A stretch of DNA of 64,000 bases from assembly GCA_015179125.1 (NCBI GenBank), contig WHVA01000501.1, forward strand, positions 1 through 64,000, given 5' to 3'. This document shows, in pieces, positions 1-64,000 of the stretch. Position 1 is the stretch's first letter, and each line of letters begins with the position of its first letter. This DNA is from Gautieria morchelliformis. Taxonomy: Eukaryota; Basidiomycota; Agaricomycetes; Gomphales; Gomphaceae. The notes beneath the pieces are model-generated. The model worked only from the letters and a program-made list of their open reading frames with translations, did no database searches and was not told the DNA's origin. The position numbers were made by a program, and so were the translations under genes.

Positions 1-1168
1 AGCCATAGGCCTTTACTGTAGGTTGACCAGCATTGAGATTGGAGTGATGTTAATAATCTATGGCACATCCATGTATGCGCAGTTGTTGCTGCTGGTAGTA
101 TCCGTTTAGTGCTCCAAGGCACGGCGACATCTTTGGGCACAAATGAGTCGGTGAAGACGAGACGCACGAACGTTGTCATTGGTATCTGTGCTGGGTCCGC
201 CGGCATCGCTGCAATTTACCATCTGGTGGACAGTGTGGCATATGGGGCGTAAAGACGAAGCCAAACACCGCCACTTGAGCGAACTCATGCAGCGACCCCA
301 GCTAGACTCCTGGGATGTATACACCACGCCTGATGACGATTGGAGGACCAATTTTTACGCCTAGGACCAGCTTTAGGCCCGTTATTATGCATGGTGTCCC
401 TGCGACGGTTCTCCCGCAGGCTCCCTCACCAGGATCAATCGGAGCCAATGTCATACAGCAGAGATTAAGAGCTCACACCCAGCCGCGACGCCGACCACAT
501 ATACGACAAGTCTTAATAATCAGCCGCCGTCCTGTAATTTAGCAGTATCGATTGCTGATGACCTCAACACTCCCCTCTCTGTCGTTAATCATAACCCAGC
601 TGTGCCATACCCTACGATCATTGTGTGCGCCATCATCCACCACTCTACGGCATTTTCACCTCGCCTTGGACCCTGTATCGCTAACATATTCTTCCTGTTA
701 CGTTCCACCTTGGTTAATATTTGTGGTAGGGTACATATACTTAGATCAGGGTATTCATCACAAGTTCCATGATATATGTACTTATGCTTGCGTAACCTCG
801 AGTATTCAATTCCATGAAAAGTTATGCGATACCGGCAGGCGCCGGGAAATGGCGCGGAGGAATATGTCTCGGACCAGGAACTGCCAATACGGCAACAGTG
901 ATGCAGCCTGCAGCTTTCCCACGATTTTCCAGATAGGTTGCACGTGTACAGTAGTGACGGTCACAGCGTTACCCGTTATCACCGCTTATTTTTCTTTGCT
1001 TTTCACTAGATTGGTCATCACAGATGCATAATCAGTTGCTTAGAAGCCTTACAACGCTCCAAGGCTTCAACTTCAAGGATCTTGAAGCTTATGTAAAGCT
1101 TATGTAAAGCATGGCCTACGTGCATTTTACAAGGGCGAGAACTTGGGCAGTATTCCTATATTACACTA
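1..1168. other. Left flank, no gene recognised
   Basis: Only short open frames (159 codons or fewer) occur here, and none has a recognisable domain, start context or repeat. The segment lies outside the Helitron array and shows no obvious similarity to the right flank, so it does not visibly rebuild an empty insertion site. Confidence 0.5.
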
Positions 1169-1196
1169 CTAGGTGGGTACCCGCGCTTCGCGCGGG
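1169..1196 (-). other. Helitron 3' terminus of H1 (hairpin and CTAG)
   Basis: CTAG is at 1169-1172 and a 7-bp stem (CCCGCGC/GCGCGGG, loop GAA or TTC depending on strand) at 1180-1196. This hairpin followed by CTRR is the hallmark terminator of Helitron rolling-circle transposition. Just inside it, at 1200-1290, are tandem copies of a GGTCAAACGCMTCGGTAA-like subterminal repeat, shared by all 13 elements and a plausible Rep binding region (inference). Confidence 0.9.
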
Positions 1197-1369
1197 GGTG
1201 TAGGTCAAACGCCTCGGTAAGGTCAAACGCATCAGTAAGTCTAACACAACAGTAAGTCTAACATATCGGTAAGGTCAAGTACATTGGGGAAAATCAAAGT
1301 AATCAATTTGCATCAAGTACAATGAAGTAACACACATAAATCATATCAAGAGAAGTGGATATAAAAAAA

Positions 1370-4300
1370 TCAAGGAGCTCTAAGTAATACATCTTTATAT
1401 ACAATGTTGGTTGTGTCCAAACCCTCCTCAAGCAAGACCTTCACTCTGTTCCAGTTGGTCCCTCTTGATACACCAACATACAACTGACCATGTCCAAACA
1501 CTGGATATCTCAGGTCCAGCCCAACCGTACCCAAAGACTGTCCCTGAGACTTGTTGATAGTCATTGCAAATGCCAAACGCACTGGAAACTGCCTCCTTTG
1601 CAGCACAAATGGCAACTCTCCCTCTGATGGCTTAATGATGATCCTGGGGATGAAAGCAATATTTCCTGCACATGGACCTGAGATGATCCTGACCTCCAAC
1701 ACTCTAATGCTTATCCTCACCAACCGCAACCTTGTCCCATTGCATAGTCCTTGCTTCTGATCCAAATTGCGCAACAGCATCAGAGGCACTCCAGGCTTGA
1801 CTTCCAAGCGAGCAGGAGGAAGACAGCCCATCTCTATGGAATTCAGATACTCCACAGGATAACGATCTGCATCGTCGGACTCTTCAATGGAATTTGCACA
1901 GTGCAAGACCTGAGCATCACCTGGAAACTCCCTAAACACCATGGAATTGATCTCATTGACCTCAGTGTTTCTGGCACAGAGGATGGCACGCTCCAAAAAG
2001 TAATTGTCCTGGGCAGGGACATGATTGCCAATGCCAGGGTATATTTCCTGGATCAGATCTTCAATTCCAGGGCCACAAACCATGTGAGGAGGGAGTGAGA
2101 ACGTATGATCTAGTGGGAGATCCTTTCCCTGGCCCACATTCTGCAGCCATTCTGCAAACCTGGCTCTGTCAGGGTCATTTCTCACCCGCATGTTCTCTGT
2201 CAGATGGAGGACATTGATCTTTGGCCACAGATATGACTTCTGAAGGGTAGCTCCCACGATATCCTCCTTGGAGCCTTTAGGGACAATTGGGAGAGTCTGC
2301 TGAAAGTCACCTCCAAAGGCGACTGTGATGCCACCAAAGGGACTGTCAGGCTGGTCAAGGAAATCCCTCAGTGTCCTGTCAATGGCCTCTATGGCATGGC
2401 GATGCTGCATTGCAGCCTCATCCCAGATGAGGAGACTGGCCTGTCTCAGCATGTCAGCCTTGTCAGAGTTCTTTGTGATGAAGGAGAGAGAGCACTCATG
2501 GACAGGAATGGGAATTCCAAGCATGCTATGAGAGGTTGTACCCTTAGTGAGGATAAGTGCAGCCATTGCAGATGAGGCTACTGCGATCACAATGAGGCTC
2601 TCCGCTCTACAGGAGTGGATTAGAGTGTTCCATGTGAATGATTTCCCAGCACCACCTGAGCCAGTGACAAAAAACATTTGTCCATCAGGTTTCCCATGAG
2701 CATCTCTGGTCAGTGCCGACCATAATATCTGATCATGCGCGGACCTTTGCCCCTCATTCAGCCTGGGAACCTCCTCATCAGCTATGTCCCTCTCTTGAAC
2801 AGGGTCATAGTCCCTCTGCTCAGCTATGAACCTGTTTCCAATGAGGGCCTCCCACTCGCCTGCCACCCGAGGCATATCATCAAAGCTGCTCAAGGACATT
2901 CCACCCAGCTGGAGGATTTTATCCAAGAGAAAGAGGCCAAAATCATAAACCTGATCGTCCTGTGGATTCTGCATACCATGTCTGATTTGGAGCTGATGTC
3001 TGAGATCATCACATATGTGCTCCCTGAAGGCATCCCATAATCTGCCGGGGCCCGATGGATTGCAATGGCCAAGGATGGTGGCAAAGAGATGTCTGAGCTG
3101 AGCACCTGTTTTCATGCCACTGGCTTCCTGGAGACACAACCTCAACTCCTGATCATCATCCAGAAGTCCCCTTGCACGACAGGCCTCCTTGTAAGTAGCA
3201 TATTGTATGCCATCCACCGACCTAAGCTCCTCAAAGGATCTAGCCCCCTTGACCACTGTGAGGAGAGTGCGCACAAAAAATCTCTCTCCTGATTTAGGGT
3301 TTGCAAAGTGAAGGCGACCGATGCTAAAACTTCTTTGGCGTGGTGTCCATACCTTTTCCTGTGCTTGCCAGGTAAAATGCTCAGGAAACTCCACATAGAG
3401 CAGATCACGTGCTTCAGGGTAGATATCATTGGCCTCAAAGTAAGCCATGAGCGGTGTCTTTTTCGCCTCAGCCCTTTCCAGGATGTTGTCCACATCCTGG
3501 TTGGGATCAAAGATGATTGTGTGATGGTCCTTTTCATGGACTGGCAGTGCCATGACTGCAGGCACCTGGGTGTGGATTTCCCGCTCCAGCAACCTCCAAC
3601 AGGCCTCATGAGCACTGACATAGCGAGCGTCCAGGTACTGCTTAATTTCATCCTGGGTGCGACCAAACTCCATGGTGGTCCGATCATGGCCCTTGTAGAG
3701 ATACTTGTGGATATACTTGATACACCTGACATTGATGGTGAGTTCAGGGTTGATGTGACACCAGAATTTGAGCAAGAGCAGAGCAGAGTATGGCACAACC
3801 CATCTGTTGTCCAGCATGTCACCTCTGACATTGTGCAGCCTTCCATCATTGCGACGACGATATTTTGGATATCCATCCTCATTCAGACTGGTTTCCTCAC
3901 AGAATGGCTTTGGGAAGTTTTTCTTGCACTTGCCATTTTCCATGCAGGGTGCGTTTGGTTTCATTTGTCCACAGGGACCATGTGTCATCAGCTCACAGAC
4001 CAACCGGTAGAGGACAGGATGAGTCTCTGGATCAGGGAACTCTGCCGAAATCATTGAATCCACCTCATGTGGATGTCTGATCTTGGAATCTCTTTCAAAC
4101 CAGATAAGAATATGCATGTGTGGGAGTCCCCTTTTCTGGAATTCAATGGTGTGGACGCGAGCGACGGTTTCCCCAAAACTCCTTTCCTTGACGATCAAGT
4201 CAATGAGGTATTTCTTTTTGAGCTGGAACACCCGCGACACCAGGTCAGGCCTGTCCTGAGGAGTTTGTCCGGGCAACAATGCATCCAATACCTCCTGCCA

Positions 4301-6460
4301 GTTGGGATTGGCAGTCATGGTAATAAAGAGATCTGCCACACCATACTTCCTTGAAATGGCCAGAGAGTTCTGCAGGTTTTCCTGCATGTCCCGTGTCCCC
4401 CCCTGAAATGTGGCAGGCAGAATGGATCTTATGCCCAAGTTGTTTGGATCTCTGTCATTGTCATTGCGATGAAAGGCATCCATCATCTGGTTATGCATCT
4501 CAGCACGGAGAGTGTGTTGATTTGTCCTGATCCACCACAGCCTGCTTTGCTCTGCAGCGGCCCAAGAGTCTACAATGTACTGCTGGAATAATTTGCCAGC
4601 GGGCAGGAGTGTTGTAGGTTCTTCTGTTCTCTGGAAGAGACGATAGGAATGGAACTGAATTTGGGTGACATGCCCACTTCGCTCACGCCCGTCTGGTAAT
4701 TGGCGATAGCGAATACCAGGTTGCCACCCCAACTCTCCCCTGGGAAAGAGCAAGACATAGTGAAGAGAGGCATAGTTTGGATTCATATCGGATACCCTTC
4801 GAAAGCGTCCACCTTTGAGCTGGACAATAACATCCCTAGGTTCAGGGATGATGCCATCTCCAGGAAGAACCACCGCAATCTCATCCGCAGTAGGGATATT
4901 ATACCTCCTAGGATCCCTGTGTTCCCTGTATGTGAGCCTAGCCCGGATCTCACCATTCTGTCCCTGAGCTCTGAGCCTCTTAGCCGCTTGTCTATATATG
5001 GGAACATGAGGATTGCATAAGAGGAGCATTTCCTGCAAGTCTCCCATGATAGTTGGAGACAGACCTGGGTTACGGGTGTTCCTCTGTGCCAAAGCCAATG
5101 CTGGATCATATATATAAAGTTGGGCATACTGTATCCGCCTCCCAGGGTTAGGGATGAGAGAGCCATGAATATGATACAGTTCGCCCTGCAGCTTGAGGAC
5201 ATATGGACCACGACCCTCCCGAAGCAAATGTTGGTCAAAGTCGGCTCCCAAGGAAGTGAATGCAAATGCAGCATTGTACTGCCTGATGTTCTTGCGAAAC
5301 TGTTTGGCCTCAGGGTCCTGGCCCTCTAAGAGCCGTCTCAATGGCTGAGGGAGCACTGGCAGCTCTGGAAGCTGCACCTTGCCTTCTAAACAGCAATCAC
5401 CAAATCTGGGCCGCCGATTTGAGGATCTCAGCAGGCGTTCTGCCATCCAGTGTAATGCTCCACAGTCAGGGCAGGCAACAACCATGGGACCCAGATCATG
5501 ACGCAGCACATCTGCCTCGATTATTCTAGAGCGACCGAGTGTAATCAAAGGAGGAAGTCGCTGAGGACGCTGCCGAGGTACAGGGTGTGGCAGAAGAGGC
5601 TGTGGAGGTGCAGGGAGTGGCAGAGGAGGCTGAGGAGGTGCAGGGAGTGGCAGAGGAGGCTGAGGAGGTGCAGGGAGTGGCAGAAGAGGCTGTGGAGGTG
5701 CAGGGAGTGGCAGAGGAGGCTGAGGAGGTGCAGGGAGTGGCAGAAGAGGCTGTGGAGGTGCAGGGAGTGGCAGAGGAGGCTGAGGAGGTGCAGGGTGTGG
5801 CAGAAGAGGCTGTGGAGGTGCAGGGAGTGGCAGAGGAGGCTGAGGAGGTGCAGGGAGTGGCAGAGGAGGCTGAGGAGGTGCAGGGAGTCGCTGAAGAGGC
5901 CGCAGAAGCACAGGGAGTAGCGGAGGCATTGGTCTTATTGCATTGGCCTGAGCACGCAATGCTGCCACTCCTGCAGAACCTACTACAGGAGGATTAGCTG
6001 CCTGTCTACCTCTTCCCAATTGCTGCAATATAGCAGACTGCTCAGCAGCCTGAGCACGCAACTGTGCAATTCCTGCAGAACCAACCACAGGAAGATTGGG
6101 AGGTGGCTGTATAGGCGCCTGCCTGTATCTTCTCACGGGCTGTGCTGCTGGGATTGCTGCTAACTGAGCACGAAGGGCTGCCACCTGCTGTCCAGGACTG
6201 GGATCAGGAGGACGTAATGGCCCTGCAGCAGGTTGTTGAAAAGGATCAGCCGCATTGCTTCTAGGAGGAGGGTGAGGGATGGCAAAAGGAGGTGGTGGAG
6301 GGGGTGGCTGGTTCCGAGCTCTGGCAGCAGCCACAGCAAGGGCACGCGCTCTCCGATCAGTAGGCGACGTCATACCACCCTCCTGCTCCTCCCTCGCCCT
6401 TTCACGCTCCTGCTGACGATTTCTCTCTGGAGTAGATGGATCCCTGAGAAATGCAGGCAT
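1370..6460 (-). CDS. Helitron Rep-helicase (RepHel) transposase, intact
   Basis: This is a 1696-residue rolling-circle transposase that nicks the element ends, unwinds DNA and ligates. In order it has a basic N-terminus, a Pro-rich repeat (about 195-295), a CPDCGALHW...CC zinc-binding cluster (about 325-360), the Helitron-like N domain (about 600-760), the HUH metal site LPHMHILIW (near 780) and a C-rich stretch. The two-tyrosine active site IKYIHKYLYKG follows near 917. The C-terminal part is a Pif1-type SF1 helicase with Walker A GSGGAGKS (near 1270), Walker B LIWDEAAM (near 1345), GGDFQQTLPIVPKG (near 1387) and the last motifs TINKSQGQS and YVGVSRGTN (near 1633-1660). All catalytic motifs are present. 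The length is normal for fungal Helitrons. The ATG at 6460 lies in a pyrimidine-rich stretch ending TTTCTCAG, so a spliced start further upstream is possible. Confidence 0.93.
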   Translation of the reverse strand: MPAFLRDPSTPERNRQQERERAREEQEGGMTSPTDRRARALAVAAARARNQPPPPPPPFAIPHPPPRSNAADPFQQPAAGPLRPPDPSPGQQVAALRAQLAAIPAAQPVRRYRQAPIQPPPNLPVVGSAGIAQLRAQAAEQSAILQQLGRGRQAANPPVVGSAGVAALRAQANAIRPMPPLLPVLLRPLQRLPAPPQPPLPLPAPPQPPLPLPAPPQPLLPHPAPPQPPLPLPAPPQPLLPLPAPPQPPLPLPAPPQPLLPLPAPPQPPLPLPAPPQPPLPLPAPPQPLLPHPVPRQRPQRLPPLITLGRSRIIEADVLRHDLGPMVVACPDCGALHWMAERLLRSSNRRPRFGDCCLEGKVQLPELPVLPQPLRRLLEGQDPEAKQFRKNIRQYNAAFAFTSLGADFDQHLLREGRGPYVLKLQGELYHIHGSLIPNPGRRIQYAQLYIYDPALALAQRNTRNPGLSPTIMGDLQEMLLLCNPHVPIYRQAAKRLRAQGQNGEIRARLTYREHRDPRRYNIPTADEIAVVLPGDGIIPEPRDVIVQLKGGRFRRVSDMNPNYASLHYVLLFPRGELGWQPGIRYRQLPDGRERSGHVTQIQFHSYRLFQRTEEPTTLLPAGKLFQQYIVDSWAAAEQSRLWWIRTNQHTLRAEMHNQMMDAFHRNDNDRDPNNLGIRSILPATFQGGTRDMQENLQNSLAISRKYGVADLFITMTANPNWQEVLDALLPGQTPQDRPDLVSRVFQLKKKYLIDLIVKERSFGETVARVHTIEFQKRGLPHMHILIWFERDSKIRHPHEVDSMISAEFPDPETHPVLYRLVCELMTHGPCGQMKPNAPCMENGKCKKNFPKPFCEETSLNEDGYPKYRRRNDGRLHNVRGDMLDNRWVVPYSALLLLKFWCHINPELTINVRCIKYIHKYLYKGHDRTTMEFGRTQDEIKQYLDARYVSAHEACWRLLEREIHTQVPAVMALPVHEKDHHTIIFDPNQDVDNILERAEAKKTPLMAYFEANDIYPEARDLLYVEFPEHFTWQAQEKVWTPRQRSFSIGRLHFANPKSGERFFVRTLLTVVKGARSFEELRSVDGIQYATYKEACRARGLLDDDQELRLCLQEASGMKTGAQLRHLFATILGHCNPSGPGRLWDAFREHICDDLRHQLQIRHGMQNPQDDQVYDFGLFLLDKILQLGGMSLSSFDDMPRVAGEWEALIGNRFIAEQRDYDPVQERDIADEEVPRLNEGQRSAHDQILWSALTRDAHGKPDGQMFFVTGSGGAGKSFTWNTLIHSCRAESLIVIAVASSAMAALILTKGTTSHSMLGIPIPVHECSLSFITKNSDKADMLRQASLLIWDEAAMQHRHAIEAIDRTLRDFLDQPDSPFGGITVAFGGDFQQTLPIVPKGSKEDIVGATLQKSYLWPKINVLHLTENMRVRNDPDRARFAEWLQNVGQGKDLPLDHTFSLPPHMVCGPGIEDLIQEIYPGIGNHVPAQDNYFLERAILCARNTEVNEINSMVFREFPGDAQVLHCANSIEESDDADRYPVEYLNSIEMGCLPPARLEVKPGVPLMLLRNLDQKQGLCNGTRLRLVRISIRVLEVRIISGPCAGNIAFIPRIIIKPSEGELPFVLQRRQFPVRLAFAMTINKSQGQSLGTVGLDLRYPVFGHGQLYVGVSRGTNWNRVKVLLEEGLDTTNIVYKDVLLRAP
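5576..5890 (-). repeat. 30-bp coding minisatellite (Pro-rich decapeptide)
   Basis: A 30-bp unit (GTGCAGGGAGTGGCAGAGGA and 10 more bases) repeats about ten times in frame inside the transposase and encodes PLPAPPQPPL/PLPAPPQPLL. The same place in H13 has only two units, so this segment expands and contracts while keeping frame. The Pro-rich arm is probably an unstructured linker between the N-terminus and the zinc cluster. Confidence 0.85.
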
Positions 6461-7030
6461 AAGCTTAGAGGAACAATCAAGCTACCCCACTTCAACTTAC
6501 ATTTGCAAGCAGATGCTGTTGTTGTTAATTTTTCTTGGGCAAAGTCAGGGGAATTTATTAATTTCTAATTAAATAAATGTCAGACGGCTCACACCAGACC
6601 ACAGAGAAATACATACATACCAAGGAAGGGATGGGGAGTCTGTTTGTTAGGCAAAGTCAAGGGAATTTAATAATTTCTATTTAAAAGAAAAAGAAAAACT
6701 GTCAGATGGCTCACACCAGACCACAGAGAAATATATGTACCAAGGAAGGGATGGGGAATTTTTTTGATGAAAATATCCAAGTCTTCTTCGGCTATCCAAC
6801 TGGAATAATTCTTCCAGTAAAAGGTCCTGGTCCTGGTCCTGGGGAGATGTCTTCTTCAGCCACCAGTAGTGCAAGTCAACACTGAAAGAACTGCAATGCA
6901 ATTGTGGCTCCCTCTAAGGCAGCCTGGGATGACTACCTGGCTCCGTAGCAGAGAAAAAGCTGCCCCAATGAAGGGGTCAACCCCAATAGTTCACTGCAGA
7001 GACCTCCCTGGGAAGAGATCTTTTGTGTAC
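6461..7030 (-). other. H1 5' leader with a duplicated segment
   Basis: This non-coding leader has two diverged copies of a segment of about 115 bp (near 6550-6645 and 6664-6765), each with the words CACACCAGACCACAGAGAAA and CCAAGGAAGGGATGGGG. H13 has the same pair. The stretch next to the gene carries the AATAAATTCCCTGACTTTGCC-like block found in the leaders of all the other elements. Confidence 0.6.
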
Positions 7031-7034
7031 TACA

Positions 7035-7389
7035 CTATATAGGCTATCTATTAATTCAGTCTCACGCAATTTTTATTCTATCTAGTAGTGGGCAGAGAGG
7101 AGAGGAGAGGAGGGTGGTGGTGGAGTGCGCAAAGCGGCTGGCTGTGCAGCGATCTGCCAGCGCAGCGCTGCTTTGAGCGCCTGAGCCGGCAGACCGGCGT
7201 AAACCGCTCGCGGCTGCGCCGCTCGCACGCTCCAGAACGCTGCGCAGCGCTGGAGCCGGCAGAGTGGCGCAAACCGCCGGTAGGGCCCAGGGGCTCGCGG
7301 CTGCGCCGCTCGTGCGCTCCGCTGACAAACTGATGACCAAGCATTGGTCAGCAGCGCCCACAACCCACTGAGCGCGTTTAACTCTTAGA
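7035..7389 (-). promoter_or_regulatory. H1 5' end region: TATA-like box and GC-rich block
   Basis: On the minus strand the 5' end is followed by a GC-rich block (7100-7370) with the palindromic core GAGCGGCGCAGCCGCGAGC. A TATATAG box follows at 7035-7041, about 580 bp before the gene. H13 keeps the same order (TATATAG at 51448-51454). I infer a promoter from position and conservation only. Confidence 0.5.
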
Positions 7390-7587
7390 CTAGGTGGATA
7401 CCCGCGCTTCGCGCGGGGTGCAAGTCAAATGCCTCGGTAAGGTCAAACGCATCAGCAAGGTCAAACGCCTTGGGTAAATCAAACTTGGGATAAGTCAAAC
7501 ACATTCAGATAAGGAAATTTCTTTCAGATAAGTAAAACACATCTTATTGATTGAAAGTAGCTCTAAGTAACACATCAAGGTAGGTAA

Positions 7588-8148
7588 TGTTATGACCATG
7601 CTGCTTGACCAACTCTGGTACCTCCATGCCTCCTCTGGCTCTATTCCACAATGTCCACACTTTGACCTTTTGATTCCCTTGTTCTTTACTATTCACATAC
7701 TTCCCCTTTTGACTCTATTCACTGGCCTTCCCTACTTGACCCTTAGCATAGCAAGTCTGGAGCATCAGGAGATCCATTTGTTCCACTATCAATTAGACCC
7801 ACATTCCCCTTGTTCTTTTGCCTATTGATTGTTCTTACTTCTACCCGGCACCCCCTTGTAGTTCCTCTTGTTCCGTATTAGTTACTTACTCCATTTATCC
7901 TAGTTACTTTTGCTTGCACTGGAATTGCTTACCTCTACCTTCTGACATGTTGTCTCAGCTCTTTGTATAAAACCCAGTCATGTGTGCCTCTATTCTGCAA
8001 TCAGATAATTGACTTTGATATGTGACTCCCTTTGCACTGTTTCCTATTCTTACCACAGCAAGTACTTGCAAGGCCTCTGTCTCTCTGACCTCTGCCTTCC
8101 AACTCGATTTCTGATATCCAACTTAACTCAATTCTTGACCCCTTACCT
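7588..8148 (-). mobile_element. Solo LTR (family L1), truncated by an internal Helitron end
   Basis: One LTR edge, TGTTATGACC, is at 7588 next to the target sequence GGTAA (7583-7587). The other edge is lost where the internal Helitron terminus begins at 8149. The full-length version at 38221-38900 has both ends (TGTTATG...CATAACA) and a 5-bp duplication (TTACC, the same site). A TATA-like TTTGTATAAAACCC lies at about 7963. No internal retrotransposon genes are present. Confidence 0.8.
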
Positions 8149-8172
8149 CTAGGTGGATACCCATGCTTCACA
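8149..8172 (-). other. Internal (bypassed) Helitron 3' terminus in H2
   Basis: CTAG at 8149-8152 follows a 17-nt hairpin, as at true ends, but the stem is weakened (CCCGTGT with GCATGGG, two G-T pairs). Subterminal repeats lie inside it. On the minus strand it is followed by LTR sequence rather than by another 5' end. Confidence 0.8.
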
Positions 8173-8280
8173 CGGGGGTGTAGGTCAAACGCATTGGGTA
8201 AATCAAACTTGGGATAAGTAAAACACATCTCATTGCAATTGAAAGTAGCTATAAGTAACACATCAAGATAGGTAATGTCT

Positions 8281-9235
8281 CTACACATGTCTGCATGTGC
8301 CCAAGTATAGCGTGCATAGCATGTCCTCCATGCATAGCCTCGAATATAGCATGCTTATTGTGTCCCTGGTTTGTAACATGACCCCACACATAACATGTCC
8401 CCAAGTATAGTGTGTGTAGCATGTCCTCCATGCATAGTGTGTCTCCACATGTAGCATGTCCCCAAGTACAGTGTGCATGGCGTGTCTCACATGCATAGCA
8501 TGTCCCTGGTTTGTAGCATGTCCCCAAACATAGCGTGTCCCTAAATTATAGCATGTGTGTCCCCCATGCATAGCGTGTCCACATGTGTAGCATGTCCCTA
8601 CATGTAGTGTGTGTAGCATCTCCCTCAAGTATAGTGTGCAAAGTGTGTCCCCAATGCATATATAGTGTGCATAGCATGTCCTTTGTTTGTAGTGTGTCCC
8701 CCAAGTATAGCATGTGTAGAATGTCCCTTGTTTGTAGTGTTTTCCCCTGTAGTGTGTCCCTTGTTTGTACCGTGTCCCCCAAGCATAGTGTGTCCCCACA
8801 TATAGTGTGCACATCCCCATGCATAGCGTGCGCCCATGCATAGCATGCTTGTCCCCATGCATAACATGCATGTCTCCACGCATAACATGGGTGTCCCCAA
8901 GTATAGCATGTGTGTCCCCATGCATAGCATGCATGTCTCCATGCATAGCGTGCGTGTCCCCAAGCATAGCGTGCATGTCCCCAAGCATAGCGTGCATGTC
9001 CCCAAGCATAGCGTGCGTGTCCCCACGCATAACATTCGTGTCTCCATGCATACCATGAGTGTCTCCACACATAGCATGCGTGTCCCCAAGCATAGCGTGC
9101 GTGTCCCCACGCATAACATGCATGTCTCCATGCATAACATGCGTGTCCCCATGCATAGTGTGTGTAGCATGCCCCTCAAGTATAGCATGCATAGCATGTC
9201 CCAATGGCATGTGTAGCATATCCCCAAGGGCCTCA
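8281..9235 (-). repeat. 21-bp-type minisatellite MS1 in H2
   Basis: Degenerate tandem units with consensus TGTCCCCAAGCATAGCGTGCA (plus strand) fill about 950 bp. Most are 21 bp, with variants up to about 40 bp. The 21-bp period is a multiple of three, so several frames on both strands stay open and spell Met-His-rich heptapeptides. I regard those as by-products and not proteins. The units share the core TAGCRTGTCCCC with MS2 of H4, H5 and H10. Confidence 0.85.
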
Positions 9236-9239
9236 AAGT

Positions 9240-9870
9240 GAAGCAAGCAGAGGCTGTTACTACTTATTAACTTTTAGCAAGCTCAGGGACATGTATCAAT
9301 ATCTATTTTGTGACATATACAGACATAAATAAAATAGTCAAGGAAACCATATTTAAGCAGCTGTCATTAATTTTTAGCAAAGTCAGGATTATCTATTTTT
9401 TGAAAAAATGTCAAGAAAATGTCCAGTACATGTAAGCTGAAGCTGTTATTAATTTTAGCAAAGTTAGGGTTATCTATTTTTCGAAAATGTCAAAAAAATG
9501 CACTGTACATTTAACCTGGAGCTGTTGTCAATTTTCACAAAGTCAGGATAATTTATTGATATCTATTTGCGAAAAAATGTCAAAAAAGTACAGTACATTG
9601 AAGCAGAAGCTGTTATTAATGCCCAGTCAAAGCCAGAGAAGCCCAGGGACTGACAGAGAAACCCAGAGCCAGCCACCAGTATAGGTAAGCAGCTTTACAG
9701 TCAATAAAACAATAAAACAAACCACATTTAAAAGCAGAACCTATTGTCATTAATTTTAGAGGAAACTTATTGATGTCTATTTTCAAAAAAAACCTGAAAA
9801 ATATAGATATTACACTACAATTTTTTCACCACAGTCTGGGGATGTTATTTAAATCTATTTTAGAAAAAAT
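9240..9870 (-). repeat. H2 leader repeat array
   Basis: This AT-rich tandem array has units of about 85 bp. On the minus strand each unit has TGACTTTGCTAAAATTAAT, a CAGCTTCTGCTT-like word, ATGTACTG and TTTTTTGACATTTTTTCG. Equivalent arrays occur in H3, H4, H5, H9, H10 and H12. It lies between the promoter region and the minisatellite payload and is probably a transcribed leader or intronic sequence. Confidence 0.7.
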
Positions 9871-10189
9871 TCAGAAAAATATAAAGCACATGTGACAATA
9901 CAATATAATGAAAAAAAAGAAAGGAACCAATGAAATTACAAACCCAAATAAAATAAAATACATGGCAATGCATTAAAAAAGAGATATTACCTACCAATAG
10001 AAATCCAGCCAAGCCAATAGATAGCCAGCCAAGCCAAGCAAAAGATACCTAGCCTGCCAAAGCAATAGACAGCCAGCCAGCTAAAGGAGGAGACACTATA
10101 GAGAGCAGACAGCAGACAGAGCAGAGCAGACAGGGAACAGAGCAGACAGCAGCAAGAGGAATTGCCGGTGGGCAGATTCCTGCCATTCC

Positions 10190-10549
10190 ATCCTTACCGT
10201 TCTGCCTTTATACCGTTCGCGCGTGGTCCGTGCACGCGCGTGCACGGACCACGCGCGAACGGGTCCACATCCATGTGCTGAGTATCCTGAACGAAAGAAA
10301 ACATTGCATTAGCGGTCACGTGACCGCTGCGCAGCGTTCGTTGCCAGCGCAGGGTTGAGCGCTGGAGCCCGCGAACCGCTCGCGGCTGCGCCGCTCGCGC
10401 TCCAGGTTCACGCCGGTCTGCCGGTCATGTGACCGCTGCGCAGCGTTGGTGCTCGCGGCTGCGCCGCTCGCCGCTGACATAAGTTTTACGTAATATTATT
10501 TGTAAGCGGCACCCACAACCTCCCACCGTGCTGCTTTCACCTATAGGAA
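10190..10549 (-). promoter_or_regulatory. H2 5' promoter-like module
   Basis: Reading the minus strand from the 5' end there is a GC-rich block, then the palindrome GGTCATGTGACC (10423-10434) and a perfect copy GGTCACGTGACC (10314-10325). After these come a CGTGCAC-rich inverted repeat (10215-10262) and TATAAA at 10207-10212. The CACGTG core is a bHLH-type site. The order palindrome, GTGCAC repeat, TATA recurs in the other non-autonomous elements, which supports a real Pol II promoter. Confidence 0.6.
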
Positions 10550-10725
10550 CTAGGTGGATACCCGCGCTTCGCGCGGGGGTGCAAGTCAAACGCCTCGGTA
10601 AGGTCAAACGCATCGGTAAGGTCAAACACCTTGGGTAAATCAAACTTGGGATAAGTCAAACACATTTGGATAAGAAAATTTCATTCAGATAAGTAGAACA
10701 CAACTTATTGATTGAAGGTAGGTAA

Positions 10726-12031
10726 TGTTATGACCATGCTGCTCGACCAACTCTGGTACCCCCATGGCTCCTCTGGCTCTATTCCGCAATGTCCACACTT
10801 TGACCTTTTGATCCCCTTGTTCTTTACTATTCACATACTTCCCCTTTTGACTCTATTCACCGGCCTTCCCTACTTGAGCCTTAGCATAGCAAGTCCAGAG
10901 CATCAGGAGATCCATTTGTTCCACTATCAATGTTACAACTGTTCCGCTCAACCATCTCCGCCATATCCGCATATCCTCCTCACCACCTCTGCACCGCCTC
11001 CGCACCACCTCCAACTCTATTCCGCAACATCTGCACCATCCGCAACCCTCTACCTCGACCCTTGTGATTTCAGTACCCCTGGCCACCTCCAGATACCGAC
11101 CCCTGTACTCAACCCTGAACACAGCAAGATACCATTTCCGTAATTCTGTTTCTTCCAATGCCTATTGTACTTACTCGCCTTGTTCTTTGCCATTGTACTT
11201 ACCCTACCCTGCACCCCCCTTGTCATCCCATTGTTCCGCATTAGTTACTTGGCCCGTATGTCTCTCCGATTCCCGCACTCTCCGGAATTTGCTTAGTATC
11301 ATACTATTACCTGTTGCTTCAGCTCTTTGTATAAAACCCCCTCATGTATGTCTCCATTTCTGCAATCAGATAATCAACTTTGATACGTGATTCCCTTCGC
11401 ACTGTCTCCTGTTCTTAGCACAGCGAGTTTTGCTAGTCTTGTCTCCCTCCGCTCTCGATCCCCTGTCCTCTGCCTCTTCCGCCTCCTCCGACCTTTGTTC
11501 TCCGACCCTCGAACCTCAACTCTCAGTACTCTGTTCCCAACTTCTGCCTTCTCCGATATCCGCAAGTCAATCCCGAAATACTTAGGATGGTAGTTCATCA
11601 GGGGCGCAACACATAAGTTGAAGCCGTTGTCCTTTCCAGTTCCAACCTCTGGGAATTCCGATACGTAACAATCAATTAGACCCACATTCCCCTTGTTCTT
11701 TTGCCTATTGATTGTTCTTAGTTCTACCCGGCACCCCCTTGTAGTTCCTCTTGTTCCGTATTAGTTACTTACTCCATTTATCCTAGTTACTTTGGCTTGC
11801 ACTGGAATTGCTTACCTCTACCTTCTGACATGTTATCTCAGCTCTTTGTATAAAACCCAGTCATGTGTGCCTCTGTTTTGCAATCAGATAATTGACTTGA
11901 ATATATGACTCCCTTTGCACTGTTTCCTGTTCTTACCACAGCAAGTACTTGCAAGGCCTCTGTCTCTCTGACCTCTGCCTTCCACCTCGATTTCTGATAT
12001 CCAACTTAACTCAATTCTTGAACCCTTACCT
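10726..12031 (-). mobile_element. Solo LTR L1 copy in H3, interrupted and truncated
   Basis: It begins TGTTATGACC at 10726 beside GGTAA and runs to the internal Helitron terminus at 12032. A nested LTR (10931-11670) splits it. Apart from that insertion it matches the H2 copy closely, including the TTTGTATAAAACCC box. Confidence 0.8.
10931..11670 (-). mobile_element. Nested solo LTR (family L2), 740 bp
   Basis: The ends are TGTTACAACT and ATACGTAACA, flanked on both sides by ATCAA (10926-10930 and 11671-11675), a 5-bp target duplication. The matching part of the H2 LTR (near 7785-7795) is uninterrupted and serves as the empty site. It contains a TTTGTATAAAACCCCC box. Other copies of the family are at 34710-35374 and 49999-50732. 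Confidence 0.9.
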
Positions 12032-12058
12032 CTAGGTGGATACCCATGCTTCGCATGG
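12032..12058 (-). other. Internal Helitron 3' terminus in H3
   Basis: CTAG at 12032-12035 follows a perfect 7-bp hairpin, CCCATGC/GCATGGG, with a 3-nt loop. The stem is less GC-rich than the CCCGCGC stem of the outer terminus. The LTR follows it directly on the minus strand, as in H2. Confidence 0.8.
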
Positions 12059-12191
12059 GGGTGTAGGTCAAACACCTCGGTAAGGTGAAATGCATCAGCA
12101 AGGTCAAATGGGTAAATCAAACTTGGGATAAGTAAAACACATCTCATTGCCATTGAAAGTAGCTATAAGTAACACATCACGATAGGTAATG

Positions 12192-13075
12192 TCTCTACAT
12201 ATGTCTGCATGTGCCCAAGTATAGTGTGCATAGCATGTCCTCCATGCACAGTGTGTCCCTCAAATATAGCATGCTTATTGTGTGCCTGGTTTGTAACATG
12301 ACCCCACACATAACATGTCCCCAAGTATAGTGTGCGTAGCACGTCCTCCATGCATAGTCTGTCTCCACATGTAGCATGTCCCTGGTTTGTAGCATGTCCC
12401 CAAACGTAGCGTGCCCCTAAATTATAGCATGTGTGTCCCCCATGCATAGCATGTCCACATGTGTAGCATGTCCCTACATGTAGTGTGTGTAGCATCTGCC
12501 TCAAGTATAGTGTGCAAAGTGTGTCCCCCATGCATAACATGTCCCCCAAGTGTAGTGTGCATAGCATGCCCTTTGTTTGTAGTGTGTCCCCCTGGTATAG
12601 CATGTGTAGAATGTCCCGTCTTGTAGTGTGTTCCCCATGCATAGTGTGTGTAGTGTGTCCCCTGTTTGTACCGTGTCCCCCAAGCATAGTGTCTGTCCCC
12701 AAGCATAGTATGTCCCCAAGCATAGTATGTCCCCAAGCATAGTGTATCCCACCATATAGTGTGCACATCCCCATGCATAGTGTGTGTGTGCCCATGCATA
12801 GCATGCTTGTCCCCATGCATAACAGTGTGTCTCTACGCATAACATGCATGTCCCCAAGCATAGCATGCGTGTCCCCATGCACAACATGCATGTCTCCACG
12901 CCTAACGTGCATGTCTCCACACCTAACATGCATGTCTCCACGCATAACATGCATGTCTTCATGCCTAACATGCATGTCTCCATGCATAACATATGTGTCT
13001 CCATGCATAGTGTGCGTGTGCCCATGCATAGTGGGTGTAGCATGTCCCAATGGCATGTGTAGCATATCCCAAGGG
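12192..13075 (-). repeat. 21-bp-type minisatellite MS1 in H3
   Basis: This is the same repeat family as in H2, with consensus words such as CATGTCCCCAAGCATAGTGTG, ending at the conserved boundary ATCCCAAGGGCCTCAAAGTGA. Units are more diverged at the promoter-distal end. The long frames across it are a consequence of the period. Confidence 0.85.
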
Positions 13076-13084
13076 CCTCAAAGT

Positions 13085-13860
13085 GAAGCAAGCAGAGGCT
13101 GTCTTTTCATTAACTTCTAGCAAACTCAGGGACATGTATCAATATCTATTTTGTGACATACAGATATAAATAAAATAGTAAAGGAGGCCATATTTAAGCA
13201 GCTGCTGTCATTAATTTTAGCAAAGTCAGGATTATCTATTTTTTGAAAAATGTCAAAACAAATGTCCAGTACATTTAAGCTGAAGTTATTATTAATTTTA
13301 GCAGAGTCAAGATTATCTATTTTTCGAAAAATGTCAAAAAAATGCACTGTACATTTAACCTGGAGCTGTTGTCAATTTTCACAAAGTCAGGATAATTTAT
13401 TGACATCTATTTGTGAAAAAATGCCAAAAAAGTACAGTACATTGAAGCAGAAGCTGTTATTAATGCCCAGCCCAAGCCAGAGAAGCCCAGAGACTGACAG
13501 AGAAACCCAGAGGCCAGCCAAAGCCATAGTAACAGCCACCAGTATAGCCAGAGAAGGAGTGCCTGACAGCTTTACAGTAAATAAAACAACAAAAACCACA
13601 TTTAAAAGTAGAACCTTTTGTCATTAATTTTAGAGGAAACTGTCAATTTTCGAAAAAAACCTGAAAAATATATATATAAAAATACTTTTTTTCAGCAGTC
13701 TTGGGATTTTATTTAAATCTATTTTTCGAAAAAATTCACACAAATATAAAGTACATGTGACAATACAATATGATGAAAAAAAAAATGGAACCAATAAAAT
13801 TACAAACACAAATAAAATAAAATACATGGGAATGCATTAAAAAAGAGATATTACTTACCA
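13085..13860 (-). repeat. H3 leader repeat array
   Basis: AT-rich units of about 85 bp of the TTTGCTAAAATTAAT / GACATTTTTCGAAAAATAG type, nearly collinear with the H2 array. Confidence 0.65.
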
Positions 13861-13919
13861 ATAGAAAGCCAGCCAAGCCAATAGAAAGCCAGCCAACCAA
13901 AGCCATTGACAGCCAGCCA

Positions 13920-14327
13920 GCTCAAGGAGGAGACACCAGAGAGCGCAGACACAGCAGACAGAGCAGAGAGCAGACAGCGCAGACAGCGCAGACAGCGCAG
14001 ACACAGCAGAGAGCAGACACAGCAGAGAGCAGACAGCAGAGAGAGCAGACAGCAGAGTGAGGAATTGCCGGTCAGGCAGATTCCTGGCGTTCCATCCTAC
14101 CGAACTGCCTTTATATACCGCGCACGCGTGTCGTGCACGGACCACGCGCGAACGGGTCACGTGACCGCGGACGCTGCTGCGCAGCTTCGCGCCGGTCTGC
14201 CGGTCACGTGACCGCTGCGCAGCGTTGGTGCTCGCGGCTGCGCCGCTCGCCGCTGACATAAGTTTTACGTAATATTATTTGTAAGCGTGCCCACAACCTC
14301 CCACCGTGCTACTTTCACCTATAGGAA
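13920..14327 (-). promoter_or_regulatory. H3 5' promoter-like module
   Basis: Two GGTCACGTGACC palindromes (14155-14166 and 14202-14213), a GTGCAC-containing inverted repeat and TATAAA on the minus strand at 14110-14115. Next comes a purine-rich GCAGACAGC microsatellite (13940-14055; CTGTCTGCTCTG on the transcribed strand). The layout matches H2, H9 and H12. Confidence 0.6.
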
Positions 14328-14462
14328 CTAGGTGGGTACCCGCGCTTCACGCGGGGGTGTAGGTCAAACGCCTTGGTAAGGTCAAATGCATCAGTAAGGT
14401 CAAGTGAATCAGTAAGGTCAAGTGCATTGGGGTAAATAGGATCATGCAAAATATATCCCTGT

Positions 14463-14800
14463 TCATATAGTATCATGAGTCATATATGCACCCATGGAAC
14501 AGCCGAACATGCAGAGCTCTCTCTCGACCTCTGGGATGGCCCTCCCAGCGACTCTAGACATGAAAGTGGTAATGGTCTTGACTGAATCATCAGAGATTAT
14601 AAGATTGCGCCTATTGTCATAATCCACAGGTTTCAAAGCTTGTGCATTGTGAAATAGATCCAATAGTGATCTTGGGGATCCAGAATTTTGACAATGGGGT
14701 TATATTGATGTGCCAGCTGATCCTCCGGTGACACTCTCACAGAACCAGAAACAATACCAAAATCAGAAATGGGGGAAGACCCAAAGTGCCAGTTGGGTAG
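14463..14800 (-). pseudogene. Captured gene fragment, unrecognised
   Basis: About 110 codons of protein-like sequence lie in two overlapping frames. The first reads HFGSSPISDFGIVSGSVRV...; the second, after a shift near 14640, reads LKPVDYDNRRNLIISDD... and ends MGAYMTHDTI. Two further copies (16823-17155 and 40475-40789) keep the same frames and stop. This looks like an exon piece of a host or viral-type gene taken up by an ancestor of these elements. I do not recognise the family. Different copies differ only by a few substitutions. Confidence 0.5.
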
Positions 14801-15625
14801 CATGTCCTCACAGGTAGTGTGTCCCCACACATAACCTGTCCTCACAGGTAGCATGTCCCCCTATGTAACGTGTCCCCACCGGTAGTGTGTCCCCCCACGT
14901 AACGTGTCCCCACCATTAGCGTGTCCCCCCACGTAACGTGTCCCCACCGGTAGCGTGTCCCCCCACGTAACGTGTCCCCACTGGTAGCGTGTCCTCACAT
15001 GTAATGCGTCCCCACTGGTAGCGTGTCCTCACATGTAACGTGTCCCCACACGTAATGTGTCCTCACACATAACGTGTCCCCACAGGTAGCGTGTCCTCAC
15101 AGGTAGGGTGTCCCCACATGTAACGTGTCCTCACACGTAATGTGTCCTCACAGGTAGCATGTCCCCACACGTAACGTGTCCCCACACATAACTCCCCACA
15201 CATAACATGTCCCACACGTAACGTGTCCTCACATGTAACATGTCCTTACATGTAACGTGTCCCCACAGGTAGCGTGTCCTCACACGTAACATGTCCTCAC
15301 AGGTAACATGTCCCCACAGGTAGTGTGTCCTCACACGTAACGTGTCCTCACAGGTAGTGTGTCCCCGCACGTAACGTGTCCTCACAGGTAGTGTGTCCCC
15401 ACACGTAACGTGTCCTCAAAGGTAGCATGTCCTCACACGTAACGTGTCCTCACAGGTAGCATGTCCCCCAGGTAGCGTGTCCTCACAGGTAACGTGTCCT
15501 CACGGGTAGCGTGTCCCCACAGGTAGCGTGTCCCCACACGTAACGTGTCCTCACAGGTAGCGTGTCCTCGCACGTAACGTGTCCCCACAGGTAGCGTGTC
15601 CTCAAACATGTCCTCACACATATCA
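14801..15625 (-). repeat. 17-bp minisatellite MS2 in H4
   Basis: Tandem 17-bp units alternate between GTGTCCCCACACGTAAC-like and GTGTCCTCACAGGTAGC-like forms on the plus strand over about 820 bp. The core GTGTCCCC...GTAGC is shared with MS1, so the two satellites are related. Units are uniform, which indicates recent expansion. Confidence 0.88.
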
Positions 15626-15629
15626 GGGA

Positions 15630-16145
15630 CATGTATCAGTATCTATTTATATAGACATACATAAAATAGCAAAAGAAACCACATTTAAGCAGCTGTTGTC
15701 ATTAATTTTAGCAAAGCCTGGATGATTTATTGATATCTACCTTTTGAAAAAATGTCAAAAAATGTACAGTACATTTACCCTGAAGCTGGTATTAATTTTA
15801 GCAAAGTCAGGATAATTCATTGATATATATATTTATTTTTCAAAAAAAGATAAAAAAAAACACACTACATTAAAACAGATGTTATTATCAACTTGAGCAA
15901 AGTCAGTATAAGTTATTGATATCCATTTGCGAAAAAATGTCAAAAAAATTTACAGGATAGTTAAGGTGGCTGAGGTTAGCCAGTTAGATTTATTGATGTC
16001 TATTTGGGAAAAAATATCGAAAAATGTACAGGATATGTAAGTTGGCTATTGTTAAGGTTAGCAAGTTAGGTTTATTGATATGTATTTGCGAAAAAATATC
16101 AAAAAAATATACAGGACATTGAAGCAGAAGCTGGTGTCAATTCAC
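15630..16145 (-). repeat. H4 leader repeat array
   Basis: AT-rich units with TTTATTGATATSTATTTGCG and AAAAAATATCAAAAAAT words on the plus strand, ending at GACATTGAAGCAGAAGCTG. It corresponds to the arrays of H5 and H10. Confidence 0.65.
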
Positions 16146-16281
16146 AGCCAGAGAAGCCCAGAGACACCCAGAGACACACACAAAGACACCCAGAGCCCAG
16201 CCAAAGCAATAGCAAGCCCACCAGTACAGCCAGAACACAGGAAGACACCAGTGGGGAGTGCGGTTCTGCAGCATCACTCTC

Positions 16282-16518
16282 TTTATACCAAGCGAAGGGT
16301 CGTGCACGGACCACCCTCACGTATGGTCGCGACGAAGGCGAACTGGTCACGTGACCTGGGACGCTGCTGCGCAGCGTCAATGGTCTGGCCTGGGCCAGGG
16401 GCCTAGGGCTCGCGGCTGCGCCGCTCGCTCCGCTGACCTAATTATTACGTAACATTATTTGTAATATTATTAGTCAGCCTCGACGCCCACAACCCACTGA
16501 GCGCGTTTAACTCTTAGA
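16282..16518 (-). promoter_or_regulatory. H4 5' promoter-like module
   Basis: On the minus strand: type I 5' end, GC-rich core GAGCGGCGCAGCCGCGAGC, palindrome GGTCACGTGACC (16345-16356), GTGGTCCGTGCACGAC and TATAAAG (TTTATA on plus at 16282-16287). The same order occurs in H5 and H10. Confidence 0.6.
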
Positions 16519-16535
16519 CTAGGTGGGTACCCGCG

Positions 16536-16873
16536 CTTCGCGCGGGGGTGCAGGTCAAGCGCCTTGGTAAGGTCAAATGCATCAGTAAGGTCAAGTGAAT
16601 CAGTAAGGTCAACTGCATTGGGGTAAATAGGATCATGCACAATATATCCCTGATCATATAGTATCATGAATCATGTATGCGCCCATGGAATAGCCGAACA
16701 TGCACTTCGCGCGGGGGTGCAGGTCAAGCGCCTTGGTAAGGTCAAATGCATCAGTAAGGTCAAGTGAATCAGTAAGGTCAAGTGCATTGGGGTAAATAGG
16801 ATCATGCACAATATATCCCTGATCATATAGTATCATGAATCATGTATGCACCCATGGAATAGCCGAACATGCA
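16536..16873 (-). repeat. 169-bp tandem duplication at the H5 3' end
   Basis: The segment from the hairpin loop (CTTCGCGCGGGGG at 16536) through the subterminal repeats to the captured-gene 3' end repeats once, restarting at 16705. The inner copy lacks the outer hairpin arm and CTAG. The breakpoint falls in or next to the hairpin loop, which suggests replication slippage at the hairpin. Confidence 0.8.
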
Positions 16874-17155
16874 GAACTCTCTCTCGACCTCTGGGATGGG
16901 CCTCCCAGCGACTCTAGACATGAAAGTGGTAATAGTCTTGACTGAATCATCAGAGATTATAAGATTGCGCCTATTGTCATAATCCACAGGTTTCAAAGGT
17001 TGTGCATTGTGAAATAGATCCAATAGTGATCTTGGGGATCCTGAATTTTGACAATGTGGTTATATTGATATGCCAGCTGATCCTCCGGTGACACTCTCAT
17101 AGAACCAGAAACAATACCAAAATCAGAAATGGGAGAAGACCCAAAGTGCAGTTGG
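16823..17155 (-). pseudogene. Captured gene fragment, second copy
   Basis: The same unrecognised peptide as in H4 (LKPVDYDNRRNLIISDD to MGAYMIHDTI) with the same internal frame change. A further short piece of its 3' end lies in the duplicated copy at 16654-16700. Confidence 0.5.
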
Positions 17156-17797
17156 ATAGCATGTCCTCACACGTAACGTGTCCTCACAGGTAGCGTGTCC
17201 CCACACGTAACGTGTCCTCACAGGTAGCATGTCCCCACACATAACGTGTCCCCACACGTAACGTGTCCTCACAGGTAGCATGTCCCCACACGTAATGTGT
17301 CCCCACCGGTAGCCCACAGGTAGCGTGTCCCCACCGGTAGCGTGTCCCCACCGGTAGCGTGTCCCCACCGGTAGCGTGTCCCCCCCGGTAGCGTGTCCCC
17401 ACCGGTAGCGTGTCCCCACCGGTAGCGTGTCCCCACCGGTAGCGTGTCCCCACCGGTAGCGTGTCCCCACCGGTAGCGTGTCCACACTGGTAGCGTGTCC
17501 TCACACGTAACGTGTCCCCACACATAACATGTCCCACACGTAACGTGTCCTCACAGGTAGCGTGTCCCCACACGTAACGTGTCCTCACAGGTAGCTTGTC
17601 CCCACAGGTAGCGTGTCCCCACAGGTAGCATGTCCCCACAGGTAGCGTGTCCTCACCGGTAGCATGTCCCCACACGTAACGTGTCCCCACCGGTAGCGTG
17701 TCCCCACACATAACATGTCCCACACGTAGCGTGTCCTCACACGTAACGTGTCCTCACATGTAATGTGTCCCCACAGGTAGCGTGTCCTCACACATAT
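17156..17797 (-). repeat. 17-bp minisatellite MS2 in H5
   Basis: The central block (about 17320-17480) is an almost perfect run of GTGTCCCCACCGGTAGC. The edges carry the ACACGTAAC and ACAGGTAGC variants. The homogeneous core shows local expansion of one variant. Confidence 0.88.
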
Positions 17798-17799
17798 AA

Positions 17800-18440
17800 G
17801 GGACATGTATCAGTATCTATTTTGTGACATATATAGACATAAATAAAATAGCAAAAGAAACCACATTTAACCAGCCGTTGTTATTAATTTTAGCAAAGCC
17901 TGGATAATTTATTGATATCTACCTTTTCAAAAAATGTCAAAAAATGTACAGCACATGTAACCTGAAGCTGGTATTAATTTTAGCAAAGTCAGGATAATTC
18001 ATTGATATCTATACTTATTTTTCAACAAAAGATAAAAAAAAACACACTACATTAAAACAGAAGTTGTTATTAACTTGAGCAAAGAAGTTATTGATGTCTA
18101 TTTGCGAAAAAATATCAAAAAATGTACAGGATAGTGAGTTGGCTATTGTTGGTTATTGATATCCATTTGCAAAAAAATATCAAAAAATGTACAGGATAGT
18201 GAGTTGGCTATTGTTGGTTATTGATATCCATTTGCGAAAAAATGTCAAAAAAATTTACAGGATAGTTAAGGTGGCTGAGGTTAGGTTAGCCAGTTAGATT
18301 TATTGATGTCTATTTGCGAAAAAATATCGAAAAATGTACAGGATATATAAGTTGGCTATTGTTAAGGTTAGCAAGTTAGGTTTATTGATAGCTATTTGCG
18401 AAAAAATATTGAAAAAATATACAGGCCATTGAAGCAGAAG
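17800..18440 (-). repeat. H5 leader repeat array
   Basis: AT-rich tandem leader like that of H4, with one unit (GGATAGTGAGTTGGCTATTG and flanks, about 65 bp) recently duplicated near 18130-18220. Confidence 0.65.
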
Positions 18441-18593
18441 CTGGTGTCAATTCACAGCCAAAGGCAGAGAAGCCCAGAGAAGCCCAGAGACACACAGAGA
18501 CCCACAGAGCAAAGCCAAAGCAGTAGTAAGCCCGCCAGTACAGCCAGAACACAGAAAGACACCAGTGGGGAGTGCGGCTGCAACATCGCTCTC

Positions 18594-18817
18594 TTTATAC
18601 CAAGCGAAGGGTCGTGCACGGACCACCCTGGTAGCGCACGCGAACTGGTCACGTGACCTGGGACGCTGCTGCGCAGCGTCAATGGTCTGGCCTGGCCCGG
18701 CCCCTAGGGCTCGTGGCTGCGCCGCTCGCGTCCGATTGGCCAGCTGACCAATGCTGACCTAAAACCTGACATAAGCACGACGCCCACAACCCACTGAGCG
18801 CGTTTCACTCTTAGATA
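18594..18817 (-). promoter_or_regulatory. H5 5' promoter-like module
   Basis: GGTCACGTGACC at 18647-18658, CGTGCACGGACCACC at about 18613-18628 and TATAAAG (TTTATA on plus at 18594-18599), with the GC-rich core between them and the 5' end. Confidence 0.6.
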
Positions 18818-18991
18818 CTAGGTGGGTACCCGCGCGAAGCGCGGGGGTGTAGGTCAAACGCATCGGTAAGGTCAAGTGCATTGGGGAAAATAAAAGTAAC
18901 CAATTTGCATCAAGTAAAATCAAGTAACACACATAAACCATATGAAGAGAAGTGGATATAAAAAAATCAAGGAGCTCTAAGTAATACATCT

Positions 18992-21900
18992 TTATATACA
19001 ATGTTGGTTGTGTCCAAACCCTCCAAGCAAGACCTTCACTCTGTTCCAGTTGGTCCCTCTTGATACACCAACATACAACTGACCATGTCCAAACACTGGA
19101 TATCTCAGGTCCAGCCCAACCGTACCCAAAGACTGTCCCTGAGACTTGTTGATAGTCATTGCAAATGCCAAACGCACTGGAAACTGCCTCCTTTTCAGCA
19201 CAAATGGCAACTCTCCCTCTGATGGCTTAATGATGATCCTGGGGATGAAAGCAATATTTCCTGCACATGGACCTGAGATGATCCTGACCTCCAACACTCT
19301 AATGCTTATCCTCACCAACCGCAACCTTGTCCCATTGCATAGTCCTTGCTTCTGATCCAAATTGCGCAACAGCATCAGAGGCACTCCAGGCTTGACTTCC
19401 AAGCGAGCAGGAGGAAGACAGCCCATCTCTATGGAATTCAGATACTCCACAGGATAACGATCTGCATCGTCGGACTCTTCAATGGAATTTGCACAGTGCA
19501 AGACCTGAGCATCACCTGGAAACTCCCTAAACACCATGGAATTGATCTCATTGACCTCAGTGTTTCTGGCACAGAGGATGGCACGCTCCAGAAAGTAATT
19601 GTCCTGGACAGGGACTTGATTGCCAATGCCAGGGTATATTTCCTGGATCAGATCTTCAATTCCAGGGCCACAAACCATGTGAGGAGGGAGTGAGCACGTA
19701 TGATCTAGTGGGAGATCCTTTCCCTGGCCCACATTCTGCAGCCATTCTGCAAACCTGGCTCTGTCAGGGTCATTTCTCACCCGCATGTTCTCTGTCAGAT
19801 GGAGGACCTTGATCTTTGGCCACAGATATGACTTCTGAAGGGTAGCTCCCACGATATCCTCCTTGGAGCCTTTAGGGACAATTGGGAGAGTCTGCTGAAA
19901 GTCACCTCCAAAGGCGACTGTGATGCCACCAAAGGGACTGTCAGGCTGGTCAAGGAAATCCCTCAGTGTCCTGTCAATGGCCTCTATGGCATGGCGATGC
20001 TGCATTGCAGCCTCATCCCAGATGAGGAGACTGGCCTGTCTCAGCATGTCAGCCTTGTCAGAGTTCTTTTTGATGGAGGAGAAAGAGCGCTCATGGACAG
20101 GAATGGGAATTCCAAGCATGCTATGAGAGGTTGTACCCTTAGTGAGGATAAGTGCAGCCATTGCAGATGAGGCTACTGCAATCACAATGAGGCTCTCCGC
20201 TCTACAGGAGTGGATTAGAGTGTTCCATGTGAATGATTTCCCAGCGCCACCTGAGCCAGTGACAAAAAACATTTGTCCATCAGGTTTCCCATGAGCATCT
20301 CTGGTCAGTGCCGACCGTAATATCTGATCATGCGCAGACCTTTGCCCCTCATTCAGCTTAGGAACCTCCTCATCAGCCTTTTCCCTCTCTTCAACAGCAT
20401 CATAGTCCCTTTGCTCAGCTATGAACCTGTTTCCAATGAGGGCCTCCCACTCGCCTGCCACCCGAGGCATATCATCAAAGCTGCTCAAGGACATTCCACC
20501 CTGCTGGAGGATTTTATCCAAGAGAAAGAGGCCAAAATCATAAACCTGATCGTCCTGTGGATCCTGCATACCATGTCTGATTTGGAGCTGATGTCTGAGA
20601 TCATCACATATGTGCTCCCTGAAGGCATCCCATAGTCTGCCGGGGCCTGATGGATTGCAATGGCCAAGGATGGTGGCAAAGAGATGTCTGAGCTGAGCAC
20701 CTGTTTTCATGCCACTGGCTTCCTGGAGACACAACCTCAACTCCTGATCATCATCCAGAAGTCCCCTTGCACGACAGGCCTCCTTGTAAGTAGCATATTG
20801 TATGCCATCCACCGACCTAAGCTCCTCAAAGGATCTAGCCCCCTTGACCACTGTGAGGAGAGTGCGCACAAAAAATCTCTCTCCTGATCTAGGGTTTGCA
20901 AAGTGAAGGCGACCGATGCTATAACCTCCTTGGCGTGGTGTCCATACCTTTTCCTGTGAGTGCCAGGTAAAATGCTCAGGAAACTCCACATAGAGCAGAT
21001 CACGTGCTTCAGGGTAGATATCATTGGCCTCAAAGTAAGCCATGAGCGGTGTCTTTTTCGCCTCAGCCCTTTCCAGGATGTTGTCCACATCCTGGTTGGG
21101 ATCAAAGATGATTGTGTGATGGTCCTTTTCATGGACTGGCAGTGCCATGACTGCAGGCACCTGGGTGTGGATTTCCCGCTCCAGCAACCTCCAACAGGCC
21201 TCATGAGCACTGACATAGCGAGCGTCCAGGTACTGCTTAATTTCATCCTGGGTGCGACCAAACTCCATGGTGGTCCGATCATGGCCCTTGTAGAGATACT
21301 TGTGGATATACTTGATACACCTCACATTGATGGTGAGTTCAGGGTTGATGTGACACCAGAATTTGAGCAAGAGCAGGGCAGAGTATGGCACAACCCATCT
21401 GTTGTCCAGCATGTCACCTCTGACATTGTGCAGCCTTCCATCATTGCGACGACGATATTTTGGATATCCATCCTCATTCAGACTGGTTTCCTCACAGAAT
21501 GGCTTTGGGAAGTTTTTCTTGCACTTGCCATTTTCCATGCAGGGTGCGTTTGGTTTCATTTGTCCACAGGGACCATGTGTCATCAGCTCACAGACCAACC
21601 GGTAGAGGACAGGATGAGTCTCTGGATCAGGGAACTCTGCTGAAATCATTGAATCCACCTCATGTGGATGTCTGATCTTGGAATATCGTTCAAACCAGAT
21701 AAGAATATGCATGTGTGGGAGTCCCCTTTTCTGGAATTCAATGGTGTGGACGCGAGCGACGGTTTCCCCAAAAATCTTTTCCTTGACGATCAAGTCAATG
21801 AGGTATTTCTTTTTGAGCTGGAACACCCGCGACACCAGGTCAGGCCTGTCCTGAGGAGTTTGTCCAGGCAACAATGCATCCAATACCTCCTGCCAGTTGG

Positions 21901-23992
21901 GATTGGCAGTCATGGTAATAAAGAGATCTGCCACACCATGCTTCCTTGAAATGGCCAGAGAGTTCTGCAGGTTTTCCTGCATGTCCCGTGTCCCCCCCTG
22001 AAATGTGGCAGGCAGAATGGATCTTGCGCCCAAGTTGTTTGGATCTCTGTCATTGTCATTGCGATGAAAGGCATCCATCATCTGGTTATACATCTCAGCA
22101 CGGAGAGTGTGTTGATTTGTCCTGATCCACCACAGCCTGCTTTGCTCTGCAGCGGCCCAAGAGTCTACAATGTACTGCTGGAATAATTTGCCAGCGGGCA
22201 GGAGTGTTGTAGGTTCTTCTGTTCTCTGGAAGAGACGATAGGAATGGAACTGAATTTGGGTGACACGCCCACTTTGCTCACGCCCATCTGGTAATTGGCG
22301 ATAGCGAATACCAGGTTGCCACCCCAACTCTCCCCTGGGAAAGAGCAAGACATAGTGAAGAGAGGCATAGTTTGGATTCATATCGGATACCCTTTTAAAA
22401 CGTCCACCTTTGAGCTGGACAATAATATCCCTAGGTTCAGGGATGATGCCATCTCCAGGAAGAACCACCGCAATCTCATCCGCAGTAGGGATATTATACC
22501 TCCTAGGATCCCTGTGTTCCCTGTATGTGAGCCTAGCCCGGATCTCACCATTCTGTCCCTGAGCTCTGAGCCTCTCAGCCGCTTGTCTATATATGGGAAC
22601 ATGAGGATTGCATAAGAGGAGCATTTCCTGCAAGTCTCCCATGATAGTTGGAGACAGACCTGGGTTACGGGTGTTCCTCTGTGCCAAAGCCAATGCTGGA
22701 TCATATATATAAAGTTGGGCATACTGTATCCGCCTCCCAGGGTTAGGGATGAGAGAGCCATGAATATGATACAGTTCGCCCTGCAGCTTGAGGACATATG
22801 GACCACGACCCTCCCGAAGCAAATCTAGATCAAACTCGGCTCCCAAGGAAGTGAATGCAAATGCAGCATTGTACTGCCTGATGTTCTGGCGAAACTGTTT
22901 GGCCTCAGGGTCCTGGCCCTCTAAGAGCCGTCTCAATGGCTGAGGGAGCACTGGCAGCTCTGGAAGCTGCACCTTTCCTTCCATACAGCAATCACCAAAT
23001 CTGGGCCGCCGATTTGAGGATCTCTGCAGGCGTTCTGCCATCCAGTGTAATGCTCCACAGTCAGGGCAGGGAATAACCATGGGACCCAGATCATGACGCA
23101 GCACATCTGCCTCGATTATTCTAGAGCGACCAAGTGGAACAGGAGGAGGAGGTCGCTGAGGACGCTGCCGAGGTACAGGGAGTGGCTGAGGAGGCTGAGG
23201 AGGTGCAAGGAGTGGCTGAAGAGGCTGTGGAGGTGCAGGGAGTGGCTGAGGAGGCTGAGGAGGAGCAGGGAGTGGCTGAGGATGCTGAGGAGGTGCAGGC
23301 AATCGCTGAAGAGGCCGCAGAAGTGCAGGGAGTGGCTGAGGAGGCCGAGGAGGAGCAGGGAGTGGCTGAGGAGGCTGAGGAGGTGCAGGCAGTCGCTGAA
23401 GAGGCCGCAGAAGTGCAGGGAGTAGCCGAGGCATTGGTCTTACTGCATTAGCCTGAGCCCGCAATGCTGCCACTCCTGCAGAACCTCCTACAGGAGGAGG
23501 AGGAGCTGGTTGTACAGATGCGCGCCTGTGCCTTCCCAAAGGCTGCAATGCAGCTGCCTGAGCACGCAAGTCTGCAATGCCTGCTGAACCTACTACAGGA
23601 GCTGGCTGTACAGGGTCTGGCCTATGTCCTCTCAGGGGCTGCCATGGTGTGATAACTGCTAACTGAGCACGAAGGGCTGCCACCTGCTCTGTAGGACTGG
23701 GATCAGGAGCACGTGATGGTCCCGCAAGCCTTGGAGCAAGTGATGGCCCAGCAAGCCTTGGAGGATGTGATGGCCCAGCAACAGGTTGTTGAAAAGGATC
23801 AGCTGCATTGCTTCTAGGAGGAGGGTGAGGGATGGCAAAAGGTGGGGGTGGTGGAGGGAGTGACTGGTCCCGATCTCTGATACGCGCTCTCCGATCAGTG
23901 TGTGGTGTCATTAACCGCTGCTCCCTCGCCTGTGCACGCTCCCGCTGACGGTTACTCTCTGGAGTAGATGGATCCCTGAGAAATGCAGGCAT
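18992..23992 (-). CDS. Helitron Rep-helicase, near-intact (frameshifted C-terminus)
   Basis: The 1666-residue transposase has the same domain order as the H1 protein. It has a Pro-rich arm with a different repeat pattern (QRLPAPPQHPQPLPA), the CPDCGALHW zinc cluster, the HUH site LPHMHILIW (near 759), twin tyrosines IKYIHKYLYKG (near 894), Walker A GSGGAGKS (near 1247), Walker B LIWDEAAM and the final SF1 motifs TINKSQGQS and YVGVSRGTN. A 2-bp loss near 19022 (CCTCCTCAAG to CCTCCAAG) replaces the last 21 or so residues by GGFGHNQHCI. The change lies after the last helicase motif, so the enzyme may still work. No other disruption is seen. The ATG at 23992 has the same pyrimidine/CAG context as in H1. 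Confidence 0.9.
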   Translation of the reverse strand: MPAFLRDPSTPESNRQRERAQAREQRLMTPHTDRRARIRDRDQSLPPPPPPFAIPHPPPRSNAADPFQQPVAGPSHPPRLAGPSLAPRLAGPSRAPDPSPTEQVAALRAQLAVITPWQPLRGHRPDPVQPAPVVGSAGIADLRAQAAALQPLGRHRRASVQPAPPPPVGGSAGVAALRAQANAVRPMPRLLPALLRPLQRLPAPPQPPQPLPAPPRPPQPLPALLRPLQRLPAPPQHPQPLPAPPQPPQPLPAPPQPLQPLLAPPQPPQPLPVPRQRPQRPPPPVPLGRSRIIEADVLRHDLGPMVIPCPDCGALHWMAERLQRSSNRRPRFGDCCMEGKVQLPELPVLPQPLRRLLEGQDPEAKQFRQNIRQYNAAFAFTSLGAEFDLDLLREGRGPYVLKLQGELYHIHGSLIPNPGRRIQYAQLYIYDPALALAQRNTRNPGLSPTIMGDLQEMLLLCNPHVPIYRQAAERLRAQGQNGEIRARLTYREHRDPRRYNIPTADEIAVVLPGDGIIPEPRDIIVQLKGGRFKRVSDMNPNYASLHYVLLFPRGELGWQPGIRYRQLPDGREQSGRVTQIQFHSYRLFQRTEEPTTLLPAGKLFQQYIVDSWAAAEQSRLWWIRTNQHTLRAEMYNQMMDAFHRNDNDRDPNNLGARSILPATFQGGTRDMQENLQNSLAISRKHGVADLFITMTANPNWQEVLDALLPGQTPQDRPDLVSRVFQLKKKYLIDLIVKEKIFGETVARVHTIEFQKRGLPHMHILIWFERYSKIRHPHEVDSMISAEFPDPETHPVLYRLVCELMTHGPCGQMKPNAPCMENGKCKKNFPKPFCEETSLNEDGYPKYRRRNDGRLHNVRGDMLDNRWVVPYSALLLLKFWCHINPELTINVRCIKYIHKYLYKGHDRTTMEFGRTQDEIKQYLDARYVSAHEACWRLLEREIHTQVPAVMALPVHEKDHHTIIFDPNQDVDNILERAEAKKTPLMAYFEANDIYPEARDLLYVEFPEHFTWHSQEKVWTPRQGGYSIGRLHFANPRSGERFFVRTLLTVVKGARSFEELRSVDGIQYATYKEACRARGLLDDDQELRLCLQEASGMKTGAQLRHLFATILGHCNPSGPGRLWDAFREHICDDLRHQLQIRHGMQDPQDDQVYDFGLFLLDKILQQGGMSLSSFDDMPRVAGEWEALIGNRFIAEQRDYDAVEEREKADEEVPKLNEGQRSAHDQILRSALTRDAHGKPDGQMFFVTGSGGAGKSFTWNTLIHSCRAESLIVIAVASSAMAALILTKGTTSHSMLGIPIPVHERSFSSIKKNSDKADMLRQASLLIWDEAAMQHRHAIEAIDRTLRDFLDQPDSPFGGITVAFGGDFQQTLPIVPKGSKEDIVGATLQKSYLWPKIKVLHLTENMRVRNDPDRARFAEWLQNVGQGKDLPLDHTCSLPPHMVCGPGIEDLIQEIYPGIGNQVPVQDNYFLERAILCARNTEVNEINSMVFREFPGDAQVLHCANSIEESDDADRYPVEYLNSIEMGCLPPARLEVKPGVPLMLLRNLDQKQGLCNGTRLRLVRISIRVLEVRIISGPCAGNIAFIPRIIIKPSEGELPFVLKRRQFPVRLAFAMTINKSQGQSLGTVGLDLRYPVFGHGQLYVGVSRGTNWNRVKVLLGGFGHNQHCI

Positions 23993-24109
23993 AAGAGTAG
24001 TGAGACAATAAAGCTGTCAATATCAGACTTACATTGCACACAGACCAAGGCAGACTCAGAAGAATTTATTTATTGATTTCTCTTTATCATAGAAACAGAA
24101 ACAAAATTA

Positions 24110-25270
24110 ACCTAAAAAACAAACATCAATGGCAAGGAAAACCCACCAGGGGCAGGGATGAGAGCCAGGAATGATGGGGAGGCAGTGAGAGGAGCAACCT
24201 ATGCTGAAAGGAAGTCAGCAAATGATCAAAAAAGCGAAAATATTCGAAGAAATCACAACAATCAAAAAGAAGATAAAAAAAAGTGAACATTAATGGAAGA
24301 AATCACGCACCAAGGGCAGTGATAACAGCCAGGCAATATGGGGAGGCAGTGATAGGAGCAACCAGGGCTGAAAGGAAGTCAGCAAATGATCAAAAAAGCG
24401 AAAATATTAGAAGAAATCACAACAATCAAAAAGAAGATAAAAAAAGTGAACATTAATGGAAGAAATCACGCACCAGGGGCAGTGATAACAGCCAGGCAGG
24501 ATGGGGAGGCAGTGATAGGAGCAACCTATGCTGAAAAGCAGTCAGAAAATGATTAAAAAAAGCGAAAATAACAACAATAAAAAAGAAGATAAAAAAGCGA
24601 AAATCAATGGCAAGGAAAACACACCAGGGGCAGTGATGAGAGCCAGGAAGGATGGGGAGGCAGTGAGAGGAGCAACCTATGCTGAAAAGCAGTCAGAAAA
24701 TGAATAAAAAAGCGAAAATATTAGCAATACAAAAGAAGATAAAAAAGCGAAAATCAATGGCAAGGAAAACACACCAGGGGCAGTGATGAGAGCCAGGAAG
24801 GATGGGGAGGCAGTGAGAGGAGCAACCTATGTTGAAAAGCAGTCAGAAAATGATTAAAAAAAGCGAAAATAACAACAATAAAAAAGAAGATAAAAAAGCG
24901 AAAATCAATGGCAAGGAAAACACACCAGGGGCAGTGATGAGAGCCAGGAAGGATGGGGAGGCAGGGAGAGGAGCAACCTATGCTGAAAAGCAGTCAGAAA
25001 ATGACTAAAAAAGCGAAAATAACAACAATAAAAAAGAAGATAAAAAAGCGAAAATCAATGGCAAGGAAAACACACCAGGGGCAGTGATGAGAGCCAGGAA
25101 GGATGGGGAGGCAGTGAGAGGCGCAACCTATGCTGAAAAGCAGTCAGAAAATGAATAAAAAAGCGAAAATATTAGCAATAAAAAAGAAGATAAAAAAGAA
25201 GATAAAAAAGAAGATAAAAAAGCAAACATCAATGGCAAAGAAAACCCACCAGGTGCAGTGATGAGAGCCT
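24110..25270 (-). repeat. H6 leader: tandem mini-exon/intron cassettes (about 150 bp)
   Basis: About eight units with period 150 in the regular part. On the minus strand each has a pyrimidine tract with ATTTTCGCTTTTTTATC, an acceptor-like TTTTCAG, a block of about 60 nt (CATAGGTTGCTCCTCTCACTG...GCCCCTG) and a donor-like GTGTGT. Unit starts recur at about 24622, 24772, 24922 and 25072. Equivalent arrays occur in H7, H8 and H11. Splicing is inferred from the signals only. Confidence 0.6.
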
Positions 25271-25570
25271 GGAAGGCACAGACAGAGAAAGCCAGCAAGA
25301 GGAGAGAGATAGCTAGTGGCAGACAGAGAGAGAGAGAGCCAGCACGCTGCACAGCTGTGCGTTCCTGCGGAGGAACGGCAGACCGCTCGGTCTGAAGCAG
25401 CGACCGGTCGCCGGATCTGGCCAGTTGGGCGCTTGAACCGGGGCTGCTGCGCAGCGTTCTTGGCTCGCGGCTGCGCCGCTCGCGTCCGATTGGCCAGCTG
25501 ACCAATGCTGACCTAAAACCTGACATAAGCGACGCCCACAACCACCCACTGAGCGCGTTTCACTCTTAGA
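25271..25570 (-). promoter_or_regulatory. H6 5' region
   Basis: A GC-rich block with the core GAGCGGCGCAGCCGCGAGC (near 25464-25482) next to the type I 5' end, then AGAGAGAGA-rich sequence. I see no clear TATA box, unlike the non-autonomous elements. Confidence 0.4.
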
Positions 25571-25749
25571 CTAGGTGGATACCCGCGCTTCGCGCGGGGG
25601 TGCAAGTCAAACGCCTCGGTAAGGTCAAACGCATCAGTAAGTCTAATGCATCAGTAAGTCTAACACATCAGTAAGTCTAACATATCAGTAAGGTCAAGTG
25701 CATTGAGGAAAATCAAAGTAATCAATTTGCATCAAGTAGATATCAGAAA

Positions 25750-28700
25750 TCAAGGAGCTCTAAGTAATACATCTTTATATACAATGTTGGTTGTGTTCAA
25801 ACCCTCCTCAAGCAAGACCTTCACTTTGTTCCAGCTTGTTCCCCTTGAAACACCAACATACAACTGGCCATGTCCAAACACTGGATATCTCAGGTCCAGC
25901 CCAACCGTACCCAAAGACTGTCCCTGGGACTTGTTGATGGTCATTGCAAATGCCACACGCACTGGAAACTGTCTCCTCTGCAGCACAAATGGTAATTCTC
26001 CCTCTGATGGTGAAATAGTGATCCTGGGGATGAAAGCAGTATTTCCTGCACGTGGACCTGAGATTATCCTGACCTCCAACACTCTATTCCTCATCCTCAC
26101 CAACCGCAACCTTGTCCCATTGCATAGTCCTTGCTTCTTATCCAAATTGCGCAACATCATCAGAGGCACTCCAGGCTTGACTTCCAAGTGAGCAGGAGGA
26201 AGACTGCCCATCTCTATGGAATTCAGATACTCAACAGGATACTGCTCTGCAAAGTCGGTTTCCTTGACAGAATCTGCACAGTGGAAGACCTGAGCATCAC
26301 CTGGAAACTGCCTCAACACCATGGAATTGATCTCATTGACCTCAGTATTTCTGGGACAGAGGATGGCCCGCTCTAAAAAATAATTGTCCTGGGCAGGGAT
26401 TGCATTGCCAATGCCAGGGTATATTTCCTGGATCAGCTATGCAATTCCAGGGCCACAAACCATGTGTTGAGGGAGTGAGAACGTATGATGTAGTGGGAGA
26501 TCCTTTCCCTGACCCACATTCTGCAGCCATTCTGCAAACCTGGCTCTGTCAGGGTCATTTCTCACCCGCATGTTCTCTGTCAGATGGAGGACCTTGATCT
26601 TTGGCCACAGATATGACTTCTGAAGGGTAGCTCCCACGATATCCTCCTTGGAGCCTTTGGGGACAATTGGGAGAGTCTGCTGAAAGTCACCTCCAAAGGC
26701 AACCGTGATGCCACCAAAGGGTCTGTCAGGCTGGTCAAGGAAATCCCTCAGTGTCCTGTCAATGGCCTCTATGGCATGGCGATGCTGCATTGCAGCCTCA
26801 TCCCAAATGATGAGCCTGGCCAGTCTCAGCATATCAGCCTGGTCAGAGTTCTTTTTGATGGAGGAGAGAGAGCCCTCATGGACAGGAATTGGAATCCCAA
26901 GCATGCTGTGAGAGGTTGTCCCATTAGTGAGGATAAGTGCAGCCATTGCAGATGAGGCTACAGCAAGCACAATGAGACTCTCCGCTCTACAGGAGTGGAT
27001 TAGGGTGTTCCATGTGAATGATTTCCCAGCGCCCCCTGAGCCAGTGACGAAAAACATTTGTCCGTTAGGTTTCCCCTGAGCATCTATGTCCAGTGCTGAC
27101 CGTAATATCTGATCATGCGCAGACCTTTGCCCCTCATTCAGCTTGGGAACCTCCTCATCAGCCATCTGTTAGCAACTAGGGGCTATGGCAGGGAAGGTTC
27201 GGTAGAGTTCTTAGAAAGCTAGAATCAAATACACTCTCTCAGTGAATTTATTGTCACTGATGTATTAATACAATACCTAGAATCAAATACACTACATGAT
27301 TTTCAGTCAACATGCTATGTAAATATGAAGAATACTACTCGCCTCTCTCAGTGAATTTATTGTCACTGAGAGAGGAGTGTAATCCTGTCTCAGAAGGCAT
27401 ATACTTGCACCCGGCCCTTTAGCGCCCAAGGGCTCGCGCGTCGAAGTCATTTCAAACTCCGCTGGGTGCAGCCGCCTATGAAAATAGAAATAACAGAATG
27501 GAATGGAGAGATAGGGAGTGACTAGAAAATTTCGAAAATAAGCAGAGAAGTGGATGCATGGTACAAGAACAATGTGAGAAAATATTGAAACACCACACAA
27601 TAAATTGAATATATTATGCTTGATTTTGGTGCAGGAGCATAAATGCACCCAACACCATCTGCCTCTCTTGAACAGGGTCATAGTCCCTCTGCTCAGCTAT
27701 GAACCTGTTTCCAATCAGGACCTCCCACTCGCCTACCACCCGAGGCATATCTTTAAAGCTGCTCAAGGACATTCCATTACGCTGAAGGAGTTTATCCAAG
27801 AGAAAGAGGCCAAAATCATAGACCTGATCATCCCGTGGCTCCTGGATATTGTGTCTGACTTGGAGCCGATGTCTGAGATCATCACATATGTGCTCCTTGA
27901 AGGCGTCCCATAGTCTGTCAGGCTGTGAGGGAATGCAATGACCAAGGATGGTGGCAAAGAGATGTCTGAGCTGAGCACCTGTTTTCATGCCACTGGCTTC
28001 CTGGAGACACAACCTCCACTCCTGATCATCCTCCAGAAGTCCCCTGGCAAGACAGGCCTCCTTGTAAGTAGCACATTGTATGCCATCCACTGTCCTAAGC
28101 TCCTCAAAGGATCTGGCCCCCTTGACCACCGTGAGGAGAGTGCGCAAATAAAATCTCTCTCCTGATTTTGGGCTTGCAAAGTGAAGGCGTCCAATGCTAT
28201 ATCCCCTTTGACGTGGTGTCCATACCCTTCCCTCTTTTTGCCAGGTAAAATGCTCAGGAAAATCCACATAGAGCACATCGCGTGCATGAGGGTAGGCAGC
28301 ATTGGCTTCAAAGTAAGCCATGAGCGCTGTCTTTGACCCCTCAACCCTGTTCATGATGGTGAGTGGATCAGCATCAGGATTGAAAACGACTGATTGCTGG
28401 TCTTTTTCATGGACTGGCAGTGCCATGACTGCAGGCACCTGGGTGTGGATTTCCCGCTCCAGCAACCTCCAACAGGCCTCATGAGCACTGACATAGCGAG
28501 CGTCCAGGTACTTCTTTATCTCATCATGGTTGACACCGAACTCCATGGTGGTCCGATCGTGGCCCTTGTATAGATACTTGTGGATATACTTGACGCACCT
28601 CACACTGAAGGTGAATTCAAGGTTGATGTGACACCGGAGTTTGAGCAAGAGCAGAGGAGAGTATGGCACAACCCATCTGTTGTCCAGCATGTCACCTCTG

Positions 28701-31163
28701 ACATTGTGCAGCCTTCCATCATTGCGACGACGATATTTTGGATATCCATCTACATTCACAACGGTCTCCTCACAGAATGGCTTTGGGAAGCCTTTCTTGC
28801 ACTTGCCATTTTCCATGCAGGGTGCATTTGGATTCATTTGTCCACAGGGACCATGTGTCATCAGCTCACAGACCAACTGGTAGAGGACAGGATGTGTCTC
28901 TGGATCAGGGAACTCTGCTGAAATCATAGAATCCACCTCATGTGGATGTTTGACCTTGGACTCCCTATCGAACCAGGTAAGCAGGTGCATGTGTGGGAGC
29001 CCCCTCTTCTGGAATTCAATAGTGTGAACGCGAGCGACGGTTTCTCCAAAGATCTTGTCCTTGACGATCAAGTCAATGAGGTATTTCTTTTTGAGGTGAA
29101 ACACCCGCGACACCAGGTCAGGTCTGTCCTGAGCAGTTTGTCCAGGGAGCAACTCAGCCACTATCTCATCCCACTTTGGATTGGCAGTCATGGTAATAAA
29201 TAAATCAGGGGGACCCTTCTTTGTTGCAATGGCCAGGGAGTTCTGGCAGTTTTGATTCATGTCCCGTGTACTCCCTTGAAATGTCGCAGGCAGAATGACT
29301 TTTACACCCAAGCTGTTTGCATCTCCAATGTCATTGTCCAAGCCTCCATATGAATCTACCATCTGGTTATACTGCTCAGCACGCAGAGTGTGTTGATTGG
29401 CCCTGATCCACCTCAGTCTGCTTTGCTCTGCAGCAGCCCAGGAGTCTACAATGTACTGCTGGAACAATTTGCCACCACGCAGGAGTGTTGTAGGTTCTCT
29501 CGCTCTCTGGAACAGACGATACGCATGGTACTGTATTTGGGTGACCTGTGTCCGTCTGTTTGGATTGGGATTGGCCTGCCGAGCACGCTCTGGCTCACGA
29601 TAAGGAATACCTGGTTCCCATCCCAACTCTCCCTTGGGAAAGAGCAAGACATAGTGCAGAGAGGCATAGTTTGCATTGGTATCCAATACCCTTCTGAAAG
29701 GTCCACCTCTGAGCTGGACAATAATATCCCTAGGTTCAGGGTCGATGCCATCTCCAGGAAGAACGACTGCAATCTCATCTGCAGTTGGGACATTATATCT
29801 CCTAGGATCCCTGTGTGCCCTATATGTGAGCCTTGCCTGGATGTCACCATTCTGTTCTTGAGCTCTGAGCCTCTCAGCTGCTTGTTTATATGTGCGCACA
29901 TGAGGATTGCATAGCAGGAGCATTTCCTGCAAGTCTCATGATAGTTGGAGACAGACGCTCGTTACGATTTTTTCTCTTTGCCAAAGCCAGTGCAGGATCA
30001 TATATGTAAAGCTGGGCATACTTTGGATCGTCTTCATTGTCAGGGAGGAGAGAGCCATGGAGATGATACAGTTCACCCTGTAGCCTGAGCACATATGGAC
30101 CACGACCCTCCCGAAGCAAATCTTGGTCAAAGTTGGCCCCCACAGAAGTGAATGCAAACGCAGCATTATACTGCCTGATATTCTGGCGAAATCCTTTTGC
30201 CTCAGGGTCCTGGCCTTCTAAGAGCTGTTTCAATGGCTGAGGGGGCTCTGGCAGGTCTTCCAGCTGCACCTTTCCTTCCATACAGCAATCACCAAACCTG
30301 GGCCGCACATTTGAGGATTTCTGCAGGCGTTCTGCCATCCAGTGTAATGCTCCACAGTCAGGGCAGGGAATAACCATGGGACCCAGATCATGATGCTGCA
30401 CATCTGCCTCAATTATTCTTGAGCGACCAAGTGGAATAGGACGCTGCCGAGGGACAGGAGGACGCTGTGGAGGTGCAGGGAGGGGTTGAGGAGGCTGCTG
30501 AGGGACAGGGGGAGGCTGAGGAGGCTGCTGAGGGACAGGGGGAGGCTGAGGAGGCTGCTGAGGAGGGACAGGGAAAGGCGGGTGAGGGGGGAGCTGGGGC
30601 GCAGCGACTGGTTGAGGATTGGGAGCTGGGAGTGGATTAGCTGCAGCCTGAGCCCGCAAAGCAACCACCGCTGCAGAACCTACTACAGGAGGAGGTGGTG
30701 GTGGTTGTACAGATGCTGGCCTGTGCCTTCCCAAAGGCTGCAATGCAGCTGCCTGAGCACGCAACTGTGCAATTCCAGCAGAACCAACTATAGGACGAAT
30801 AGGAGGTGGCTGTATAGGCTCCTGCCTGTATCTTCTCAAGGGTGGTGCTGCTGGGATAGCTGCTAACTGAGCACGAAGGGCTGCCACCTGCTCTCCCGGA
30901 CTGGGATCAGGAGGACGTGATGGCCCAGCCACAGGTTGTTGAAAAGGATCAGCAACATCACTTCTAGGAGGAGGGTGAGGGATGGCGAAAGGCTGCGGTG
31001 GAGGGGGTGGCTGGTCCTGAGCTCTGACAGCAGCAGCAGCAAGCACACGTCCTCTACGATCATTGGGCGACGTCATACGACCTTCCCACACCTCCCTTGC
31101 CCTTTGACGCTGCTGCTGGCGATTTGTCTGTGGAGTAGATGGATCCCTGAGGAATGCAGGCAT
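25750..31163 (-). pseudogene. Helitron Rep-helicase pseudogene (family C)
   Basis: It follows the H1/H6 protein from MPAFLRDPSTP (31163) to the C-terminal VLLRAP (25750), with clear amino-acid divergence, for example in the Pro-rich arm (QPPPVPQQPP units) and the N domain. It has three lesions. A 2-bp deletion near 29935 (CTCCCAT to CTCAT) shifts frame after about 410 codons. A 488-bp solo LTR sits at 27167-27654, between the Rep and helicase halves. A nonsense TAG is at 26437-26439 in the helicase. The HUH site (LPHMHLLTW), twin tyrosines (VKYIHKYLYKG) and GSGGAGKS are all still readable, so decay is recent. Confidence 0.88.
27167..27654. mobile_element. Solo LTR (family L4), 488 bp, inside the H7 transposase
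   Basis: The ends are TGTTAGCAAC and CACCCAACA, flanked by CCATC on both sides (27162-27166 and 27655-27659). The H1 and H6 genes provide the empty site. It contains a direct repeat of a CTCTCTCAGTGAATTTATTG word. The orientation cannot be fixed from the ends alone. Confidence 0.88.
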
Positions 31164-31369
31164 AAGAGTAGAGCGACAATAAAGCTGCCAATATCAGACA
31201 TACATGGCAAGCACAAATTTAAAGATATCTATTTCAAACAGAAACAGAAACAAAATTAGCCTAAAAGAGGGAAAATGATAGGAGCATGAAAACATACCCA
31301 AGGGAGAGCAGCCAGGGGGGTATATCTGGCATGAGAGGCTAAATAAGCCTAAAAAGGCCAAATAAAACA

Positions 31370-32065
31370 ATAACCTTTACCAGAGGGCTTGCAGAGACAC
31401 TGGTCCTCATATAAATACTTAAATAGCAGATACAGTAGCATCAAACTCACAGAATAGGGGAATAATGCACAGGTAGAATGGACAGCAGTGAAAGGACCAA
31501 AGTCACCTGCAAAGAGCCTAAAAAATGCCAAAAAAAGTGAAAATGTAAGAAATAAAAACAAAACAGACATTAAAAGGGCAGAAACAGCAGCATAAAACTC
31601 ACCAGGAGTGGGGTATAATGCCCAGGTAAGAAGTACAGCAGTGGAAGGACCTATGTCACCTGCAAAGAGCCTAAAAAAGGCAAAAAAAAGCGAAAATATA
31701 AGAAATAAAACCAAAACAGACATTAAAAAGGCATAAACAGTAGCATAAAGCTCACCAGGAGTGGTGTATAATGCCCAGGTAGGAAGTACAGGAGTGGAAG
31801 GACCTATGCCACCTGCAAAGAGCCTAAAAAAGGCAAAAAAAAGCGAAAATATAAGAAAATAAAAACAAAACAGACATTAAAAAGGCAGAAACAGTAGCAT
31901 AAAGCTCACCAGGAGTGGGGTATAATGCCCAGGTAGGAAGTACAGGAGTGGAAGGACCTATGCCACCTGCAAAGAGCCTAAAAAAGGCCAAAAAAAGCGA
32001 CATAGCCACATAAGAAACATGACAACAAAAGGCAGGTACAAAACTCACCAGAATGGCACTATAAC
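31370..32065 (-). repeat. H7 leader: tandem mini-exon/intron cassettes (about 153 bp)
   Basis: About four units, period 153-154. On the minus strand: ATTTTCGCTTTTTTTGCC, acceptor TTTTTTAG, a block of about 68 nt (GCTCTTTGCAGGTGACATAGG...CCACTCCTG) and donor GTGAGTTT or GTGAGCTT. One unit's exon-like part is 31603-31670. Block starts also fall at 31756 and 31910. Confidence 0.65.
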
Positions 32066-32079
32066 ACCCCAGTAGAATG

Positions 32080-32342
32080 CTAACAGGTGGGGATGGTGGT
32101 GGTGGGAGGGAAGAATGGGCGGCAGGCTGCGCAGCTGTTCCTGCGGAGGAACGGAAGACCGATGGGTCCTCGCGAGACCGGTTCTGGACCGCAGCCAGCG
32201 CCGGACCGGTAGACCGGCGTCAACCGGTCAGGCCAGGGGCTCGTGGCTGCGCCGCTCGCGCGCTCCGCTGACAAACTGATGACCTAAAAGCTGACATAAG
32301 CTCGACGCCCACAACCCACCGAGCCGCTTTCACCTATAGGAA
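32080..32342 (-). promoter_or_regulatory. H7 5' region
   Basis: GC-rich block with the GAGCGGCGCAGCCACGAGC core near the type II 5' end. No TATA box is clear. Confidence 0.35.
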
Positions 32343-32356
32343 TAGTATAAAGTTCT
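32331..32356. other. Head-to-head 5'/5' Helitron junction (centre of the array)
   Basis: The minus-strand 5' end of H7 (TTCCTATAGG, starting at 32342) abuts a plus-strand 5' end (TAGTATAAAGTTCTAGG, starting at 32343). The latter matches the H9 5' end TAGGAATATGAAAGCGCCTAGG and its following GGTTGTGGGC. No bases separate the two ends. To the left all elements read left, to the right all read right. Confidence 0.75.
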
Positions 32357-32819
32357 AGGGGGGCGGTTGTGGGCCTCCCTATATGAAAACAGCACACTCC
32401 GCTGACATAATCCTGACATAAGCCTGACATAATCCTGACTAAGATGCAAACAAACCACGCACTATGGCGGAGTTTGAATGCGAGTGGCGCAGCCGCGAGC
32501 GACCAAGCAGCGTTCCTGGTCACATGACCCGTTCGCGTCCAACGTTGCTGCGCATGCGCACCCACCTTCCCTCAACCCTCCTGCTGCCATTTCCTCTGGT
32601 CCAACTGGCAACCTCTGGCTCTTCTGCCCACTGTCTCTATGCCTGCTGGATCTGTCTGTCTGCTGCTGGCTCTCTGTCTATGCTGCTGGCTCTCTGTCTG
32701 TTGCTGGCTGTCTCTCTGTCTGGCTCTCTGTCTGGCTCTCTCTGTGTCTGCTACTGGCTTTCTCTGTGTGTGGCTCTTTCTGTGTCTCTTATTGGGGCTC
32801 TCTGTCTCTCTACAGTCCC

Positions 32820-33610
32820 CTCAGGTAAATATTGTTAATATTTTCGCTTTTTTATCCTCTTTTGACTTCTTTTCACCCTAGGCTGCTCCTCTCATTGCCT
32901 CCCACCTTTCTTGATGGTCATTACTGGCTCTGGTGTGTTTTTTTCCTGTAATATCTATCATTTCTTCCAATAATTTTCGCTTTTTTATCCTCTTTTTGTC
33001 TTCTTTTCAGCCACCTCTCTCAATGCCTCTCACCTTGCCTGTCTAATATTGGTGCATCTGGTGTGTGTCTTGCTATCATGTTTTGATATTTATTAGAATC
33101 AGCTTCTCTCCATGGTAAATATTGCTATTTCTTGCTATAATTTTCGCTTTTTTAATCTCTGTTTGACTTCTTTTCAGCTTAGGTTACTCCTCTCATTGCC
33201 TCCACCTTTCTTGGTCATCACTACTGCCTCCTATGTGCTCTTTCCTTATCATATCTGTCATTTCTTCCCCTAATTTTCGCTTTTTTATCCTCTTTTGCCA
33301 TATTTGCAGCCCAGGTTCCTCCTGTCAGTGTTTCCCACCTTTCCTGTCTGCCATTGCTGCATCTGGTGTGTGTCATGCTATCATATTTGTGTTGTTTTGA
33401 CATTTATTAGGATCAGCTTCTCTCCATGGTATTTCTTCTAACATTTTCGCTTTTTTAACCACTTTTTGACTGCTTTTCAGCCTGGCCTGCTCCTCTTATT
33501 GCCTCCCACCTTTCTTGATCATCATCATAGCCTGTGGTGTGTTTTTTCTGACATTTCTTGCAATAAGTTTTCGCTTTTTTATCCTCTTTTTTTTTTTTTT
33601 TTTGCTAGCG
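32820..33610 (+). repeat. H8 leader: mini-exon/intron cassettes (about 140-150 bp)
   Basis: About five units with ATTTTCGCTTTTTTATCCTC, acceptor CTTTTCAG, a block such as CCTAGGCTGCTCCTCTCATTG...GGCTCTG and donor-like GTGTGT. They are close relatives of the H6 units in the opposite orientation, but more diverged from each other. Confidence 0.55.
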
Positions 33611-34083
33611 CAGGTTCAGAGCTCCTACCATTCCTGTGTGTCATGGCTGCAAGTGGTATGTTTCTTGCTCTCATATCTGCTTCTTTTTTGATATTTATTA
33701 GGAACAGTTTCTGTTTTTTTTTTTTTAATTGTTATGTATTTGTTTTATTTTATTTTATTCATGTATATATATACTGTATATTCATCAAAATAGATACCAA
33801 AGAATTTCCTTGACTTTGCTAAAAATTAATGACAACAGCCTCTGCTTGCAAAATGTAAGTCTATTATCCATCGTAAACCCTCTGACATTTATTTATTTTC
33901 TCTGCACCTACAATAAGTTCACTTTTAGGCTCTTAGAGTTATACTACATATGGGGACATACTACAAACAAGGGACATGCTATGCACACTATACTTGCGTG
34001 ACATGCTACACTCAGGGGACATGCTACACATGGGGACACGCTACAAACAAGAGACATGCTACACATGATATACTTGGGGACAT

Positions 34084-34549
34084 TGTAAGGGCAACCCTGG
34101 CTGGTTGTGGAGATCACACTACCACACAACTGACAAGGGGAAATCCAAAGTATGTATAAATGAACAGAGTATACAAGAGAGGGGATTCTCACCTGACAAG
34201 GGGAAATCCAAAGAGAAAAGTCTAAGGACCCCCAATGTCAGCGAGCCATATTATACTACGCTGCGCAGCCAGGGACAACACTTGGCACCCGCCATCAACC
34301 CTGCATCCCCTGACCTCCCTGACCCTTGATTGACCCTTGATGCCACCTATTATGTGAGTGCTTGATTTCCGACACTGTTCCGAGAGCGGACATCGGAAAT
34401 TGGAGTGGAACTGGCAAAGAAAACAGAACTGGTGGAAGGTCTCCCAGAAGCGGAATCATTTCCGAAAGCAGAGGGAGATGGAATCGGAACCGTAAGCGGA
34501 GTCGGAAATGGAGTCGAACTGGAAATGGAAAACAGGGTGTCCCCTGACA
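34084..34549. mobile_element. Solo LTR (family L3), 466 bp
   Basis: The ends are TGTAAGGGCA and CCCCTGACA with a 5-bp duplication GACAT (34079-34083 and 34550-34554). It sits within the MS1 satellite. No second copy is in the window. Confidence 0.85.
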
Positions 34550-34709
34550 GACATGCGGGGATACGCTACACATGGGGACATGCTACACACAAGGGACATA
34601 ATACATATGATATACTTGGGAGACACACTACACATGGGGAACACACCATGGAAACACTACACATGGGGAACATGCTACACTTGGGGACATGCTATGCATG
34701 GTGACATGC

Positions 34710-35374
34710 TGTTACGTATCAAGATTTGGCAAGTCGAACTAGAAAGGACAATGGCTTCAACTTATATGTTGCACCCCCAATGAACTATCGTCCTAAGTAT
34801 TTCGGATCACGAGTCGGAAGTTGGAACATATCGAACTAAACAGAAGTCAGAGCTTGCGTTGGAAACTGAGTCGGAAGGTGGAAGGCAGGAGGTGGAGAGA
34901 CAGAGGTCTTGCAAAACTCGCTTGCTAAGAACAGGAGATAGAGCAAAGGAAATCACGTATCGAAGGCGATTGTCTGATTGCAGAATAACAAGCATACATG
35001 AGGGTTTTTATACAAAGAGCTGAGACAACATGTAATGGTGTAGTACTAAGCAAATTCTGGAGGGAGCGGAAGTCGGATAGACATGCGGGATAATTAACTA
35101 ATTGGGAACAAGGGACTACAAGGGGGGTGCAGGGTAGGGTATAACAATGGCAAAAGAACAAGGGGTCGGAAAGTATATCTGACGTAAAGAAACAACGAGA
35201 CTCCAAAGGGGCTGGACAGGTGGTCTTGCTGTGCTGTGAGGCGAGTCTGGTGGGTCCGAGTAATAGAGTCAAAAGAACAAAGGAATAAAACAATGGGTGG
35301 AATGTTGGAATTATCGGAGGGTCAGAATGTGAGTGGAACTGAGTGTCGGAAGTCGGAAATGCATGGTCCTAACA
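34710..35374 (+). mobile_element. Solo LTR (family L2), 665 bp
   Basis: The ends are TGTTACGTATC and GGTCCTAACA with duplication CATGC (34705-34709 and 35375-35379). It is a diverged copy of the LTRs at 10931 and 49999, at an independent site. Confidence 0.85.
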
Positions 35375-35689
35375 CATGCTACACATACTATACTTGCAGG
35401 ACACACTACACTCCGGGAACACATGCCATACATAGGGACATGCTACCCATGAGGGGCACACAGACATGGGAGAAATGGGTGGAGACATTACCTACTCTGA
35501 TGCATTACTTAGAGCTACTTTCAATTGTGATAAGATGTGTTTTACTTATCCGAATAATTTTACTTATCCCAAGTTTTATTTACCCAATGTGTTTGACCTA
35601 ACCATGGGTATCCACCCTAGCAGTGGTCCCAGTGCATTCACATCCAATGGGTCCCCGGCAGTCCCTACCCAGCGCTGTGCCACATCCTG

Positions 35690-35850
35690 GTGTGCAGCAC
35701 AGGGCCACGGTAGGGATCGACTTGCGATATGCAGCATTTTCACATGGACAGTTTTATGTTGCACTAATTGTAACAGAGTCCATGTTCTTTAGGGAAGGGA
35801 ACACAACATCTAATATTGTATACAAACAGGTGCTGCTAAAGCCTGATTAA
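35690..35850 (+). pseudogene. C-terminal fragment of a second Helitron helicase family
   Basis: The open frame reads TVGIDLRYAAFSHGQFYVAL...TTSNIVYKQVLLKPD and stop. It aligns with the last 50 or so residues of the H1 protein (TVGLDLRYPVFGHGQLYVGV...TTNIVYKDVLLRAP) but is clearly diverged, and the SRGTN part of the last helicase motif is not kept. It is the tail of another Helitron lineage, followed by that lineage's own 3' end. Confidence 0.8.
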
Positions 35851-35931
35851 TTATGTAGTTTCATTTCACCGAATATAATTCTGTAATACTATTGACTACC
35901 CCTGTGCGATGTTAACCTTACTTAACTAACC

Positions 35932-35959
35932 CGGTGCGAAGCACGGGTCTATTGGCTAG
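35932..35959 (+). other. Variant Helitron 3' terminus used by H8
   Basis: The hairpin ACCCGGTGC/GCACGGGT (8 bp with one bulged G, loop GAA) is followed by CTATTGGCTAG. The spacing and the final CTAG fit the rule, but the stem and spacer differ from the two main lineages. The H9 5' end starts at the next base. Confidence 0.75.
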
Positions 35960-36082
35960 TAGGAATATGAAAGCGCCTAGGTGGGAGGTTGTGGGCGTGC
36001 TGACCAATGCTGACCAATGCTTGGTCATTAGTTTGTCAGCGGAGCGCGCGAGCGGCGCAACCGCGAGAGAACACTGTGCAGT

Positions 36083-36175
36083 GGTCACGTGACCCGTTCG
36101 CGACCAGAGCGCGCATACGCGAGTGTGGTCCGTGCACGACACGCGCGCACGGTATAAAGGCCGAACGGTAAGGAC
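36083..36175 (+). promoter_or_regulatory. H9 promoter-like module
   Basis: GGTCACGTGACC (36083-36094), GTGGTCCGTGCACGAC (about 36125) and GGTATAAAGG (TATAAA at 36153-36158), then a pyrimidine-rich CTGTGCTCTGTCTGCT tract to 36360. This is the cleanest copy of the shared module. Confidence 0.65.
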
Positions 36176-36539
36176 ATATCGCCAGGAACCTGCCCAACTG
36201 GCAATTCCTCTGTCTGCTGTCCGCTATGTGCTCTGTGCCCTGTGCCCTGTGCTCTGTGCTCTGTGCTGTCTGCTCTGTGCTCTGTCCGCTGTCTGCTCTG
36301 TGCTCTGTCTGATCTGGGTGCTGTCTGCTGTCAGCTCTGTCTGCTGTCTCCTCCTTTAGCTGGCTGGCTGTCTATGGCTTTGGTTGGCTGACTATCTATT
36401 GGCTTGGCTGGCTATCTATTGGTAAGTAATATCTCTTTTTTAATGCATTCCAATGTATTTTATTTGATTTGTGTTTATAATTTTATTGGTTCCTTTTTTT
36501 TTATCATATTGCATTCACATGTGCTTTATATTTTTGTTA

Positions 36540-37195
36540 TTTTTTTCGAAATAGATTTAAATAAAATCCAAAGACTGCTGAAAAAAAAGTATTTTAATAT
36601 CAATATTTTTCAGGTTTTTTTCGAAAATAGACATCAATAAGTTCCCTCTAAAATTAATGAGATTCTGCTTTTAAATGTGGTTTGTTTTATTGTTTTATTT
36701 ACTGTAAAGCTGCTTACCAGCCACTCCTCTCTGGCTATACTGGTGGCTGGCTTACTATGGCTTTGGCTGGGCTCTGGGTTTCTCTGTCAGTCTCTGGGCT
36801 TCTCTGGCTTTGGCTGGGCATTAATAACAGCTTCTGCTTCAATGTACTGTACTTTTTTGACATTTTTTCGCAAATAGATATCAATAAATTATCCTGACTT
36901 TGTGAAAATTGACAACAGCTCCAGGTTAAATGTACAGTGCATTTTCTTGACATTTTTCGAAAAATAGATAATCCTAACTTTGCTAAAATTAATAACAGCT
37001 TCAGCTTACATGTACTGGACATTTTCTTGACATTTTTTCGAAAAATAGATCATCCTGACTTTGCTAAAAATTAATGACAGGAGCTGCTTAAATATAGATT
37101 CCTTGACTATTTTATTTATGTCTGTATATGTCACAAAATAGATATTGATACATGTCCCTGAGCTTGCTAAAAGTTAATAAGTAGTAACAGCCTCT
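36540..37195 (+). repeat. H9 leader repeat array
   Basis: Units of about 85 bp with CTGACTTTGCTAAAATTAAT, AACAGCTTCAGCTTA, ATGTACTGGACATTTT and GACATTTTTCGAAAAATAG. Units at about 36867, 36954 and 37037 are the best conserved. Confidence 0.7.
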
Positions 37196-37214
37196 GCTTG
37201 CTTCACTTTGAGGC

Positions 37215-38180
37215 CCTTGGGGATATGCTACACATGCCATTGGGACATGCTATGCATGCTATACTTGAGGGGCATGCTACACACACTATGCATGGGGACA
37301 TGCATATGCGTGGAGACATGCATGGGATGCGACACACACGCTATGCTTGGGGACACGCATGCTATGTGTGGAGACACTCATGGTATGCATGGAGACACTC
37401 ATGTTATGCGTGGGGACACGCACACTATGCTTGGGGACACGCACGCTATGCATGGAGACATGCATGTTATGCGTGGGGACACGCATGCTATGCATGGAGA
37501 CATGCATGTTATGCGTGGGGACACGCACGCTATGCTTGGGGACACGCACACTATGCTTGGGGACACCCATGTTATGCGTGGAGACACACACACTATACTT
37601 GGGGACACTCATGTTATGCGTGGAGACACGCATGTTATGCATGGGGACACACATGCTATGCATGGGGATGTGCACACTATATGTGGGGACACACTATGCT
37701 TGGGGGACATGGTACAAACAAGGGACACACTACAGGGGAAAACACTACAAACAAGGGACATTCTACCCATGCTATACTTGGGGGACACGCTACAAACAAA
37801 GGACATGCTATGCACACTATACTCGGGGGACATGTTATGCATTGGGGACACAATTTGCACACTATACTTGAGGGGGATGCTACACACACTATATGTAGGG
37901 ACATGCTACACATGGGGGACACACATGCTATAATTTCGGGACATGCTACACACAAAATACTTGAGGGACATGTTATGCATGTGGGACATGCCATGCACAC
38001 TGTACTGCATGTGGGGACACACTACATATGGAGACATGCTACATGTGGAGACACACTATGCACACTATACTTGGGGACACACTACATGTGGGGACATGCC
38101 ACATGTGGGGACATGCCACATGTGAGGACATGCCACATGTGAGGACATGCCACATGTGAGGACATGCTACATGTGAGGTA
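37215..38180 (+). repeat. 21-bp-type minisatellite MS1 in H9
   Basis: Tandem GGGGACACGCATGCTATGCGT-like units over about 960 bp, ending in short CATGCCACATGTGAGGA units of 17 bp. It starts at the same boundary (CACTTTGAGGCCCTTGGGGAT) as the other MS1 arrays. Confidence 0.85.
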
Positions 38181-38220
38181 GGGGACATGAGACATGGGAG
38201 AAATGTGTAGAGTCATTACC

Positions 38221-38900
38221 TGTTATGTATCAGGTTTGGATCTAAAAGGACTGCAGCTTCAACTTATATGTTGCACCCCCAACTATCATCCTAAGTATTT
38301 TGGAGATCTGAGATTGGAAGTTGGAAGAGGTTGAGTATTGTAACTGAAGTAGTAAGGGTTCAAGAATTGAGTTAAGTTGGATATGAGAAATCAAGTTGGA
38401 AGACGGAGGTCAGAGAGACAGAGGCCTTGCAGGTCTAAGAACTGGAGACAGTGCAAAGGGAGTCACGTATCAAAGTCGATTATCTGATTGCTGAACAGAG
38501 GCACACATGACTGGGTTTTATACAAAGAGCTGAGACAACATGTCAGAAGGTAGAGGTAAGCAATTCCAGTGCAAGCAAAAGTAACTAGGATAAATGGAGA
38601 AAGTAACTAATACGGAACAAGAGGAACTACAAGGGGGTGCCGGGTAGAACTAAGGACAATCAATAGGCAAAAGAACAAGGGGAATGTGGGTCTAATTGAT
38701 AGTGGAACAAATGGATCTCCTGATGCTCCGGACTTGCTATGCTAAGGGTCAAGTAGGGAAGGATGGTGAATAGAGTCAAAAGGGGAAGTATGTGAATAGT
38801 AAAGAACAAGGGGATCAAAAGGTCAAAGTGTGGACGTTGCGGAATTGAGCCAGAGGAGGCATGGAGGTACCAGAGTTGGTCAAGCAGCATGGTCATAACA
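38221..38900 (+). mobile_element. Solo LTR (family L1), full length, 680 bp
   Basis: The ends are TGTTATGTAT and GGTCATAACA with duplication TTACC (38216-38220 and 38901-38905). The empty site is visible in H8 (near 35487) and in the inner 3' regions of H2, H3 and H12. It is the reference copy for the truncated LTRs in the composite elements. Confidence 0.9.
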
Positions 38901-39231
38901 TTACCTGCCTTGATGTGTTACTTAGAGCTACTTTCAATCAATAAGATGAGTTTTACTTATCTGAAAGAAATTTTCTTATCCGAATGTGTTTGACTTATCC
39001 CAAGTTTGATTTACCCAAGGTGTTTGACCTTACCGAGGCGTTTGACTTGCACCCCCGCGCGAAGCGCGGGTATCCACCTAGTCTAAGAGTTAAACGAGCA
39101 CGGTGGGTGGTTGTGGGCGCCTCTTACAAATAATGTTATGTAAAAATTAGGTCAGCGGAGCGAGCGGCGCAGCCGCGAGCCCTAGGCCCCTGGCCCAGGC
39201 CAGACCATTGACGCTGCGCAGCAGCGTCCCA

Positions 39232-39310
39232 GGTCACGTGACCGGTTCACGTTCGTCGCGACCATACGCGAGGGTGGTCCATGCATGACCCTTCGCTCGG
39301 TATAAAGAGA
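39232..39310 (+). promoter_or_regulatory. H10 promoter-like module
   Basis: GGTCACGTGACC (39232-39243), GTGGTCCATGCATGACC (about 39274) and TATAAAG (39301-39307), then a GGGTGTCTTTCTGGGTGTCT microsatellite at 39395-39490. Confidence 0.6.
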
Positions 39311-39499
39311 GCGATGCTGCAGCACCGCACTCCCCACTGGTGTCCTCCTGTGTTCTGGCTGTGGTGGGCTCACTACTGCTTTGGCTGGGGTCTTGGTGTC
39401 TTTCTGTTGGTCTCTGGGTGTCTTTCTGTGTGTCTCTGGGTGTCTTTCTGGGTGTCTCTGGGTGTCTTTCTGGGTGTCTCTGGGCTTCTTTGCCTGTGA

Positions 39500-39910
39500 A
39501 TTGACACCAGCTTCTGCTTCAATGTCCTGTATATTTTTTGATATTTTTTCGCAAATTGCTATCAATACACCTAACTTGCTAACCTTAATAATAGCCAACT
39601 TAAATATCCTGTACATTTTTTTGATATTTTTTCGCACATAGAAATCAATAAATCTAACTTCCTAACCTTAATAACAGCCAACTTAAATATCCTGTACTTT
39701 TTTTTGATATTTTTTCGCAAATAGATATCAATAACCTATTCTGACTTTGCTAAAGTTAATAACAACTTCTGTTTTAATGTAGTGTGTTTTTTTATATCTT
39801 TTTTTCAAAAAATAAATATAGATATCAATAAATTATCCTGACTTTGCTAAAATTAATGACAACAGCTGCTTAAACGTGGTTTCTTTTCCTATTTTATATA
39901 TGTCACAAAA
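39500..39910 (+). repeat. H10 leader repeat array
   Basis: AT-rich units with TTTTTTGATATTTTTTCGCA and AATAGCCAACTTAAATATCC, matching H4 and H5. Confidence 0.65.
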
Positions 39911-39937
39911 TAGATACTGATACATGTCCCTGATATG

Positions 39938-40456
39938 TGTGAGGACATGTTACGTGTGAGGACACACTACCTGTGGGACACATTACGTGCGAGGACACGC
40001 TACCTGTGAGGACACGTTATGTGTGGGGACACACTACCTGTGAGGACACGTTACATGTGGGGACACGCTACCTGTGGGACAACCTGTGAGGACATGTTAC
40101 ATGTGGGGACACGCTACCTGTGAGGACACGTTGCGTGTGGGAACACGTTATGTGTGAGGACACACTACCTGCGAGGACATGTTATGTGTGAGGACATGCT
40201 ACCTGTGAGGACACGCTACCAGTGGGGACACGCTACCGGTGGGGACACGTTACGTGTGGGGACAAGCTACCTGTGAGGACACGCTACCTGTGGGGACACG
40301 CTACCTGTGGGGACACGTTACGTGTGGGGACACGCTACCGGTGGGACACGTTACATGTGAGGACACATTACGTGTGGGGACACGCTACCTGTGAGGACAC
40401 GTTACGTGGGGGGACACGCTACCTGTGAGGACACGCTATGTGTGAGGACATGCTAT
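39938..40456 (+). repeat. 17-bp minisatellite MS2 in H10
   Basis: Units of the GCTACCTGTGAGGACAC and GTTACGTGTGGGGACAC types over about 520 bp. Confidence 0.87.
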
Positions 40457-40474
40457 CCAACTGCACTTTGGGTC

Positions 40475-40789
40475 TTCCCCCATTTCTGATTTTGGTATTG
40501 TTTCTGGTTCTGTGAGAGTGTCACCGGAGGATCAGCTGGCATATCCATATAACCACATTGTCAAAATTCAGGATCCCCAAGATCACTATTGGATCTATCT
40601 CACAATGCACCAGCTTTGAAACCTGTTGATTATGACAATAGGCGCAATCTTATAATCTCTGATGATTCAGTCAAGACTATTACCAATTTCATGTCTAGAG
40701 TCGCTGGGAGGCCCATCCCAGAGGTCGAGAGAGAGCTCTGCATGTTCGGCTGTTCCATGGGTGCATACATGATTCATGATACTATATGA
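40475..40789 (+). pseudogene. Captured gene fragment, third copy
   Basis: The same unrecognised fragment as in H4 and H5, in two frames, ending MGAYMIHDTI and stop. The downstream sequence to the hairpin is also shared, so the capture happened once, before these three elements separated. Confidence 0.5.
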
Positions 40790-41179
40790 TCAGGGATATA
40801 TTTTGCATGATCCTATTTACCCCAATGCACTTGACCTTACTGATTCACTTGACCTTACTGATGCATTTGACCTTACCAAGGCGCTGGACCTACACCCCGC
40901 GCTTCGCGCGGGTACCCACCTAGTCTAAGAGTTAAACGCGCTCAGTGGGTTGTGGGCGTCGAGGCTGACTAATAATATTACAAATAATATTATGTAATAG
41001 TTAGGTCAGCGGAGCGAGCGGCGCAGCCGCGAGCCCTAGGCCCAGGCCCAGCGCAGACCTTGCCGGTACAGCGCTGGGTGACCTGGCAGACGCTGCGCAG
41101 CCGGTCCCCTCTGCCCTCCTTCTACCATCATCCCATCCCATCCCATCCCTCCCACCACCTGCATCTCTTCTATTAACTT

Positions 41180-42054
41180 CCTATCTAGGTTCTTTCTGGT
41201 GAGTTTGATGCTACTGAAACTGCCTTTTTTATGTTTGTTATTTATAATTTCGCTTTTTTGGCCTTTTTTAGGGACTTTTCAAGTGACATTTGTCCTGTCA
41301 CTGCTGCACCTGCTACCTGGCTGTTTCTGGTGAGTGTTATGGTATTGTATCTGCCTTTTCTTGATGCTTATTATGTTCTTTTTTGCTATAATTTCGCTTT
41401 TTTGGCTTTTTTTAGGCACTGCTCAAGATATTTGTCCTGTCACTGCTGCACCTGCTATCTGGCTGTTTCTGGTGAGTGCTATGCTATTGTACCTGCCTTT
41501 TCTTGATGCTTATTATGTTCTTTTTGCTATAATTTCGCTTTTTTGGCTTTTTTTAGGCACTGCTCAAGTGATATTTGTCCTGTCACTGCTGCACCTGCTA
41601 TCTGGCTGTTTCTGGTGAGTGCTATGCTATTGTACCTGCCTTTTCTTGAGGCTTATTATCTTCTTATTTGCCATAATTTTGCTTTTTTGGCTTTTTTTAG
41701 GCACTTTTCAAGTGACATTTCTTTCTGTCACTGCTGCACTTGCTACCTGGCTGTTTCTGGTGAGTGTTATGGCATTGTACCTGCCTTTTCTTGATGCTTA
41801 TTATCTTCTTATTTGCCATAATTTCGCTTTTTTGGCTTTTTTTAGGCACTTTTCAAGTGACATTTGTCCTGTCACTGCTGCACCTGCTACCTGGCTGTTT
41901 CTGGTGAGTGTTATGCTATTGTACCTGCCTTTTCTTGATGCTTATTGTGTTCTTATTTGCTATAACTTTGCTTTTTTGGCATTTTGTAGGCACTTTTCAA
42001 GTGCATTTGTCCTGTCACTACTGCATACCCTACCTGGGTATTATCCCCTTTCTG
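41180..42054 (+). repeat. H11 leader: six mini-exon/intron cassettes (about 144 bp)
   Basis: A regular array in which every unit has an AG acceptor after AATTTCGCTTTTTTGGC plus a T tract, a block of 56-65 nt (GCACTTTTCAAGTGACATTT...TGTTTCTG) and a GTGAGT donor. The exon-like blocks are 41272-41329, 41416-41471, 41557-41614, 41701-41759, 41846-41903 and 41990-42054. The last donor is GTAAGT. The introns would be about 85 nt, normal for basidiomycetes. They sit upstream of the transposase start at 42216. Confidence 0.75.
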
Positions 42055-42215
42055 GTAAGTTTTTGTAACTGTATCTGCTGTTTGCAGTATTTATATTAGG
42101 ATCAGTGGCTTTGCAATCTGTCTGAGATACCCGCACAGCCTGTTTTCCCTGAGTTTGCCTTATTCTGCTTGCGATGTAAGTCTGATATTGATATCTTTAT
42201 TCTCTCTCTACTCTT

Positions 42216-45200
42216 ATGCCTGCATTTCTCAGGGATCCATCTACCCCAGAGAGCATCCGTCGGCAGGTGCGTCAAAGTGCGAGGGAGGGGCAGGAGGTAA
42301 TGACACCACCCAGTCATCGGAGAGCGCGTCGGAGAGCGCATATTGGAGCTCAGAACCAGCCACCCCCTCCACCACTGCCTTTTGCCATCCCTCACCCTCC
42401 TTCTAGAAACAGTGCAGCCGATCCTTTTCAACAACCTGTGGCAGGGCCATCACGTCCACCAATGCCTGCGGGGCCATCACTTGCTCCTGATCCCAGTCCT
42501 ACAGAGCAGGTGGCAGCCCTTCGTGCTCAGTTAGCAGTTATCACACCATGGCAGCCCCTGAGAGGACATAGGCCAGACCCTGTACAGCCAGCTCCTGTAG
42601 TAGGTTCAGCAGGCATTGCAGACTTGCGTGCTCAGGCAGCTGCATTGCAGCCTTTGGGAAGGCACAGGCGCGCATCTGTACAACCAGCTCCTCCTCCTCC
42701 TGTAGGAGGTTCTGCAGGAGTGGCAGCATTGCGGGCTCAGGCTAATGCAGTAAGACCAATGCCTCGGCTACTCCCTGCACTTCTGCGGCCTCTTCAGCGA
42801 CTGCCTGCACCTCCTCAGCCTCCTCAGCCACTCCCTGCTCCTCCTCGGCCTCCTCAGCCACTCCCTGCACTTCTGCGGCCTCTTCAGCGATTGCCTGCAC
42901 CTCCTCAGCATCCTCAGCCACTCCCTGCTCCTCCTCAGCCTCCTCAGCCACTCCCTGCACCTCCACAGCCTCTTCAGCCACTCCTTGCACCTCCTCAGCC
43001 TCCTCAGCCACTCCCTGTACCTCGGCAGCGTCCTCAGCGACCTCCTCCTCCTGTTCCACTTGGTCGCTCTAGAATAATCGAGGCAGATGTGCTGCGTCAT
43101 GATCTGGGTCCCATGGTTATTCCCTGCCCTGACTGTGGAGCATTACACTGGATGGCAGAACGCCTGCAGAGATCCTCAAATCGGCGGCCCAGATTTGGTG
43201 ATTGCTGTATGGAAGGAAAGGTGCAGCTTCCAGAGCTGCCAGTGCTCCCTCAGCCATTGAGACGGCTCTTAGAGGGCCAGGACCCTGAGGCCAAACAGTT
43301 TCGCCAGAACATCAGGCAGTACAATGCTGCATTTGCATTCACTTCCTTGGGAGCCGAGTTTGATCTAGATTTGCTTCGGGAGGGTCGTGGTCCATATGTC
43401 CTCAAGCTGCAGGGCGAACTGTATCATATTCATGGCTCTCTCATCCCTAACCCTGGGAGGCGGATACAGTATGCCCAACTTTATATATATGATCCAGCAT
43501 TGGCTTTGGCACAGAGGAACACCCGTAACCCAGGTCTGTCTCCAACTATCATGGGAGACTTGCAGGAAATGCTCCTCTTATGCAATCCTCATGTTCCCAT
43601 ATATAGACAAGCGGCTGAGAGGCTCAGAGCTCAGGGACAGAATGGTGAGATCCGGGCTAGGCTCACATACAGGGAACACAGGGATCCTAGGAGGTATAAT
43701 ATCCCTACTGCGGATGAGATTGCGGTGGTTCTTCCTGGAGATGGCATCATCCCTGAACCTAGGGATATTATTGTCCAGCTCAAAGGTGGACGTTTTAAAA
43801 GGGTATCCGATATGAATCCAAACTATGCCTCTCTTCACTATGTCTTGCTCTTTCCCAGGGGAGAGTTGGGGTGGCAACCTGGTATTCGCTATCGCCAATT
43901 ACCAGATGGGCGTGAGCAAAGTGGGCGTGTCACCCAAATTCAGTTCCATTCCTATCGTCTCTTCCAGAGAACAGAAGAACCTACAACACTCCTGCCCGCT
44001 GGCAAATTATTCCAGCAGTACATTGTAGACTCTTGGGCCGCTGCAGAGCAAAGCAGGCTGTGGTGGATCAGGACAAATCAACACACTCTCCGTGCTGAGA
44101 TGTATAACCAGATGATGGATGCCTTTCATCGCAATGACAATGACAGAGATCCAAACAACTTGGGCGCAAGATCCATTCTGCCTGCCACATTTCAGGGGGG
44201 ACACGGGACATGCAGGAAAACCTGCAGAACTCTCTGGCCATTTCAAGGAAGCATGGTGTGGCAGATCTCTTTATTACCATGACTGCCAATCCCAACTGGC
44301 AGGAGGTATTGGATGCATTGTTGCCTGGACAAACTCCTCAGGACAGGCCTGACCTGGTGTCGCGGGTGTTCCAGCTCAAAAAGAAATACCTCATTGACTT
44401 GATCGTCAAGGAAAAGATTTTTGGGGAAACCGTCGCTCGCGTCCACACCATTGAATTCCAGAAAAGGGGACTCCCACACATGCATATTCTTATCTGGTTT
44501 GAACGATATTCCAAGATCAGACATCCACATGAGGTGGATTCAATGATTTCAGCAGAGTTCCCTGATCCAGAGACTCATCCTGTCCTCTACCGGTTGGTCT
44601 GTGAGCTGATGACACATGGTCCCTGTGGACAAATGAAACCAAACGCACCCTGCATGGAAAATGGCAAGTGCAAGAAAAACTTCCCAAAGCCATTCTGTGA
44701 GGAAACCAGTCTGAATGAGGATGGATATCCAAAATATCGTCGTCGCAATGATGGAAGGCTGCACAATGTCAGAGGTGACATGCTGGACAACAGATGGGTT
44801 GTGCCATACTCTGCCCTGCTCTTGCTCAAATTCTGGTGTCACATCAACCCTGAACTCACCATCAATGTGAGGTGTATCAAGTATATCCACAAGTATCTCT
44901 ACAAGGGCCATGATCGGACCACCATGGAGTTTGGTCGCACCCAGGATGAAATTAAGCAGTACCTGGACGCTCGCTATGTCAGTGCTCATGAGGCCTGTTG
45001 GAGGTTGCTGGAGCGGGAAATCCACACCCAGGTGCCTGCAGTCATGGCACTGCCAGTCCATGAAAAGGACCATCACACAATCATCTTTGATCCCAACCAG
45101 GATGTGGACAACATCCTGGAAAGGGCTGAGGCGAAAAAGACACCGCTCATGGCTTACTTTGAGGCCAATGATATCTACCCTGAAGCACGTGATCTGCTCT

Positions 45201-47225
45201 ATGTGGAGTTTCCTGAGCATTTTACCTGGCACTCACAGGAAAAGGTATGGACACCGCGCCAAGGAGGTTATAGCATCGGTCGCCTTCACTTTGCAAACCC
45301 TAGATCAGGAGAGAGATTTTTTGTGCGCACTCTCCTCACAGTGGTCAAGGGGGCTAGATCCTTTGAGGAGCTTAGGTCGGTGGATGGCATACAATATGCT
45401 ACTTACAAGGAGGCCTGTCGTGCAAGGGGACTTCTGGATGATGATCAGGAGTTGAGGTTGTGTCTCCAGGAAGCCAGTGGCATGAAAACAGGTGCTCAGC
45501 TCAGACATCTCTTTGCCACCATCCTTGGCCATTGCAATCCATCAGGCCCCGGCAGACTATGGGATGCCTTCAGGGAGCACATATGTGATGATCTCAGACA
45601 TCAGCTCCAAATCAGACATGGTATGCAGGATCCACAGGACGATCAGGTTTATGATTTTGGCCTCTTTCTCTTGGATAAAATCCTCCAGCAGGGTGGAATG
45701 TCCTTGAGCAGCTTTGATGATATGCCTCGGGTGGCAGGCGAGTGGGAGGCCCTCATTGGAAACAGGTTCATAGCTGAGCAAAGGGACTATGATGCTGTTG
45801 AAGAGAGGGAAAAGGCTGATGAGGAGGTTCCTAAGCTGAATGAGGGGCAAAGGTCTGCGCATGATCAGATATTACGGTCGGCACTGACCAGAGATGCTCA
45901 TGGGAAACCTGATGGACAAATGTTTTTTGTCACTGGCTCAGGTGGCGCTGGGAAATCATTCACATGGAACACTCTAATCCACTCCTGTAGAGCGGAGAGC
46001 CTCATTGTGATTGCAGTAGCCTCATCTGCAATGGCTGCACTTATCCTCACTAAGGGTACAACCTCTCATAGCATGCTTGGAATTCCCATTCCTGTCCATG
46101 AGCGCTCTTTCTCCTCCATCAAAAAGAACTCTGACAAGGCTGACATGCTGAGACAGGCCAGTCTCCTCATCTGGGATGAGGCTGCAATGCAGCATCGCCA
46201 TGCCATAGAGGCCATTGACAGGACACTGAGGGATTTCCTTGACCAGCCTGACAGTCCCTTTGGTGGCATCACAGTCGCCTTTGGAGGTGACTTTCAGCAG
46301 ACTCTCCCAATTGTCCCTAAAGGCTCCAAGGAGGATATCGTGGGAGCTACCCTTCAGAAGTCATATCTGTGGCCAAAGATCAAGGTCCTCCATCTGACAG
46401 AGAACATGCGGGTGAGAAATGACCCTGACAGAGCCAGGTTTGCAGAATGGCTGCAGAATGTGGGCCAGGGAAAGGATCTCCCACTAGATCATACGTCTCA
46501 CTCCCTCCTCACATGGTTTGTGGCCCTGGAATTGAAGATCTGATCCAGGAAATATACCCTGGCATTGGCAATCAAGTCCCTGTCCAGGACAATTACTTTC
46601 TGGAGCGTGCCATCCTCTGTGCCAGAAACACTGAGGTCAATGAGATCAATTCCATGGTGTTTAGGGAGTTTCCAGGTGATGCTCAGGTCTTGCACTGTGC
46701 AAATTCCATTGAAGAGTCCGACGATGCAGATCGTATCCTGTGGAGTATCTGAATTCCATAGAGATGGGCTGTCTTCCTCCTGCTCGCTTGGAAGTCAAGC
46801 CTGGAGTGCCTCTGATGCTGTTGCGCAATTTGGATCAGAAGCAAGGACTATGCAATGGGACAAGGTTGCGGTTGGTGAGGATAAGCATTAGAGTGTTGGA
46901 GGTCAGGATCATCTCAGGTCCATGTGCAGGCAATATTGCTTTCATCCCCAGGATCATCATTAAGCCATCAGAGGGAGAGTTGCCATTTGTGCTGCAAAGG
47001 AGGCAGTTTCCAGTGCGTTTGGCATTTGCAATGACTATCAACAAGTCTCAGGGACAGTCTTTGGGAACGGTTGGGCTGGACCTAAGATATCCAGTGTTTG
47101 GACATGGTCAGTTGTATGTTGGTGTATCAAGAGGGACCAATTGGAACAGAGTGAAGGTCTTGCTTGAGGAGGGTTTGGACACAACCAACATTGTATATAA
47201 AGATGTATTACTTAGAGCTCCTTGA
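42216..47225 (+). pseudogene. Helitron Rep-helicase with three 1-bp losses
   Basis: This is a full-length RepHel with all motifs (zinc cluster, HUH LPHMHILIW, twin tyrosines IKYIHKYLYKG, GSGGAGKS, LIWDEAAM, TINKSQGQS, YVGVSRGTN), but in four frames. The breaks are G7 to G6 at 44195-44200, loss of one base after GATCATACG near 46490, and loss of one T in ATCGTTATCC near 46733. All are short-run deletions, so either sequencing error or very recent decay is possible. The C-terminus (VLLEEGLDTTN...) is the intact version, unlike H6. Confidence 0.88.
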
Positions 47226-47529
47226 TTTTTATATCCACTTCTCTTGATATGGTTTATGTGTTTACTTCATTTTACTTGATGCAAATTGATTACTTTGGTT
47301 TTCCCCAATGTACTTGACCTTACTGATATGTTAGACTTACTGATGCATTTGACCTACCGAGGCGCTTGACCTACACCCCCGCGCGAAGCGCGGGTACCCA
47401 CCTAGTTACCTATGTGAAAGCAGCCGGTGGGAGGTTTGGGCGCGCTGACCAATGCTGACAATGCTTGGTCATTAGTTTGTCAGCGGAGCGCGCGCGAGCG
47501 GCGCAGCCGCGAGCCCCTGGCCATCACGG

Positions 47530-47900
47530 TTACGGCCGGTCTGCGCTCCAGGCTCTCTCTTTAGGTCAGCAGCGAGCGGCGCAGCCGCGAGCATGCTGCG
47601 CAGCGGTCAGGTGACCCGTTCGCGACCAGAGCGCACATACGCGAGCGTGGTCCGTGCACGACGCGCGGGCGGTATAAAGGCCGAACGGTAAGGATGGAAC
47701 GCCAGGAACCTGCCCAACCGGCGATTCCTCTGTCTGCTGTCTGCTATATGCTCTGTCTGCTCTGTGCTGTCTGCTCTGTGCTGTCTGTTCTGTGCTGTCT
47801 GCTGTCTGCTCTGTGCTCTGTCTGCTGTCTGCTCTGTGCTCTGTCTGCTGTCTGCTCTGGGTGCTGTCTGCTGTCTGCTCTGTCTGCTGTCTCCTCCTTT
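47530..47900 (+). promoter_or_regulatory. H12 promoter-like module and microsatellite
   Basis: GC-rich core (about 47574-47592), GGTCAGGTGACC (a one-base change in the palindrome), GTGGTCCGTGCACGAC, GGTATAAAGG (TATAAA at 47673-47678), then CTGTCTGCTCTGTGCTGTCT repeats to 47900. Confidence 0.6.
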
Positions 47901-48059
47901 AGCTGGCTGCCTGGCTATTGCTTGGCTGGCTTTCTATTGGTAGGTAATATCTTTGTTTAATGCATTGCCATGTATTTTATTTATTTGTGTTGTAATTTTA
48001 TTAGTTCTTTTTTTTTCATCATAGTATTGTCACATGTGCATTATATTTTGGTGATTTTT

Positions 48060-48710
48060 TTCGAAAATAGATTTAAATATCATCTAAAGACTGCTGAAAA
48101 AATTGTATTTAATATCAATATTTTTCAGGTTTTTTCGAAAATAGACATCAATAAGTTCCCTCTAAAATTAATCAGATTCTGCCTTTAAATGTGGTTTGTT
48201 TTATTGTTTTATTTACTGTAAAGCCACTTACCAGCCACCCCTCTCTGGCTATACTGGTGGCTGGCTTACTATGGCTTTGGCTGGGCTCTGGGTTTCTCTG
48301 TCAGTCTCAGGGCTTCTCTGGCTTTGGCTGGGCATTAATAACAGCCTCTGCTTCAATGTACTGTACTTTTTTGACATTTTTCGCAGATAGATGTCAATAA
48401 ATTATCCTGACTTTGTGAAAATTGTCAGCTTAAATGTACAGTGCATTTTTTTGACATTTTTCAAAAATAGATAATCTTGACTCTGCTAAAATTAATAACA
48501 ACTTCAGCTTAAATGTACTGGACATTCATTTTGACAGTTTTTGAAAAATAGATAATCCTGACTTTGCTAAAATTAATGACAGCAGCTGCTTAAATATGGC
48601 TTCCTTTACTATTTTATTTATGTCTGTATATGTCACAAAATAGATATTGATACATGTCCCTGAGTTTGCGAAAAGTTAATGATAAGTAACAGCCCCTGCT
48701 TGCTTCACTT
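48060..48710 (+). repeat. H12 leader repeat array
   Basis: AT-rich units of about 85 bp of the CTTTGCTAAAATTAATAACA type, collinear with H9. Confidence 0.65.
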
Positions 48711-48718
48711 TGAAGCCC

Positions 48719-49500
48719 TTGGGGATATGCTACACATGCCATTGGGACATGCTATGCATGCTATACTTGAGGGGCATGTTACACACACTAACATGCATGC
48801 TATGCATGGGGACACGCATGTTATGCATGGAGACATGCATGCTATGCGTGGAGACATGCATGTTATGCGTGAGGACACACATGTTATGAGTGGAGACATG
48901 CATGTTATGCATGGGACAAGCATGCTATGCATGGGGACACACAGGCTATGCATGGGCACACGCACACTATGCATGGGGATGTGCACACTATATGTGGGGA
49001 CACACTATGCTTGGGGGACCGGTACGAACAAGGGACACACTACAGGGGAAAACACTACAAACAAGGACATTCTACACATGCTATACTTGGGGGACACGCT
49101 ACAAACAAAGGACATGCTATGCACACTATACTTGGGGGACATGTTATGCATTGGGGACACACTTTGCACACTATACTTGAGGGGATGCTACACACACTAC
49201 ATGTAGGGACATGCTACACATGTGGACACGCTATGCATGGGGGACACACATGCTATAATTTAAGGACACGCTATGTTTGGGGACATGCTACAAACCAGGG
49301 ACATGCTATGCATGTGGGACACGCCATGCACACTGTACTTGGGGATATGCTACATGTGGAGACACACTATCCATGGAGGACATGCTACGCACACTATACT
49401 TGGGGACATGTTATGTGTGGGGTCATGTTACAATCCAGGGACACAATAAGCATGCTATATTCAAGGCTATGCACACTATACTTGGGCACATGCAGACATG
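48719..49500 (+). repeat. 21-bp-type minisatellite MS1 in H12
   Basis: GGAGACATGCATGTTATGCGT-like units with longer irregular units towards the 3' side. Confidence 0.85.
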
Positions 49501-49611
49501 CGTAGAGACATTACCTATCTTGATGTGTTACTTATAGCTACTTTCAATTGCAATGAGATGTGTTTTACTTATCCCAAGTTTGATTTACCCAATGTGTTTG
49601 ACCTACACCAC

Positions 49612-49637
49612 CATGTGAAGCATGGGTATCCCCCTAG
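49612..49637 (+). other. Internal Helitron 3' terminus in H12
   Basis: CTAG at 49634-49637 after a weakened hairpin (CCATGT/GCATGG, loop GAA) and TATCCCC in place of TATCCAC. LTR sequence (AGGTAAGGGTTCAAG) follows, as in H2 and H3. Confidence 0.78.
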
Positions 49638-50936
49638 AGGTAAGGGTTCAAGAATCGAATTAAGTTGGATATCAGAAATCGAGTTGGAAGGCAGAGGTCA
49701 GAGAGACAGAGGCCTTGCAAGTACTTGCTGTGGTAAGAACAGGAAACGGTGCAAAGGGAGTCACATATCAAAGTCAATTATCTGATTGCAGAACAGAGGC
49801 ACACATGACTGGGTTTTATTCAAAGAGCTGAGACAACATGTCAGAAGGTAGAGGTAAGCAATTCCAGTGCAAGCACAAGTAACTAGGATAAATGGAGTGA
49901 GTAACTAATACGGAACAAGAGGAACTACAAGGGGGTGCCGGGTAGAACTAATAACAATCAATAGGCAAAAAGAACAAGGGAATGTGGGTCTAATTGATTG
50001 TTACGTATCGGAATTCCCGGAGGTCGGAACTGGAAAGGACAACGGCTTCAACTTATGTGTTGCGCCCCTGATGAACTACCGTCCTAAGTATTTCGGGATT
50101 GACTTGCGGATATTAGGCAGAAGTCAGGAACAGAGTACTGAGAGTCGAGGTTCAAGGGTCGGAAATCAAAGGTCGGAAGAGGCGGAGGACAGAGGGTCGA
50201 GAGTGGAAGGAGACAAGACTAGCAAAACTCCCTGTGCTAAGAACAGGAGACAGTGCGAAGGGAATCACGTATCGAAGTCGATTATCTGATTGCAGAAATG
50301 GAGACATACATGAGGGGGTTTTATACAAAGAGCTGAAGCAACAGGTAATGGTATGGTACTAAGTAAATTCCGGAGAGTGCGGGAATCGGATAGACATACG
50401 GGGCAAGTAACTAATGCGGAACAATGGGATGACAAGGGGGTGCAGGGTAGGGTAAGTACAATGGCAAAGAACAAGGCAAGTAAGTACAATAGGCAGCAGA
50501 AGAAACGGAATTACGGAAATGGTATCTTGCTGTGTTCAGGGTCAAGTACAGGGGCCGGTATCTGGAGGTGGCCAGGGGTACTGAAATCACAAGGGTCGAG
50601 GTAGAGGGTTGCGGATGGTGTGGATGTTGCGGATGTTGCGGAATAGAGTCGGAGGTGGTGCGGAGGCGGTGCAGAGGTGGTGCGAAGGATATGCGGATAT
50701 GGCGGAGATGGTTGAGCAGGACAGTCGTAACATTGATAGTGGAACAAATGGATCTCCTGATGCTCCAGACTTGCTATGCTAAGGGTCAAGTAGGGAAGGC
50801 CAGTGAATAGAGTCAAAGGGGAAGTATGTGAATAGTAAAGAACAAGGGGATCAAAAGGTCAAAGTGTGGATGTTGCGGGATAGACCCAGAGGAGGCATGG
50901 AGGTACCAGAGTTGGTCGAGCAGCATGGTCATAACA
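49638..50936 (+). mobile_element. Solo LTR L1 copy in H12, truncated and interrupted
   Basis: It ends GGTCATAACA at 50936 beside TTACC (50937-50941). Its other edge is missing at the internal Helitron end. It is split by the LTR at 49999-50732. Confidence 0.8.
49999..50732 (+). mobile_element. Nested solo LTR (family L2), 734 bp
   Basis: The ends are TGTTACGTATC and AGTCGTAACA with duplication TTGAT (49994-49998 and 50733-50737). The target site and orientation relative to the host LTR match the H3 copy, so this is the same insertion event, inherited. Confidence 0.9.
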
Positions 50937-51447
50937 TTACCTACCTTGATGTGTTACTTAGAGCTACTTTCAATCAATAAGATGTGTTTTACTTATCTGA
51001 AAGAAATTTTCTTATCTGAATGTGTTTGACATATCCCAAGTTTGATTTACCCAAGGTGTTTGACCTTGCTGATGCGTTTGACCTTACCGAGGCGTTTGAC
51101 TTGCACCCCCGCGTGAAGCGCGGGTATCCACCTAGTCTAAGAGTTAAACGCACTCAGTGGGTTGTGGGCGCTGCTGACCAATGCTTGGTCATCAGTTTGT
51201 CAGCGGAGCGCGCGAGCGGCGCAGCCGCGAGCCCCTGGGCCCTACCTGCGGTTTGCGCCACTCTTCTGGCTCCAGCGCTGCGCAGCGTTGGCCGGTCTGC
51301 CGGCTCAGGCGCTCAAAGCAGCGCTGCGCTGGCAGATCGCTGCGCAGCCAGCCACTTTGCACACTCCACCACCACCCTCCTCTCCTCTCCTCTCTGCCCA
51401 CTACTAGATAGAATAAAAATTGCGTGAGAGTGAATTAATAGATAGCC

Positions 51448-51454
51448 TATATAG
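51448..51454 (+). promoter_or_regulatory. H13 TATA-like box
   Basis: TATATAG in a stretch (AGATAGCCTATATAGTGTAG) shared with H1, lying between the GC-rich block (51190-51360) and the leader. Confidence 0.4.
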
Positions 51455-52029
51455 TGTAGACCACAAAAGATCTCTTCCCAGGGAGGTCTCTGCAGTGAAC
51501 TATTGGGGTTGACCCCTTCATTGGGGCAGCTTTTTCTCTGCTAAGGAGCCAGGTAGTCATCCCAGGCTGCCTTAGAGGGAGCCACAATTGCATTGCAGTT
51601 CTCTTAGTGTTGACTTGCACTACTGGTGGCTGAAGAAGACATCTCCCCAGGACCAGGACCAGGACCAGGACCTTTTACTGGAATTATTCCAGTTGGATAG
51701 CCGAAGAAGACTTGGATATTTTCATCAAAAAAATTCCCCATCCCTTCCTTGGTACATATATTTCTCTGTGGTCTGGTGTGAGCCATCTGACAGTTTTTTT
51801 TGTGTTTTAAATAGAAATTAATAAATTCCCTTGACTTTGCCTAACAAACAAACTCCCCATCCCTTCCTTGGTATGTATGTATTGCTCTGTGGTCTGGTGT
51901 GAGCCGTCTGACATTTATTTAATTAGAAATTAATAAATTCCCCTGACTTTGCCCAAGAAAAATTAACAACAACAGCATCTGCTTGCAAATGTAAGTTGAA
52001 GTGGGGTGCTTGATTGTTCCTCTAAGCTT

Positions 52030-55000
52030 ATGCCTACATTTCTCAGGGATCCTTCTACTCCAGAGAGAAATCGTCAGCAGGAGCGTGAAAGGGCGAGGGA
52101 GGAGCAGGAGGGTCGTATGACGTCGCCTACTGATCGGAGAGCGCGTGCCCTTGCTGTGGCTGCTGCCAGAGCTTGGAACCAGCCACCCCCTCCACCACCT
52201 CCTTTTGCCATCCCTCACCCTCCTCCTAGAAGCAATGTGGCTGATCCTTTTAATCAACCTGCTGCAGGGCCATTACGTCCTCCTGATCCCAGTCCTGGAC
52301 AGCAGGTGGCAGCCCTTCGTGCTCAGTTAGCAGCAATCCCAGCAGCACAGCCCGTGAGAAGATACAGGCAGGCGCCTATACAGCCACCTCCCAATCTTCC
52401 TGTGGTTGGTTCTGCAGGAATTGCACAGTTGCGTGCTCAGGCTGCTGAGCAGTCTGCTATATTGCAGCAATTGGGAAGAGGTAGACAGGCAGCTAATCCT
52501 CCTGTAGTAGGTTCTGCAGGAGTGGCAGCATTGCGTGCTCAGGCCAATGAAATAAGACCAATGCCTCCGCTACTCCCTGCGCTTCTGCGGCCTCTTCAGC
52601 GACTCCCTGCACCTCCTCAGCCTCCTCAGCCACTCCCTGCACCTCCTCAGCCTCCTCAGCCACACCCTGTACCTTGGCAGCGTCCTCAGCAACTTCCTCC
52701 TTTTATTCCACTCGGTCGCTCTAGAATAATCGAGGCAGATGTGCTGCGTCATGATCTGGGTCCCATGGTTGTTGCCTGCCCTGACTGTGGAGCATTACAC
52801 TGGATGGCAGAACGCCTGCTGAGATCCTCAAATCGGCGGCCCAGATTTGGTGATTGCTGTTTAGAAGGAAAGGTGCAGCTTCCAGAGCTGCCAGTGCTCC
52901 CTCAGCCATTGAGACGGCTCTTAGAGGGCCAGGACCCTGAGGCCAAACAGTTTCCCAAGAACATCAGGCAGTACAATGCTGCATTTGCATTCACTTCCTT
53001 GGGAGCCGAGTTTGATCTAGATTTGCTTCGGGAGGGTCGTGGTCCATATGTCCTCAAGCTACAGGGCCAACTGTATCATATTCATGGCTCTCTCATCCCT
53101 AACCCTGGGAGGCGGATACAGTATGCCCAACTTTATATATATGATCCAGCATTGGCTTTGGCACAGAGGAACACCCGTAACCCAGGTCTGTCTCCAACTA
53201 TCATGGGAGACTTGCAGGAAATGCTCCTCCTATGTAATCCTCATGTTCCCATATATAGACAAGCGGCTGAGAGGCTCAGAGCTCAGGGACAGAATGGTGA
53301 GATCCGGGCTAGGCTCACATACAGGGAACACAGGGATCCTAGGAGGTATAATATCCCTACTGCGGATGAGATTGCAGTGGTTCTTCCTGGAGATGGCATC
53401 AACCCTGAACCTAGGGATGTTATTGTCCAGCTCAAAGGTGGACGCTTTCGAAGGGTATCCGATATGAATCCAAACTATGCCTCTCTTCACTATGTCTTGC
53501 TCTTTCCCAGGGGAGAGTTGGGGTGGCAACCGGGTATTCGCTATCGCCAATTACCAGACGGGCGTGAGCGAAGTGGGCATGTCACCCAAATTCAGTTCCA
53601 TTCCTATCGTCTCTTCCAGAGAACAGAAGAACCTACAACACTCCTGCGTGCTGGCAAATTATTCCGCTGCAGAGCAAAGCAGGCTGTGGTGGATCAGGAC
53701 AAATCAACACACTCTCCGTGCTGAGATGTATAACCAGATGATGGATGCCTTTCATCGCAATGACAATGACAGAGATCCAAACAACTTGGGCATAAGATCC
53801 ATTCTGCCTGCCACATTTCAGGGGGGACATGGGACATGCAGGAAAACCTGCAGAACTCTCTGGCCATTTCAAGGAAGTATGGTGTGGCAGATCTCTTTAT
53901 TACCATGACTGCCAATCCCAACTGGCAGGAGGTATTGGATGCATTGTTGCCCGGACAAACTCCTCAGGACAGACCTGACCTGGTGTCGCGGGTGTTCCAG
54001 CTCAAAAAGAAATACCTCATTGACTTGATCGTCAAGGAAAAGATTTTTGTGGAAACCGTCACTCGCGTGCACACCATTGAATTCCAGAAAAGGGGACTCC
54101 CACACATGCATATTCTTATCTGGTTTGAAAGAGTTTCCAAGATCAGACATCCACATGAGGTGGATTCAATGATTTCGGCAGAGTTCCCTGATCCAGAGAC
54201 TCATCCTGTCCTCTACCGGTTGGTCTGTGAGCTGATGACACATGGTCCCTGTGGACAAATGAAACCAAACACACCCTGCATGGAAAATGGCAAGTGCAAG
54301 AAAAACTTCCCAAAGCCATTCTGTGAGGAAACCAGTCTGAATGAGGATGGATATCCAAAATATCGTCGTCGCAATGATGGAAGGCTGCACAATGTCAGAG
54401 GTGACAGGCTGGACAACAGATGGGTTGTGCCATACTATGCCCTGCTCTTGCTCAAATTCTGGTGTCACATCAACCCTGAACTCACCATCAATGTGAGGTG
54501 TATCAAGTATATCCACAAGTATCTCTACAAGGGCCATGATCGGACCACCATGGAGTTTGGTCGCACCCAGGATGAAATTAAGCAGTACCTGGACGCTCGC
54601 TATGTCAGTGCTCATGAGGCCTGTTGGAGGTTGCTGGAGCGGGAAATCCACACCCAGGTGCCTGCAGTCATGGCACTGCCAGTCCATGAAAAGGACCATC
54701 ACACAATCATCTTTGATCCCAACCAGGATGTGGACAACATCCTGGAAAGGGCTGAGGCAAAAAAGACACTGCTCATGGCTTGCTTTGAGGCCAATGATAT
54801 CTACCCTGAAGCACGTGATCTGCTCTATGTGGAGTTTCCTGAGCATTTTACCTGGCAAGCACAGGAAAAGGTATGGACACCACGCCAAAGAAGTTTTAGC
54901 ATCGGTCGCCTTCACTTTGCAAACCCTAAATCAGGAGAGAGATTTTTTGTGCGCACTCTCCTCACAGTGGTCAAGGGGGCTAGATCCTTTGAGGAGCTTA

Positions 55001-56852
55001 GGTTGGTGGATGGCATACAATATGCTACTTACAAGGAGGCCTGTCGTGCAAGGGGACTTCTGGATGATGATCAGGAGTTGAGGTTGTGTCTCCAGGAAGC
55101 CAGTGGCATGAAAACAGGTGCTCAGCTCAGACATCTCTTTGCCACCATCCTTGGCCATTGCAATCCATCGGGCCCCGGCAGATTATGGGATGGCTTCAGG
55201 GAGCACATATGTGATGATCTCAGACATCAGCTCCAATCAGACATGGTATGCAGAATCCACAGGACGATCAGGTTTATGATTTTGGCCTCTTTCTCTTGGA
55301 AAAAATCCTCCAGCAGGGTGGAATGTCCTTGAGAAGCTTTGATGATATGCCTCGGGTGGCAGGCGAGTGGGAGGCCCTCATTGGAAACAGGTTCATAGCT
55401 GAGCAGAGGGACTATGACCCTGTTGCAGAGAGGGACATAGCTGATGAGGAGGTTCCCAGGCTGAATGAGGGGCAAAGGTCTGCGCATGATCAGATATTAC
55501 GGTCGGCACTGACCAGAGATGCTCATGGGAAACCTGATGGACAAATGTTTTTTGTCACTGGCTCAGGTGGTGCTGGGAAATCATTCACATGGAACACTCT
55601 AATCCACTCCTGTAGAGCGGAGAGCCTCATTGTGATTGCAGTAGCCTCATCTGCAATGGCTGCCCTTATCCTCACTAAGGGTACAACCTCTCATAGCATG
55701 CTTGGAATTCCCATTCCTGTCCATGAGCGCTCTTTCTCCTCCATCAAAAAGAACTCTGACAAGGCTGACATGCTGAGACAGGCCAGTCTCCTCATCTGGG
55801 ATGAGGCTGCAATGCAGCATCGCCATGCCATAGAGGCCATTGACAGGACACTGAGGGATTTCCTTGACCAGCCTGACAGACCCTTTGGTGGCATCACAGT
55901 CGCCTTTGGAGGTGGCTTTCAGCAGACTCTCCCAATTGTCCCTAAAGGCTCCAAGGAGGATATTGTGGGAGCTACCCTTCAGAAGTCATATCTGTGGCCA
56001 AAGATCAGGGTCCTCCATCTGACAGAGAACATGCGGGTGAGAAATGACCCTGACAGAGCCAGGTTTGCAGAATGGCTGCAGAATGTGGGCCAGGGAAAGG
56101 ATCTCCCACTAGATCATACGTTCTCACTCCCTCCTCACATGGTTTGTGGCCCTGGAATTGAAGATCTGATCCAGGAAATATACCCTGGCATTGGCAATCA
56201 AGTCCCTGCCCAGGACAATTACTTTCTGGAGCATGCCATCCTCTGTGCCAGAAACACTGAGGTCAATGAGATCAATTCCATGGTGTTTAGGGAGTTTCCA
56301 GGTGATGCTCAGGTCTTGCACTGCACAAATTCCATTGAAGAATCAGACGATATAGATCGGTATCCTGTGGAGTATCTGAATTCCATAGAGATGGGCTGTC
56401 TTCCTCCTGCTCGCTTGGAAGTCAAGCCTGGAGTGCCTCTGATGCTGTTGCGCAATTTGGATCAGAAGCAAGGACTATGCAATGGGACAAGGTTGCGGTT
56501 GGTGAGGATAAGCATTAGAGTGTTGGAGGTCAGGATCATCTCAGGTCCATGTGCAGGAAATATTGCTTTCATCCCCAGGATCATCATTAAGCCATCAGAG
56601 GGAGAGTTGCCATTTGTGCTGCAAAGGAGGCAGTTTCCAGTGCGTTTGGCATTTGCAATGACCATCAACAAGTCTCAGGGACAGTCTTTGGGTACGGTTG
56701 GGCTGGACCTGAGATATCCAGTGTTTGGACATGGTCAGTTGTATGTTGGTGTATCAAGAGGGACCAATTGGAACAGAGTGAAGGTCTTGCTTGAGGAGGG
56801 TTTGGACACAACCAACATAGTATATAAAGATGTATTACTTAGAGCTCCTTGA
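52030..56852 (+). pseudogene. Helitron Rep-helicase pseudogene (H1 family)
   Basis: This is a close copy of the H1 protein starting MPTFLRDPSTP, with only two Pro-rich decapeptides instead of ten. It is disrupted by a 26-bp deletion between 53665 and 53666 (in the IVDSWAAAEQ region), a G7 to G6 loss at 53821-53826 and loss of one A near 55235 (CCAAATC to CCAATC). The HUH, twin-tyrosine, Walker and final helicase motifs remain readable. One change, GGGFQQTLP for GGDFQQTLP near 55913, alters a helicase motif residue. Confidence 0.88.
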
Positions 56853-57049
56853 TTTTTTAATATCCACTTCTCTTGATATGGTTTATGTGTTTGACTTCAT
56901 TTTACTTGATGCAAATTGATTACTTTGGTTTTCCCCAATGCACTTGACCTTACTGATATGTTAGACTTACTGATGCATTTGACCTTACCGAGGCGCTTGA
57001 CCTACACCCCCGCGCGAAGTGCGGGTACCCACCTAATTATTCCTAAAAA

Positions 57050-58404
57050 TGTTGAGCGGGGTGCCGCTCGCTATCACAAAGCAATCCCGTTTGGGATTGC
57101 GAGTGCGTTGCTCATGCTCGATGTGCTTGAATACGCCGATCATCTCACGTGTGCGCAGGAACTGCAGCATGGCCTTTGCACATGCTAGGAGCTTGACGAA
57201 GCATGTGTCCTTGAGCGGTCAGACGTCGTACCATTGGTATGCCATTGCTGTGCCTTTCCTACAGTCGTGGTAGGAAGCCCATCTCGGAGATTGGCAGGTC
57301 TCCGAGTGGTATGATCACTCCCTCCCCCGGGTAGGGAGGGTGAACTGTCCCCGCCAGTGGCGGCAGGTCCAAGTGAGGCCCGATGTACTGGGCCTCAACC
57401 AACGCTACCTGCCATTGTAGGGCCGGGTCATTGATTGTGTGCGATGGTGACGCTGCCAGGTATGCGCTGATCATGCTTTCCCTCGCAATGGCAAGGCCAT
57501 TGTGCGTGTTGGGGGTGCCATGCAATTTCTTGCACTTCTTTTTTGGCTGTTCAGCCAGATGCTAAGCTCTGTCTGGGTCGTACATCTTCCAGACCGAGGA
57601 GTCAGACTCCCATCCATCCGGGATGCTGTACGCCATGTCGGACGGTGCGCTCCACCCCTCTGTTGACGCTGGGGTGGGAGCCAATATTCGGGAAGCCATG
57701 CCTGAGGCTGCATGTGCTGGCAAGGGTGCCGTCGAGCGAGGTGATGAGGGGCCAGCCACTGGGTCTGTGGCCAGGTCATGGCGCGGCCTTTTTGAGGCTG
57801 CATGTGTGAGCTGGAGCACCTTCAGCTGCTCCTCGAGCTCTTTTACTTTGGCGCGCTCGACTTCGAGCGCGTCGTCGCGGTCTTCGACCACGTGTTCTAA
57901 GTCCTTGACCTCTTTTTTGAGGTGATGAATGTCCCACAGGGGCTCCACTCGCGCGTCACGCGCGATGCCCCTCGGGAGCCATCCCCAGGCCGCATCGACG
58001 GCGTCGCCGATGTCTTCATCATTCAGCTTCACCTTGTGGGTGCCTGTCACGGCCCATAAGTGTGCGGCTTACGCCAGGCAGGTATCGCAGTCGTCTGGGT
58101 GGACGATTGCCAGAGTGTCTTCCCATCCTACAATCATCCACTTTTCCTGATCCACTGGAGCTGGTAGGATGTCAGTGGCCCCTTGTCTCAGGGCCGCTGA
58201 GTGTGTCTCAGACGTTGATGGATCAATGTCCATCCCATCTTCCGATGGCATCATCTTCGTGGGGAGATGATGGTGGTGGTGGTTGCTTCCAAGAGGCAAT
58301 GCATCTTGGAAAGTTCCAGGGTGAAAATTTAACCATGCCGAGGCCGGTGCGTCATGTGGTGTGCACGTGACAGATGCGTCTAGCGGTGCTTGGGGAGGTC
58401 GCAT
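57050..58404 (-). pseudogene. Unrecognised coiled-coil gene family, copy 1 (broken, truncated)
   Basis: One frame reads from an ATG at 58404 (MRPPQAPLDASV...) through a short Cys pair (DDCDTCLA) to TAA. It continues in the same frame into an acidic region, a coiled coil (HHLKKEVKDLEHVVEDRDDA...), a Pro/Ser linker, YDPDRA, a TAG, a basic patch PKKKCKK and a conserved block SPSHTINDPALQWQVALVEA. A 1-base loss near 57258 and the array edge at 57036 end it. I do not know the function. The same family recurs at 62376-64000. It could be a transposon-associated gene or a degraded host gene family with a DNA-binding N-terminus. Confidence 0.6.
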
Positions 58405-60990
58405 GGTTTTCCCACCCCCCGGAGCTCTAGATAGCTATCTAGAGCTTCAAGATCCTTGCACGACGATATGGGCTCCTAGGGTCCAGTGGACTTGGAACTC
58501 CAGGTCCATCGAGCTTTTCCATCAATGTGCGATAATTTTGTCGACGAGCCACTCCTCATCGTCATTTTCTCCAAAGTCATAGAATGACTTGGCCTCACGA
58601 CGAGGGAACAATTCGTCGTTGTTAGCCTCATATCGTCATAGGAGGCTTGAATGGAAGACCGGTGATATACGATGGCTTTTCAGCTCGTCGGGGAGTTCAA
58701 GGGTCACCGTTGACATGTCATTGTGCGCTTCAATGATGTGGTATGGTCCAATGTACCGCGGGACGGGTTTTCTGGCTCTTCCTTTCAGCAGAGTTAGGTT
58801 TTGGGTTGAGAGGTAGACACGGTCATTGGCCACGTACCTGTCGCTCGCCATACGTTTCTTGTTCGCATGAAAGATTTGCATCACTCGATGCTCAATGATT
58901 GCATCATGTGCCACCATCAGGTTCCATCTGGCCTGATGTGCGAACTGGGCTACCCCTTTAAACGGGGTGTCCATGGCTATGGGGAGGTCTATCTGCAGCA
59001 TACACTAGAGGCATATAAATATTTTCTGGTCTGAAAAACTGTTCAAAAATCTGTAAAGATATTCCAAATTTTTGTAGTGTTTTTAATGTAAAAAAAAATT
59101 AACAAAATTTTGTGTTTTTGTTAGAATTTGTCAAGCAAGAAAATTGTAAAAAAAGTTTAAAGTTTTTGCAGGGTTTTTTATGTCTTTTTATAAGTTTCTT
59201 TGTGAAAACACAAAAAAACCCTGAAAAAACCCTGAAAAAAACTTTGAATTCTTTTACAATTTTCTTGCTCAACAAATTCTAATCAAAACACAAAATTTTA
59301 TAATAGTTTTTTTTAGATAAAAAACACTAAAAATATTTGGAAAATCTTTACAGTTTTTTCAACAGTTTTTCAGACAAGAAAAGTTTTATATGCCTGCAGT
59401 GATATAGCCATGGTTCAGCTCAAAGGGTGCAAACCCTGTGGTTGCACTGACGTTGCTGTTGAGGGCAACCTCAACCATGGGCCATTTCAATGCCCAATCC
59501 TTCTGGTCGTCCCTGACTACCGCACACAATATCTGACCGATCAAGCAGTTTGTGTGCTCGGTCGCTCCATCCATTTGGGGATGGAAGGCAGTCGACATGA
59601 GGAGCTTAGTCCCCATGAGTCGCTGTAGTTCACGCCAGAAGATAGACGTGAACTTCGAGCCTCTATCCAAGATGATGGAGTCTGGGACTCCATGGAGCCA
59701 GACAATTTCTTTTAGAAACAGCCAGGCTACTCCCTTGGCTGACATGCTCGTCGTTGTTGGAACGAGGTGGACATGCGACGTTAGTCGATCAATGACTACC
59801 ATCAGGTAGTCACAGTCATTTGGTTTGGGCAGGGGCCCCATGAAGTCAATGCCGATCGACTGCCACGGCCTATCCGGAATGGGTAGGCTGTGTCGTAAAC
59901 CCTTGGGCCATTGTGGCCTGGTGTTTGTCATCTGGCACTTCATGCACGATGTGCAGAATGACTCAATGTCTGGGCTCATGCCTGGCCACCAGTATGACCT
60001 TCGAACGTAGTTCGATGTCTTCAAATGGCCGTAGTGACCGACTATCTGGTGTGCTCGATTGATGATGATTTTTATCAGCCTCCTTCCCCCCTGAAGAACA
60101 GATCAGGGACGGCGATGACATCTCTTTTGAGCTGATTATTTGTCCAGATCAGCCCGTCCCAGATACCGAAGCTCAGGTGCGCGTCCGGGTGCTCCATAAT
60201 CTCAGCGAACATGGGGTCCTTATGGTACGCGTCTCGCAAGACCTTGGACAGGTCTATGCCCTGTTCGACAGTCCAGTGCAGAGGTGTGCCGTCATTGCCC
60301 ACAGTGATGACTCAGACATCATCGCTGTTGTTGTCACATCATGCGGCGCCATTCGTGGGCTTTTGTGAGCCCTTGTTTAATGCGGTGGATTCCAATATCC
60401 ACGCCTCTGTCTTCTCTGAAAGGCGGTTAGACCATCTTGTCGCTGCTGTTCACAGCTCAATATACCGGTTGGTAGGCAGTAACTCAGCTTCTGGGTCTAA
60501 GCACGCGCCTGCATTTATGAAGACGTGGTCTGGGTGACTGTCGTCACTCGTATCACTCTCGTAGTAGTGCGACAGGCAGTCTGCTACCTTGTTCTCTACA
60601 CCGTCAATGTGAATGGTGTTGAAGTTGAAGCGGGATAGAAACTCCCACCATCTGACCTGGCGGTCAGATAGGCTCTTCTGGGTCTCAAAGTATTTGAGCC
60701 CTTTGTGATCTGTGATGAGGGTGAACCTTCATCCCAGCAGCTTATCCTCCCATTTCATGAGAGCCTCGAGCACCACGATTGACTCATGCTCATGAGTCCT
60801 GTCGTATTTCTGAGCAACACTGAACTTCTTTGACAAGAAGCCGGCTGGCCGACAGGTTTTCCAGTCAGGGCCTTGGCCATAGACCGCACCGACACCGGCT
60901 TTTGACCTGTCAGTGAGCACCCAGATTGGCTCTGGGCACTGTGCGTCGATTGGATGCAGCATTGGGGCCTTGCAGGCCAACACCTTCATG
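58380..60990 (-). pseudogene. Ty3/gypsy chromovirus pol remnant (RNase H, integrase, chromodomain)
   Basis: Reading leftwards there is first RNase H (VLTDRSKAGVGAVYGQG, 60989 down; then TDHKGLKYFETQ). The integrase follows, with an H-x-H and CxxC zinc knuckle (HQIVGHYGH...CTSCMKC) and the core with its D, D and E (GIDFMGPLP, LDRGSKF, GATEHTN). The GPY-type C-terminal domain (RKPVPRYIGPYHIIEAH) and a decayed chromodomain (LEFQVHWTLG...DLEALDSYLELRG) end near 58380. The RT half is absent. Frameshifts and CGA-to-TGA stops (60729-60731, 58636-58638, 58522-58524) make it dead. A foldback element interrupts it at 59003-59401. Gypsy elements of Agaricomycetes have this wording and order. Confidence 0.9.
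59003..59401. mobile_element. 399-bp foldback MITE, CACTA-like
   Basis: Nearly the whole element is one imperfect inverted repeat. The ends are CACTAGAGGCATATAAA and, on the other strand, CACTGCAGGCATATAAA, flanked by ATA on both sides (59000-59002 and 59402-59404). A CACT start and a 3-bp duplication fit the CACTA/EnSpm superfamily. Removing the element with one ATA restores an open integrase frame (NHGYMLQIDLPIAMDTP). It is AT-rich and non-coding. Confidence 0.82.
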
Positions 60991-60994
60991 CTTT

Positions 60995-62130
60995 ACATCG
61001 ACTTCACCTACGGCATCTTTGCCTCCACCTTCAACCTCACCTCAGAACTCGCCTCCGAAGTTGCAAGCACCGCTCGTTTCCCTAATCAATGCGCCCGCTT
61101 TTATGCGCGCATCCAGGTTAGAAGGATGCGAAGTGTTTCAGCTCAATCTGGCTTCACCTGAGCTCCTCACTCGAGGAGCAACATCGGGAGAAAACTCTCC
61201 CGAGCTTTCTGAGAACATTAAGAAACATGTTCCCAAAGTATATCACGAATTTTCAGATGTGTTCAGCAAAGCATGCGGTGACACTCTAGCTCCTCACTGA
61301 CCCCACAATATCAAGATCAACCTTGAAGAAGGGACCTTGCCACCTATCGGTCCCGTCTACTCCCTTTCTGCTTCCGAACTCAAAGCACTTTGTGAGTTCA
61401 TCGACGAGCATCTGAACATCGGTTTCATCCGACCTTCACACTTGCCTCATGGTGCACTGGTATTGTTTGTTCGCAAAAAAGATGGCTCACTTCAGTTGTG
61501 TGTCGACTTCCGAGGTTTAAACAAGATTTCGAAAAAAGATCAGTATCCATTGCCATTGATTGCTGACTTACTTGATGCTCCAAGGAATGCTCGCATCTAT
61601 ATGAAGATTGACCTTCGTCACACTTACCACCTCGTACGGGTGGCCAAGGGTGACAAATGGAAAACCACCTTCAGGACTCGCTATGGGTCCTTTGAATGGT
61701 TGGTTATGCCATTGGTCTCACTAACGGCCCTACTGCTTTCCAGAGATTCATGAACAAGATCTTCGCCGACCTTTTGGATGTTTGTGTGGTATACTTGGAT
61801 GACATGCTAATCTATTCCAGTGACCCCTCCAAACATGTTGAACATGTCAAGGAAGTCCTGCGATGACTACGACTCAACAACCTCTTTGCCAAAGAAGACA
61901 AGTGCGAGTTTCATCGCAATTCGGTTGAATTCCTCGGCTACTTACTCTCTCCCGAGGGCCTCACTATAGTGGATGACAAGGTAAAGGTCATTCAAGACTG
62001 GCCTGAACCTCGCAAAGTTTGCGACATCCAGTCCTTCCTCGGTTTTGCCAATTTCTACTGACATTTCATTCACAACTACTCTGACATCACCATTCCCTTA
62101 ACCTGACTTACCTGCAAGGGTACTGTAAAG
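60995..62130 (+). pseudogene. Ty3/gypsy reverse transcriptase remnant, opposite orientation
   Basis: It begins in the region before RT (PAFMRASRLEGCEVFQLNLA) and continues EFSDVFSKACGDTLAPH, then the RT fingers ([20 protein letters not shown]), [20 protein letters not shown] and the catalytic YLDD (61792-61803) in [11 protein letters not shown]. It stops after FLGFANFY and HNYSDITIPLT near 62120. Defects are a lost T near 61710 (CCATTTGG to CCATTGG) and TGA stops at 61298, 61864, 62059 and 62104, each where gypsy proteins have Arg (CGA). It is a different copy from the minus-strand remnant. The two halves face away from each other at about 60990. Confidence 0.88.
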
Positions 62131-62375
62131 ACATCTGTCTATCTTAGGCCTTGAGTCACAAAAGCATGACAGAACTTGACCAATGTGTGGTATTCTGATG
62201 CTATGTAGTGACAGTGTAAGGGTCCGATGTGATGGGAACCGCTGACCGGTTCCCACGCATAAACTATACAGTGGGTCCCTAAGGGGCCCACTGGGATTAT
62301 GTAATAACTAGTATACAGGTATGATATCTAGGTTATTTACACCCTCACCCTCTATAGACAACTATAGGGGACCAA
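62131..62375. other. Short spacer
   Basis: I see no gene. A TGTAAGGGTCCGATGTGATG word at 62216 resembles an LTR start, but no matching end or target duplication is visible. Confidence 0.4.
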
Positions 62376-64000
62376 CTACGACTCATAGAGGTCATCCATG
62401 ATGGAGTCCTCTAATGTTTCCGATACGATGACGATGTCATCGTACAGGGCCGGTGGAGCATGTGACTCCTCCGGAGGCACCTCCGCATCCACGGGGGTGG
62501 TTGGGTGAGGCGGTTCTCCCTCACCAATAGCGGTGGTTTCCGCTTGGGTGATGGGGCCTGCATCTTCGTGGAGCATATCCTCAATGGCCGGATCCTCAGC
62601 CTGGGGAGGGGGCTGGAAGCATGCCAGCTCCTGATTGAGCTGCGCGTGGGTGAGAGGTTGCGGCACCGCGGCCCTCATGTGGCTGGTCTTGAGGACCTTT
62701 TGTTGGCCCTCCTGAGCGGTGGCACTAAATGCCGTGCCGGTGAGACTGTGTTGAACGTAGTGTTCAATACGCGTTGCTCGCTCGCGAGTGACCCCAGCAT
62801 AGCGGGCCAGCCATCGTGCGATCTCAGCGAGCAGGATGTTGGGGCCAGCTCGGCCCCTCACGGGGTATGGGCCCATGATGGAGAGCCGCAGGCTGGTACT
62901 CTGCGGTGTCAGGCATTCCCTGGCATTGATGAAGCTCGACCATTGGTCGGTCGAGCTGAACAAGTCGAGAAGTCTCGACTTGAGAGGTGATGTGACCCCT
63001 TTAACACGGGGCGCAAGGGCCTTCAACCACATCCAGATGCCCATATCATCTAGGTTGAAGGTTCCATCCACGTTATCACGGATGGCAGATGGGATTCCTT
63101 CGGGGTTGTGTATCCAACCCCTTAGGATGGCGGTGATGTCGTGCGGGGTACCGCTCGCTATCACGAGACAATCCCTTTTGGGATTGCGAGCATGTTGTTC
63201 ACGCTCGATGCATTTGAACATGCCGATCATCTCGCGTGTGCGCGTGAGTTGCGGCATTTCTTTTGCCCATGCTATAAGCTCGACGAAGCAGGGGTCGTCG
63301 AGCGGGCAGACGTCGTACCATTGAGTACGACGCTGCTGGGCCTTTCCTACTGGTCGTGGTAGGAGGCCTGTCTCGGAGATCAGTGGGTCTCCGAGTGGTA
63401 TGGTCATCCCCTCCCCTGGGTAGGGAGGGTGAACTGTCCCTGCCGGTGGTGGCAGGACCACATGAGGCCTGATGTACTGGGCCTTGACCAATGCTACCTG
63501 CCATTGTAGGCCAGGGTCATTGATCGTGTGCGACGGTGATGCCACCAGGTATGCGCCGATTGTGCTTTCCCTCGCAATGGCTACCCCATTGACGGTGTTG
63601 GGGGTGCTGCGCAATTTCTTGCGCTTCTTTTTCGGCTGCTCTTGCCAGCCACTGTGCCCTCTCCGGGTCGTACGTCTTCCAGATGGAGGAGTCGGACTCC
63701 CATCCCTCTGGGACGCCATACGCAGCATCGGAAGGTGCACTCTGCCCCTCTGTCGTCGTCATCATCGTCGGGGTCGGCACTGATAATCGGGATGCTAGCC
63801 CCAATGTTGCGCGTGCCGGCAAGGGTGCCGTCGCATGAGGTAATGATGGCCCGGCCACTGGGTCCGTGGCCAGGTCATGGCGCAGCCTTTTTGAGGCTGC
63901 ATGTGCGAACGTGAGCTGGAGCTGGGCTGTGCTCAGCTGCTGCTCAAGTTCTTTTATTTTGGCGCGCTCGGCTTTGAGCGCATCGTCACGGTCTTCGACC
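62376..64000 (-). pseudogene. Unrecognised coiled-coil gene family, copy 2 (frameshifted, runs off the window)
   Basis: The longest frame (63740-62376, 454 codons) reads through a basic patch QPKKKRKK, TINDPGLQWQVALVKAQYI, YDVCPLDDPCFVELIAWAKEM, FNLDDMGIWMWLKALAPRV and an acidic C-terminus ending MDDLYES. Upstream, in another frame (to 63517), lies the Pro/Ser linker and WESDSSIWKTYDPERAQW, preceded by Ala/Glu coiled-coil sequence that leaves the window. A 1-base insertion near 63650 separates them, judged against copy 1, which keeps one frame there. The family is not known to me. The C-terminal half looks helical and there are no catalytic signatures. The basic patch may be a nuclear signal. 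Confidence 0.55.

Follow-up and report, generated by a model that had tools for sequence, protein, structure and literature searches.

Positions 1169-57036 of the 64,000-nt stretch of Gautieria morchelliformis contig WHVA01000501.1 analysed here (the window, to which coordinates refer) hold a real array of 13 canonical Helitrons, of which seven read left and six read right. The element ends could be located in the window sequence, and both arms diverge from a 5'-to-5' centre at 32342/32343. The array is one instance of a genome-wide habit of Helitrons in this fungus, and it probably grew through serial transposition of canonical Helitrons into resident 5' ends (left terminal sequences), in an order that we infer from flank bases and nesting. 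Exact head-to-tail Helitrons have so far been interpreted both ways, as rolling-circle concatemers or as separate insertions. This genome supplies hundreds of junctions that appear independent wherever compared, and these, with nested 5' stubs, give direct access to insertion order, choice of strand and target.

Structure of the array

The count, the orientations and the single centre agree with an earlier sequence-only reading (Table 1). That reading also had CTAG meeting a 5' end directly at every boundary, which is true of 9 of the 11 within-arm junctions, these being exact contacts of a 3' end with a 5' end. The remaining two carry 2 bp (TA, 18816-18817, between E6 and E5) and 6 bp (TAGGAA, the reverse complement of TTCCTA, between R1 and R2), spacers that are not fully explained by insertion into 5' ends, and R6 ends in CTAA.

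Table 1 Features of the Helitron array, in window positions
Feature	Position	Strand	Remarks
5'-end fragment of R2, first 8 bases (TTACACTA)	1161..1168	+	Separated from R2 by nested block 1169-35965
E1, autonomous Helitron	1169..7389	-	3' end at 1169; TCTAAGAG 5' end; hairpin-CTAG 3' end
E1 RepHel ORF, 1696 aa	1370-6460		
E2, non-autonomous S-type Helitron	7390..10549	-	Older internal 3' end at 8149
E3, non-autonomous S-type Helitron	10550..14327	-	Older internal 3' end at 12032
E4, non-autonomous M-type Helitron	14328..16518	-	
E5, non-autonomous M-type Helitron	16519..18815	-	TA separates E5 from E6
E6, autonomous Helitron	18818..25570	-	Intact RepHel ORF, 1666 aa, 18992-23992
E7, diverged RepHel Helitron, frames broken	25571..32342	-	5' end at centre
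Centre: E7 (-) and R1 (+) 5' ends touching	32342..32343	.	
R1, non-autonomous Helitron, differing 3' terminus	32343..35959	+	5' end without first 4 bases
TAGGAA, 6-bp remnant between R1 and R2	35960..35965	.	
R2, S-type Helitron	35966..39081	+	5' end split; first 8 bases at 1161-1168
R3, M-type Helitron	39082..40923	+	
R4, autonomous-type Helitron, broken RepHel frame	40924..47405	+	ORFs 42216-44282, 44210-46543
R5, S-type Helitron	47406..51135	+	Older internal 3' end at 49637
R6, autonomous-type Helitron, broken RepHel frame	51136..57036	+	3' end CTAA, not CTAG
R6 ORFs	52006-53724, 53836-55332, 55248-56852		

The E6 protein contains RepHel domains (PF14214, 1.9e-57; PIF1, 3.6e-66), matches Helraiser (7lcc) at an E-value of 1.2e-273 and carries the motifs GLPHMHILIW and YIHKYLYKG, which we take to be the HUH nuclease and two-Tyr motifs, as well as a Walker A motif. 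It is thus predicted to be a RepHel of the canonical (Helitron1) class, with a two-Tyr HUH nuclease and a Pif1-like helicase. Relative to E6, the E1 protein is 97% identical over 1384 residues, R4 99-100% across most of Rep-Hel plus one piece at 81%, R6 97% over residues 1138-1656 and 80% over 1-1137, and E7 77-89%, so that the three transposase families proposed earlier are only roughly right. At the DNA level, R6 is 96% identical to E1 over 99% of its length.

The 3' termini are likewise those of Helitron1. They read CTAG or CTAA, and when five of the 13 terminal ends were folded, a hairpin stopped 11 nt upstream in each (z-scores of -4.07 for E1, -3.09, -3.09, -2.04 for R6 and -1.49 for R1), matching the spacing of about 11 nt expected ahead of CTRR. 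The 5' ends start with the canonical TC in the A- and C-types but with TT in the B-type (TTCC) and T-type (TTAC). Insertion is between A and T, and not at the T-rich or TT target of Helitron2 or Helentron elements.

At the centre the two 5' ends touch without a spacer, and R1 lacks TCTA, the first four bases of a 5' end that is whole at another locus (L180). These four bases are at none of the left-arm boundaries inspected, so the history of the centre is incomplete. The 3' end of R1 differs from the others (GGTGCGAAGCACGGGTCTATTGGCTAG) but is real, given that 26 of 47 match rows (91-99% identity) stop within 35960-35962. We considered R1 as an old, degenerate element and rejected this, as its copy matches mark a recent composite in which an older 3' end, at 35620, was bypassed.

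The 5' end of R2 is split, with eight bases separated from the rest by 34.8 kb; an intact version at locus L141 reads TTACACTA then TATGAAAGCGCCTAGGTGGGAGG. Judging from this nesting, the left arm and R1, which lie inside the R2 5' end, are younger than R2. As the eight bases before E1 are the start of R2, the left-hand host DNA probably stops at 1160, eight bases short of the array's left edge as first drawn. The empty site suggested earlier was not found: a search with the joined flanks gave no match across the joint, the left flank matched nothing but itself, and the right flank lies in repetitive DNA.

A two-armed layout also occurs outside the window. Another contig (C269) has an exact 5'-5' centre at 119318/119319, and a third (C139) a nearly exact one (L102) that combines the same two end types. 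C269 was rejected as a second long two-armed array, since its left arm is one element (115748-119318) with other DNA beyond it.

Junctions across the genome

A 24-base junction pattern occurs 205 + 185 = 390 times genome-wide (≤2 mismatches) compared with 0 for the control, which rules out chance. Directly after 55 of 70 sampled 3' ends (23/30 by script, 32/40 read from the listing) lies another Helitron 5' end; the sample is the start of a contig-ordered list, with short contigs included, and contains a few near-duplicates (L053/L054, L144/L153). The base after the 3' end is T in all 70, and no tail-to-tail contact was seen among them. Where a sampled 5' end is not directly behind a CTAG, the preceding base is A in 32 of 34 cases; the exceptions are L088, one base past a CTAG, and L099, both preceded by T, while the A of L094 belongs to a CTA without its G and two of the 34 are the C269 head-to-head pair. 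Tandem 5' ends, in contrast, are preceded by the G of CTAG rather than by A. Hence, in a tandem pair the upstream element most likely arrived second, at the A^T where a host A meets the first T of the resident.

Among 52 unique junctions, none of the 1326 pairs matches on both sides, with 75 matching upstream only and 15 downstream only, so the junctions look like separate events and not like rolling-circle concatemers or copied dimers. Several junctions hold 5' stubs, namely CTAG|TTACACTA|TCTAAGAG (L068), CTAG|TCTA|TCTAAGAG (L081), and CTAG|TCAA|TTCC and a TTCCTA run (L130, L111), and these point to cuts within 5' ends.

The contacts are strongly polarised: 390 are head-to-tail into one A-type 5' end, against 0 A-A, 0 A-B and 1 B-B head-to-head, although the tolerances were unequal (≤2 mismatches allowed in the 390; A-A and A-B matched exactly, with gaps of 0-20; B-B matched without a gap, at ≤3 mismatches). 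Re-use of A^T with equal orientations is rejected by these counts. A preferred landing site, as the sequence-only reading had suggested, is supported, although it is seemingly no special host locus but the 5' ends of resident Helitrons on many contigs. An age gradient with a young centre was too weak to count when the copy identities of R1, E7 and E1 were compared: the 1.16-kb 3' end of E7 has copies at 97-99%, and 99% relatives exist for the 1.16-kb ends of both E7 at the centre and E1 at the edge.

Growth of the array

Under insertion into resident 5' ends, the target would be the A^T formed by the base preceding the resident and the resident's first T. Insertion on the same strand would give A[new...CTAG][TC or TT...resident], free of spacers, and would re-form an identical A^T at the 5' end of the newcomer. 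Occasionally the cut would instead use a different A^T, 4 to 8 bases into the resident's 5' end, and occasionally a newcomer would enter in the opposite orientation, placing two 5' ends head to head; the A^T shared at such a centre would then feed both arms, with all elements pointing outward. In this array, R2 would have been first, with R3-R6 behind it, a left-reading element would have inserted eight bases into the R2 5' end, and the remainder of the left arm and R1 would have arrived after that. RepHel may take the resident 5' end for its own cleavage site and join it to the CTAG 3' end of the donor, amounting to circle excision run backwards, and a single-strand cut would fix the orientation. 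We are evenly divided on a broader proposal, in which resident 5' ends are true attachment sites where RepHel integrates circles, on one strand and across subfamilies including non-autonomous ones, yielding polarised arrays and, through a rare bottom-strand internal cut that reverses the polarity, two arms around a central target that is always restored. If insertion into resident 5' ends is right, eukaryotic rolling-circle transposons would gain a self-targeting, orientation-specific mode, and one simple rule would account for outward-reading arrays.

Growth on the 3' side, with newcomers landing right after a resident CTAG and arms extending outward from an old centre, predicts equally exact junctions and outward arms, and the insertion order of the maize head-to-tail pair was left open in 2008 in the passages covered of PMC2267711. 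Yet it requires a G^T target, at odds with the A before nearly all sampled 5' ends that do not directly follow CTAG, and alone it yields neither the 5' stubs nor the split R2 end; we consider it unlikely. Deposition of several copies per event, by rolling-circle read-through or multimeric circles, is highly improbable here even though tandem Helitrons of bat and Bombyx mori have been attributed to termination bypass (PMC4067079, passages covered). Concatemers should have near-identical neighbours, but neighbours in the array are ≤87% identical (length-weighted, aligned parts; highest single piece 93%, E6 versus E7), the near-identical E6 and R4 (98%) sit in opposite arms, no sampled junction is common to two loci on both sides, and read-through is unable to produce a 5'-5' centre. 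Nor do these results support the single bidirectional amplification event put forward earlier. From neighbour identities and two-sided junction matching, rolling-circle concatemers, dimer transposition and segmental duplication are rejected for the sample.

Safe-haven clustering is common among transposons, and arrays of random insertions could persist where genes are sparse or be propagated by segmental duplication, which would suit the repetitive right flank. Safe havens explain proximity, however, and not base-exact contact. AT begins at 7.0% of window positions, so, with about 1200 resident 5' ends, roughly one in 7000 randomly placed A^T insertions would meet such an end (if genome AT resembles the window), compared with the 55 of 70 observed, and no segmental duplication was seen among the 52 junctions compared. 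This explanation is therefore very unlikely. An assembly artefact, with repeats collapsed or misjoined at common termini, has in its favour that many copies share termini and that the junctions were read from the assembly. We give it almost no credence, as the 390 same-type junctions break at exact transposon ends, at least 100 of them are spread over many contigs, partners differ among the 52 compared, and the T rule holds at every sampled 3' end. Insertion into resident 5' ends remains our preferred reading.

Comparison with known Helitron clusters

That head-to-tail Helitron clusters are already known, as the sequence-only reading stated, is borne out (PMC2267711, PMC4067079, PMC4778049; passages covered). 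The literature searched, namely titles and starts of abstracts with subscription journals and preprints mostly outside, contained no two-armed or large 5'-targeted Helitron arrays. A maize pair provides published precedents for exact adjacency and for the A^T idea, but the searches turned up none for the scale, the polarity or the two-armed arrays.

In the passages covered of PMC4778049 (2016), bat Helibat/Helraiser shares the A^T target, 5'-TC/CTAG-3' termini, 3' hairpin and RepHel, and some Helibat insertions directly adjoin another Helitron; such cases belong to a set of 39 exemplars, out of 395 copies, that have new 3' ends, whereas 55 of 70 abut here. At the left end, the Helraiser transposase cuts the top strand at 5'-TC and the bottom strand at an internal AT, which favours the proposed insertion into resident 5' ends. 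Its 701 retranspositions in HeLa cells lacked donor-site clustering, hence Helitrons do not all target themselves strongly. Tandem or adjoining Helitrons in bat, Bombyx mori and maize, distantly related ones included, resemble those here, but the passages covered of PMC4067079 put such arrays down to termination bypass, which is contradicted for this array.

Fusarium FoHeli (PMC5148889, 2016) likewise inserts into itself near 5' ends, with duplicated 5' termini, and one Metarhizium case has three Helitron copies in tandem. Unlike the elements here, FoHeli is Helitron2-like with other termini and a TNAT/T target (FoHeli1-2), and the passages covered describe single cases and no large arrays. 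In the maize pair (PMC2267711, 2008; passages covered), the CTAG of one element abuts the TC of a different one, and the authors discussed insertion at the AT where a host A meets the first T of the resident. Maize gave one pair, its order unresolved; here the junctions number in the hundreds, the target base could be tested, and there are internal 5' cuts and two-armed arrays.

Layout of the array and kinds of element

The window comprises the opening 64 kb of contig C562, which belongs to a genome of 122 Mb and 1113 contigs. The sequence-only reading had described thirteen Helitrons joined end to end in a divergent array, and self-comparison combined with end scanning of the window confirms this: seven elements (E1-E7) lie on the minus strand and six (R1-R6) on the plus strand with all 5' ends toward the centre, and 9 of the 11 within-arm junctions have no spacer, the other two having 2 bp and 6 bp. 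The elements end in CTAG behind a hairpin, except R6, which ends in CTAA; in the 5 of 13 terminal ends that were folded, the hairpin stops 11 nt upstream of the terminus (z -4.07, -3.09, -3.09, -2.04 for R6 and -1.49 for R1).

RepHel transposase sequence occurs in E1, E6, E7, R4 and R6; of these, E1 (1696 aa) and E6 (1666 aa) alone keep the frame intact. The E6 protein carries HUH, two-Tyr and Walker A motifs and matches Helraiser (7lcc) at E 1.2e-273; named sources among the protein matches include Pleurotus, Grifola, Gautieria and Mucor, besides many plants. Two non-autonomous families are present, S (E2, E3, R2, R5) and M (E4, E5, R3), and the 17-bp minisatellite arrays of E4, E5 and R3 match one another. 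R1 is nearly isolated in the element comparison within the window and has a different hairpin-CTAG as its 3' terminus. Because 26 of 47 match rows (91-99% identity) terminate there, R1 is, judging by its copies, genuinely mobile; it also retains an older end that was bypassed. Such older internal ends lie ~0.3-1.5 kb from the working 3' end, and suggest that a terminator was bypassed and a new 3' end acquired.

Coordinates of features in the window and at sampled loci elsewhere in the genome
Feature	Position	Observation
Stub left of E1	1161-1168	TTACACTA, directly adjoining
Array	1169-57036	13 elements
Centre, E7/R1	32342/32343	5'-5' contact
R2 start	35966	reads TATGAAAGCGCCTAGGTGGGAGG
Older hairpin-CTAG end, S-type	8149	weak hairpin, z -0.60 (sole internal end folded)
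Older hairpin-CTAG ends, S-type	12032; 49637	
Older hairpin-CTAG end, R1	35620	bypassed
Long minisatellites, 17-bp unit	14803-15601; 17157-17792; 39938-40455	within elements
Long minisatellite, 21-bp unit	8814-9158	within element
Long minisatellite, 150-bp unit	24113-25198	within element
Right-flank repeat	57049-57889	38 further places at 81-86%
Right-flank repeat, second copy	63136-64000	window end
B-B head-to-head contact	C269:119318/119319	no gap, <=3 mismatches
Plus-strand junctions	C269:122693-150209	at least 8, exact
L161	C133:220731-220831	3' end, then R1-like 5' region in reverse
L111	C188:50470-50590	TTCCTA stub run before complete TTCCTATAGG 5' end, adjoining TTACACTA stubs

Prevalence and independence of the junctions

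Genome-wide, the tandem junction GCGGGTAYCCACCTAG/TCTAAGAG occurs 205 + 185 times (<=2 mismatches) and the 3' end GCGCGGGTAYCCACCTAG 617 + 591 times (<=1 mismatch), with zero occurrences of either control. From 100 listed GCGCGGGTAYCCACCTAG places we took the first 71 and omitted C139:14, at a contig end. Another Helitron 5' end follows 55 of these 70 3' ends, 23 of 30 scored by a signature script (one behind an 8-base stub) and 32 of 40 by eye (one a shortened end). The remaining 15 run into other DNA; two of them, identical in sequence (L053, L054), may represent a further 5' end. At another of the 15, L161, the reversed R1-like region that follows means that the element entered it in the opposite orientation. 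Among the sampled loci there are four or more kinds of 5' end (TCTAAGAG, TTCCTATAGG, TTACACTATATG, TCTATAGTATAAAG) leading into GGTGGG..GTTGTGGG-like blocks that resemble each other and may be a shared binding site.

We compared 52 unique tandem junctions, ten from the window and the others from fetched loci, most of which had been picked via the junction pattern. None of the 1326 pairs matched on both sides (>=95% alike across 700 bp on each), while 75 matched upstream only and 15 downstream only; by our arithmetic about one two-sided pair is expected if the sides are independent, and zero is compatible with this. Neighbours in the window are at most 87% identical (length-weighted, aligned parts), a single E6/E7 piece reaching 93%, and E6 and R4, on opposite arms, are 98% alike. 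Neither concatemers nor copied dimers nor segmental duplication fit the junctions and neighbours compared.

Target site and order of insertion

T follows all 70 sampled 3' ends. In a sample of 59 5' ends that is not unbiased (20 A-type, 39 B-type), 25 lie directly behind CTAG; the base preceding the other 34 is A in 32 and T in 2. Counted in the 32 are stubbed ends, both 5' ends meeting head to head on C269, and L094, where the A is part of a CTA without its G. Since G precedes tandem 5' ends, their arrival second would violate the A^T target rule. The rule is kept if the upstream element came second, at the A^T of host A and resident T, one model considered for a maize Helitron pair in PMC2267711.

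Stubs (TTACACTA, TCTA, TCAA, TTCCTA), preceded by CTAG or by other DNA and followed by an entire 5' end, suggest that resident 5' ends were also cut internally, at further A^T sites. For the two stubs traced, at L081 and L068, the remainder was not found immediately downstream; next after the element comes a complete TCTATAG end at L081 and a TTCCTATAGG end at L068, an arrangement that fits repeated insertion and is no proof of it. The stub run at L111 may reflect either repeated insertion into one 5' end or re-nicking.

Origin of the second arm

The stub left of E1 and the start of R2 are joined as a single 5' end at another locus, L141. Because L141 carries both parts joined, 1169-35965 (E1-E7, R1 and TAGGAA) is, on this sequence evidence, nested at an A^T inside R2, which predates it. 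The founding insertion, a left-reading one, would have targeted the bottom strand at the 5' end of R2; according to PMC4778049, Helraiser in purified form cuts the bottom strand at an internal AT of its own left end. R1 lacks TCTA and no left-arm boundary carries the TCTA stub, so the later order at the centre can be rebuilt only in part. The dispersed repeat in the right flank, judged by eye, looks like a putative Ty3-type retrotransposon.

Head-to-head contacts are rare: genome-wide counts, covering A-A, A-B and B-B, gave zero for A-A and A-B (exact searches, gaps 0-20) and one for B-B, and none of the 70 sampled 3' ends is in tail-to-tail contact. The B-B contact, on C269, has a single left element. 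On C139 (L102), E7-like and R1-like ends separated by TA form an almost exact centre, and left-reading 3' ends lie behind it. These arrays probably arose by one insertion after another into the 5' ends of residents, mostly on the same strand, and a rare orientation flip would found the second arm. In the searchable part of the Helitron literature we found no description of the prevalence, independence, stubs, polarity or two-armed arrays; earlier publications cover Helitron adjacency and the idea of an A^T target.
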